DNA of 41,474 bases from Planctomycetaceae bacterium (GTDB taxonomy: Bacteria; Planctomycetota; Planctomycetia; Planctomycetales; Planctomycetaceae). Within the stretch, counting starts at the first letter, position 1; each line of letters opens with the position of its first letter. Shown here piece by piece: positions 1-41,474 of this stretch. The stretch covers positions 1 to 41,474 of the forward strand of contig JAKFUG010000040.1 in the NCBI GenBank assembly GCA_021732785.1, in the 5' to 3' direction. The translations under genes and the position numbers were made by a program. The notes under the pieces were generated by a model. It had not been told where the DNA came from. It worked only from the letters and a program-made list of their open reading frames with translations, and searched no databases.

Positions 1-2
1 GA

Positions 3-40
3 ATGACGACTGACCACAGACCACCGACCACCGACCATTC
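3..40. repeat. Degenerate GACCACC tandem arm (single arm)
   Basis: A run of the word GACCACC/GACCACA (tgaccacagaccaccgacc and onward). It matches the arms of the complete foldback at 9374-9467. The opposite arm, if any, is upstream of the window. It sits immediately before the binding-protein gene and encodes the doubtful N-terminal extension of that frame. Confidence 0.6.
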
Positions 41-71
41 TCTTTCATCATCGCCCGGTGCCACCGCGGTG

Positions 72-1067
72 ATGGGGGCGCTCGCGGCTTTGATTCTCAC
101 CGCCGTCTGGTTGAGCGGGACGTTTTCCAGCCGCAATGCCCTCGTCGTCTACTGTGCTCACGACGCGGTGTACTCGGAAGCGATTCTCCTCCGGTTCGAA
201 CAGGAAACTGGCATCCCCGTCGAAATTCGCTTCGACACGGAAGCCACGAAATCGCTCGGACTGGTGCAGCTCATCGAGCGCGAACAGCAGCACCCGCGCT
301 GCGATGTCTTCTGGAACAACGAACTCCTGGGGACGCTATCGTTACAGGAGCAGGGCTTGCTCGAACCGTATCAGGGAACCGGCTGGCAACGGATGCCCGA
401 GCGTTTCCGAGACCCCGCCGGACACTGGGTCGGCTTCGCAGCACGATTGCGGGTGTGGATCGTCAACACGAAGGCCGCGGCAGCCGACGAAAAGACCGTC
501 GATGCGATTCTCAACACCGAAGCCGCGCGGGCCGCATTCGCGCAACCCATGTTCGGCACCACGCTCACCCACTACACGGTGCTCTGGCACACGTGGGGAG
601 AAGTACGGCTGAAAGAATGGCACGCCTCGCTTCGACAACGGGGCTTGCAGGAAGTGAAGGGGAACGCGGCGGTGAAAGATATGGTCGCCGCGGGACGGTG
701 CGACTGCGGGGCGACCGATACCGATGATGTGTTCGTCGCCATAGATGATCACCAACCGGTCGACATGCTGCCGGTGCGGGTCGATGGCGAAACGATTGCG
801 ATCCCCAACACCGTCGCCATCATTAAAGGGACGCAGCATCGCACCGCCGCGGAAAAACTGGTCGATTTTCTTACGTCAGCGCAAACGGAGCTGGCCCTCG
901 CGAAAGCCAAATCGCGACAGATTCCGCTTGGTCCCGTTGACGATGTAGACGTTCCTGTCGAGGTGAAACGGCTGCGCGACTGGGCCGCGGACAGCGTTGA
1001 TTTGCGTTCGCTGCTTCCGGACCGAAACGCGTGCCTGGCGTGGCTGCGGCAGGAGTACGCTCCGTGA
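72..1067 (+). CDS. Fe(III)-type ABC transporter substrate-binding protein
   Basis: Periplasmic binding protein of the ferric-iron/2-aminoethylphosphonate class (FbpA/AfuA-like), which captures the ligand for the permease and ATPase that follow. After a hydrophobic N-terminal segment (about residues 2-17, counted from ATG 72) the mature part opens with LVVYCAHDAVYSEAIL, the usual first strand and helix of this family (normally VYS-D--), followed by FEQETGIPVEIRFD and CDVFWNNE. Length (331 residues) is normal. I prefer ATG 72: the longer frame from ATG 3 adds 23 residues encoded by a degenerate GACCACC repeat and no signal sequence. No lipobox cysteine is visible, so the hydrophobic segment may be a signal peptide or an anchor. 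The stop overlaps the next start by GTGA, so it is translationally coupled to the permease. The ligand (iron or another) is inference. Confidence 0.85.
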   Translation: MGALAALILTAVWLSGTFSSRNALVVYCAHDAVYSEAILLRFEQETGIPVEIRFDTEATKSLGLVQLIEREQQHPRCDVFWNNELLGTLSLQEQGLLEPYQGTGWQRMPERFRDPAGHWVGFAARLRVWIVNTKAAAADEKTVDAILNTEAARAAFAQPMFGTTLTHYTVLWHTWGEVRLKEWHASLRQRGLQEVKGNAAVKDMVAAGRCDCGATDTDDVFVAIDDHQPVDMLPVRVDGETIAIPNTVAIIKGTQHRTAAEKLVDFLTSAQTELALAKAKSRQIPLGPVDDVDVPVEVKRLRDWAADSVDLRSLLPDRNACLAWLRQEYAP

Positions 1068-2587
1068 CGTTCGTCACGGCGGTGCTCGGTTCGCTCCTCC
1101 GCGCGGTCGTGGTGACGGCGTTCGTCCTTGCCATCAGTCGGCAATGGTCGCGGCGTTTGAATCTCGTCGATGCGCGCTGGCGCGGCCTAACCTGGGCGTT
1201 CATTCTCGCTCCCGGTCTGGTCCCGGAACTATTGCTGGGCTATGCGTACGCACCGTGGGTGATCGGAAAGCCGCGTCTTGCGGAAATTGTCTGCACCCTA
1301 TTGCTCGGACTGCGGTTACTGCCCGTTGGCGTGATTGCGTGGCAGTTGACGCCGCCATCGCCACTCAGTCGATCCGCGTGGCATGTGCGCCGGATGACGC
1401 CGCGTGATCGTCGACAGATGATCGAATTGTTCCGTTGCTGGTGGGTCGGACCGATTCGCAGCACCATTCCCGCGGCGGCACTGGTGGGATTGCTCGCGTT
1501 CCAGGAGTTTGAACTCGCGGCGTTGTTGAAGGCCGTGAGTTGGACCAACTGGCTGTTCGTCAATCAGCAAATGGGACAGGCGTTTGCCGGTCTCGTTCGC
1601 GCGGCAACCGTTCCCGCGGTGCTGCAAATCGCGGTAATTGGTGCGGCGGTGATGTGTCTGCGTCCGAAATACGGCAACACGGCATCGACAGCATCTCATG
1701 TCGAGTTTTGTGTGCCACTGGCTCTGCCAGTGTCTTCGTTCTTGAGTGGTGATCGAGTTGGAAATGCAGAAGACACTGGCAGAGCCAGTGGCACACAAAG
1801 GCTGAAGCACTTGACCCGCTGGTTCCTGTGCGGCCTTATCTCCGCGTGGCTGTGCATGATCCTTGCATGGGCTTTCATCGTCATTGTGCCGTTGTCGTCC
1901 CTCACCTGGGGATTGCCCGCGGGGATTGTGCAACTGGCGGGGCAGGCGCTGCGCTGGCAGGGACTGCTGCGTGAGTTGCTGGGAAACGTCGCGGTGAGCG
2001 TGACCGCGGCGTGTGCGGCGTGGACGTTGGCCGCCGGTGTTCCCCCGGTCATTGACCGGGGGCGAAGACGGGGATGGGCGTTGCTCGTCGGCATCGCGTG
2101 TCTGCCGGGATTGTCGGGATCGCTCGTTCTCAGTCTCGGCATGTTGACCCTCTTTCAACGGTCGCTGTCGGGGCTCTACGATACGCCGGTGATGTGGGTG
2201 CTGGCGTCGATTCTGTTCCTGTTGCCGCGGGCGGTGTTGTTGCGATTGTGGCTACAGCCGGCGGATGGTTCCGCGGTGATGATTGCTCAGAGTTTGTGTG
2301 CGTCGAACGATCCCTCACAGCGTCGTGCGGGACGGGCGCTGGTCTGGCGATTGCGTGACGAACCCCGTTTTCTCGCCGTTTGTTACCTGGCGTATGCGAG
2401 CTATCTCGAACTGACACTGGCGGTCTTGCTCGCCCCCACGGGGCTGCCCTCGGGGTTGGTGCGGCTGTACAATTTCCTGCACTTCGGCCGCACGGCGGCA
2501 TTGTCGGCGGAGATGACGGTGCTGCTCGGCGTCCCTTTATTCTTCGCCGCGGTGGTGTGGGGACTGGCTCGAAAAGGTCGCGTGTGA
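1064..2587 (+). CDS. Fe(III)-type ABC transporter permease, two fused BPD domains
   Basis: Integral membrane permease of the FbpB type: 507 residues with about twelve hydrophobic segments in two halves, moving the ligand delivered by the upstream binding protein. Start GTG 1064 is chosen because it makes a GTGA overlap with the upstream stop and lies 8 nt after AGGAG (1051-1055). The GTG at 1031 would overlap the upstream gene by 37 nt. Both halves carry sequence resembling the cytoplasmic coupling loop (EFELAALLK in the first, ELTLAVLLAP in the second). Residues about 215-245 are encoded by a 93-bp perfect foldback repeat inserted in frame in the linker between the halves. This stretch (FCVPLALPVSS...EDTGRASGT) has no counterpart expected in FbpB. 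The stop again forms GTGA with the next gene. Confidence 0.85.
   Translation: MTFVTAVLGSLLRAVVVTAFVLAISRQWSRRLNLVDARWRGLTWAFILAPGLVPELLLGYAYAPWVIGKPRLAEIVCTLLLGLRLLPVGVIAWQLTPPSPLSRSAWHVRRMTPRDRRQMIELFRCWWVGPIRSTIPAAALVGLLAFQEFELAALLKAVSWTNWLFVNQQMGQAFAGLVRAATVPAVLQIAVIGAAVMCLRPKYGNTASTASHVEFCVPLALPVSSFLSGDRVGNAEDTGRASGTQRLKHLTRWFLCGLISAWLCMILAWAFIVIVPLSSLTWGLPAGIVQLAGQALRWQGLLRELLGNVAVSVTAACAAWTLAAGVPPVIDRGRRRGWALLVGIACLPGLSGSLVLSLGMLTLFQRSLSGLYDTPVMWVLASILFLLPRAVLLRLWLQPADGSAVMIAQSLCASNDPSQRRAGRALVWRLRDEPRFLAVCYLAYASYLELTLAVLLAPTGLPSGLVRLYNFLHFGRTAALSAEMTVLLGVPLFFAAVVWGLARKGRV
1707..1799. repeat. Foldback repeat inside permease gene, 31-bp perfect arms
   Basis: Left arm 1707-1737 and right arm 1769-1799 are perfect reverse complements over 31 bp, separated by a 31-nt loop. 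Each arm contains a smaller palindrome, CACTGGC-TCT-GCCAGTG. The whole element is 93 bp, exactly 31 codons, so the frame is preserved. Transcribed, it would make a long hairpin in the mRNA of the permease gene. Confidence 0.95.
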
Positions 2588-4467
2588 ACAAGCCGTGTCT
2601 GTGGCGACTGGAGCACATCACCCAACCGGGCCGAACGCGGCCGCGGCTGGATGACGTCACGCTCGAGATTCCGGTCGGCATCACAGCGTTGTTGGGACCG
2701 TCCGGCAGCGGGAAGACGTCGTTGCTGAATTTGCTCGTCGGGTTTGAGCGGGCCACGTCCGGAACGATCACGCGGCCTATGGAAAGCCAGCCCCCCGGCT
2801 GCTCAGAAGCCGCCGGGGGGCTTTCCGCGCCGTCGGCATCCCAATCTGGAAGATTGCCATTGTTCTGGTCGCCCGCGGATCATGGTCTCTGGCCACATCT
2901 GACGGTGTGCGAGCATCTGCGCTCCGTGATGCCGGGAGGTGCCGGGCAGGACGTCACGATCGATCATCTGCTGAAGCAATTTGATCTCGCTTCATTGGCG
3001 AGCGTCTTTCCCGCTACGTTGTCGATGGGGGAACGCAATCGACTAGCGGTCGCGCGGGCGATTGCCAGCGGGGCGGACGTCATTGTGCTGGATGAACCGC
3101 TGGCCCACGTCGATGCCGCGCGGCGCGATCAAGGTTGGCAAGCGCTGCGGGAGTTCGCCGCCGAACATTCCATTATCTTTGCAACGCAGCAACCGGAAAC
3201 CGCATTGCAATACGCGGACTGGTTGATCGTGCTGAATGCAGGCCGCGTACTGGCAACGGGAACTCCACAAGAACTTTATGATTCGCCACCGGATCAGACG
3301 GTGGCAGCACTCACGGGACCGATGACGTGGCTGCCGGCGCGGGAAGCGGAATTGTGGACCACGCCGCCACATTCGGGGTGCCTGCGTCCCGAACGACTGG
3401 CGGTTGTCGAACAACCCGGATCGCCGTTGAGCGTTGCCGCTCACCGCAGCGCCGGCGTGTTCGATGCCGTCGACATCGCCCATCTGCAAACCGGCGACAT
3501 TGCGCGGACGTTTCTCACCACGCCGTCTCGCACGCGCTTTGCGCCGGGGACTGCCGTCGTGCTGCGATTGCTGTGGACGCTTCTCATTGCCATCAGCATT
3601 TGCGGCTGCCGTCCCAACGCGGAAACGAATATCGCCCCGGTTGCCGAACGGACATGGTCGCTCCCCGCGGACGGGACGAAAGTTCCCGCCCCGCGCGGCA
3701 TCACCGCCGGGCCGCAGGGGGAGATTTACGTTCTCGACAACATCGGCCGCGTCCTCGTGATGGACGACAAAGGAGGCCTCACGCGGTCGTGGTGGATGCC
3801 CGAGTACAGCGTCGGCAAGCCCGAACGGTTGCTCGTCTGCCGCGATGGCCGCCTCGCCGTTGCCGACACGCATTATCACCGCGTGGTGATTTTCAACGAG
3901 CAGGGTGAAGTGCTCACCATGTTCGGCCGCCGCGGTTCCGGTCCCGGCGAATTCGAGTACCCGGTGGCGATCGCGGAAGACGACCGTGACAATCTGTACG
4001 TGTGCGAGTATGGTGGCAATGACCGTGTGCAAATCTTTCGTCCTGACGGAACCTACGTGAGCACGTTCGGCAGCTTCGGTACCGGTCCCGGTCAATTTCA
4101 ACGACCGAGCGGCATCGTCTGGCGGGACAAAAAACTGTACATCGTCGATGCCTTTAACAATCGAGTCCATGTCTGTGATGAAACAGGAGCAGCGGTCTCG
4201 TTGCCACCGGGGGCGTTCAGCGCCGAGTTGCATTATCCGTACGATGTCAGCCTGACGGAGGAGGGAACCGTGTACGTCGTGGAGTATGGAGCGGGCCGGG
4301 TAACGTGGTTCAGCAACGACGGAAAACTCCTCGGACGCACGGGCACAACGGGCGGCGGAACAGGGCAACTTTACACGCCGTGGGGATTGAGCGTGGATCA
4401 ACACGGTTCGGTTTTCGTGGCGGATACGGGAAATCGCCGTGTGGTGCATTGGATGTTGAAGAAGTGA
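2584..4467 (+). CDS. ABC transporter ATPase fused in frame to NHL beta-propeller
   Basis: The first about 325 residues are an FbpC-type ATPase. Walker A is GPSGSGKT (38-45), the signature is LSMGE (146-150) instead of LSGGQ, and Walker B is VIVLDEP (D170, E171). The switch histidine position reads Gln (ATQQPE, Q202). A C-terminal TOBE-like segment ends in APGTAVVLRL. Without a stop the frame continues into a hydrophobic stretch ending ISICGC and then six NHL-like blades (for example GNDRVQIFRPDGTYVSTFG and DTGNRRVVHW). Total 627 residues. Start GTG 2584 overlaps the permease stop (GTGA). Internal GTG 3559 or TTG 3568 could start a separate lipoprotein. A palindrome is embedded at residues 66-81, before the Q-loop region. 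A true fusion, or two proteins from one frame, are both possible. ATPase activity is uncertain given the altered motifs. Confidence 0.8.
   Translation: MNKPCLWRLEHITQPGRTRPRLDDVTLEIPVGITALLGPSGSGKTSLLNLLVGFERATSGTITRPMESQPPGCSEAAGGLSAPSASQSGRLPLFWSPADHGLWPHLTVCEHLRSVMPGGAGQDVTIDHLLKQFDLASLASVFPATLSMGERNRLAVARAIASGADVIVLDEPLAHVDAARRDQGWQALREFAAEHSIIFATQQPETALQYADWLIVLNAGRVLATGTPQELYDSPPDQTVAALTGPMTWLPAREAELWTTPPHSGCLRPERLAVVEQPGSPLSVAAHRSAGVFDAVDIAHLQTGDIARTFLTTPSRTRFAPGTAVVLRLLWTLLIAISICGCRPNAETNIAPVAERTWSLPADGTKVPAPRGITAGPQGEIYVLDNIGRVLVMDDKGGLTRSWWMPEYSVGKPERLLVCRDGRLAVADTHYHRVVIFNEQGEVLTMFGRRGSGPGEFEYPVAIAEDDRDNLYVCEYGGNDRVQIFRPDGTYVSTFGSFGTGPGQFQRPSGIVWRDKKLYIVDAFNNRVHVCDETGAAVSLPPGAFSAELHYPYDVSLTEEGTVYVVEYGAGRVTWFSNDGKLLGRTGTTGGGTGQLYTPWGLSVDQHGSVFVADTGNRRVVHWMLKK
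2781..2826. repeat. Palindromic repeat inside ATPase gene
   Basis: AGCCCCCCGGC (2789-2799) pairs perfectly with GCCGGGGGGCT (2812-2822) over 11 bp with a 12-nt loop. GGAAAGCC on the left and CTTTCC on the right extend the symmetry. It lies in frame in the ATPase, encoding about 15 residues (MESQPPGCSEAAGGLS) where FbpC proteins normally have a short beta-hairpin. Confidence 0.85.
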
Positions 4468-4498
4468 AAACCATGATGAATGACCCGTCCGGATGTGG

Positions 4499-4620
4499 TC
4501 CCTTCGCCCCCGTCTGCGGGGGAGAAGGTGTCCGAAGGACGAATGAGGGGGCCATGCGTTTCAATCCGCCCCCTCACCCTAACCCTCTCCCCCGAGTACG
4601 GCGGGAGAGGGGACCGGAGT
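4499..4620. repeat. Dispersed CCTTCTCCCCCG palindromic repeat, copy 1
   Basis: Contains the hairpin CCTTCGCCCCCG-tctg-CGGGGGAGAAGG (4501-4528), then TGAGGGGGC paired with GCCCCCTCA across a 15-nt loop, then CTCTCCCCC paired with GGGAGAG. The same module starts a second copy at 41399. It fills the gap between the ATPase/propeller gene and the 1,000-residue VWA gene and could act as a terminator for the importer operon. Confidence 0.85.
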
Positions 4621-4667
4621 TGCGGGCGCTGGGATTCCGCTAATCGCAAGCGAAGATGGTTTCTCCC

Positions 4668-4692
4668 ACTGACAACGAACCACTGACAACTC
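4668..4692. repeat. Short CACTGACAAC tandem, possible foldback arm
   Basis: CACTGACAAC occurs twice, 4 nt apart, ending two bases before the ATG at 4694. It resembles the single arms of the foldback hairpins elsewhere in the window, but no complementary arm is seen here. It leaves the VWA gene without an obvious Shine-Dalgarno sequence. Confidence 0.5.
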
Positions 4693-4693
4693 C

Positions 4694-7600
4694 ATGACTT
4701 CCCTCCGCCGCTTCCTGCTGACCCTTTTTCCGCCGCCGCGGAAGCCGGTCACATGGCGCGCGGGGATTTCGCTGGCGGTCTTTGCGGTGCTGTTCGCGGG
4801 GACTGTGATTGGCCTGGAACTATCGCACACCCTATTATTTTCTCGACCCGCGGCGTTTGGACTCAGCATCTTTGCCGGGTGGCTCTGGTGGCTGCATGTC
4901 GCGGGATATGCCGGATTGCCGGCGGTTCGCGGAGAAGTCGCCCTCTGGACACGGTTGCTGCTGTTCGCGCTGATGGTGATGGTCCTCGCCGAGCCGCGCG
5001 CCGTGCGGACGCGCGATGTCGTCTCGACGATGTATCTCGTCGACGTCTCCGATTCGATCCGTCACGACAGCGTGGACGCGGCAACGAAGTACGTCATCGA
5101 TTCCGTCGAAAAGAAGCCGAAGAACGATGAAGCCGGATTGCTGATTTTCGGCAAGACCCCGGCCGTCGAGTTACCGCCGCGCGTGAGTTTTCCGTACGAA
5201 GCCCGCAATTCGCAGGTGAGCGGCGGGGCGACGAACATTGAACAGGCGCTGTCCCTCGCCGCGGCGATGCTGCCCGACGACAATCAATCCAAACTGGTCG
5301 TCATCAGCGACGGCGTGCAGACCGAAGGGAATCTGTCGCGCGTCCTCGACGATCTCAAATCCCGCGGCATCTCCGTGGATGTCCTCCCCGTCGATTATTC
5401 CTACGACAAGGAAGTGTGGCTCGAACGGCTCGACCTGCCGCAACAGGTGAAGCTCGGCGAAACCTACGAAGCCGCGATGGTTCTTTCCTCGCTGAATGAA
5501 GGCCAAGGAAAACTCACGCTGCGTGAGAATGGGCAGACCATCGCCGAGCAGAACATCAAATATCAACCCGGCAAGAACCGGTATACCGTGCCCTTGGCGT
5601 TGCGGTCCGCGGGGTATTACGAGTACACCGCCACCATCGAAGTTGACCGCACGGAAGACAGCCTGCCGCAGAATAACACGGTCCTCGGCTACATCTTCGT
5701 CGAAGGCGAAGGCAAAGTCCTGCTCGTCACAGATCCTGCCGGCAAGGTGGACGACTGGCAGCCGCTCGTCAAAACGCTGGAAGAAGCCGAACGGTCCGTC
5801 GAAGTCATTTCGGCGTTCGATTTCCCCAGCGAAACTCCGGCACTGATGCCGTATGACGCCATCATTTTTTGCAACGTGCCGTACGACGCCTTTGGCATCG
5901 ACCAACTGAACGGACTCAAAGAAGCGGTCTACAACGTCGGCGTCGGCTTCATGATGATCGGCGGCAAAAACAGCTTCGGCGCGGGGGGCTGGCATCGGAC
6001 CGTTGTCGAAGAAATCCTGCCCGTCACGATGGACATCTCGAACAAGAAAGTGCTCCCCAAGGGAGCGCTCGCCATCATTCTGCACACCTGCGAATTCGCC
6101 GACGGCAACACGTGGGCCAAGCGAATCAGCAAGCAGGCGATCAAGGTCCTCAGCGCGCAGGACGAAGTCGGCATGCTGGCCTACGACTTTCAGAACGGCG
6201 AAGACTGGCTGTTTGAACTCACGCCCGCCGGGGAATATGAAAAGCTGGTGCCGCTCATCGAAGGGGCCCAGATCGGCGACATGCCGAGCTTTCAATCGAC
6301 GATGGAAATGGGCCTTGCCGGGCTGAAAAAGAGCGATGCGGCAACGAAGCACATGATCATCATCTCCGATGGGGACCCGTCGCCGCCGACGCCGATGCTG
6401 ATGCAGGATTTCGTCGACGCCAAGATCAGCGTCTCGACCGTCGCCGTCTATCCCCACGGCGGCGTTGAGCAACAGTCGCTGCAAACCATCGCCAACATCA
6501 CCGGCGGGCGGTACTACTTCGTCAATGAGAACCCCGAGGTGCTCCCGGCGATCTTCATCAAGGAATCGAAGACGCTGAAGCGTTCGATGGTACAGAACAA
6601 AACCATCGCCCCGCAGTTGGGATTCCCGTCGCCGGTGATGAAGGGAATCACCGGCGTGCCGAAGCTGCATGGATACGTGCTGACCAATGCCAAGCCCGCA
6701 CCGGCGATGACGATTCTCAACGCCCCACCGGAAGCCGAAGACCCCGGTCAGCAAGACCCGATTCTCGTCGTCTGGCAGCACGGCCTCGGCAAGACCGCGG
6801 CCTTCACGTCCGATTTGTCCCCCAACTGGGCCGCGGACTGGCAATCGTGGGAGCATTATCAGGCCTTTGTGAAGCAACTCATCACCGATATTTCCCGTGT
6901 CCGCAAGCAGGGTTCACTGCGGCTGTCCTCCTACACCAACGGCGGCGAAGCGGTGATCGTGGTGGAAGATTTTCACAGCGAGGAACAGTTCCTCGAAGTC
7001 AACGCCAAGCTCAACGGCCCCGGCGGCAAGTCCGAAAGTGTGCGGCTGAAGCAAGTCGCCCCGCGGCGTTATCAGGCCAACGTGCCGCTCTGGGGACACG
7101 GCCGTTATCACGTTTCATCCACCGGCAAAGGAGGAGACCGTGACGAAACCGCATTCGGCGGATTCATCGTGCCATACTCACCCGAGTACCTGCGGTTCCG
7201 CTCGAATCGGCAAACGCTGTCCGACATCGCCAGTCGCACCGGGGGTCGCGTGCTGTCGGGAACCGTCGCCGAGGACACGCAGTCCAAAGCCGAGCGGGTT
7301 CCGAAACGAACCTCGCGGCCGATCTTCGATTGGTTTCTGATGGCGCTGGCGATCCTGCTACCGCTCGATGTCGCCGTGCGGCGGATTCAACTCGACTGGT
7401 CCGCGATCTGGCAAACGCTCACTTGGCGGAAGCGTGCTCCCACCACAGCGACAATGGGAACGCTGCTCGATCGCAAGGCACAGGTGCAATCCGCATTGCA
7501 AGCCCGCAAGGAAGAACGCCCGATGCCGCCGCCAAAACCGACGACATCAACATCCAAACCACGTCCGCAATGGCCGAAACCGGAAGCGGCCGCGAAGCCA

Positions 7601-7696
7601 CCGGAAGCACCGCCCCCGACACCGGGTGGGGCGATGTCGACTACCGAACGACTGTTGAAGCTGAAAAAACAACGCGAAGATGAGCCCAAGGAATAG
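4694..7696 (+). CDS. Large membrane protein with von Willebrand A domains
   Basis: A 1,000-residue membrane protein that opens the MoxR/VWA operon. There are three hydrophobic segments near the N-terminus (about 24-42, 52-77, 84-99), then a VWA domain with an intact MIDAS motif DVSDS (D117, S119, S121) and the strand VVISDGVQTEG. A middle section reads MMIGGKNSFGAGGW, the type of loop found in glutamine-amidotransferase-like folds. A second VWA-like region follows (IIISDGDPSPPTP), with a degenerate first metal motif (ILHTCEF). A C-terminal membrane helix (FLMALAILLPLDVAVR) and a proline/lysine-rich tail close the protein. This architecture is common beside MoxR and DUF58 genes in planctomycetes. 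The family role (metal-dependent protein contacts, envelope assembly or stress) is only loosely known. The RAYT element lies directly after its stop. Confidence 0.8.
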   Translation: MTSLRRFLLTLFPPPRKPVTWRAGISLAVFAVLFAGTVIGLELSHTLLFSRPAAFGLSIFAGWLWWLHVAGYAGLPAVRGEVALWTRLLLFALMVMVLAEPRAVRTRDVVSTMYLVDVSDSIRHDSVDAATKYVIDSVEKKPKNDEAGLLIFGKTPAVELPPRVSFPYEARNSQVSGGATNIEQALSLAAAMLPDDNQSKLVVISDGVQTEGNLSRVLDDLKSRGISVDVLPVDYSYDKEVWLERLDLPQQVKLGETYEAAMVLSSLNEGQGKLTLRENGQTIAEQNIKYQPGKNRYTVPLALRSAGYYEYTATIEVDRTEDSLPQNNTVLGYIFVEGEGKVLLVTDPAGKVDDWQPLVKTLEEAERSVEVISAFDFPSETPALMPYDAIIFCNVPYDAFGIDQLNGLKEAVYNVGVGFMMIGGKNSFGAGGWHRTVVEEILPVTMDISNKKVLPKGALAIILHTCEFADGNTWAKRISKQAIKVLSAQDEVGMLAYDFQNGEDWLFELTPAGEYEKLVPLIEGAQIGDMPSFQSTMEMGLAGLKKSDAATKHMIIISDGDPSPPTPMLMQDFVDAKISVSTVAVYPHGGVEQQSLQTIANITGGRYYFVNENPEVLPAIFIKESKTLKRSMVQNKTIAPQLGFPSPVMKGITGVPKLHGYVLTNAKPAPAMTILNAPPEAEDPGQQDPILVVWQHGLGKTAAFTSDLSPNWAADWQSWEHYQAFVKQLITDISRVRKQGSLRLSSYTNGGEAVIVVEDFHSEEQFLEVNAKLNGPGGKSESVRLKQVAPRRYQANVPLWGHGRYHVSSTGKGGDRDETAFGGFIVPYSPEYLRFRSNRQTLSDIASRTGGRVLSGTVAEDTQSKAERVPKRTSRPIFDWFLMALAILLPLDVAVRRIQLDWSAIWQTLTWRKRAPTTATMGTLLDRKAQVQSALQARKEERPMPPPKPTTSTSKPRPQWPKPEAAAKPPEAPPPTPGGAMSTTERLLKLKKQREDEPKE

Positions 7697-7699
7697 TAT

Positions 7700-7735
7700 T
7701 TGGCGAGCGGGGGGACGTAAGTCCCCTCGGTGATT
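7700..7735. repeat. Left inverted repeat of RAYT unit
   Basis: Begins TTGGCGAGCGGGG and ends CGGTGATT. It contains an internal hairpin GGGGAC-GTAA-GTCCCC. It is the reverse complement of 8329-8364 with one mismatch (T for C). Confidence 0.9.
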
Positions 7736-7755
7736 GAATCGCATTTGGATTTCCC

Positions 7756-8370
7756 GTGCAGCGCTATTGGCTCCTAACATGGACGACTTACGGAACCTGG
7801 CTCCCAGGCGACCCGCGCGGGTTCGTCGGCCGTGTGCGCATCGCCGATGGAATCCGCGATGAAGCCAATCAATTCCAGGCCGAGCCTCACCGTGCCTCGC
7901 AACCTTTACTGGCCAACTCCGTTCAAACTCTCAAGCAAACTCCTGTTCGTTTGAATTATTCTCAGGCCGATCTACTGCTCCAGCAATTTCGAGAAACTGC
8001 GAACTATCGTCGATGGATTATTGCTGCCGGCGCAGTGATGTCTAATCATATCCATCTGGTTGTCGGTGTTCCGGATGATCCAGAACCGTCAACATTGCTG
8101 CGGGATTTCAAAAGCTATGGTAGCCGTGTGTTGAATCGCACCACCGATATCCCAGCGGGACACAAATGGTGGACGGAGCATGGATCAACGCGAAAACTTG
8201 CCGATGAGACAGCGCTGTCGAATGCAATTGCGTATGTGATGCAGCAAGAGTTTCCGTTGGTTGTTTGGACGGACCAAGAGTGGATCCGAACGAACTTGCC
8301 GAACAGAATCGATGAGTTGAATCAAGAGAATCACCGGGGGGACTTACGTCCCCCCGCTCGCCAAGGATAA
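7756..8370 (+). CDS. REP-associated tyrosine transposase (RAYT, Y1/HUH family)
   Basis: A 204-residue protein of the IS200-like Y1 transposase superfamily, the RAYT branch that is linked to REP palindromes. It starts WLLTWTTYGTWLPGDPRG, a very typical opening for this family. The HUH metal motif is HIHLVV (H98, H100), preceded by AGAVMSN. The candidate nucleophile is Y160 in NAIAYVMQQE. The start is GTG 7756 and no in-frame ATG is better placed. The last about 14 residues (ENHRGDLRPPARQG) are encoded by the right inverted repeat, which also lies just ahead of the stop. By family knowledge RAYTs nick and rejoin single-stranded REP hairpins. Acting on the palindromes in this window is inference. 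Its gene is complete, so it could be active. Confidence 0.88.
   Translation: MQRYWLLTWTTYGTWLPGDPRGFVGRVRIADGIRDEANQFQAEPHRASQPLLANSVQTLKQTPVRLNYSQADLLLQQFRETANYRRWIIAAGAVMSNHIHLVVGVPDDPEPSTLLRDFKSYGSRVLNRTTDIPAGHKWWTEHGSTRKLADETALSNAIAYVMQQEFPLVVWTDQEWIRTNLPNRIDELNQENHRGDLRPPARQG
8329..8364. repeat. Right inverted repeat of RAYT unit
   Basis: Contains the perfect 9-bp hairpin CGGGGGGAC-TTAC-GTCCCCCCG flanked by AATCAC and CTCGCCAA. The AAGGAT that follows directly (8363-8368) is the best Shine-Dalgarno for moxR at 8374, so the element edge contributes to the translation signal of the next gene. Confidence 0.9.
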
Positions 8371-8373
8371 AGC

Positions 8374-9372
8374 ATGACCGACCCCGCAGCATTACAGGAA
8401 GAAGCCCGTCAGTTTCAACGCGATTTCGGCTCGGCACGCGAAATGATCGGCCGCGTGATTGTGGGCCAGCAACGGACCGTGGAAGCCGCGCTCGTCGCCA
8501 TTTTTGCGGGCGGGAATGTGCTCCTCGAAGGGGTGCCCGGCCTCGGCAAGACGGAACTGGTGAAGGCGTTGTCGCGCGTGCTCGATCTCGAGTTCCGCCG
8601 CATTCAGTTCACGCCCGATCTGATGCCCGCGGACATCATCGGTACGAACATCATGAATACCGACGACCAGGGCCGGTACCGCTTCGAGTTCCGCAAGGGG
8701 CCGATCTTCACGCAACTGCTGCTCGCGGATGAAATCAACCGCGCGTCGCCGAAGACGCAATCGGCGCTGCTCGAAACGATGCAGGAGCAGTCGGTCACCA
8801 CCGGCGGGACGATCCACTACCTCACGCCGCCGTTTTTCGTGCTGGCGACGCAGAACCCGATCGAACAGGAAGGGACGTACCCGTTGCCGGAAGCGCAGCT
8901 CGACCGGTTTTTGTTCAAGGTGACGGTGCCGTTCCTCAATCGTGATGAACTCAACGAAGTGGTGAGCCGGACGATTCTCAAAACGGCGGTCGACTTGCCG
9001 AAGCTGCTCGATGGCCCGCGGATCATGGAGTGCCGCAAGACCCTGGATAAAGTCGTGGTGACGGATGCGCTGCGGGATTACGCCTGCCGGTTGGTGCTCG
9101 CGACGCATCCCGATTCCGAGTTTGCGACGCCGCGAGTGAAACAGTTCGTCCGCTGGGGAGCCAGCCCGCGCGCGGCGCAGGGATTGATCCGCGCAGCCCG
9201 CGTGCGTGCTCTGGCGGAGGGCCGCGCCCATGTGGCCTTCGAAGACATCCGCCATTTTGCGGGTGAAGTCCTGCAACACCGCGTGCTGTTGAACTATGAC
9301 GGCCAAGCGGAAAATATCGTGGTAACGGAGTTGGTCACCGAATGCGTCCGCGGCTTGGCGGAAGCGATGTGA
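8374..9372 (+). CDS. MoxR-family AAA+ ATPase
   Basis: AAA+ ATPase of the MoxR class, thought to act as a chaperone that works with VWA and DUF58 partner proteins. 332 residues, the normal length. Walker A is GVPGLGKTEL, Walker B LLADEINRASPKTQSALLE, and sensor-1 FFVLATQNPIEQEGTYPLPEAQLDRF is fully conserved. The C-terminal lid contains the family motif SPRAAQGLIRAAR. The ATG lies 4 nt after the RAYT stop, with AAGGAT upstream. It is followed by DUF58 and two VWA-type genes in the same direction, the standard order for this system. The call is firm. The client in this organism is unknown. Confidence 0.95.
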   Translation: MTDPAALQEEARQFQRDFGSAREMIGRVIVGQQRTVEAALVAIFAGGNVLLEGVPGLGKTELVKALSRVLDLEFRRIQFTPDLMPADIIGTNIMNTDDQGRYRFEFRKGPIFTQLLLADEINRASPKTQSALLETMQEQSVTTGGTIHYLTPPFFVLATQNPIEQEGTYPLPEAQLDRFLFKVTVPFLNRDELNEVVSRTILKTAVDLPKLLDGPRIMECRKTLDKVVVTDALRDYACRLVLATHPDSEFATPRVKQFVRWGASPRAAQGLIRAARVRALAEGRAHVAFEDIRHFAGEVLQHRVLLNYDGQAENIVVTELVTECVRGLAEAM

Positions 9373-9373
9373 A

Positions 9374-9467
9374 AGCAGGTGGCAGGTGGTGGGTGGTCGG
9401 TGACAGGCAGACCCGACCGCCGCTGAGGTTTTCTGCCTACCAACCATCACCTACCACCGACCACCTT
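9374..9467. repeat. Foldback hairpin with degenerate GGTGGTC-type arms
   Basis: The left arm (9374-9410) is made of variants of GGTGGTGG/GGTCGGTG and ends CAGGCAG. The right arm (9433-9467) is the approximate complement, starting CTGCCTACC and ending CGACCACC. The arms pair imperfectly over about 34 bp around a loop of about 22 nt. It fills nearly all of the gap between moxR and the DUF58 gene. Confidence 0.85.
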
Positions 9468-9474
9468 TTCCCCC

Positions 9475-10368
9475 ATGCCTACCGCCCAATTCACGCCGCT
9501 GTTTGAGAATGCCACGCTGTCGCGGCTGGAGCGGTTGCGGCTGGCGCCGGTCCATCGGCTCACCAACCGCAGCCGGGGGGAACATCTCGCGGGGAAGGGG
9601 GGCACCAGCACCGAATTCCACGACTACCGCGACTACTCCGCGGGCGATGACGTCCGCTACGTCGACTGGAACATCTTTGCTCGCATCCAGCGGCCGTACC
9701 TCAAGCTGTACCGTCACGAGGAGGAGATGCACGTCGTCATCATCCTCGATGCCTCGGCGTCGATGCGCTACGGAGACAAGTTCCAGCGCGCCCGACAACT
9801 CGCAGCGTCCTTTGCGATTATGGCCTTGCTCAACCTCGAAAAAATGAGCCTCTACGTCTGCCAGCACGCGGGCAAAGCGCCCCTGCTGTTGCCGCCGTGC
9901 TCGGGACGGATGAGTCTCCGGCGAGTGCTCGATTTCCTCGAAGAACTCCCCGTCGGCGGCGATTACCCGATCGATCTCGCCGTGGAAGACGTCCTCAAAC
10001 AACATCGCGGCCGCGGCGTGGCAATCGTGTTGTCGGACTTCTTCACGTTCGGCAATCTCGAACGGCCGCTCAATCGGCTCTTCAGCGCGGGCCTGGAAGT
10101 TCATGCCGTGCAATTGCTCAGCCCGGAAGAACTCCGACCCGATCTCACCGGCGATGTGCGGTTCGTGGACTGCGAAACGCAACAGACGCTCGACGTCTCC
10201 AGTGCGGGCGATCTGCTCGGCATCTATCACGAACATTTATCGAGATTGCAAGACGGCCTCGCAACGCTCTGCCGTCAACGCAACGGCCGCTGTCTGACCG
10301 TCGACGTTTCGGAGCCCATCGAAACGGTGCTGTTCGACACGCTGCGCCGAAAGGGGTGGGTGCGATGA
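9475..10368 (+). CDS. DUF58 domain protein
   Basis: A 297-residue DUF58 protein, the usual partner of MoxR. The family core is clear: GTSTEFHDYRDYSAGDDVRY followed by VDWNIFAR, then a VWA-like strand VIILDASASMRYGDKF with the metal motif D-A-S-A-S. The N-terminal RLAPVHRLTNRSRGEH is typical too. No membrane helix is seen, so it is probably cytosolic or membrane-associated through its partners. It starts at ATG 9475 just after a foldback repeat, and no strong Shine-Dalgarno is visible. The gap to the next gene (10369-10501) is taken up by another foldback repeat. Confidence 0.93.
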   Translation: MPTAQFTPLFENATLSRLERLRLAPVHRLTNRSRGEHLAGKGGTSTEFHDYRDYSAGDDVRYVDWNIFARIQRPYLKLYRHEEEMHVVIILDASASMRYGDKFQRARQLAASFAIMALLNLEKMSLYVCQHAGKAPLLLPPCSGRMSLRRVLDFLEELPVGGDYPIDLAVEDVLKQHRGRGVAIVLSDFFTFGNLERPLNRLFSAGLEVHAVQLLSPEELRPDLTGDVRFVDCETQQTLDVSSAGDLLGIYHEHLSRLQDGLATLCRQRNGRCLTVDVSEPIETVLFDTLRRKGWVR

Positions 10369-10377
10369 GACGCGCGA

Positions 10378-10487
10378 AAAGCAGAAGGCAGAAAGCGGAA
10401 AGCCAGTCGGACGGACCGATTCTTTCTCGGCACGCACTTCATGAGTCTTGCCTGGCTTTCCGCCTTCCGCTTTCCGCTTTCCGCCAA
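10378..10487. repeat. Foldback hairpin with degenerate GGAAAGC-type arms
   Basis: Left arm (10378-10406) is AGCAGAAGGCAGAAAGCGG followed by AAAGCCAG. The right arm (10448-10487) starts TTGCCTGGCTTTCCGCC and continues as CTTTCCG repeats. The arms pair imperfectly, best at GGAAAGCCAG/CTGGCTTTCC. The 18-residue extension of the next frame upstream of ATG 10502 is only this repeat translated. Confidence 0.85.
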
Positions 10488-10501
10488 TGGGGAGGCCGCT
10501 C

Positions 10502-12403
10502 ATGAACCTGCCCGGCTTTTCGGCGTTGTCCGCGGCGTGGTTGTTCGCGCTGCTGGGGCCGCTCATTCTGTTCTACTTCCTGAAGCTGCGACGGCCGCGG
10601 GTGGAGATCCCGTCGCTGGCGCTGTGGCAGCAGGTCATCAGCGATCAACGCGTGAACTCGCCGTTCCAACGGTTCAAGCGGAACATGCTGTTGCTGTTGC
10701 AGATCCTGCTTCTGTGTGCGCTCACGTTGGGAGCCATGCAACCCTACTGGCCGGCGACCGGCGGACGGGCGCAGTTCATTCCCGTGCTGATCGATACCTC
10801 GGCGAGCATGGCCGCGCTGGATCGAGCCGGGGGCGAAACTCGACTCGATGCCGCCAAGCGCGAAGCCCGCAAGATCATCGATAATCTGCTGCCGGATCAA
10901 CGGGCATGTCTGATCGCCGTCGATTCCACGGCCCGGCGTTTGACCGATTTCACCGACAACGCGCGGGTGCTGGGAGCGGCACTCGATCAATTGCAGATTC
11001 GGCCCGTCAGCAGCCGACTCGAAGATGGATTACGGATGGCCCAGGCACTCGCGCGGACCGAACCGGTGAAGAGCGTGGTCCTCATCTCCGATGGCAACCT
11101 GCCGCCGACCGTCGACTTTGAATTGCCCTTCCGCTTGAACTACCAACGGTTGCCCGCGGCCGGTCTGAACGTCGGCATCACCGACTTCAACGCCCGCCGG
11201 ACCAAAGACGGGTGGGATGTGTTCGTGCGACTCGATGGTTCCGGAGCAGAAAGCGGGGAGACGAGCGAGAAACCTGCATCGCGATTGGTGGAAGTGTCGC
11301 TGATCTACGATGGACAAGTGCTGCAGCGCGAATCGGTCGGCGTCGCGCCGGGGGAAACCGCCCGGCTCACGTTTCCCGTCAACACCACCGACGCCGCCGA
11401 GTTGGAACTGAAGATCGTCCCGGACGGCTTCGATTCCCTCGCCGCCGATAATGTGGCCTATATCGATCTGCCCGAACCGCGATCGTTGATGGTGTTCTGT
11501 CCGCCGGAACTCGGGAGTTATCGGCAAGCGTTGTCCGCGCTGGCCGATGTGGATCTCTATCCGCAAGAGGGAAAATCGACACCGGAGTTTGTCGATCTGC
11601 GATTCTCCGATCAACCGCTCAACGCCGGTCCCGCCGCGCGTGTCTCGATACTCACCGGCATCGTCCCGGAGGAACTCAGTGCGCTCGTGAAGCTGGAAAC
11701 GAAGCTCGCCGAAGTGATCGACTGGAACCGTACCGCTCCCATTTTGCAGCACGTGCAGTTGCTCGATGTGCAGATCGCCGACGATCCGGTCTCCGCGGCC
11801 GGCGTGGGTGAACGGGACTACGAACTTGCGGGGTGGGAAGTGCTCGCCCAGGGGGGACGCGGGCCGCTGATTCTCGAAAAGACGTCGCACACCGGGGTGA
11901 CGATTGCGTTCCTGTTTCACACCGACCGCTCGTCGCTGCCGTACCGCGTCGGCTTTCCGATTCTCGTCGCCAATGCCGCGGAAGTGGCCCGCAACCGTGC
12001 GGCCCTTTCGGAAGCGCGCTCGTGGCCGACGGGCATCCTGCCGCCGCAACATCTTTCGCCCGAAACCGAGTACGTCCTCACCGCTCCCGATGGTCACACC
12101 GAAGCGACGAAGAGCAATGCCGAAGGGATCGCCGCCGGGCTAACGGCCGATCAAGCGGGGCGGTACCTCCTCAAGCAGGGAGACAAAACCGTTGCCACCT
12201 GGGGCGTGAGTCTGCTCGCGCCGAACGAGACCGGCCTCAAAACCGTTGAGAAACTCCTGTTCCCGGAGACGTCCGTCAGCACCGCGACGCAGATGGTGCA
12301 AACCGATCGCCCGCTCTGGGGCTGGTTCGCTATCGCCGGGCTGGCGCTGTTGTTGGGGGAATGGTGGTACTTTCAAAAGCGGCCCAGCGGCGTGCCCGTG
12401 TGA
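10502..12403 (+). CDS. BatA-like VWA membrane protein
   Basis: A 633-residue protein of the BatA/aerotolerance type, third member of the MoxR-DUF58-VWA set. It opens with a membrane helix followed by FYFLKLRRPRVEIPSLALW, the classical BatA N-terminus. A second helix (MLLLLQILLLCALTLGAM) and a VWA domain with MIDAS DTSAS (VLIDTSASMAA) and the strand VVLISDGNLPP follow. After a long extracytoplasmic part the protein ends in a third helix (WFAIAGLALLLGEWWYF). The start is ATG 10502, preceded by GGGGAGG at 10489-10495. The frame is open to 10448, but that part is repeat DNA. It presumably places the VWA domain at the membrane for MoxR-dependent assembly. Confidence 0.88.
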   Translation: MNLPGFSALSAAWLFALLGPLILFYFLKLRRPRVEIPSLALWQQVISDQRVNSPFQRFKRNMLLLLQILLLCALTLGAMQPYWPATGGRAQFIPVLIDTSASMAALDRAGGETRLDAAKREARKIIDNLLPDQRACLIAVDSTARRLTDFTDNARVLGAALDQLQIRPVSSRLEDGLRMAQALARTEPVKSVVLISDGNLPPTVDFELPFRLNYQRLPAAGLNVGITDFNARRTKDGWDVFVRLDGSGAESGETSEKPASRLVEVSLIYDGQVLQRESVGVAPGETARLTFPVNTTDAAELELKIVPDGFDSLAADNVAYIDLPEPRSLMVFCPPELGSYRQALSALADVDLYPQEGKSTPEFVDLRFSDQPLNAGPAARVSILTGIVPEELSALVKLETKLAEVIDWNRTAPILQHVQLLDVQIADDPVSAAGVGERDYELAGWEVLAQGGRGPLILEKTSHTGVTIAFLFHTDRSSLPYRVGFPILVANAAEVARNRAALSEARSWPTGILPPQHLSPETEYVLTAPDGHTEATKSNAEGIAAGLTADQAGRYLLKQGDKTVATWGVSLLAPNETGLKTVEKLLFPETSVSTATQMVQTDRPLWGWFAIAGLALLLGEWWYFQKRPSGVPV

Positions 12404-12439
12404 GAGATATGATCGCGTTGGAAGGGATCAGCGGGAAGA

Positions 12440-12591
12440 TAGTGCAAAATGATGAGTGGACAGTGCAAAGTGCAAAGTGGAAGAGGGAGGACGGGCGCTG
12501 GTGATCGCGCGAAGCGGCAAGCGTGGATTGATCGTCTTCTTCCTCATTTTTCACTTTGCATTTTTCACTTTGCACTTTGCACTCTCCTGAC
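12440..12591. repeat. Foldback hairpin with degenerate GCAAAGT arms, overlaps next gene start
   Basis: Left arm 12440-12488 contains AGTGCAAAGTGCAAAGTGG and ends GAAGAGGGA. The right arm 12536-12591 begins TCTTCCTCA and contains CACTTTGCACTTTGCACT. They are approximately complementary, with a loop of about 48 nt. The only upstream start codons of the next gene lie in the left arm, and the right arm encodes the hydrophobic core of its N-terminus. Confidence 0.85.
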
Positions 12592-14767
12592 TCCCGTTTC
12601 GATCGCTGCGGCGCCGCCCGCGACGACGTTGCCTCTTACCGCGGAATTATCCTCGCAGTCGCCGAAGTTGATTGTCGGCCGGGCCATGCCCACGGTGTGG
12701 GACCTCCGCAAGTTTCAGCCGGGTCTGATGGAAGGCCATTTCGAATTCCGTGTCGGGCTGAAAGACGTCGAATTCTATCGCTACACCACCGACGACATCG
12801 TGCTCTCTCAAGACGACACCATTCAACGCTGGCTCTTCCCGCCCGTCATGGTCGATGCGGAATTGGAAGAAATCGAAATCGGCATCGTCTGGGTCGGGAA
12901 GTCCGGCCGGATCGCCTTGCCCATGCAACGGCTCATCGCCCCGACGACCGCCTCCCGCTCGGTGATGATTGCGTCGTGTGAAAATCGCGTGAGTTCCCTG
13001 CGCTCCCGCTCGTGGGAAAGCCGGTTGGCGAATCTCAAGCTCGAATCGTTGGCTCCCAGCGTCCATCGCTCCATGATTCCCCCCATCCAATCGATCGTCG
13101 TCTCGTGGGATTCCACCAGCGTGCCCAGCGACCCCTTCACTTTGGCCGCGTGCGATCTCGTGGCGATCTCGAGCGAAGTCTTTGCCCAGCTACGCCGCCC
13201 GCAACTCGATGCGCTCGCCGTCTGGGTCTTCGCCGGGGGACGGCTCTATCTCGAACCGGGCGGCCTGCTGGAAACGGCGCACATCGACTTTCTCAACCGC
13301 ATCGCACCATCGGCATCGGGACCGGCATGGAGACTCGATCGCACCGGCAAGATTGAATGGCCGGTCGTCTTCGATCCCCATTTGCGCTCGACCGCGGCGG
13401 GCTTCGGCCGCGTCCTGATCGACGATCCGCTCGATCTCGATCACAGCCCGGAATTGGAACATCGCCTCGCCCTCTGGGAGATTCCCGCGCAGATTCCAAC
13501 GCGATTCGTTCCGTGGTTCGTCACGCTGGGCACCAAACAGGGGGCCAACGGCCAGCTCTGGCCCGGTTCGCGGATCGATTACGACAACATGAACAATGTT
13601 CCGAACCGCATGTATTATCAGCAGTCGCCACAGTCGAAGCTCGCCCTCACGGAACGCGCCCTGCCATCGATTGTCGCGGAACTGATGCCCACCAGCGTCC
13701 GCGTGATTCCGCTCCGCACCATCATTGTGATTCTGTCGGCCCTGGTCTTGCTGATTGGCCCGCTCGATTGGTGGATTCTCGGGCGCTTGCGGCTGCGGCG
13801 TTTCACCTGGGTCACCTGGCCCGCGGCGACCGTGCTGATGACCGCTTTGCTGATTGCCTTGTCGAACTCGTATCTGCAATCGACAGACCGTCCGCGTTCG
13901 CTGGTGCTCCACGATCTGGCCAACGACGGCCACATCGTCCGCAGCAATCATTTTCGGTTGGAATTCCCCCGGCAATCGCGCGACACGGTCGCCGATTTGC
14001 GGCAATCGGTCTGGATGCCATTGCGAGCCACGATGGAATCCCATCCGCAACTGGCCGGTTTGACGCCGCAAAATACTCAGCGCGATGATCGAACCTTGCC
14101 GTCGTTCACGGGCCGTGTGCCGCAGCGCTTTGAAGCTCGGCAAGCGGTCCGGCAATGGACGCCGCATCTCAGTCGGCAGTTTTCCTTCGGCACTCTCGAT
14201 GCCCCGCCGCCCATCGACTGGGACAAAGTCCCGCTGGCGAAGTATGCGAAAACGCCGCTGGAAGAACATCGCGTGCCGGACGACATCGTGGCCGCGATTC
14301 GTCAGCAACTCGGGGACCATGCCATCGTGGCGGTCTTTCATGAATCGGGCAAATGGTCGTGCGACGCCGCGCCACTGTGGATGGCACCGCGAGTCCGCAC
14401 GGTGATGACGCACGACTATTACGGCAGTGGTCAGCAGTTTCGAACGGGCGCCTACCCCACGCAGAGCTGGCAAACCGCACCGACGATGCTGAGCGATCTC
14501 ATCTGGCGGCTGACCGTGCCGCGCGGCAGTGCGCACAATAGTTCCACGTGGGGCGAAGCGTTGCTCGATGGCCGCCTGCGCGACATCCCGCTGCTCCGCC
14601 CGGATCAGCGCGACCAGCGCGTGCTCGCCGTCGTGATTCCCGGCGAAACGGAAACCGTCATCTACCGTCGCTGGATCACGGGCCCGCCGCCCCTGCCGAC
14701 TCCGAACACTCCACCGACACCGGTTCTCCCCAATCGCGTTCCTTCCCGATCCATCCGCATCCGGTAG
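12449..14767 (+). CDS. Large membrane protein of the MoxR/VWA operon, function unknown
   Basis: A 772-residue protein that I do not recognise beyond its context as the last member of the MoxR-DUF58-VWA operon. The N-terminal half is probably extracytoplasmic, followed by two membrane helices (TIIVILSALVLLIGPLDWWIL and WPAATVLMTALLIALSN) and a C-terminal part that is again probably outside. The topology needs a signal sequence, and the only one is HFSLCIFHFALCTLLTPVS ending in IAAAPP, encoded by the right arm of a foldback repeat. Starts ATG 12449 or ATG 12452 lie in the left arm. A later ATG (12687, MPTVWDLRKF) would give no export signal. The repeat has therefore probably replaced or reshaped the original N-terminus. 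A GATase-like or degenerate VWA fold in the first half (AVWVFAGGRLYLEPGGLLE) is possible but not shown. Confidence 0.75.
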   Translation: MMSGQCKVQSGRGRTGAGDRAKRQAWIDRLLPHFSLCIFHFALCTLLTPVSIAAAPPATTLPLTAELSSQSPKLIVGRAMPTVWDLRKFQPGLMEGHFEFRVGLKDVEFYRYTTDDIVLSQDDTIQRWLFPPVMVDAELEEIEIGIVWVGKSGRIALPMQRLIAPTTASRSVMIASCENRVSSLRSRSWESRLANLKLESLAPSVHRSMIPPIQSIVVSWDSTSVPSDPFTLAACDLVAISSEVFAQLRRPQLDALAVWVFAGGRLYLEPGGLLETAHIDFLNRIAPSASGPAWRLDRTGKIEWPVVFDPHLRSTAAGFGRVLIDDPLDLDHSPELEHRLALWEIPAQIPTRFVPWFVTLGTKQGANGQLWPGSRIDYDNMNNVPNRMYYQQSPQSKLALTERALPSIVAELMPTSVRVIPLRTIIVILSALVLLIGPLDWWILGRLRLRRFTWVTWPAATVLMTALLIALSNSYLQSTDRPRSLVLHDLANDGHIVRSNHFRLEFPRQSRDTVADLRQSVWMPLRATMESHPQLAGLTPQNTQRDDRTLPSFTGRVPQRFEARQAVRQWTPHLSRQFSFGTLDAPPPIDWDKVPLAKYAKTPLEEHRVPDDIVAAIRQQLGDHAIVAVFHESGKWSCDAAPLWMAPRVRTVMTHDYYGSGQQFRTGAYPTQSWQTAPTMLSDLIWRLTVPRGSAHNSSTWGEALLDGRLRDIPLLRPDQRDQRVLAVVIPGETETVIYRRWITGPPPLPTPNTPPTPVLPNRVPSRSIRIR

Positions 14768-14804
14768 GTCTCACTTCACCGCGTTTCTGAACGAGGACTT
14801 TCGC

Positions 14805-15896
14805 ATGGCGTCGGATTTCACTCCGATCCTCCCGGACGGACAGTTTCTGATCTTCCACGACAGCGGCCGCAATCTGCATGTGCGACTTGAAGGCCCGACG
14901 GTTTGGCTGACGCAACGACTGATCGCGGAACTTTTCCAAGTCTCCGTTAAAACCGCAAACGAGCATCTCGTCAATATTTATGACGAAGGCGAACTTGATC
15001 CGGCGGCAACCATCCGGAAATTCCGGATAGTTCAAACCGAGGGCAAACGGCAGGTTTCCCGGCTCGTCGACCATTACAACCTCGATGCCATTCTCGCCGT
15101 TGGCTACCGCGTCCGCTCTGCCGTCGGCACCGCGTTTCGACAATGGGCCACGGCGCGGCTATCGGAACTGCTCGTAAAAGGCTTCACGCTTGACGACGAA
15201 CGGATCAAGGCGGGCAAAACACTCGGCGATGAATACTTCGACGAACTCCTCGCCCGCATTCGCGATATCCGTTCCAGCGAGCGGATGTTCTATCAAAAGA
15301 TCACCGACATCTATGCGACCAGCATCGATTACGACAACCATTCGCCGATCACGAAAGTGTTCTACGCCACGGTGCAGAACAAGCTGCATTGGGCCATTCA
15401 CGGTCATACCGCAGCCGAGATTGTCCGACTGAGAGCCGATGCAACTCAACCACACATGGGGCTGACCACCTGGAAGAACGCCCCCGCGGGACCGATCCGC
15501 AAGACCGACGTCACCGTTGCCAAGAACTATCTGACGCAATCGGAACTCGACGAACTGAATCGCGTCGTGTCGATGTATCTCGACTTCGCCGAAGATCAGG
15601 CCCGTCGCCGCAAGACGATGCACATGGCCGATTGGGCCAAGCGTCTCGATGCGTTCCTGCAGTTCAACGAACGCAACATCTTGACGCATGCCGGAAAGGT
15701 ATCGCATCTCTTGGCGGAGCAACACGCTCATGCCGAGTTTGAACGGTTTGATGCTGAACGCCTTCGCCTAGCCGACCAAAAACCGACGAGCGATTTCGAT
15801 CAAATCGTCGATGAGATGAAACGACTTGCCGAATCTTCTTCGATCACACCGCCGAGAAAGAAGGCAGCCCGCAAGAAGAAGCCCGGAGGCGAGTGA
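14805..15896 (+). CDS. RhuM-family protein
   Basis: A 363-residue member of the virulence RhuM family (Pfam Virulence_RhuM type), named from a Salmonella pathogenicity-island gene. Its biochemical activity is not established. Diagnostic stretches are VWLTQRLIAELFQVSVKTAN, a DNA-binding-like helix pair resembling KilA-N/Bro-N proteins, then DHYNLDAILAVGYRVRSAVG followed by TAFRQWA, and in the second half VFYATVQNKLHWAIHGHTAA. The C-terminus is lysine/arginine-rich (PPRKKAARKKKPGGE). The start is ATG 14805 with GAGG about 8 nt upstream. It follows the VWA operon by 37 nt in the same direction, but such genes are usually accessory cargo and are often found with defence or mobile DNA, so a shared function is not implied. 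Confidence 0.88.
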   Translation: MASDFTPILPDGQFLIFHDSGRNLHVRLEGPTVWLTQRLIAELFQVSVKTANEHLVNIYDEGELDPAATIRKFRIVQTEGKRQVSRLVDHYNLDAILAVGYRVRSAVGTAFRQWATARLSELLVKGFTLDDERIKAGKTLGDEYFDELLARIRDIRSSERMFYQKITDIYATSIDYDNHSPITKVFYATVQNKLHWAIHGHTAAEIVRLRADATQPHMGLTTWKNAPAGPIRKTDVTVAKNYLTQSELDELNRVVSMYLDFAEDQARRRKTMHMADWAKRLDAFLQFNERNILTHAGKVSHLLAEQHAHAEFERFDAERLRLADQKPTSDFDQIVDEMKRLAESSSITPPRKKAARKKKPGGE

Positions 15897-15945
15897 TCGT
15901 GAAAGCTCGGGAATTGTCGGTAGCCGTCACCTCGGACCGACGCTG

Positions 15946-17049
15946 CTACCAGCGTTCGTTCGGGCCGCTGGGAACCGGGATGTAGAGGTCGGGGAGGATG
16001 CCGGTGCGGTCGCCGCGGGCGGGGCCGTGGGCTTCAATTTGCGCAAGGGCATCTTCAAATGCAGCAGGCGTGGGGGCCTGATTGAGCAGGTTGCGGAGCG
16101 GGGCGGGAACGAGCATCGCTTTGGCGTACCAGTGGGCCATCTTGCGGAACATCGGAATGGCTGGCTGTTCGCCGTGGCGTTCCACCAAGTAGCCGAACTG
16201 GCGTCGCAGCAGGATCATACGGTCGTTGAACGTCCCCGCGGGGGTGAACGATCCGGTTTCTTCCCACTCCTGGAATTGCCGGAAAATCCACGGATTGGCC
16301 AAGGCCCCGCGGCCCATCGAAATGCCGTGGCAACCGGTCTCGTGCAGCATACCGATGCCATCGGCAACCGTGCGGATATCACCGTTGCCGATGACCGGAA
16401 TGCGGGACACCGCTTCGACCACCTGGCGGATACCGTCGCGGTTGACGACCCCCGAAAAGCCCTGTTCGCGCGTGCGGCCGTGAATCGCGACCGCGGCGAC
16501 GCCGAGCTGTTCAAACTCCCGCGCGAACTGTGGAGCCGTAAGTTGCGTGTCATCCCAGCCAAGCCGCATCTTCACGGTCACCGGCACGCGAACGGATTCG
16601 ACTACGGTCCGGACCAGTGTCATCGTCTGGTTCGGCTGACACATCATGCTCGCCCCGGCTCCAATCGCCGTGATGCGGGCCACCGGGCACCCCATGTTGA
16701 TGTCGATCGAATCGACTCCCCGGCCTTCCAGAAACTGTGCGGCGTCGCGCATCACTGCCGGTTCACTGCCGAAGATCTGCACGGCAAAGGGCCGATCTTC
16801 GGGACACGATTCGATGAGATGATGCGTCTTCTCGCCGCCGGCCATCAATCCCCGCGCATTGACCAGATCCGTGGTCCCCAGCCCCACACCGCCGAGGCTG
16901 CGGACGATGCGGCGAAAGGGCAAATTCGTATAACCGGCCAGCGGCGATAGCAGATACCGTGTGGGGAGGGCGAGCGGGCCGTAATGCAACGGACGCGATT
17001 GCAAACGGCGACGCAGGGATTCAATCGTGTCGGTGGGGAGGGAGTGCAA
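15946..17049 (-). CDS. tRNA-dihydrouridine synthase (DusB-like)
   Basis: Flavin-dependent enzyme that reduces uridine to dihydrouridine in the tRNA D-loop. 367 residues in the TIM-barrel Dus family. Visible signatures are LSPLAGYTNLPFRRI, DINMGCPVARI with the proton-donor cysteine C121, VTVKMRLGWDD, AAVAIHGRTREQGFSG (usually R-R-Y at the end) and VIGNGDI for FMN phosphate binding. The third residue of the motif usually written CPVKK/CPAPK differs (CPVAR). The start is uncertain: TTG 17049 is the only convenient codon, and it lies inside a GCAAAGT-type repeat arm (TTGCACTCCC on the coding strand). An alternative TTG start within the first 21 codons is equally possible. It is divergent from the glycosyltransferase gene. 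Confidence 0.92.
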   Translation of the reverse strand: MHSLPTDTIESLRRRLQSRPLHYGPLALPTRYLLSPLAGYTNLPFRRIVRSLGGVGLGTTDLVNARGLMAGGEKTHHLIESCPEDRPFAVQIFGSEPAVMRDAAQFLEGRGVDSIDINMGCPVARITAIGAGASMMCQPNQTMTLVRTVVESVRVPVTVKMRLGWDDTQLTAPQFAREFEQLGVAAVAIHGRTREQGFSGVVNRDGIRQVVEAVSRIPVIGNGDIRTVADGIGMLHETGCHGISMGRGALANPWIFRQFQEWEETGSFTPAGTFNDRMILLRRQFGYLVERHGEQPAIPMFRKMAHWYAKAMLVPAPLRNLLNQAPTPAAFEDALAQIEAHGPARGDRTGILPDLYIPVPSGPNERW

Positions 17050-17087
17050 AGTGGAGAATGCAAAATGAAAAGTGCAAAGTGGGGAAA
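17041..17087. repeat. Single GCAAAGT-type repeat arm
   Basis: GTGCAAAGTGGAGAATGC followed by AAAATGAAAAGTGCAAAGTGG, the same words as the left arm at 12440-12488. No complementary arm is seen nearby. It lies in the divergent promoter region of the Dus and GT39 genes and supplies the TTG assigned as the Dus start. Confidence 0.7.
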
Positions 17088-17194
17088 GACGCCCTGCCTA
17101 GTTTACGGTTTGCCGGATGCAGCGAAAAGTCGCAGCCGGGAGGCGGCGTGTCCATCGGGATGCACCCAACGGGGCGATCGGTTATTTTGGGACG

Positions 17195-18952
17195 ATGCCG
17201 CTGCCGTTGCTGAAACTGTCATCCGTGCGCCCCTGGTTCCTCCACGCCCTCGGGCCAGCACTGATTGCGCTCATCGCGTGGAGTTGGATCGTCACGCATC
17301 TCGATCCCGGGGGCAGCGATCCGACCAGCGGGGAAGGGCCGGGGTTGACGATTGATGAATCGTTCAACGTACAGAACGGCGTGCTCCTGGTGGAAGCGTG
17401 GGGGACTCCCGGCGCGGCACTGATTCTACCCGAATTGGCCCACGATGTTTTTCATCCGCGCGAAGGGTGGTACCTCAACGATCATCCACCGCTCGGACGC
17501 TTCTGGCTCGGCGTGCATCATCACCTTGCGTGGTGGTGGAAAGCCCCGCTCGATCCTCACGGACCGTTTGTAACGGCACGGGCGCGAACCGGTTCGGCGA
17601 CCGCGTTCGCCTTGACGATTCTGCTTCTCGGTGTCACGGCGTCCGTCTGGTACGGCCGCACGGTCGGCGTGCTGACGGCGATAATGTATGCCAGCCTTCC
17701 ACGCGTCATCGGCCATGCCCACATTGCATCGCTGGAGACCTTCACCAACCTCACCTACACCGCGGCCGTGATCGCCGTGGCCTCGGGATGGGGTCCCCCT
17801 GCATTACCCAACAAGAAAACCGCCGCGTGGACCGGGGCTGTCTACGGGTTGGCGTTGTTATCCAAAATGCAGGCGGTGTTCATTCCGATTCCGCTGACCG
17901 TGTGGGCACTGGTGCGCTGGCGACACCGGGCGGTATTGCCGCTGGTCCTCTGGGGACTGGCTGCGTTCGTGGTGTTCTTCGTCGGTTGGCCGACGCACTG
18001 GTTTGAACCGTGGATCTCCATCCCGAAGTATTTCCGCGGGGCGGCTGATCGCGCTGCCTTGTCCGTCTGGTTCAACGGGTTGCACTACACCGACAAAACC
18101 GTGCCGCGGATGTACGTGTTGATGACGTTTCTGCAAACCGTGCCGCTGGTGATTCCATTCATCGTGGTGATCGGCGTAGCGACCAGATTGCGGACGCAGC
18201 GTGCCACTTGGGAAAGTCGCCCTGTCGCTCCGCGACAGGAAAGCCGCACCAAATCAGAGCCGGCGACTTCATCGGCTTTCCTGCCGCGGAGCGACAGGGC
18301 TACGGGGGAGTGGCTCGTGCTCATGGAAGCCGTGTTCCCGTTAGTGATGTTCAGCCTGCCGCGCGTGCCGGTGTATGACGCCGAGCGGTTGTGGCTGCCC
18401 GCGTTGCCGTTGCTCGTGCTCTCCGCGGCGGCGGGACTCTCGGCGGCGTTGCAGTGGGCAAGTGTCCGAAGTGGACGGCTGGAAAAGGTTGCGGTTGTTG
18501 TTGCGGCTCTGGTGCTGGCGTTTCCCTTGTGGACAGCAACACGAATCGCACCGTGTGAACTGAGTTACGTTAACTTCACAAGCAGCGGGTTGGCTGGAGC
18601 CGAGCGCTCGGGGCAGGAACTCGATTACTGGGGCTGTGCAATCACGCGAACATTACTGACGGATGTCGTGAAGAACGTGCCGCGGGGGAGCACGATTGCG
18701 GTCGCGCCTGTGCTGCATCAGTTCCAGGTAGAAGAACTGCTCACGCAGTCACCGATTCTGCGAGCGCACGCTGTGAAGCTGGTGGCGTATGACCCGGCCG
18801 CACAGTCGATGGATTACGTGCTCCTCTTTCGCCGGCGGGCGGACCTCGACGCTAATTTGGAGAAGCGGCTGCGCGAGGGACCGCGTCTTGCCGAGGTCAT
18901 CCGCGAGGGAGTCGTGCTCGCCGGGTTGATTCCAGCGAAACGGGCGGAATAA
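17195..18952 (+). CDS. GT39/PMT-type membrane glycosyltransferase
   Basis: A 586-residue polytopic membrane protein of the GT-C class (dolichyl-phosphate-mannose protein mannosyltransferase/ArnT-like), which would transfer a sugar from a lipid-phosphate donor to an extracytoplasmic acceptor. The first luminal loop has the acidic pair in LTIDESFNVQNG and the family motif LNDHPPLGRFWLG (HPP). About ten hydrophobic segments follow. ATG 17195 (MPLPLLKLSS) is preferred because the preceding 26 residues of the open frame (from ATG 17117) are basic and without signal character. Residues about 342-369 are encoded by an in-frame foldback repeat, placed in a loop between two membrane helices (after VVIGVATRLR and before EWLVLMEAVF). 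Donor and acceptor are unknown. Confidence 0.82.
   Translation: MPLPLLKLSSVRPWFLHALGPALIALIAWSWIVTHLDPGGSDPTSGEGPGLTIDESFNVQNGVLLVEAWGTPGAALILPELAHDVFHPREGWYLNDHPPLGRFWLGVHHHLAWWWKAPLDPHGPFVTARARTGSATAFALTILLLGVTASVWYGRTVGVLTAIMYASLPRVIGHAHIASLETFTNLTYTAAVIAVASGWGPPALPNKKTAAWTGAVYGLALLSKMQAVFIPIPLTVWALVRWRHRAVLPLVLWGLAAFVVFFVGWPTHWFEPWISIPKYFRGAADRAALSVWFNGLHYTDKTVPRMYVLMTFLQTVPLVIPFIVVIGVATRLRTQRATWESRPVAPRQESRTKSEPATSSAFLPRSDRATGEWLVLMEAVFPLVMFSLPRVPVYDAERLWLPALPLLVLSAAAGLSAALQWASVRSGRLEKVAVVVAALVLAFPLWTATRIAPCELSYVNFTSSGLAGAERSGQELDYWGCAITRTLLTDVVKNVPRGSTIAVAPVLHQFQVEELLTQSPILRAHAVKLVAYDPAAQSMDYVLLFRRRADLDANLEKRLREGPRLAEVIREGVVLAGLIPAKRAE
18219..18300. repeat. Foldback repeat inside GT39 gene, 28-bp arms
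   Basis: Left arm 18219-18246 and right arm 18273-18300 are complementary at 27 of 28 positions with a 26-nt loop. Each arm contains its own palindrome (CCTGTCG-CTCCG-CGACAGG on the left). The reading frame stays open through the element and encodes polar residues (RPVAPRQESR...SSAFLPRSDRATG) in a probable loop. Confidence 0.93.
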
Positions 18953-19021
18953 CGCTTGCGGTTTCGCGGCTCGCCCTGAGAACACCGAGTGGTTTCAGCG
19001 CGGGGCGCGAAACCGCAAGCG
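18953..19021. terminator. Long hairpin between convergent genes
   Basis: CGCTTGCGGTTTCGCG (18953-18968) pairs perfectly with CGCGAAACCGCAAGCG (19006-19021) over 16 bp with a 37-nt loop. It starts directly after the stop of the GT39 gene and ends 8 nt before the stop of the convergent lipoprotein gene, so it could terminate both. There is no U-run. A partial copy (GCTTGCGGTTTT) occurs near 19787, which makes it likely to be another repeat family. Confidence 0.6.
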
Positions 19022-19029
19022 ATCATTGA

Positions 19030-19731
19030 TCACTTTTCTTCTTGTTTTTCGCCGGTGAGTTGCAAGCGTTCGGGAGCGGCCACGCCCGCGGGTTCCTGGA
19101 AGGCCACCGTTGTCGGCAATTCCTGAAACGGCTGTCCGGGGCGGCGTCCGGTGGTCCGCTGGATTTCCGTCCGCACTTCACCGTTCTGATACGGGCCGAC
19201 ACCGAGCACGAACCAGTTGTTATCGTGTGACATGGAGGACGACACGCCCCCTTCACCGAGAAGCTGGTTGGTCTTGGGGTTGTACGCCACGATGCCAATC
19301 TTCGCCATGGCCGATTGATTGTTGCGCGAGATCAACCGCACCTCGGGCAACGTCAACATGCCCGGAAGCACAATCTCCGGCGTCCCCACGAAGGAGTCAG
19401 CCGAATCGGTCCCAATCACCCCGGAACGAAGCTCCAGGACGACATCGGCATCGTCCGCTTTCCCAATCACCATCGCCCCGTTCGTCATCGCGCGGTGACG
19501 AATCGAGCCGACGAGATAGCCTTTGTCGACACATTCCAGGTACTTGTCATCAATGAAGATTTTTGCCCCATTGAACGCCGCGAAATCGACCTTGGCGAGT
19601 GCCTGATCCACGGCGTTCGAAATCAACACCTGTTCGCGGGCAGTGCGAGCGGTATTGGAAGACCGCGTCGACGTGCAACCCGCGACGAAGGCCAGCAGGC
19701 ACAGACCGCTCAAAATCGGGCGGGAAGTCAT
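19030..19731 (-). CDS. Small lipoprotein, DUF6655-like
   Basis: A 233-residue predicted lipoprotein. The signal peptide MTSRPILSGLCLLAFVAGC ends in lipobox VAGC (C19), followed by TSTRSSNTARTAREQVLISN and then AVDQALAKVDF, a stretch I associate with the DUF6655 family of planctomycete lipoproteins (from memory, not verified). The central part is an alpha/beta domain (GAKIFIDDKYLECVDKGYL) that resembles the fold of lipoproteins that assemble at the outer membrane. The tail is poorly structured and ends GEKQEEK. No function is established. It is convergent with the GT39 gene and divergent from the NfeD gene. Confidence 0.8.
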   Translation of the reverse strand: MTSRPILSGLCLLAFVAGCTSTRSSNTARTAREQVLISNAVDQALAKVDFAAFNGAKIFIDDKYLECVDKGYLVGSIRHRAMTNGAMVIGKADDADVVLELRSGVIGTDSADSFVGTPEIVLPGMLTLPEVRLISRNNQSAMAKIGIVAYNPKTNQLLGEGGVSSSMSHDNNWFVLGVGPYQNGEVRTEIQRTTGRRPGQPFQELPTTVAFQEPAGVAAPERLQLTGEKQEEK

Positions 19732-20093
19732 GAATCGGCTCCGAACAATGAATTGCGGCCCGCATGGACAGTGGCACGGAATGAAGCTTGCGGTTTTAGG
19801 ACTTCGGGCAATTCGCGGTCAACCGGAGAGGACGTGTCCACCCCTTCCCACGAGGAATTTCGCGGCCATTTTCTCGTCGTCCGGCGGATTTTGCCTTTTT
19901 TCATGAACCCGCCGTGACCGCAACTCGTTCATGGCGAAGGGTTGAAGAGGATTCACAGAAAATCGGGGAACGTGTGGTGGTGACGATCTCCGCAGCGTCA
20001 ACCGGTTGCCTGTCGGTCCTGTTCGGCTACACTGGTAGGGAGCGGTTCATTGCGAGCGTGCAGGATTCGGTTTCTCGTCAACCACGGAATTTC
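19732..20093. other. Intergenic region upstream of nfeD
   Basis: About 360 nt between the divergent lipoprotein and NfeD genes. The plus frame is open from 19914 to the NfeD gene but encodes nothing domain-like. It holds a partial copy of the 18953 repeat (19787) and a candidate promoter at 20006. Nothing else is apparent. Confidence 0.5.
20006..20033 (+). promoter_or_regulatory. Candidate sigma-70 promoter for nfeD-floA
   Basis: TTGCCT (20006-20011), a 16-nt spacer and TACACT (20028-20033), about 60 nt ahead of ATG 20094. Pattern reading only. Confidence 0.35.
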
Positions 20094-20720
20094 ATGGACA
20101 ACTACGGATTCTTCGCCCTGGTGTTGCTGGTCGCCGGACTGGCCGTGCTGGTGACGGAAGTTTTCATTCCTTCGGGCGGCATTCTGGCCATCTGCACCAC
20201 GCTGCTGTTGCTGGCGTCGGTGGCGTGCGCCTCGGCGGCATGGTTTCAAAAAGCGCCTTTCGTATTCTGGGGATTTGTGGGGCTGGTGGTGTTAGCGGTT
20301 CCGACCGCATTGGGATCCGCGTTTTATGTCTTGCCACAGACGAAGGCCGGACGGCGGGCGCTGCTGCAAGCGCCGGAACTCACCAAACTCGAACCTTTCC
20401 AGGCCGAGACCGCCCGGTTGCGCAGCATGATCGGTCAATTCGGCACCACGGCAACGCTGCTCAATCCCGGTGGATTGGTGCTGCTGCACGGCGAACGATT
20501 GCACGCGTGCAGTGAAGGGCAAATTGTGGAACCGCGTACGTCGGTGGAAATCATCGACCTCCGCGGCACGCGCGTTGTCGTCCGTCCCGGTGAAGCGCCC
20601 GCCGCACCCGCGAAAGCGCCGGCCGACCTCGCAGAGGGAACCGTAGTGAATCCGGTGGACGAAGCGGCCATTGCATCCCACACACCGCCACCCATTGATT
20701 TCGAGATTGCGCCGGAGTAG
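20094..20720 (+). CDS. NfeD-like membrane protein
   Basis: A 208-residue NfeD-family protein, the usual partner of flotillins and probably involved in organising or protecting membrane microdomains. It has membrane helices at about 5-25 (FFALVLLVAGLAVLVTEVF), 29-50 and 58-80, with the family motif EVFIPSGGILAI between the first two. The C-terminal soluble OB-like domain begins with IGQFGTTATLLNPGGLVLLH and continues to SVEIIDLRGTRVVVRP. A proline/alanine-rich tail of about 40 residues ends the protein. ATG 20094 is preferred over the longer frame (from 19914), which adds 60 residues with no recognisable feature. The serine protease domain of long NfeD forms is absent. FloA follows 69 nt downstream. 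Confidence 0.9.
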   Translation: MDNYGFFALVLLVAGLAVLVTEVFIPSGGILAICTTLLLLASVACASAAWFQKAPFVFWGFVGLVVLAVPTALGSAFYVLPQTKAGRRALLQAPELTKLEPFQAETARLRSMIGQFGTTATLLNPGGLVLLHGERLHACSEGQIVEPRTSVEIIDLRGTRVVVRPGEAPAAPAKAPADLAEGTVVNPVDEAAIASHTPPPIDFEIAPE

Positions 20721-20789
20721 CGATTTACAATCGCGGCGCGGTAAACTCTGCGATCGTACACATCTGAGATTTTGGCTCGAGGATCCCGC

Positions 20790-21842
20790 ATGTATCTGCC
20801 ATTTGTGCTCGCTCAAAACATGACGCCGGTCATTATCGGCGGAGCGGTCATTGCGTTCCTGATTGTCCTCGTCCTGTTCGCGGTCTTCGCCCGCTTTCTC
20901 GGGCTGTGGATTCAGTGCTTGATGACCGGGGCCAAAATCGGCCTGTTCGATCTGTTCTTCATGTCGATCCGGAAGGTGAACCCGACGGTGATCGTCCGCG
21001 CCAAGATTATGGCGATTCAATCGGGAATCACGGACGATTACGTCCTCAGCACGCGCGATCTCGAATCGCACTATCTCGCCGGCGGCAAAGTAAACAACGT
21101 GGTGAAAGCGTTGATTGCCGCTCATCGGGCGAATATCGATCTCGACTGGCAAACGGCCCAGGCCATCGATCTTGCCGGTCGCGATGTCCTCGAAGCGGTG
21201 CGAACCAGCGTCTATCCCAAAGTCATCGATTGCCCGGACCCGAAAAAATCGGCCGGGGCGCTCGAGGCGATGGCGGCCGATGGGATCCAGCTCAAAGTGC
21301 GTGCCCGTGTGACCGTTCGAACCAACATTCATCAATTGATTGGCGGTGCGACCGAAGAAACGGTGATCGCCCGCGTGGGGCAGGGGATCGTGCAGGCCAT
21401 CGGTTCGACTCCGTCTTACAAACTGGTGCTCGAGAATCCCGAAACGATTTCGCAGACGGTGCTGAATCAAGGTCTCGAAGCGCAGACGGCGTTTGAAATC
21501 GTGTCGATTGATATCGCCGACATCGACGTGGGTGAAAACATCGGGGCCCGATTGGGGGCCGATCAAGCCGAAGCCGATATGCGGGTCGCTCAAGCCAAAG
21601 CCGAACAAACCCGGGCCGACTTTGCTGCCCGCGAACAGGAAAACATCGCGACGGTGCAGGCGAACCGGGCTCAGGTGGTGCTCGCCGAAGCGGAAGTGCC
21701 GAGGGCCATTGCCGAAGCCTTTCGCGGTCAGTCACTGGGTTTGATGGACTATTACGAGTTAAAGAATGTCCAGGCCGATACGCAAATGCGGTCCGCGATT
21801 GCCGGGCAGGGTTCCACAGCGCCCGCCGGGGGGCGAGGTTAG
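20790..21842 (+). CDS. floA: Flotillin-like protein FloA
   Basis: Flotillin-like scaffold protein of functional membrane microdomains (FloA/YqfA). 350 residues, near the 331 of Bacillus FloA. A single membrane segment (about 12-32, [19 protein letters not shown]) is followed by the family core [20 protein letters not shown] and [20 protein letters not shown], then [20 protein letters not shown] and [20 protein letters not shown]. The C-terminal coiled part (about 255-320) is rich in alanine and glutamate ([20 protein letters not shown]). ATG 20790 follows GAGG at 20778-20781 with a good spacing. With the NfeD gene upstream it forms the conserved nfeD-floA operon. Confidence 0.95.
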
Positions 21843-21914
21843 TCCCGGCGTGTCACCCGTTCCGTTGCCGCCCCGTCTCCATCCTTACCGATCCACAGAC
21901 CGGATTGATTGATC

Positions 21915-22577
21915 ATGAATATTGTCCCGGTCCTGGCGGTCGATTTCGGTGCGGTCATTGGGTTGATCGTGCTGGTTCTGTCATTCCTCGGCTGGATTGT
22001 GAACCTGATCAAAGGCGAAGAAGGCGTTAAAAAGCCACAAGGTCCACGCCGGCCCAATGCAGGGGGGAAAGATCTCCGTTCCGAAATTCAGGATTTTCTC
22101 GACGAACTGACGGTAACGCGCAGTCCGCAATCGAAACCGGCCCGCCAAGTGGAACCGGAGGACGACGTCGTAATTCTTGAGGAAGAACCGCCGCGGAGAC
22201 CTGTCCGCCAAGCCAAGCCAGAGAAGCAACGCAAGAAAGGTAAACCGGCCCCGGTGGCGCGGGAGACGTCCTCCCCCGCGAAACCGCTCTCGCAACAACA
22301 TTTAGCGGCCTCAAAACTCGGCACCGGGGTTCAAGAACATGTGGCCGCGCACATGGCCCCCGGTCATGTCGGTGTGGAAGCCCAACGGTTCATCGGAAAT
22401 CGCGTGGCGGAGGCCGTGCAGCAAGACTTGGGGGCGAAAGGGGCGGTCCCCAATTTGAGCGTGGCGACCTTACATCCGGCTTTGAAGTTTATTACGCAAC
22501 CCGGAGCACTTCGTGATGCCGTGGTGCTCAGCGAAATCCTGCAGCCGCCGAAAGCGCTCCGTTCACGCAAACCGTGA
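21915..22577 (+). CDS. Membrane-anchored protein downstream of floA, unknown
   Basis: A 220-residue protein with one N-terminal membrane helix (about 10-28, AVIGLIVLVLSFLGWIVNLI) followed by a basic, charged cytoplasmic domain. It has a lysine/arginine/proline-rich linker (RRPVRQAKPEKQRKKGKP) and an alpha-helical C-terminal third (GALRDAVVLSEILQPPKALR). I do not recognise a family, but genes of this shape follow floA in other planctomycetes by my recollection. Start: ATG 21915 is likelier than TTG 21909. It lies 72 nt after floA in the same direction, so a role in the same microdomain system is a reasonable guess, not shown. Confidence 0.78.
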   Translation: MNIVPVLAVDFGAVIGLIVLVLSFLGWIVNLIKGEEGVKKPQGPRRPNAGGKDLRSEIQDFLDELTVTRSPQSKPARQVEPEDDVVILEEEPPRRPVRQAKPEKQRKKGKPAPVARETSSPAKPLSQQHLAASKLGTGVQEHVAAHMAPGHVGVEAQRFIGNRVAEAVQQDLGAKGAVPNLSVATLHPALKFITQPGALRDAVVLSEILQPPKALRSRKP

Positions 22578-22687
22578 TCCCGCGATGAATCATCGCGGTC
22601 CGTAGTCAACCGAGACATGCGTTTGTGCAATCCGGGGAGGACGGCATCACGCCGAGCGTCAAACCTCCGCGCAAGGATGTTTGTGAG

Positions 22688-23842
22688 ATGGCAGAGTATC
22701 GACCCGCCAGTGGACCCGACGCCACCGGGCAAGAACCGAAAATCCTGCTGCTGGCAGGCCGGTTCTCGCTCCGCGGGAGTTGTGCGTACACGCTGCGGTT
22801 GGCCGAAGCGCTGCCGGACGAAAATTTCCGCGTGGCCGTTGCCTGTCCCGATGCGCAGATGGTGGAAGCCGAAACCCGTCGGCAACTGGGCATCTGGGAA
22901 TTTCCGTATCTGCAAGTGCCGGTGTGGGGGCGCGTCGTGTTGTCGCTGATGGCCCGCAGCCTCGCGGCCAATCCTCCCGATCTCATCCACGTGCAGATTC
23001 GCAATGCGGCAACGCAAGGAGCCTGGCTCGCGCGGCGCCTGCAACGGCCCTACGTACTGACGGTGCATGACTACATGCAGCCGCGGCAACGGCTGGTCAT
23101 CGATCGCCGCTGGTGTCGTCGCGTGCTGGCCGTGAGTGAATCGGTCAAAACCGATCTGCTCAGTCGCACCGGCTTGCCGGAAAGCCTCGTGACGGTCATT
23201 CACAGCGGCGTCGACTGCGATGAATGCCCGAACGTGCTGCCGGTGCTGGAACCCGACCGTGTCCCTGTCATCGGAACGGCCGGGCCGTTAGAAGCCGTCA
23301 AAGGGTTTCCGTTTTTTCTGGGGGCCGCCGCCCGGGTGCTGGCATCGGGCCGTGATGTGGAATTCGTGATTGCCGGGGCTGGTCCCGAAGAAGAAAATCT
23401 GCGGCGTGTCTCCCGGGAACTGGGCATTGCCGATCATGTGACCTTTGTGCCGAATTTGCTCGACTTTACGGACGCACTGGAGGCGATGGATATCTTTTGT
23501 CTGCCGTCCTTGCAGCAGGGCATCGGCACGATCATGCTGGAAGCGATGGCGTTAGGCCGTCCGGTGATTGCCACGCGCGTGGGCGGGGTGTACCGCGTGA
23601 TTCGGGACAACGAAACCGGCTTGCTGGTCCCGCCGTCCGACAGTTCGCGACTGGCCGAACGAATTCTCGAATTGCTCGACGATCCGTTGCGGGCGCGGAA
23701 TATCGGTTCCGCGGCACAACTGGAAGTCCGCCGGGAATTTGGGGTCGACCGGATGGTGTCCGATATCGCCGATTTGTATCGCGACGTGCTCGAACAGGCC
23801 CCTGTCCTTTCGGCCCCCGCACTCGCCCATGCGGGACGCTAG
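22688..23842 (+). CDS. GT4-family glycosyltransferase
   Basis: A 384-residue retaining GT-B glycosyltransferase of family GT4, acting in the cytosol on nucleotide-sugar donors. N-terminal Rossmann domain begins KILLLAGRFSLRGSCAYTLRLAEAL. A hinge region reads VIGTAGPLEAVKGFPFFL, and the C-terminal donor domain contains EFVIAGAGPEEENLRRVSRE, then the acidic motif PSLQQGIGTIMLEAMALGRP followed by VIATRVGGV (the first Glu of the E-x7-E motif is replaced by Gln, the second, E in LEAMA, is present). ATG 22688 is chosen. The frame is open from GTG 22625, but that extension looks unstructured. The acceptor is unknown. Confidence 0.9.
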   Translation: MAEYRPASGPDATGQEPKILLLAGRFSLRGSCAYTLRLAEALPDENFRVAVACPDAQMVEAETRRQLGIWEFPYLQVPVWGRVVLSLMARSLAANPPDLIHVQIRNAATQGAWLARRLQRPYVLTVHDYMQPRQRLVIDRRWCRRVLAVSESVKTDLLSRTGLPESLVTVIHSGVDCDECPNVLPVLEPDRVPVIGTAGPLEAVKGFPFFLGAAARVLASGRDVEFVIAGAGPEEENLRRVSRELGIADHVTFVPNLLDFTDALEAMDIFCLPSLQQGIGTIMLEAMALGRPVIATRVGGVYRVIRDNETGLLVPPSDSSRLAERILELLDDPLRARNIGSAAQLEVRREFGVDRMVSDIADLYRDVLEQAPVLSAPALAHAGR

Positions 23843-23988
23843 AACAGTCCCTGGTGCTCGATAAGTCCATGAAACCCTTCGAACTGAGATCAGGTACGAT
23901 ATTCGTTAACCAAAAAATGACGCCGTCGCGGTTTGCAGAATTGAGCCCGCCGATTCGCGTCAACGATTTGCCCGAGGATGGAATCAAC

Positions 23989-25866
23989 ATGCCTGCCTTC
24001 CCGCCTCCCACGGTTTTGCGCCGGGGATTTGCATCCGCTCTGCTGATCGGCTTGTGCGCCCTGGGGACCGCCGCCTGGGCACAAGGTTCCGGTAGCGATT
24101 CCTCGGAAAACCGGCTGGAATACCCGCTGCAAATCATCCACGCCACCAATGTGGAACGCCTGCAGCAAAAAGCGGACTTGATGTTCCTCGCCGCCGATCG
24201 CCCGGAGGTTTCCGACATCGTGGCGCAGTGGCTCAAAAACACGCTCCACGATCTCCCCGGTTGGGACCGTTCCAAGCCCTTCGGCATGATGTTGTATCTG
24301 AAGCCCGGCCTGATCCCCGGCATTTCGGCAATCACGTATATCCCCACCACCGATCCGCAAGCCCTGATGACGCTGCTCGCCGGTCCTGAAGGCTCCATCA
24401 AGCCGGTCACCGGAAAAACCGATCGCTGGGAAATCAACGATGTGACATGGGGCCCCGATCTGACCGCCCGGCATGCCGGAAACTATTTGTTCTTCACCGC
24501 CCAAACCGATGCCACCGAACTGGATCGCCGTTTTCCCGAACCGGAACGCCTCGTCTCGAAACTGAACTCTCGCTTCGACATCGCTTACCAACTGTTGTTG
24601 AAGAACATTCCGCCCGCCACCAAGCAGATGTTTGTCGCCTTCTTCAAGACAACGGTGCAAGCCGATCTGCAACAGCGCGATGATGAACCCGATGCGGCTT
24701 ACCGTATCCGTCGCGCGAACGGCGAAAGCATTCTCGACCTGGCCGACAAGATCATCAACCAGGGCGAAGAGGTGACGATCGGCGGCGCGGTGAGTGCGCA
24801 AAACAGCAGCGGCATGATTGAACTCGAACTGAACGGTACCAAGGACAGCAAGCTCGCGAAGTTCTTCCAGGATATGGAAGGCCGGCGCAGCCTCTTCACC
24901 CCGGTGCTCGACGACGCGGCCACGATGACGTTCAACATGTCCTGGCAGATGGATCCGAAGCAGCGCAAGATTTTCACCGAGTTGTTTACGTTCGCTCCAC
25001 AACTGGCGGACGATGCCGCGAAAAAGAACGATCAACCTGCCGCCCTCGATGCGCTGCAACCGTTTTTCAAGTCGCTGCTCAACACGGCCGAGCAGGGGCA
25101 CTTCGACTTCTTCGTGCAACTCTCCGGGAACGAACCGCTGGACTATCGCTTCGTCGGTGGAGCGCGAATTGTGGCGAATCGGGAATTCCCCACGCAATTT
25201 CAATCGCTGCTGGAATACGTGAAAACGATGCGGCCGCCCGAAGTCAAAGACGACGCCGCGCCACCGGCCGTGCAACCCGTGGCCGCACCAGCCGCCGCCA
25301 ATCAGAAGGGTCGGCGACCACGAACGCCTCCGCGTCCCGATCCGCAGCGGGCGAACCTGTTCGCGTCGCAATTCATCCAGACCATGAAGATTGCCGATTC
25401 TCAAATTGGCGATTATCCTGTCCATACCATTCAGATTCCCGCGGCCCCGGATGCGATGGGAAAAACGCTCTTTAGCGACGCACCCCAACTGCATCTGTTC
25501 GCGGCTCCCAACGCGATCTGGTTTGCCGTCGGCGGCGATTCCGCACTGGATACACTGAAGAAGAACGTCAAGCAGGTGGCCGATGCCGCCTCAGCGACCG
25601 GGACACCGCGCCCCTCCCCCGGACCGTTTCTCTTCGTCACGAATGCCAGGCAATGGGTGAACGCCGCCTCGGCAACGGGTGAAACCAAGGAAGACGATGT
25701 GGGCTTCTCAGCGGCGGTCGACCGTTTCAAAGACGACAACGATGAACTCCGCGTGACCAGCAAAGCAACCGATTCCGGCGTTCGCACCCGCGTCGAATTG
25801 CAATCGGGCTATGTCGGCTGGCTCGGCCGCGTGATCGCCACGCAAATCGTCGCCGCACAGGAATAG
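23989..25866 (+). CDS. Large secreted protein, function unknown
   Basis: A 625-residue exported protein with a clear Sec signal peptide (MPAFPPPTVLRRGFASALLI then GLCALGTAAWAQG, cleavage after AWA). No known domain is recognised. Several segments repeat the theme of a helical/beta module with LLKNIPPATKQMFVAFFKTT and FFQDMEGRRSLFTPVLDDAA. A proline/alanine/arginine linker (about 420-455) divides it into two parts. ATG 23989 has GAGGATGGA upstream and gives the signal peptide. The open frame extends upstream to 23497 but there overlaps the GT4 gene in another frame. Its overall style resembles the lipoprotein at 31734, so both may belong to a family of planctomycete surface proteins. Independent transcription is likely (146 nt gap). 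Confidence 0.78.
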   Translation: MPAFPPPTVLRRGFASALLIGLCALGTAAWAQGSGSDSSENRLEYPLQIIHATNVERLQQKADLMFLAADRPEVSDIVAQWLKNTLHDLPGWDRSKPFGMMLYLKPGLIPGISAITYIPTTDPQALMTLLAGPEGSIKPVTGKTDRWEINDVTWGPDLTARHAGNYLFFTAQTDATELDRRFPEPERLVSKLNSRFDIAYQLLLKNIPPATKQMFVAFFKTTVQADLQQRDDEPDAAYRIRRANGESILDLADKIINQGEEVTIGGAVSAQNSSGMIELELNGTKDSKLAKFFQDMEGRRSLFTPVLDDAATMTFNMSWQMDPKQRKIFTELFTFAPQLADDAAKKNDQPAALDALQPFFKSLLNTAEQGHFDFFVQLSGNEPLDYRFVGGARIVANREFPTQFQSLLEYVKTMRPPEVKDDAAPPAVQPVAAPAAANQKGRRPRTPPRPDPQRANLFASQFIQTMKIADSQIGDYPVHTIQIPAAPDAMGKTLFSDAPQLHLFAAPNAIWFAVGGDSALDTLKKNVKQVADAASATGTPRPSPGPFLFVTNARQWVNAASATGETKEDDVGFSAAVDRFKDDNDELRVTSKATDSGVRTRVELQSGYVGWLGRVIATQIVAAQE

Positions 25867-25874
25867 GCGACGCT

Positions 25875-26008
25875 AAAGTAGACATCACGCTCCGCGTGAT
25901 GAGCGGTTGGTGCAATACGATTTCACTTGTCGAATGCGAATTTTTTCGTGTCGGAAAAGTGGCGTTTGCGGTTTATCCGCTCATCACGCGGAGCGTGATG
26001 GCTACTTT
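25875..26008. repeat. REP-like pair A (GTAG plus hairpin), inverted
   Basis: Two 32-nt units in inverted orientation, 25875-25906 and 25977-26008, matching at 31 of 32 positions. Each reads AAAGTAG followed by the hairpin ATCACGC-TCC-GCGTGAT and GAGCGG (reverse strand for the second). The GTAG tetranucleotide directly before a short hairpin is the classical REP design recognised by RAYTs. The pair lies between the convergent genes ending at 25866 and 26016. Confidence 0.9.
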
Positions 26009-26015
26009 GAATACA

Positions 26016-26960
26016 TCACTTGTTGCGCCAGACATCGTTCTTCGTCAGCCCGGCGGCGGACAGCAACGGTTCAATGTGTGCATAGAACCGCTTGGCATCG
26101 AGGGGGTACCCTTGCGTTGGCTTGATGTCGAGTAGCGTTCTCCGCCAGTAAGCATTGAACGCAGCCATGTGCAGTTCGCGGAGGTACTTCGAAATCATCG
26201 AAGCCAATGCGACCACGGCGTGATGCTCCGCTCGCGGCTCGAAGCTGACGGTGGCGCGGCCGACACGGTATCGACTGCACTCGGCTCCTTCGGCGAGCAC
26301 GTCGACCCATTCGCCCGGAAAAACATCTGCAAGAACGGAACCATACCGATTGCGGCCACCGTGCTTGTCACTGAAGACAACTACGGGACCGTCGACGGTG
26401 TGTGCATACGCCGTTCGCATCACTTCGGCATGCAGGCCGGAGGTGACTTCGGCCTTGTTCCCGGTGGCAACCAATCGGCGGTTGAACTCCCGTGGTGAAA
26501 CAACGGCGGAGATTGCCGCATGCAGCCGCCAGCCGACCGAAGGAGCGGCCGCCGCAAAACGAGCCGAGAAGGCGGCGATCTCGTCGATAACGGCTTCACG
26601 CGGCAGGGCATGTGTCTCTGCAGCCACCCACGGTTCATAACTCTCCGTGAGGCATGCTCCACCGAGACGCGCGTGCAACACATTCAGATCCGAGACCGCC
26701 GGCCCCCAGCCCCCCAGCAGAGACAACACGCTCCGTTCCAGATCGAGCATTCCCCGCTGCGGCTGGAAGAGCGCTTTGGAATCGGCGACGGCCAGACGGT
26801 TGAGCGCATCGCGAGGATCATTGGTCAACAGCTCGGGAAAGACGCTCCACAAGTCCGCATCGCCGGCATCGTCGGGAATCTCCCACACCACGGCGGACAC
26901 CACGAACGGGCCCAGGTTCGGCCCAAGCCCCGCTTCATCGATACCAATCCGCCATGCCAT
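26016..26960 (-). CDS. Divergent RNase HII-like protein
   Basis: A 314-residue protein of the RNase H type 2 superfamily. It begins RIGIDEAGLGPNLGPFVVSA, clearly the RNase HII opening IDEAGRGP-AGPVV with acidic D8/E9. It then has VADSKALFQPQRG (the DSK motif), VVVFSDKHGGRNRYG (third acidic residue) and ALASMISKYLRELHM (the ASIIAK helix). The G-R-G motif, which in RNase HII contacts the backbone at the RNA-DNA junction, reads G-L-G. The fourth acidic position appears to be a Glu (RAEHH) offset by one. Length is about 100 residues above usual RNase HII, with an insert near residues 60-180. It could be a paralogue with other substrate preference. It is bracketed by REP-like pairs. Confidence 0.75.
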   Translation of the reverse strand: MAWRIGIDEAGLGPNLGPFVVSAVVWEIPDDAGDADLWSVFPELLTNDPRDALNRLAVADSKALFQPQRGMLDLERSVLSLLGGWGPAVSDLNVLHARLGGACLTESYEPWVAAETHALPREAVIDEIAAFSARFAAAAPSVGWRLHAAISAVVSPREFNRRLVATGNKAEVTSGLHAEVMRTAYAHTVDGPVVVFSDKHGGRNRYGSVLADVFPGEWVDVLAEGAECSRYRVGRATVSFEPRAEHHAVVALASMISKYLRELHMAAFNAYWRRTLLDIKPTQGYPLDAKRFYAHIEPLLSAAGLTKNDVWRNK

Positions 26961-26983
26961 GCGTTTACCGGAGAAAAGTTGCC

Positions 26984-27009
26984 TCCCGGCGGCTTCTTCG
27001 CCGCCGGGA
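26984..27009. repeat. GC-rich hairpin upstream of RNase HII-like gene
   Basis: TCCCGGCGGC (26984-26993), loop TTCTTC, GCCGCCGGGA (27000-27009). A perfect 10-bp stem 24 nt upstream of the RNase HII-like start on the minus strand. It could form in the 5' leader of that gene or serve as terminator of the upstream gene. It resembles a REP-type palindrome. Confidence 0.6.
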
Positions 27010-27063
27010 CGATTTTGACATTAATGATCCCATCGCGGAAATGATTCGCGCGTGCCCAACGTA

Positions 27064-27125
27064 CCGCTCATCACGCGGAGCGTGATGGCTACTTTGGTGA
27101 CCATCACGCTCCGCGTGATGAGCGG
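27064..27125. repeat. REP-like pair B (GTAG plus hairpin), inverted
   Basis: A full 32-nt unit (27064-27095, reverse strand, ending CTACTTT) and a 25-nt partial unit (27101-27125) form a perfect 25-bp inverted repeat with a 12-nt loop. It is the same family as the pair at 25875-26008. The RNase HII-like gene lies between the two pairs. Confidence 0.9.
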
Positions 27126-27126
27126 A

Positions 27127-27209
27127 TGAACCACAAGCGTGGTTCATGGATGCGATTGCAATCTCCATCGCAATACAGAAGCCCGGCATTGCGGAAAATG
27201 TCGGGTTTC
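27127..27209. repeat. Cluster of small palindromes downstream of the MBL gene
   Basis: TGAACCAC-AAGC-GTGGTTCA (27127-27146) is a perfect 8-bp stem. GAAGCCCGGCATT (27179-27191) pairs with AATGTCGGGTTTC (27197-27209) with two mismatches. The second matches the hairpin after secA (40077-40106). On the minus strand it comes 9 nt after the stop at 27218, so it may terminate that gene. Confidence 0.6.
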
Positions 27210-27217
27210 GACGCGGT

Positions 27218-28264
27218 TTACCGCACGGAAAACTCGCGCTGTTTACTGAAGAGGCCGACTTGCACCGTGTATGACGCACCGTCTTTCGCGACGGACGCCT
27301 TGATGTAATTCCCCTGGCAGGCGTTCGTGTCTTCCTGATTCGCGATGTTCACCGCGGGGGCTTGCTCTTCCGGTGAGAGCTTGATGTTGCGGTGCAATTG
27401 ATACATTGCCTGCAGCGACTTCACTTCCTTCAGCGTCTTGATCGTATTGGCATGCGCCCCCTTGGTGGGCCCGTTGCACGACACCGCCACGTGCGGGTCG
27501 ATCGCTAACACGAGCGCGGGGTTATTGCTCACTTCCAGACCGTGATGCGTCACCATGAACAGATCGACCTGTCCGATGGGATTCTTCGGCGTCATCAACT
27601 TGGCTTCCGTGTTCCACGTCAGATCGCCGCAGCAGAGGAACCGGAACTTGCCGAACGACAGCAGCAGGCTGATGCTCCTGGCGTTATCGGTCGGATCATC
27701 CGCCTGCGGGACATGGCGATCGGCATACGGATTCGCCGGACCTTCATTGGGTAACACTTCACCACTCGCGGTGACCACCTTGATTGCCAACGGAGTCGCG
27801 GCGGACTTGAGGGGCAGGGCTTCTCCCACCTTCACGGCTTTCGACTTATTCTGCGCTGCGGCGCGGTACTGCACGATCCGTTCGCCGAACTTGTTGTCTT
27901 CCGCGAGGGTCTCGGGAATACCACGGTCCCAGAACTGCCCGATCTTGATCTGACTGGCCAGCGCCGCATGATTCCCGTAATGGTCGAGATGCCAATGCGA
28001 GACCACGGCGTGATCAATCTGTGATCGCCCGGCGACTTCCTTCACGACTTTCAGAATGCGATCGCGATCGCGGCCACCATAATCGGGATAGCCCGAGTCG
28101 ATCAGCATCGATTCGCCCGCCGGAGTGACGAACAGCGTCGCGGCGCCTCCTTCGACGTCAATGAAGTAGATGTCGAGGCGGCCGTCGCGTTCATCGGCGA
28201 AGGACTTCGTCGCTGCAAAAGCGAGGAGTCCGATCGTTAAGCAGAAACGTGAAATGGTACGCAT
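27218..28264 (-). CDS. Secreted metallo-beta-lactamase-fold hydrolase
   Basis: A 348-residue exported protein: signal peptide MRTISRFCLTIGLLAFAATK then SFADE. The metallo-beta-lactamase fold is clear from LDIYFIDVEGGAATLFVTP, MLIDSGYPDYGGRDRDRI and the metal motif SHWHLDHYG (H90, H92, D94, H95), followed later by FRFLCCGDLTWNTEAKLM and VTHHGLEVS. This resembles the hydrolase domain found in ComEC and in free-standing relatives (DVG-AT-L opening). The domain ends with a C-terminal beta-rich extension of about 90 residues. No substrate can be named. The ComEC channel part is absent, so a DNA-uptake role is not implied. Confidence 0.85.
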   Translation of the reverse strand: MRTISRFCLTIGLLAFAATKSFADERDGRLDIYFIDVEGGAATLFVTPAGESMLIDSGYPDYGGRDRDRILKVVKEVAGRSQIDHAVVSHWHLDHYGNHAALASQIKIGQFWDRGIPETLAEDNKFGERIVQYRAAAQNKSKAVKVGEALPLKSAATPLAIKVVTASGEVLPNEGPANPYADRHVPQADDPTDNARSISLLLSFGKFRFLCCGDLTWNTEAKLMTPKNPIGQVDLFMVTHHGLEVSNNPALVLAIDPHVAVSCNGPTKGAHANTIKTLKEVKSLQAMYQLHRNIKLSPEEQAPAVNIANQEDTNACQGNYIKASVAKDGASYTVQVGLFSKQREFSVR

Positions 28265-28304
28265 GGTGCATCTCTTTGAAGAGGGTAGGGGATGTCGTGT
28301 CGCC

Positions 28305-28399
28305 GCACCCCGGCTGCTTCCTGGCAGCCGGGGTGCTTGGATGAGGCAAAGCGTGTTGTTCGCTCAAGCATCCCGGCTGCGAAGAAGCAGCCGGGATGC
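28305..28399. repeat. Pair of REP-like hairpins (GCAYCCCGGCTGC)
   Basis: Hairpin one: GCACCCCGGCTGC (28305-28317), loop TTCCTG, GCAGCCGGGGTGC (28324-28336). Hairpin two: GCATCCCGGCTGC (28368-28380), loop GAAGAA, GCAGCCGGGATGC (28387-28399). Both stems are perfect over 13 bp, the sequences are related, and the loops are complementary in sense (TTC against GAA). They form a BIME-like doublet with a 31-nt spacer. Confidence 0.88.
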
Positions 28400-28657
28400 G
28401 GCCAAATCCGGAAGTGAGGAAGTGTTGCCAATCGGGAACGCTAACGGATGCCGCGCGAGAACTCAAATCCGACAGGTGTTGGCCGTCCAATCGTTACAGC
28501 CCGCGCGGTCGAATGCGGGCGGGAGCGAGCGCGGCGAGGTTTCAACATTGCGATCTCTTTCCCTAATAAGGAGTTCCGCTGATCGGTTTGCGGTTCGGAG
28601 GTGCGTCAGACTGTTCCGTCTGCGCAAGGAGTTCCGCGCGTACTCTCGTGAAGCCGT

Positions 28658-28686
28658 TTGACCACCCCTGTTTCGCGCCCTATAGT
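28658..28686 (+). promoter_or_regulatory. Candidate sigma-70 promoter for the S41 peptidase operon
   Basis: TTGACC (28658-28663), a 17-nt spacer, TATAGT (28681-28686). This is close to the consensus TTGACA-N17-TATAAT. Transcription would start near 28693, giving a leader of about 145 nt. Confidence 0.6.
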
Positions 28687-28837
28687 CGAATGTGTCACTC
28701 GCACAACACTCTGTCACCGCAAGGGATGGCTCGTGTGCGGGTGGGACTCACGACGGGTCCATCAGCTGCCGCGCTCTGTGGGGGAACGCGGCACATCGGC
28801 TGTTTGGGTTACCCGTTGAGTTCCTGGGGGGAAATCG

Positions 28838-30478
28838 ATGACGATCTTCGCGCTGGGTCAGCGCTGGCTGACACTCTTGGTGGTGATTGCGGCTTGGGGA
28901 AACACTGGGCTGCCAATCGCTCACGCCGAACCAACGGCGACCGTGGCAGATGACGAACGGACCGCGGTCCGAAACGGCGTCGAAATGGAGCGGTCGCGCC
29001 GGTGGCTCGATGCCATCGAGCACTACGAAAAGGCGATCAAAGAGTATCCCGAGAGCGAATCAATCAAGTACGGCTTGCGTCGCAGCAAGGTCCACTTCTC
29101 GGTGGAACGCCGCTACACCGACAAGTCGTTTGTCGAGAAACTCCTTGCTCAATCGCCCTCCGCGTCAATGCAATACATCGACGACGTACTGACCAAAATT
29201 CGCGATCACTATGTGGATCCGGTCAGTGCGACGTCTTTCGTGGCGCACGGCACCGAGAGCCTGTATCACGCTTTGAATAACCCGCGGTTCGTCGAGAAAA
29301 ACATCCCGAACGCATCGCCCGAAAGCGTAACGCGGTTACGACAGACACTGAAAGACCGCTATTGGAACAAGTCCGTCGGCGGCGTCGATGGTGCCCGGCA
29401 AGTGATCACCGAAGTGTCGTCGATTGCCCAACGTGACGTGCAACTCGGTATGACACCGATCGCCATGGAATATCTTTTCGGCGGCTGCAATGCCCTCGAC
29501 GACTACAGCACCTATCTCACGCCGTCGAAGCTCGACGACCTGTATGGCAACATCGAAGGAGAATTCGTCGGTATCGGCATCGAGATGAAGGCCGAAGTCG
29601 GTAAAGGCTTGCTGCTCGTCAACGTTCTTCCCGAGAGCCCGGCGGAAGAGGGCGGGGCTAACAGCGGCGACTTCATCACCAAAATTGACGGTGTCGATTG
29701 TCGCAACATGACGACCGAACAAGCCGCAGGAATGCTGCAAGGCACGCCCGAAAGCCGCGTCAAACTGCAACTCACCGATCCCGACACGCAGGCCACCCGC
29801 GATACCGCGCTCGTTCGCCGGGCGGTGAAGGTGAAGAGCATCCCGGTTGCCCAGATGATCGACCACATCAACGGCATCGGCTACATCAAAATGACCGGCT
29901 TCCAGAAGCATACGGCCGAAGAACTGGATGCCGCACTCTTGCGGTTGCATCGTGAAAACATGCAAGCGTTGATCTGGGACCTGCGTGGCAACCCGGGCGG
30001 TTTGCTGACCGCCGCCGTGGAAGTGCTCGACCGCTTCATTGACGATGGGGTGCTGGTGTCGACAAAAGGCCGCAGTGCCGATCAGAACTGGAGCTACTCG
30101 GCTCAACGGACGGGCACGTGGAAGACACCACTCGTGTTGCTGGTGGATGGCGACAGTGCCAGTGCGAGTGAAATTGTGGCCGGGGCGATTCGGGACCATC
30201 ACCGCGGACAAATCGTCGGTCGCAAGACCTATGGAAAATGGTCGGTGCAGAGTATCCTGCCTGGACCGAGCAACACCGGCATGCGGTTGACCACGGCGAA
30301 GTTTTATGCTCCGTCCGGCCAGACGTTCGGCAAGATCGGGGTGAACCCGGACATTGCGATTGCTGATCCGACGCCGACGCATCGCACCGGTTATCGCAGT
30401 GCCAAACGAACCTACGATGATGACCGCGACGTACAGTCCGGTATGGATGTCCTGAGAAAACAACTGGCCCGCCGATGA
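28838..30478 (+). CDS. S41-family C-terminal processing peptidase
   Basis: A 546-residue exported serine protease of the Ctp/Prc family, which trims proteins at hydrophobic C-terminal ends. Signal peptide about 1-30 (ends PIAHAEP). A helical N-terminal part (with ERSRRWLDAIEHYEKAIKEY, TPR-like) comes first, then a PDZ domain (GEFVGIGIEMKAEVGKGLLL, about 245-330) and the S41 core. The catalytic Ser is S442 in GDSASASEIVAGA, and the catalytic Lys is K467 in GRKTYGKWSVQ, exactly 25 residues later as in Prc. The Trp after GK is unusual (normally GKGSVQ). The start is ATG 28838 with GGGGGGAAA just upstream. Its stop overlaps the next gene (ATGA), so a joint function is likely. Confidence 0.92.
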   Translation: MTIFALGQRWLTLLVVIAAWGNTGLPIAHAEPTATVADDERTAVRNGVEMERSRRWLDAIEHYEKAIKEYPESESIKYGLRRSKVHFSVERRYTDKSFVEKLLAQSPSASMQYIDDVLTKIRDHYVDPVSATSFVAHGTESLYHALNNPRFVEKNIPNASPESVTRLRQTLKDRYWNKSVGGVDGARQVITEVSSIAQRDVQLGMTPIAMEYLFGGCNALDDYSTYLTPSKLDDLYGNIEGEFVGIGIEMKAEVGKGLLLVNVLPESPAEEGGANSGDFITKIDGVDCRNMTTEQAAGMLQGTPESRVKLQLTDPDTQATRDTALVRRAVKVKSIPVAQMIDHINGIGYIKMTGFQKHTAEELDAALLRLHRENMQALIWDLRGNPGGLLTAAVEVLDRFIDDGVLVSTKGRSADQNWSYSAQRTGTWKTPLVLLVDGDSASASEIVAGAIRDHHRGQIVGRKTYGKWSVQSILPGPSNTGMRLTTAKFYAPSGQTFGKIGVNPDIAIADPTPTHRTGYRSAKRTYDDDRDVQSGMDVLRKQLARR

Positions 30479-31368
30479 CGTCCGGATCGCCCGATTGGTT
30501 GATGCAGGCTCGCGGCGAGCGACCGCTGTTACGCTGGAGTTTTGCCACCGACGCGCGATTGACCGACATGCGTTATGCCCGGGAAACCGGGGAGGTTCTG
30601 GCCGCCGATGATTCGGGCGGCCTTTATCTTTTGGATCGCCGTGGTCAAGTGGCCGCACTCACCCGCACCGGCCATCAATTTCGCTTCGTCGCCTTTGCCG
30701 ATACGGGCTCCGCGGGGGCGGTGATTGTCGACGATCGGCAAGTGGCATGGCTCGATCGCCATCTGCAGTTTGTCTGGAAGCGTTCCCTGCCCGATGAAGC
30801 CATCGGCATGGCAATGGACCCGTATGGCACGCATGTGATCGTTGCGCTCGCCAACGGGCAGAACGTGATCTACAACGCCGACAAAAAGAAACTGCTGGAA
30901 TTCGAATCGTTGCGGCCGCTGCGTTATCTGCAATGGACCGCCGCCACGGCAGGGTTCCTTGCCGCCGCCGATTATGGATTCTTCGCGAAGTATTCTTTGC
31001 AGGGCGATCTCGACTGGAGTGAGCGCCTGTGGTCCACGGTTTCCGATCTGGCGGTCACCGGTGATGGCGAAATGGTGGTCCTCGCCGGTCTGGCCCACGG
31101 CGTGCAGGTCTACGATTCGCAGGGAGCCGCGCAGGGATCATTTGTCCTCGACGGCACCGCGAGCCTCGTGGCGACATCATACAATCGTCGGCGCATCGTC
31201 GCCGCAACATTGGAGCGGCATATCACACTCCTCGACACCGAGGGGACGATGCGGTGGATGGTGCAACCGCCCGAGGACGTGCTCCGGCTGCAAATGAGTC
31301 CCATGGGCGACAACGTTGTCATCGGCTTTGCCGATGGCCGCATTACCCGGCTCGATGCGGCCTCGTGA
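30475..31368 (+). CDS. WD40/PQQ-like beta-propeller protein, coupled to S41 gene
   Basis: A 297-residue protein with repeated beta-propeller blades, probably cytosolic as no signal peptide is present. Repeats of the form G-L-Y-L-L-D-R-R-G (about 48), VAWLDRHLQFVWKRSL, VIYNADKKKLLEFESL, VQVYDSQGAAQGSFVLDG, ITLLDTEGTMRWMVQPP and FADGRITRLDAAS are visible, roughly seven. The ATG overlaps the S41 stop as ATGA, so translation is coupled. Its role is unknown. It may sense or bind a ligand or partner and act with the peptidase, but the two would be on opposite sides of the membrane if the signal predictions are right. It ends just before a long palindrome. Confidence 0.82.
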   Translation: MTSGSPDWLMQARGERPLLRWSFATDARLTDMRYARETGEVLAADDSGGLYLLDRRGQVAALTRTGHQFRFVAFADTGSAGAVIVDDRQVAWLDRHLQFVWKRSLPDEAIGMAMDPYGTHVIVALANGQNVIYNADKKKLLEFESLRPLRYLQWTAATAGFLAAADYGFFAKYSLQGDLDWSERLWSTVSDLAVTGDGEMVVLAGLAHGVQVYDSQGAAQGSFVLDGTASLVATSYNRRRIVAATLERHITLLDTEGTMRWMVQPPEDVLRLQMSPMGDNVVIGFADGRITRLDAAS

Positions 31369-31385
31369 TCTCAACGCGATTGTTT

Positions 31386-31473
31386 AGCCGCGACCCGCCG
31401 GGGGAGCGCTGGCGTGGAGCGCGCGACCCGTGTCGTGATGTCCACACGAGCGCTCCCCTGGCGGGTCGCGGCT
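31386..31473. repeat. Palindromic repeat between convergent genes, 25-bp arms
   Basis: Left arm 31386-31410 and right arm 31449-31473 are complementary at 24 of 25 positions, with a 38-nt loop that itself holds small palindromes. It separates the propeller gene (stop 31368) from the convergent mini-protein gene (stop 31484) and could terminate both. Confidence 0.9.
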
Positions 31474-31483
31474 CAACGGTGGA

Positions 31484-31642
31484 TCACCGTGGGCGTAACA
31501 CGGGCGGTAAATCGCCGTTGGTGTGCGTGCGATCAACAATTTTGAACGTGACTTCGTCATCGTGAATTTCGACGACGGTGACGAGATGATCGCCGATGTG
31601 AAGAACATCACCGACAGACAATTCCAGTTCAATGGGCTGCAC
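31484..31642 (-). CDS. 52-residue CsrA-like mini-protein
   Basis: A short gene supported by a strong ribosome site: GGAGG then six bases then GTG 31642. The protein (52 residues) has a central block VGDVLHIGDHLVTVVEIHDD then EVTFKIVD. This lines up closely with the start of CsrA (VGE-L-IGD---VTV------QVRIGV). It lacks the N-terminal MLVLTRK and the C-terminal REEI region that holds the critical RNA-binding Arg in CsrA, and instead ends PPVLRPR. It could be a truncated regulator, an unrelated small beta protein with the same pattern, or a family specific to planctomycetes. The longer frame upstream (to 31714) has no supporting ribosome site. It lies downstream of the DUF1559-like lipoprotein on the same strand. 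Confidence 0.7.
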   Translation of the reverse strand: MQPIELELSVGDVLHIGDHLVTVVEIHDDEVTFKIVDRTHTNGDLPPVLRPR

Positions 31643-31733
31643 GCTCGGCCTCCATGAGACAACTAACACCACGGCTTCCACCGTTGGGCCGCAGACTATA
31701 CCAAGACCGAACAATTTTTCGCAATGATTTTTT

Positions 31734-33539
31734 CTACGGCGCGACGTTCAACAACGATTGAACCAGGGCGTCGAAGTCCATCGGCCGCTTCACCGTGATG
31801 CGCAATGACTCCCCTTCGGCGTCCATTTGCAGTCCCTCCAAAAGGGCCGACAACCGTGCTTTGATGGAACGATCTCCATTTTTATGATCGTCCGCGGACA
31901 ACCCCGCGCGCTGGATTTCAATCTGTTTCAACAAGAACAGTTTCAACGGCTCCGCTGATGACGACTGCCGCAACAGAATTCGGATTGTCGCCAGATTGTC
32001 GGCATCGGGATCAATCCCACAGACCAGCCCTTCGACGCTCATGACAAAAGAAATCCACTCCTGCAGCGGCGGCGGAAAGACCACCGGGCGTTGCTTCAAC
32101 AGCTCATGAATCGGCCCCGCATCGAGCGCGATCACGAACGGCGCGGAGCCAGCTTGATGCCGCCATGACGTCAACCGGCTGTCCTCGGGGCGGGCTTCCG
32201 AGAGGTTGGACACCAGCGACTGGCCCCCCAGCAACAGCGTACGGTCATTGGCAAAGTGGATTGCCAATGACCGCTGCAAATCGACAATGCCGGCCGTCGT
32301 GCCCTGCTCGCGGTATTCAAAACTGCGGGTGGCTGACATCTCCGCTTCCAAAAGGCCCGCCACATCAAAATCACCGGCGGCACGGCAGACGACCGCAAAA
32401 CTTTCCGCGGCGTTGACCGGCCCACTCAAGATTTTTCGCGGAACCACCATCGTCAGCGAATCCAGTTGCTCGGGCTCCAACTGATGTTGGGCCAACCACG
32501 CGACGCCGTTGCGAATTCGCGCGCCATACGAACCGAGCCAGGTTTGCACGACGTTTCGCGGTGCGGCACCATCGGCGTCGATGGCAACCGTGCGGTACAC
32601 GGCGGCTCGTAGCGGATGCAACAATAGTCGCCGCGGTTGCACAGACACGGCACACCACGTCTCCGCCGGAAGCACCAAGGGCAGGGCTGTTGTGGAATCC
32701 GCCATCGACTCCCCATTCGCAGTCACGGCCTGAACTTTTGAAGGCCGGGGAATGGCTTCCAACCAAGTCGGCAATGCGTCAGTGCGCGAACTCTGCCACC
32801 AAGCCTGCCAGTCCGCCGGAGAGGCATTCGGCTTCACCGTTAACAGCCGACCATCGCGAAGCACGATTGCTTCCGGGATCGTCGAAGCCGCTTCGGTGAC
32901 CTGACCGGGTTTCGTCCAGATTTCACCAGCAGCTTCGGGGACCACGACCAGCAGGACATCCTCTCGCGCCGGAATCCCCATCGGCCGGGAGAGTTGCGTG
33001 AGCCCTAGCGCATCATCGCCATAAGCCTTCGGCATCCGCTCGACCAACGACATGTTGTGCGGGCGATCCCACGGCTCATCGAGATGAAACTGGCGATACA
33101 ACTCGGCTTCTTCAAGAAAGGGGAGCAGATGCACGCGCCAGCTCAGCCCCGTTGATGCCACGTCATTCGCGCGGCCCTCATCGTCCGGGACTTGACCATG
33201 TTGCTTTTCATAGTCGAGTAAGGCATGTGCGATGCGATGCCAGGCCTGTCGCAGTCGTCGCGGTTCGGCTTCGACCTGTAAACGTTGCACCGTGGTGCGA
33301 ATCCGCTCGCGTAACGATTCCGCCGAACGTTTTTTCACCGCCGGAACATTCGCCGGAGTTGCCACCGTGGGAGCAACCGACGGCACAGACGGCGGCGATC
33401 TATCGGACGGCGACGGCTTTTGCTCAACCACCGGCGGCGCAGCGACAGGCTTCGAACACCCGGGCTGGACCATCAGCCAAGCAGCCGACGCGACCATGCT
33501 CATCCGCATCATCCAGCGGCGGGCGCTGTCTGCGTTCAT
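31734..33539 (-). CDS. DUF1559-like lipoprotein
   Basis: A 601-residue predicted lipoprotein. The signal peptide MNADSARRWMMRMSMVASAA then WLMVQPGC ends in a plausible lipobox (VQPGC, not ideal). A proline/serine/valine linker follows, then RLRQAWHRIAHALLDYEKQH and LSWRVHLLPFLEEAELYRQF with HLDEPWDRPHN, the hallmark of the DUF1559 domain that follows type IV pilin-like N-termini in planctomycetes. The pilin-like N-terminal helix is replaced by the lipoprotein signal here. The C-terminal half, with LLLGGQSLVSNLS and SVEGLVCGIDPDADNL, is not recognised. Start ATG 33539 has GGAG 8 nt upstream. The open frame upstream of it looks non-coding. It is divergent from the ceramidase-like gene. Confidence 0.83.
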   Translation of the reverse strand: MNADSARRWMMRMSMVASAAWLMVQPGCSKPVAAPPVVEQKPSPSDRSPPSVPSVAPTVATPANVPAVKKRSAESLRERIRTTVQRLQVEAEPRRLRQAWHRIAHALLDYEKQHGQVPDDEGRANDVASTGLSWRVHLLPFLEEAELYRQFHLDEPWDRPHNMSLVERMPKAYGDDALGLTQLSRPMGIPAREDVLLVVVPEAAGEIWTKPGQVTEAASTIPEAIVLRDGRLLTVKPNASPADWQAWWQSSRTDALPTWLEAIPRPSKVQAVTANGESMADSTTALPLVLPAETWCAVSVQPRRLLLHPLRAAVYRTVAIDADGAAPRNVVQTWLGSYGARIRNGVAWLAQHQLEPEQLDSLTMVVPRKILSGPVNAAESFAVVCRAAGDFDVAGLLEAEMSATRSFEYREQGTTAGIVDLQRSLAIHFANDRTLLLGGQSLVSNLSEARPEDSRLTSWRHQAGSAPFVIALDAGPIHELLKQRPVVFPPPLQEWISFVMSVEGLVCGIDPDADNLATIRILLRQSSSAEPLKLFLLKQIEIQRAGLSADDHKNGDRSIKARLSALLEGLQMDAEGESLRITVKRPMDFDALVQSLLNVAP

Positions 33540-33717
33540 ATCCTGCGCTCCGTGAGACCGATCAGCATCTTCACCGATTTCATCGGGATGGTACCGCTCA
33601 CGCAATGTCCGGAACAGATCATTCTGCCAGCCGTGATCACTGGCGAATCCGCTTCCGACATGACCACAATCAGGCAAACGACGCTCGACCGTATGGATCC
33701 TCACGGAGTTCGAGTTC

Positions 33718-35103
33718 ATGTTCGATCGACGCCAGTTCCTGCATACGTCTCTCTCGACGGCCACCGCGGCCTTGCTCGCGCCGCAATTTCTCCTCGGTGC
33801 CGAGAAGCCCACGCTCAAATTGGCATCGTTCCGCGTGGACGTCAGCCCGCCGATGGATCACCCCTTGTGCGGCGGCTGGATCAAACCCGTCGTCGGCATG
33901 GATGACCCCGAAGAGGCCATCGGCCTCGTGATCACCGGCGCGGGGGCCCCCATCGTGATCGTCGCCGTCGATTGGACCGGCATTCTCAACCAGGCACATC
34001 AGCGATGGCGACAGGTGCTGGCCCAAGCCGCGGGGACGACACCGGAGCGTGTCGCCGTGCAGTGTGTCCATCAACACAATGCTCTGTTTGTTTGCCTGGA
34101 AGCAGAGCAGATTGTTTCCGCGCAGAAAGACCTGCCGCACACGGTGCTCGTCGATTTCTTCGAGAAATCCCTCGAACAGACTGCCCATGCGCTGAGTGCG
34201 GCGATGAAACAATTGCGGCCAGTGACGCATATTGCCACGGGGCAAGCCAAGGTGGAAAAGGTCGCGGGCAATCGCCGGTTCCTCAATGAAAAGGGCATCG
34301 TCGGCGATTGGCGGGGGAGCGCGAGCAAGAACCCCGTCCACTGGGAGTTGCCCGAAGGCTTGATCGATCCGTGGCTGAAGACCGTCGCCTTCTACGACGG
34401 TGAAACCAAACTCGCGGCATGCCATTACTATGCCACGCATCCGATGAGCTATTACGGCGACGGGCGCGTCAGCAGCGATTTCGTCGGTCTGGCCCGCAAA
34501 CGTCGGCAGGCGGAAGAACCGAATTGCGCCCACCTCTATTTCACCGGTTGCTCGGGAAACATCGCGGCCGGGAAGTACAACAACGGCACACCGGAAGCCC
34601 GCGTCCAACTGACGGAACGCATCTATGCGGGTATCGTCGGCAGCGAACAGCAACTCACGAAGCAGGCCATTGAATCGATCGTCTGGCAGACGGAAAACGT
34701 CTTGTTCACGCCGCGGGCTTCATTCAATGAAACCGCGCTGATGGAGCAGGTGCTCAATAAAGATGCCGCACTGGCGAACCGCATCCGCCCGGCCATGATG
34801 CTCGGCTGGCTGCGTCGTTGCGAGCGAAAGGAACCGATTGTGCTCAGCGCGTTGCACATCAATTCGACGACGCTGTTACATCTTCCCGCGGAAAGTTTTG
34901 TGGAGTATCAACTCCGTGCCCAAGCCGCCGCCCCGCAGCGATTCGTCGCCACCGCGGCGTACGGTGATGGCGGCCCATGGTACATCCCCCCGGCCGAAGC
35001 CTATCCGCAAGGCGGATACGAAGTAAGCGTCGCCTTCAGCGAACCGACCGTCGATGCGGCCATGACCGGCGGGTTGACGAAACTCGCGACGGCCCAAGGG
35101 TAA
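33718..35103 (+). CDS. Tat-exported neutral/alkaline ceramidase-like protein
   Basis: A 461-residue protein with a Tat signal (MFDRRQFLHTSLSTATAALL, twin Arg at 4-5, cleavage near LLGAE). The body resembles the N-terminal domain of neutral/alkaline non-lysosomal ceramidases: LASFRVDVSPPMDHPLCGG, then VIVAVDWTGIL, VAVQCVHQHNAL (metal-binding His region, normally H-T-H) and CHYYATHPMSYYGDGRVSSD followed by FVGLARKR. The last is the H-P-x-S motif region and is well conserved. Whether it cleaves ceramide is unknown, since many bacterial homologues are annotated only as ceramidase-like. The TfoX-domain gene starts 3 nt after its stop. Confidence 0.85.
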   Translation: MFDRRQFLHTSLSTATAALLAPQFLLGAEKPTLKLASFRVDVSPPMDHPLCGGWIKPVVGMDDPEEAIGLVITGAGAPIVIVAVDWTGILNQAHQRWRQVLAQAAGTTPERVAVQCVHQHNALFVCLEAEQIVSAQKDLPHTVLVDFFEKSLEQTAHALSAAMKQLRPVTHIATGQAKVEKVAGNRRFLNEKGIVGDWRGSASKNPVHWELPEGLIDPWLKTVAFYDGETKLAACHYYATHPMSYYGDGRVSSDFVGLARKRRQAEEPNCAHLYFTGCSGNIAAGKYNNGTPEARVQLTERIYAGIVGSEQQLTKQAIESIVWQTENVLFTPRASFNETALMEQVLNKDAALANRIRPAMMLGWLRRCERKEPIVLSALHINSTTLLHLPAESFVEYQLRAQAAAPQRFVATAAYGDGGPWYIPPAEAYPQGGYEVSVAFSEPTVDAAMTGGLTKLATAQG

Positions 35104-35105
35104 TC

Positions 35106-35438
35106 ATGGCCTACGACGAAACACTCGCCGGTCGGATTCGTGACGCCATTGCCAGTCACGTCGGCACCACCGAGAAAAAAATGTTCGGTGGTGTCGTCTT
35201 TCTACTGAACGGCAACATACTTGTTGGCGTCTGGAAGGATTCGCTGATTGCCCGCGTTGGCCCGGTTGCTGGCGAAAAGGCTTTGAAAAAGCCCCATGTT
35301 CGCGTGATGGACGTCACCGGCAAACCGATGAAAGGCTGGGTGCTCATCGAACCGATCGGAATTGAAGACGATGTTCAACTCGCTTCATGGATCAAACTGT
35401 CTATGAAATTCGTTGAGACCCTGCCCGCGAAGGCATGA
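35106..35438 (+). CDS. TfoX N-terminal domain protein
   Basis: A 110-residue stand-alone TfoX/Sxy N-terminal domain: MAYDETLAGRIRDAIASHVG, EKKMFGGVVFLLNGNILVGV, WKDSLIARVGP, and PMKGWVLIEP, all family signatures (K-M-F-G-G and G-W are typical). The domain is linked to competence regulation in the Gammaproteobacteria, but stand-alone versions are widespread and mostly of unknown role. Start ATG 35106, 3 nt after the ceramidase-like gene, so likely co-transcribed. It is convergent with the acetyltransferase (7 nt between stops). Confidence 0.93.
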   Translation: MAYDETLAGRIRDAIASHVGTTEKKMFGGVVFLLNGNILVGVWKDSLIARVGPVAGEKALKKPHVRVMDVTGKPMKGWVLIEPIGIEDDVQLASWIKLSMKFVETLPAKA

Positions 35439-35445
35439 TACCGCG

Positions 35446-36009
35446 TCATTCGGTTTCGCCGATTTCCCGAATCACTCGGCACGGATTCCCCGCGGCAAAG
35501 ACCCCGGCGGGGATATCGCGCGTCACCACGCTCCCCGCGCCGACCACCGATTTGTCGCCGATCTTCACGCCGGGGCAAATGATCGCGCCGCCGCCGACCC
35601 ACACATCGGAACCGATCTCGATCGGCTTACCGTATTCCTGTTTGCGACGCAGTTCGGCATTCAGCGGATGCAGCGGCGTATAGATTTGAACGGCGGGACC
35701 AAACAGCGTGAAATCGCCGATGGTGACCGGACAGACATCGAGCACGACGCAATTGAAGTTAAAATAGACGCGGGCTCCCAGGCGAATGTTGGAACCGTAA
35801 TCGCAATAAAACGGCGGCTGAATCCAGGCGGTATCGCCCCCCCGACCGAAGAGTTGCATCACCAGGGAGCGACGAACCTCGGTATCGCCCTCCCGGGTCG
35901 CATTCAAAATCTGGCAAAGGTCTCGGGCGTTTGCTCGAGCCGCGACCAATTCGGGATCAAGGGCGTCGTAAAGTTCCCCCGCACACATCTTCTCTTTTTC
36001 GGTCCGCAT
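35446..36009 (-). CDS. Sugar O-acetyltransferase (NodL/LacA/Maa type)
   Basis: A 187-residue left-handed beta-helix acetyltransferase that transfers acetyl from acetyl-CoA to a sugar hydroxyl. It opens with MRTEKEKMCAGELYDALDPE, the typical NodL/maltose acetyltransferase N-terminus. The active site region reads LFGPAVQIYTPLHPLNAELR (catalytic His in the Y-T-P-x-H-P motif). The hexapeptide coil reads IEIGSDVWVGGGAIICPGVK followed by IGDKSVVGAGSVVTRDIPAG. It ends NPCRVIREI. ATG 36009 follows GAGGA at a proper distance. The open frame upstream of it (to 36774) runs opposite to secA and is not coding. The sugar is unknown. Confidence 0.93.
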   Translation of the reverse strand: MRTEKEKMCAGELYDALDPELVAARANARDLCQILNATREGDTEVRRSLVMQLFGRGGDTAWIQPPFYCDYGSNIRLGARVYFNFNCVVLDVCPVTIGDFTLFGPAVQIYTPLHPLNAELRRKQEYGKPIEIGSDVWVGGGAIICPGVKIGDKSVVGAGSVVTRDIPAGVFAAGNPCRVIREIGETE

Positions 36010-36457
36010 GACGTCCTCACTTTCTGAGTCCGATTTTAGACACGGCCGATCTCGAAAACCGCGAAATCGTAAGAATGGACAATTCTTCGCCAATTCCGGT
36101 CCGTTGGCATCGCGGTTGCGAACAGAGACTTGCCATCCTTGGCAGGCAGGGCGGGATTGACCATTCGCGATCCAGCCAATACGCTTGGCAGAAGAGAAGT
36201 TACGTCGACAGTCCCTCGTCCGCTGGCGTGTCCATAATGCGGCGGGCGATCTGTCGAATTGACAGTCGATATCGAGCCGTCCCTGTGGGATGGCGGTTGA
36301 ACGTAGTTCGATGCGAGCGAAATCCGTAGGGAGACGGTCCACACAGCGCCCGGGGACAGGATTCCATATCCCCGCCGAAAACTTGTCGACGACGGAAGTT
36401 ACGTCGTCCAGGCCCCCTGTGTTCGTCTCTGCTGCGGTCCCAACAGAAAGCGGACCG
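36010..36457. other. Intergenic leader region of secA
   Basis: About 450 nt with no convincing gene. It contains a candidate promoter (36157-36185), two copies of GAAGTTACGTCG (36196-36207 and 36395-36406) and, around the second copy, a small hairpin GACGAC-N9-GTCGTC (36388-36408). The in-frame extension of secA through 36290 lacks any SecA resemblance. These duplicated words could be regulatory, but there is no proof. Confidence 0.5.
36157..36185 (+). promoter_or_regulatory. Candidate sigma-70 promoter for secA
   Basis: TTGACC (36157-36162), 17-nt spacer, TACGCT (36180-36185). The leader to ATG 36458 would be about 265 nt. Pattern only, with a weak -10. Confidence 0.35.
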
Positions 36458-39400
36458 ATGGAAGTCTTGGATAAAATCGGCGACATCTTCAACACCGGCC
36501 TCGCCAAGGCCGAGCGGATGATCACGTCGATGTTTGGCTCCTCCAACGAGCGACGTGTGCGGCAGTTAGGTTTTCTCCGCGACAAGCAGGGAAACACCAC
36601 GATCGCCCCCGGTTCCACGCTCGAGCGGATCAACGCTCTCGAACCAGTGTGGGAGCAATACTCGGATGCTGAACTGAAAGAAACGGCGTCGAAGATGCGG
36701 GCTCGGCTGCGGGACGGCGAGACGCTCGACATGCTTCTTCCGGATGCGTTCGCGGCCGTGCGCGAGGCCGGCAAGCGCTTCCTGAAGATGCGGCATTACG
36801 ACGTGCAGATGGTCGGCGGGGCGATCCTTCACGGCGGCAATATCGCGGAAATGTCGACCGGGGAAGGGAAGACCCTCGTTGCTACCTTGCCATCGTTCCT
36901 GAACGCGCTCGCCGGGCATGTCCACGTCGTCACGGTGAACGATTATCTCGCCCGCCGCGACATGGAATGGATGGGCCCGCTGCACATGGGTCTCGGACTC
37001 ACCGTCGGTGCGATCCAATCGCAGATGGATGCACGGGCGCGCAAAGTCGCTTATGGAAAAGATATTACCTACGGCACCAACAATGAATTCGGCTTCGATT
37101 ACCTTCGCGACAACATGAAATGGTCAGTCGCCGAACAAGTCCAGGGGCCGCTCGACTTCGCGATCATCGATGAAGTGGATAACATTCTCGTCGATGAGGC
37201 GCGGACACCGCTGATTATTAGCGGCCCCGCGACGGACGATGTCACCAAGTACCCGAAAGCGCATCGCATTGCGATGCAACTGAAGCGTGACGAACACTTT
37301 GAAGTCAAAGAAAAGGAACACACCTGCCACTTGACCGATGCAGGAGTGCGCCATGCGGAAGAGTTGGCCGGCGTGGAAAGCTTTTACACCGCGGGCAATA
37401 TGGAATGGCCGCACCTGCTCGACAATGCGCTGAAGGCTATCTACCTCTACAAGCGCGATGTCGACTATATGGTGCAGCAGGGCGAAGTCATCATTGTCGA
37501 TGTGCATACCGGCCGTCCCATGGTCGGCCGGCAGTGGAGCGATGGTCTGCATCAGGCCGTGGAAGCCAAAGAAGGAGTCAAAGTTCGCGAAGAATCACAA
37601 ACTCTCGCGACCATCACACTCCAGAACTTCTTCCGCATGTATAAAAAGCTCGCCGGGATGACCGGGACGGCGATGACGGAAGCGAACGAGTTCTGGAAGA
37701 TCTATAAACTCGATGTGCTGAACGTGCCGCCGAACCGTCCGAACCGCCGGAAGGACAATCCGGATGCAATTTACCGCACGGAAAAGGAAAAGTGGGACGC
37801 GGTTGTCGAAGAAGTGAAGGAAATTCATGCCACCGGCCGCCCGGTGATGGTGGGCACGGTCTCCATTGAAAACTCGGAAATCGTCAGCAACAAACTGACG
37901 AAATGGGGCATCAAGCACAACGTCCTCAATGCCAAGCACCACGAGCGCGAAGCCGAAATCATTGCCCAGGCCGGGCGAAAAGAGGCCGTGACCATCGCCA
38001 CCAACATGGCCGGCCGCGGGACCGACATCATCCTCGGCGGCAACCCCGAATACATGGCGTGGGACGAACTCAAGGAAACTTATCCGACACGGCTCGAAGT
38101 CCCCAAGTATGTGTGGGAAGAGACGACGAAAAAGATCGGTGAGCGCGAGGGGATGGCCGCCGAAGGCCGGGTGGTGGCAGACGTCGGCGGACTGCACGTC
38201 GTCGGCACCGAACGCCACGACAGCCGCCGTATCGACCTGCAGTTGCGGGGTCGCGCCGGTCGACAGGGCGATCCCGGTTCGAGCCGATTCTTCCTGTCGC
38301 TCGAAGACGACCTGATGCGGAAGTTCGCCGGCGATTGGGTGAAAAATGCCCTCGCCTGGCTCGGCATGCAGGAAGGCGAACGCATCGAATCGGGCATGGT
38401 CACCAGTCGGATCGAAGGGGCGCAGAAGAAGGTCGAAGAGCGGCACTTTGAAACCCGCAAGAATCTGCTCGAATATGACGAAGTCATGGACGAGCAACGT
38501 AAGCGGGTTTACTCGTACCGCCAACGGATTCTCACCGGATCAAATTGTCGGCAGCTCATTCTCGACATGATCGAGCGACAACTCGAACGCTGGACCACGC
38601 ATTTCCTCGCTCCGAATTATCGGTGGGAAACTGTCGCTGCGTGGGCGGGGCAAAAGCTGGGGATCGAGATTGATGCCAGCGATGTGAAGGGGATGGATTT
38701 CGAGCAGGCGAAAAAAAAGCTCGTCGATGAAGGGGAACGCCAGGCGGATGTGCTGATCCGCGAAGCGATCGAAGAAAACCTTCCGGAAAACGTGGAAGAC
38801 GAGCGCGAACGGAATTGGCTGGCCATGGCAAAGTGGGTGAATGCCCGGTTCGGCCTCAATACCAACGACCGCGATCTGAAAAAGATCGGCCTGGAGAATC
38901 TGCACATCGATTTGTATGACCGCGCGAAAGAATCCATCGGAAAATGGGAACTGGATCAGGTCGCCGTGTTCCTCGACGAAAACTGGGGCCGCAAGTCCCT
39001 CTCCGGTTGGGTCCACGATCAGTACGGCGTCACCGTTCCCGAAGAGGATTTCGTCGGTGCGACACCGGCGAGTGCCGCGGAACGGATTGAAAAAGCGATT
39101 CACGATTTCTATCGCCAGAAGGAAATCGAGTTCCCGGTCACCGTCGGGTTAACGAGTTTCATGGCCGACCGCGGCGGGCAGGGGGGGGAACGTTACGACC
39201 GCGAAGGGCTCACCCGCTGGGCCAACGCCCGGTTCCAGGAACGGCTGTCGGTCGAGGAAGTGGAAAACCAGCCGCGACATTGGATCGCCCAACGACTGCG
39301 CGATGCCAGCGAACGATTCCTTGGCCGTGCCGACGAACTCCGGCGTCTCGGCGACTATCTCAACGCGGCCTTCGGCACACCCGAAGTCGAAACGAAAGCC

Positions 39401-40051
39401 CGCGGGAAGGTGAAAGAGCCGACCCCGGTGTCCAAGGTGATTAATGTCGCCGCGTTGGGTGAGCTGGTCGATTGGGCCAATCGAGAATTCGCCGCGAATT
39501 TGAATGCGGAGGACCTCAAACAGGAAACTCGCGACAACGTCGAACGCGATGTGCTGCATGCGTATGAACTGCGTTATCGTCCCGAGTTGTACCAGACCGA
39601 ACGTTCGCTGATTCTGGAACTGCTCGATACGTCGTGGAAAGACCACCTCTATTACATGGATCATCTGCGAGCGGGCATTGGCCTCGTCGGTTATGCGCAG
39701 AAAGATCCGAAGGTGGAATACCGCCGGGAAGGGATGCGGGCGTTCGATCAGATGTGGGACCGCATCGCCACGAACGTAACCGGAGCGATCTTCCGTATTG
39801 AAATGCAGAGCCCGGAGTATGTCGGCTCGCTATGGCAAGTGACTTCCGCGACGCACGCCGCTCCCACCGATGAAGGCCCGACACCGGCGGAAACGAGCCA
39901 CAGTTCCAATGGCAACGGCAAGCTCGAACCAGGACAGACGGCCAAAGCGATTGACCCCATCCGCAACTCCGGCCAGAAAGTCGGCCGCAACGATCCCTGT
40001 CCGTGTGGCAGCGGCAAGAAGTTCAAAAAGTGTTGCGGTCTGCACGGATAA
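36458..40051 (+). CDS. secA: Preprotein translocase ATPase SecA, with expanded repeat region
   Basis: The essential motor of Sec protein export, working at the membrane with SecYEG. 1,197 residues, against about 900 in E. coli. The motor is well conserved: HGGNIAEMSTGEGKTLVATL (Walker A), NDYLARRDMEWMGP, TYGTNNEFGFDYLRDNM, DEVDNILVDEARTPLIISGP, NMAGRGTDIILGG, and QLRGRAGRQGDPGSSRFFLS. The C-terminus carries the zinc-binding SEC-C motif (PCPCGSGKKFKKCCG). The extra length lies between about residues 720 and 1030, ahead of TSWKDHLYYMDHLRAGIGLV, in the helical wing area. It contains six similar units with an aromatic residue at 729, 793, 851, 921, 967 and 1006 (such as AKWVNARFGLNTNDRDL). ATG 36458 is chosen. 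No strong Shine-Dalgarno is visible. Confidence 0.97.
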   Translation: MEVLDKIGDIFNTGLAKAERMITSMFGSSNERRVRQLGFLRDKQGNTTIAPGSTLERINALEPVWEQYSDAELKETASKMRARLRDGETLDMLLPDAFAAVREAGKRFLKMRHYDVQMVGGAILHGGNIAEMSTGEGKTLVATLPSFLNALAGHVHVVTVNDYLARRDMEWMGPLHMGLGLTVGAIQSQMDARARKVAYGKDITYGTNNEFGFDYLRDNMKWSVAEQVQGPLDFAIIDEVDNILVDEARTPLIISGPATDDVTKYPKAHRIAMQLKRDEHFEVKEKEHTCHLTDAGVRHAEELAGVESFYTAGNMEWPHLLDNALKAIYLYKRDVDYMVQQGEVIIVDVHTGRPMVGRQWSDGLHQAVEAKEGVKVREESQTLATITLQNFFRMYKKLAGMTGTAMTEANEFWKIYKLDVLNVPPNRPNRRKDNPDAIYRTEKEKWDAVVEEVKEIHATGRPVMVGTVSIENSEIVSNKLTKWGIKHNVLNAKHHEREAEIIAQAGRKEAVTIATNMAGRGTDIILGGNPEYMAWDELKETYPTRLEVPKYVWEETTKKIGEREGMAAEGRVVADVGGLHVVGTERHDSRRIDLQLRGRAGRQGDPGSSRFFLSLEDDLMRKFAGDWVKNALAWLGMQEGERIESGMVTSRIEGAQKKVEERHFETRKNLLEYDEVMDEQRKRVYSYRQRILTGSNCRQLILDMIERQLERWTTHFLAPNYRWETVAAWAGQKLGIEIDASDVKGMDFEQAKKKLVDEGERQADVLIREAIEENLPENVEDERERNWLAMAKWVNARFGLNTNDRDLKKIGLENLHIDLYDRAKESIGKWELDQVAVFLDENWGRKSLSGWVHDQYGVTVPEEDFVGATPASAAERIEKAIHDFYRQKEIEFPVTVGLTSFMADRGGQGGERYDREGLTRWANARFQERLSVEEVENQPRHWIAQRLRDASERFLGRADELRRLGDYLNAAFGTPEVETKARGKVKEPTPVSKVINVAALGELVDWANREFAANLNAEDLKQETRDNVERDVLHAYELRYRPELYQTERSLILELLDTSWKDHLYYMDHLRAGIGLVGYAQKDPKVEYRREGMRAFDQMWDRIATNVTGAIFRIEMQSPEYVGSLWQVTSATHAAPTDEGPTPAETSHSSNGNGKLEPGQTAKAIDPIRNSGQKVGRNDPCPCGSGKKFKKCCGLHG

Positions 40052-40076
40052 ACGTGGCAGAAAACGGTGTTCCCCC

Positions 40077-40106
40077 AAGCCCGGCATTTTCCGAAATGCC
40101 GGGCTT
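40077..40106 (+). terminator. Likely secA terminator hairpin
   Basis: AAGCCCGGCATTT (40077-40089), loop TCCG, AAATGCCGGGCTT (40094-40106). A perfect 13-bp stem 25 nt after the secA stop, followed by CTGCTTTCC, a weak U-rich tail. A related hairpin occurs at 27179-27209, so this may also be a dispersed repeat reused as a terminator. Confidence 0.7.
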
Positions 40107-40127
40107 CTGCTTTCCCAGTGTCGAAGA

Positions 40128-40281
40128 AATTCCAAGCTCCAAATTCCAAGTTCCAAGTTCCAAACAAGTTTCAAGAACCAAATTCCAAACGAAGAGAAAT
40201 GCACCGGGCGCGAGGGTTTCTTCGTTTGGAATTTGAAGCTCGGTTCTTGTTTGGAACTTGGCGTTTGGAGCTTGGAATTTT
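40128..40281. repeat. Foldback hairpin with degenerate TTCCAAG-type arms
   Basis: The left arm (40128-40198) is made of variants of TTCCAAG/CCAAATTCC and ends CCAAACGAAG. The right arm (40217-40281) is made of variants of TTGGAACTTGG and begins TTCTTCGTTTGG. The arms pair for most of about 65 bp, with the outer ends AAATTCCAAGCTCCAAA and TTTGGAGCTTGGAATTT exactly complementary apart from one base. The loop is about 18 nt. It is the largest foldback in the window. Confidence 0.9.
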
Positions 40282-40506
40282 CCGTTGCTACTAAACACGC
40301 CTTTGCTGGCGCTAGGGACTGGTCTGCCGATGACCGTGACGACGCTCGTGTCGGTTGTAGAAATGACAACGTTGCCAAGAATCACCTTCGTTTTCGTGAG
40401 CTAGGTTTGACGAGGGTAGATCAGCACGACTGCGCCCCCGGAGTTTTCCGTCGGGATCGCTGGTCTCCGTTTGCTACACCACCGCCGTTCAATCGATAGA
40501 ACTCAC

Positions 40507-41367
40507 ATGATCGTTATCATCGGCTGTATCATCGTCCTCGCGGCGGTCGGCGGCGGCTTCACATTGTCGGGTGGCCGCGTCATCGTGCTGTTTGAATGGT
40601 ACGAGATGTTGACCATCGGCGGCTGCGCGCTGGGCGCCCTGATCATCATGTCTTCCAAGAAGGTGATTATCGACCTCATCAAGGGACTGCTGGGGACGCT
40701 GAAAGGATCGCCGTTCAACAAACAGGCATATCGCGACCTCTTTAAGCTGTCGTATGAACTCCTGCGTGTGGCCCGGCGCGACGGCTTGCTGTCGCTGGAA
40801 CCGCACATCAATCAGCCGCACGAAAGCGCGATCTTCAACAAGTATCCCCGCATCTCGAAGAATCACCACGTCCTCGATTTCTTCTGCGACGGTTTTGCGC
40901 CCATCATCGAAGGGAGTGCCAATCCCGAACAGATGGCCGAACAGCTCGAAGCGGAATTGCACGTGTTACACGAAGAACATCACGCGACGATTGTGGTCCT
41001 GCAGAAAACCGCGGATGCCCTGCCGGGATTCGGGATTGTGGCGGCCGTGCTCGGCATCGTGATCACCATGGCGCACATCGACGGCCCCGTCGAGGAAATC
41101 GGTCATCACGTGGGTGCCGCCCTCGTGGGAACGTTCCTCGGGATTCTCGCGTCCTATGGGTTTCTCGGACCGATGGCCGCCCGGATGGAAACCATGGGCC
41201 ATGAAGAAGCGACGTTCTTCAAAGCGATTTCGGTGATCATTCTCGCGGCAACACACGATTGCATGCCGAAAGTCGCCATCGAACAGGCCCGTCGCGGGAT
41301 CGGTTCCGAAGTTCGTCCCGGCCGGACGGAACTGGAAGAATTGTTCAAAGAGATCGACGCGAAGTAA
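40507..41367 (+). CDS. motA: MotA-type flagellar motor stator protein
   Basis: A 286-residue proton- or sodium-channel stator subunit of the MotA/TolQ/ExbB superfamily, MotA branch. Membrane segments are at about 2-20 (IVIIGCIIVLAAVGGGFTLS), 28-48 (YEMLTIGGCALGALIIMSS), 170-193 (DALPGFGIVAAVLGIVITM) and 205-227 (VGAALVGTFLGILASYGFL). The motif GFGIVAAVLG and ALVGTFLGI-SYG are diagnostic. A large cytoplasmic domain between helices 2 and 3 carries the usual charged residues (LLSLEPHINQPHESAIF). ATG 40507 is preferred, as the frame from 40471 adds 12 residues without membrane character. The MotB partner, if the usual order holds, lies beyond the window end. Confidence 0.93.
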   Translation: MIVIIGCIIVLAAVGGGFTLSGGRVIVLFEWYEMLTIGGCALGALIIMSSKKVIIDLIKGLLGTLKGSPFNKQAYRDLFKLSYELLRVARRDGLLSLEPHINQPHESAIFNKYPRISKNHHVLDFFCDGFAPIIEGSANPEQMAEQLEAELHVLHEEHHATIVVLQKTADALPGFGIVAAVLGIVITMAHIDGPVEEIGHHVGAALVGTFLGILASYGFLGPMAARMETMGHEEATFFKAISVIILAATHDCMPKVAIEQARRGIGSEVRPGRTELEELFKEIDAK

Positions 41368-41398
41368 TGCAGAGTCGGGGCAGGGGCCCCGACCTTTA

Positions 41399-41474
41399 AT
41401 CCTTCTCCCCCGTCTGCGGGGGAGAAGGTGGCCGACAGGCCGGATGAGGGGGCCGAGCGTTTCAAACGGCCCCC
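41399..41474. repeat. Dispersed CCTTCTCCCCCG palindromic repeat, copy 2 (cut by window end)
   Basis: CCTTCTCCCCCG-TCTG-CGGGGGAGAAGG (41401-41428) is a perfect 12-bp hairpin. It is followed by GGCC-GACA-GGCC and by GGGGGCC-GAGCGTTTCAAAC-GGCCCCC running to the edge. It is the same family as 4499-4620 and follows the MotA gene. Confidence 0.9.

Follow-up and report, generated by a model that had tools for sequence, protein, structure and literature searches.

How does a palindromic repeat come to lie inside a protein gene and leave it open, and what does the added peptide amount to? The question is raised by a stretch of 41,474 nt from a Planctomycetaceae bacterium (contig JAKFUG010000040.1, positions 1-41,474; hereafter the window), in which an earlier note had pointed to foldbacks within three genes. 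The genes and elements concerned are the following.

1064-2587, + strand: ABC permease-like gene with a family A doublet; the insert is residues 226-257 of ORF 1031-2587
1707-1799, no strand assigned: family A doublet (GTGTGCCACTGGCTCTGCCAGTG hairpin plus its inverse) in the permease gene; 1710-1796 from tag to tag (87 nt)
2584-4467, + strand: ABC ATPase gene fused to NHL/beta-propeller repeats, with a family C hairpin; Pfam ABC_tran (23-174) and NHL
2781-2826, no strand assigned: family C single hairpin (CCCCGGCTGCTCAGAAGC.GCCGGGG core) in the ATPase gene
17117-18952, + strand: PMT/GT39-like membrane glycosyltransferase gene with a family B doublet; ORF with a PMT_2 match
18216-18303, no strand assigned: family B doublet (GTAG or GTCG, then CCCTGTCGCTCCGCGACAGG, plus its inverse) in the GT39-like gene; 88 nt

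Structure and copy number of the elements

The permease element totals 93 nt, with perfect 31-nt arms around a 31-nt spacer, the same arms and length as the earlier note had given, and its DNA fold (z = -11.4) was equalled by none of 200 shuffles. The foldback in the GT39-like gene, previously placed at 18219-18300, is real, but its arms are slightly longer (18216-18246 and 18273-18303, 94% complementary); folded as 18213-18306 it gave z = -8.3, equalled by 0/200 shuffles. In a feature that the earlier note had missed, one arm of A and one of B, taken singly, also fold into a small hairpin (1/200 shuffles equal for A, 0/200 for B), and we therefore regard A and B as REP/inverted-REP doublets. 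The ATPase foldback was recovered where it had been reported and, unlike A and B, consists of one hairpin with no doublet (folded as 2777-2830, z = -4.2; 0/200 shuffles equal). As claimed previously, the open reading frame runs through the element in all three genes.

The three sequences are mutually unrelated and each family is repeated in the genome, as the earlier note had proposed; they are not the unique, non-repeated sequences that it had named as the case against its own reading. Across the 6.69-Mb genome, which is in 96 contigs, there are 142 forward and 146 reverse half-sites of A, and 63 and 60 of B, with 0 and 0 in the control for each family. A C-like pattern gave 16 and 10 matches compared with 1 and 1 in the control, and 38 C hairpins were found in 1.74 Mb, where a reversed-arm control gave 0. 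De novo searching of 1.21 Mb (contigs C1, C2 and C3, most of C5, and the window) yielded 210 foldbacks, 75 of them on contig C2; Markov-resampled C2 yielded 0.

GTAG is the classical REP tag. Conserved tags stand beside the hairpins of two of the families: GTAG or GTCG next to the 8-bp stem of B, and GTGT in A; no GTAG tag was seen at the C hairpins. The elements nevertheless have the features of REPs, being imperfect palindromes of 20-40 nt with a tetranucleotide at the foot (GTGT in A; C without GTAG), present in high copy number and mainly intergenic. They also occur as inverse pairs with a variable spacer: leaving out half-sites that lack a partner within 260 nt, we counted 81 such doublets for A and 51 for B, their lengths differing, and C hairpins are single or paired. 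The tag that marks the GTAG super-family is found in B and fails in A and C, which we therefore do not count as members, though they behave like GTAG REPs.

Host genes and their homologues

No Pfam family was found for the permease-like gene at E<=0.001, and matches to it occur in 30 of the 59 genomes searched (its own genome counted); we retain the earlier name 'permease' because the gene lies directly before an ABC ATPase gene. The GT39-like protein matches PMT_2 with E=4e-5 and 24.3 bits, slightly below the Pfam cut-off of 26.1; its gene starts at 17195 according to our gene caller and at 17117 by ORF.

Alignment to homologues, the check that the earlier note had put forward, gave the outcome it anticipated. 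Among the best 14 of 29 loci for each gene, the inserted segment was missing from 14/14 homologues of the permease, from 14/14 of the GT39-like protein (a different long linker occupies the site in some of them), and from all 13 of the ATPase homologues that cover the site. These alignments support the view that the three foldbacks are insertions. In the ATPase alignment, the C hairpin corresponds to about residues 66-82 of the protein, and the structural model has pLDDT under 50 at residues 68-88, flanked by strands 59-63 and 93-96. The insert is thus predicted to form a disordered loop between two strands, in line with the beta-hairpin region suggested previously.

RAYT transposases and their flanks

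The window contains a RAYT-like gene of its own and further elements outside genes.

7756-8370, + strand: RAYT-like Y1 transposase gene; Y1_Tnp (PF01797) above the 23-bit cut-off
18953-19021, no strand assigned: intergenic foldback (CGGTTTCGCG family) immediately 3' of the GT39-like gene
25875-26008, no strand assigned: intergenic doublet of a fourth family (GTAG.CATCACGCTCCGCGTGATG)
27064-27125, no strand assigned: outward arrangement of the hairpin family of 25875-26008
28302-28402, no strand assigned: intergenic pair of family C hairpins

There are at least nine RAYTs in the genome, since the PF01797 search, with nine matches (eight above the cut-off, the one on C12 slightly below), missed at least two RAYT-like genes (C22:89723 and C39:45160). 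Four of the nine have copies of one family at both flanks: those on C37 (B), C8 (C), C22 (f1) and C12, where the core of the 18953-19021 foldback is present on either side. The background for such two-sided bracketing is 1/309 called genes of 400-900 nt and 31/100,000 random slots, as scored by a coded criterion, the RAYT flanks being read off repeat lists instead. The other five are not bracketed; a foldback stands at only one flank of those on C2 and C11, and none is near those on C18, C10 and in the window. Around the window gene, we found no inverted repeat of >=18 nt within 1.5 kb, and beside it no half-site of A, B, D, f1 or f4-f6 and no exact C core. Of the two genes missed by PF01797, the one whose flank was examined lies on C39 and is accompanied at one side by an f5 doublet, which carries the GTAG tag.

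The REPtron arrangement, a RAYT flanked by the same element, is therefore present here for B and C, and for A only in other genomes: two A-flanked units in the congener G001 and one in G026, which belongs to another genus. The A half-sites are 657 nt apart in 3/3 units, and the G026 copy has two TGA within the matched stretch. Family A is also abundant in G026 (126 + 140 half-sites) and in G031 (110 + 113). The nearest relative of the A transposase in our genome has 33% identity. Unless an assembly gap hides the gene, A would thus be stranded here or depend on a different RAYT for its movement.

Elements inside and outside genes

Within the 1.21-Mb sample, 6 of 190 clustered foldbacks lie in called genes (A 4/29, B 2/14, other clusters 0/147), or 4/180 when the window, which was chosen through the finding itself, is left out. 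One of the 38 C hairpins in 1.74 Mb is inside a called gene, namely that of the ATPase, which is missing from the de novo list because its arms are imperfect. Called genes make up about 80-88% of bases, yet few elements lie inside them, and we conclude that elements are strongly depleted from genes. Our gene caller is home-made and demands an open frame; it placed 15 A/B doublets inside genes, and dropping two B doublets at 6-7 codons from a gene end leaves 13 of 132 well inside. One gene on C5 and one on C12 have each taken up an insert of family A and another of family B, and one on C1 probably encodes a peptidase. The B tag supplies the TAG stop codon of 10 gene ends.

The surviving intragenic copies are mostly of one length class, which fits frame keeping. 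The tag-to-tag length L was 1 mod 3 in 11 of the 13 internal doublets versus 38/119 others (Fisher p = 3e-4; any-class permutation p = 4e-4), and in 10/11 without the window's two copies (p = 2e-4); for B alone the figure was 3/4 (p = 0.23, not significant). The exceptions are the permease element (L = 87) and that of a heparinase-like protein (L = 110). When the open frame was not required, six doublets had a strong coding signal on both sides, and five were in frame and open, all belonging to the 13. This is what would be expected if a selective filter acts on copies landing in genes. Internal A copies with L = 1 mod 3 use the three frames 5:2:1 (n=8), a sample too small for a frame preference. 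The A arms are nearly free of stops (<=4/81 copies with a stop per frame, outer 28 nt). We rejected stop-poor arms as the only cause of intragenic copies, since the frames of f1 and f8 are just as open and neither is intragenic in the de novo list; f1 frames are open in 107/144 cases, yet no f1 copy lies inside a gene.

If it is true that only L = 1 mod 3 survives in genes, then the inserted unit would be the visible doublet plus a fixed offset (2 mod 3), and intragenic survivors would be a natural readout of transposase cutting. For an A element with L = 77 that is nested in a family-6 foldback (C3:245163), the net gain comes to 83 nt, i.e. L+6. This conflicts with an L+2 (mod 3) rule, and we therefore claim no insertion boundary. 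The net gain in Mfd, about 36 residues from an 82-nt doublet, exceeds the doublet itself. Identical flanking 2-5-mers, as target duplications would leave, are not in excess for A or B.

An insert shared with a sister species

An A insert in a CoA transferase gene is common to our genome and the sister species G002 (L of 76 and 85) and absent from seven other genomes; it occupies the same site, and the change in loop length keeps the frame. Codon differences within it are 9 nonsynonymous and 2 synonymous. For the bulk of the gene the figures are 61 and 185, and for the linker beside the insert, whose 22 codons were counted apart, 9 and 7. The insert is thus in frame with no visible amino-acid constraint, and from these codons it looks like a tolerated spacer rather than a selected new segment.

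In G002 the corresponding region was found for 31 of 300 catalogued elements (stretches fetched), and 12 of the 31 alignments were inspected. None gave a clean empty site, the flanks of those with no copy being too diverged for an exact junction, and the comparison therefore proves neither the precise length that was inserted nor a target duplication. Searches with joined flanks led mainly back to the locus of the element itself or to related repeats.

Discussion

We believe, with a probability of about 85%, that the foldbacks are REP-type elements spread by RAYTs, that they are mostly intergenic, and that the copies in genes have been filtered by selection and encode tolerated spacers. All would be non-autonomous, A and B as REPIN-like doublets and C as a single hairpin, each family being spread by one Y1 HuH single-strand transposase (RAYT/TnpA-REP) of its own. 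Insertion may be nearly indifferent to sequence, most copies that land in genes being lost and the survivors sitting in linkers and loops, mostly in the one length class that fits frame keeping; stop-poor arms would help, without explaining which families get into genes. The encoded peptides would then be spacers that the proteins tolerate, with at least one retained across speciation.

The earlier note had gone further, in seeing repeat insertion as a recurrent source of new peptides. This holds only in part: the insertions do come from repeated families, but they are rare in genes. Its stronger form, in which the peptides are beneficial and selected as new protein segments, could draw on the retention of the shared insert at one site across speciation, with its in-frame change in loop length, and on the two genes with an insert from each of A and B; we think it unlikely given the excess of nonsynonymous differences in that insert as against the main part of its gene, the predicted disorder of the ATPase insert and the small minority of copies that are intragenic. 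It is less likely still that the elements were placed in genes as regulatory hairpins, acting as RNA or DNA in attenuation, mRNA stability or protein binding, with an incidental coding effect. Stable folds, a mainly intergenic location and the gene ends that use the B tag as a stop would suit such a role, but the inserts are missing from aligned homologues of the same genes, so that no conserved regulatory site is seen, and a length class modulo 3 indicates translation rather than folding. It is very improbable that some 'genes' are chance joins, the element separating neighbouring genes or sitting in a disrupted one whose frame is still open by chance. A caller that demands an open frame, and the two of its 15 calls that fell near a gene end, could produce that impression; homologues of Mfd, of the CoA transferase and of all three genes in the window, however, continue as one protein across the site, and 11 of the 13 internal copies share a length class.

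Reading the foldbacks as RAYT-spread REPs places them beside known systems. The phenomenon is known from other bacteria, and here it is countable. The earlier note saw novelty in its occurrence in another phylum, but intragenic REPs have been known since 2013 in several species, GTAG insertions being most numerous in the Verrucomicrobium Opitutus terrae, according to the excerpted text of Di Nocera and colleagues (2013, PMC3733652). The GTAG REPs and REPtrons described there share with ours the GTAG hairpins, frequent inverted dimers and adjoining RAYT genes, the several families in some genomes, a mainly intergenic location, the TAG of the tag as stop codon, and some repeats within ORFs that add 20-30 residues, in hosts that include genes for DNA repair, of which Mfd is the example here. 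They differ in that our A carries GTGT and C neither tag; relative to that text, the length class set against intergenic copies, the insert traced across species and the fixed 657-nt A-RAYT spacing are additions. REPINs, as presented in part of Bertels and Rainey (2011, PMC3116915), are likewise inverted REP doublets with a spacer that form a replicating unit, proposed to be moved by RAYTs; excision was seen there in sequencing reads, whereas movement by the RAYTs is here inferred, and intragenic doublets are no topic in that part. Rickettsia palindromic elements, as described in the same excerpt of PMC3733652, are also palindromic repeats in frame in protein genes, as our inserts are, although here three families lie in genes of one window. 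TnpA-REP enzymes, in the excerpted account of PMC8266576, share the Y1 HuH transposase and the tag beside the hairpin, GTAG being the proposed guide for cleavage at CT or CA; unlike them, the planctomycete enzymes are known from their genes alone, and the GTGT of A might mean another cleavage dinucleotide.

A broader reading, which we offer tentatively, is that several independent RAYT/REP systems in parallel keep seeding in-frame spacers, whose cut offset could be read and some of which may be inherited and open to recruitment. The length class would give a handle, from sequence only, on the ends of RAYT-mobilized units, and the fixed-spacing A-RAYT units suggest a possible origin of the doublets from a larger element. 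The present data put numbers on the coexistence of selfish hairpins and protein genes, namely the depletion from genes, the length class, the tolerance of linkers and one retention across species, and they carry the caution that conserved proteins such as Mfd can hide unnoticed REP-derived segments.

Foldback elements lie inside three genes of the window

The earlier note had proposed that three unrelated palindromic repeats are inserted in frame within genes. We recovered all three foldbacks inside the genes named, at positions agreeing to within a few bases, and each element was read through by an open frame:

1707-1799, permease gene: family A foldback, perfect arms of 31 nt
2781-2826, ATPase gene: family C, one single hairpin of 46 nt
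18216-18303, GT39-like gene: family B foldback, arms of 31 nt matching at 94%

For each element, none of 200 shuffled sequences folded as well. Homologues lacked the insert in every case, namely 14/14 permeases, 14/14 GT39-like proteins and 13/13 ATPases that cover the site (best 14 of 29 loci), with some GT39-like homologues among the 14 aligned carrying unrelated long linkers there. Judged by sequence comparison, the three elements are inserts rather than old sequence.

The product of the ATPase gene (window 2584-4467) joins an ABC ATPase to a beta-propeller (NHL) domain, as it does in nine named relatives aligned. Its insert was likewise missing from all nine in the alignment, one of which has its own shorter segment at the site; Schlesneria and Planctomicrobium MAGs are among the named relatives (14 loci). 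AlphaFold2 predicted the insert as a disordered loop (pLDDT under 50, residues 68–88) flanked by strands 59–63 and 93–96 of the ABC domain, in a model built from 10 sequences with mean pLDDT 82.8 and pTM 0.54.

The elements belong to repeat families

All three families recur in the genome (6.69 Mb, 96 contigs; the window is contig C52), as the earlier note had supposed. Allowing up to 2 mismatches, there were 142 + 146 half-sites of A and 63 + 60 of B in the whole genome, and 38 C hairpins in a 1.74-Mb sample; every control gave 0. One arm of A and one of B, each folded alone, formed hairpins, so both are REPIN-type doublets, tagged GTGT on A and GTAG (or GTCG) on B. At up to 1 mismatch, 22 of the 59 genomes searched, counting this one, had A half-sites (133 + 134 here and at most 126 + 140 elsewhere, in G026, a member of another genus). 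The control pattern matched once, in one genome.

A de novo search of 1.21 Mb (the window, contigs C1, C2 and C3, and 180 kb of the 219-kb contig C5) found 210 foldbacks, of which 20 stood alone and the rest formed 28 clusters with at least two members each; clusters do not equal families one to one, since the CATCACG hairpin was split over two and some are low-complexity. The same search of Markov-resampled C2 found none. Low-complexity inverted repeats of TTCCAA type (window 40127-40280), TGCAAAG type (12438-12587) and GGAAAGC type (10374-10485) have further copies in other parts of the sampled genome and could represent an additional class of repeat.

Several transposase genes are bracketed by single families

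A family search found nine Y1_Tnp genes, eight over the cut-off, and protein search added at least two further RAYT-like genes. Four of the nine are bracketed on both sides by one family:

contig C37: two B doublets
contig C8: C hairpins
contig C22: family f1
contig C12 (gene just under cut-off): CGGTTTCGCG family

Chance seldom produces such bracketing, which occurred at 1 of 309 similarly sized genes and at 31 of 100,000 random slots. A GGGTGGC foldback flanks a further two of the nine, in each case on one side only, and no foldback lies close to those of C18, C10 and the window. The window gene (7756-8370) encodes a RAYT-like Y1 transposase that shares 40% identity with the C22 RAYT, and no cognate doublet was found beside it. 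The RAYT-like gene at C39:45160-45648, missed by the Pfam search, is directly adjoined on one side by a GTAG-tagged f5 doublet (C39:44994-45125, locus L263). In the sister species G002, a RAYT 85% identical to that of C22 likewise adjoins f1.

An A-bracketed RAYT was present twice in the congener G001 and once in G026; exactly 657 nt separates the inverted A half-sites of each unit:

L361, 1176-1850
L364, 1167-1841
L366, 1107-1781

The nearest protein in this genome is just 33% identical. The A doublets would appear to descend from such a unit.

Doublets inside genes fall mostly in one length class

With genes called by a home-made caller, which missed the window's own RAYT gene, the 210 foldbacks divided into 185 intergenic, 17 partial and 8 inside genes, 2 of the 8 being unclustered inverted repeats. 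Among 190 clustered foldbacks, 4/29 of A, 2/14 of B and 0/147 of the others lay inside genes; excluding the window left 3/28 and 1/13, or 4/180 in all. We extended the sample to 1.74 Mb with 60 further stretches picked around listed A and B copies. It held at least 81 A doublets and 51 B doublets, a subset of the copies in the genome, with 9 A and 6 B inside genes; in 13 of the 15, both gene ends were 30 codons or more away.

The hosts include Mfd, recognised by its Pfam domains, as well as a CoA transferase, a protein resembling heparinases, a membrane protein resembling YfhO (a weak Pfam match that scores below the cut-off) and other membrane proteins. The DNA repair gene mfd (C9:58289-61732, locus L229) carries an A doublet that is missing from the 20 best homologous loci out of 29; one of these has an insert of unrelated sequence in that position. 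In the CoA transferase the insert separates two halves, and homologues match in two pieces. An A and a B doublet occur together, at separate sites, in each of two membrane-protein-like genes:

C5:152334-154397
C12:57341-60691

The tag-to-tag length was 1 modulo 3 in 11 of 13 internal copies (A 8/9, B 3/4) versus 38 of the 119 remaining copies (Fisher p = 3e-4; p = 4e-4 by permutation allowing any residue class). Without the window's two copies it was 10/11 (p = 2e-4); for B alone the class was not significant. The A lengths commonest between genes, 77 and 78, were absent inside genes in the extended sample. The exceptions are the permease (87) and heparinase (110) elements, and the one nested copy does not fit the rule. 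When open frames were not required, six doublets had strong coding signal on both sides, of which five, all among the 13, were in frame and open and one was not. These lengths would be explained most simply if the inserted unit equalled the doublet plus 2 nt modulo 3 and copies of any other length had been purged.

Comparison with other genomes

REPs inside genes are already reported: the accessible part of PMC3733652, the only work found on intragenic REPIN/RAYT or intragenic repetitive extragenic palindromic sequences in Planctomycetes, describes them in several species. GTAG ones are most numerous there in Opitutus terrae, and many of the host genes act in repair. The paper also notes that R. 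baltica, presumably the planctomycete Rhodopirellula baltica, has numerous tyrosine transposase genes flanked by repeats, and it reports stop codons supplied by GTAG REPs, as the B tag does here at 10 gene ends (9 B doublets). For REPINs and RAYTs in planctomycetes more generally, PMC6006769 came up as well. In the literature as far as accessible we found no published count of length classes inside versus outside genes; one may exist.

An intergenic A doublet (C2:353797-353873) is common to G002, its arms unchanged and its loop and flanks different, which hints at homogenisation or at constraint on the arms.

The CoA-transferase insert is also common to G002 (about 85% amino-acid identity) and missing in seven other genomes. 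The loops of the two copies differ in length by 9 nt without loss of frame (76 and 85 nt tag to tag). Its 25 aligned codons show 9 nonsynonymous and 2 synonymous differences, the 22 linker codons beside it 9 and 7, and the main part of the gene (486 codons) 61 and 185. We take the insert to be a spacer that is tolerated within a loose linker, its frame kept and its sequence not.
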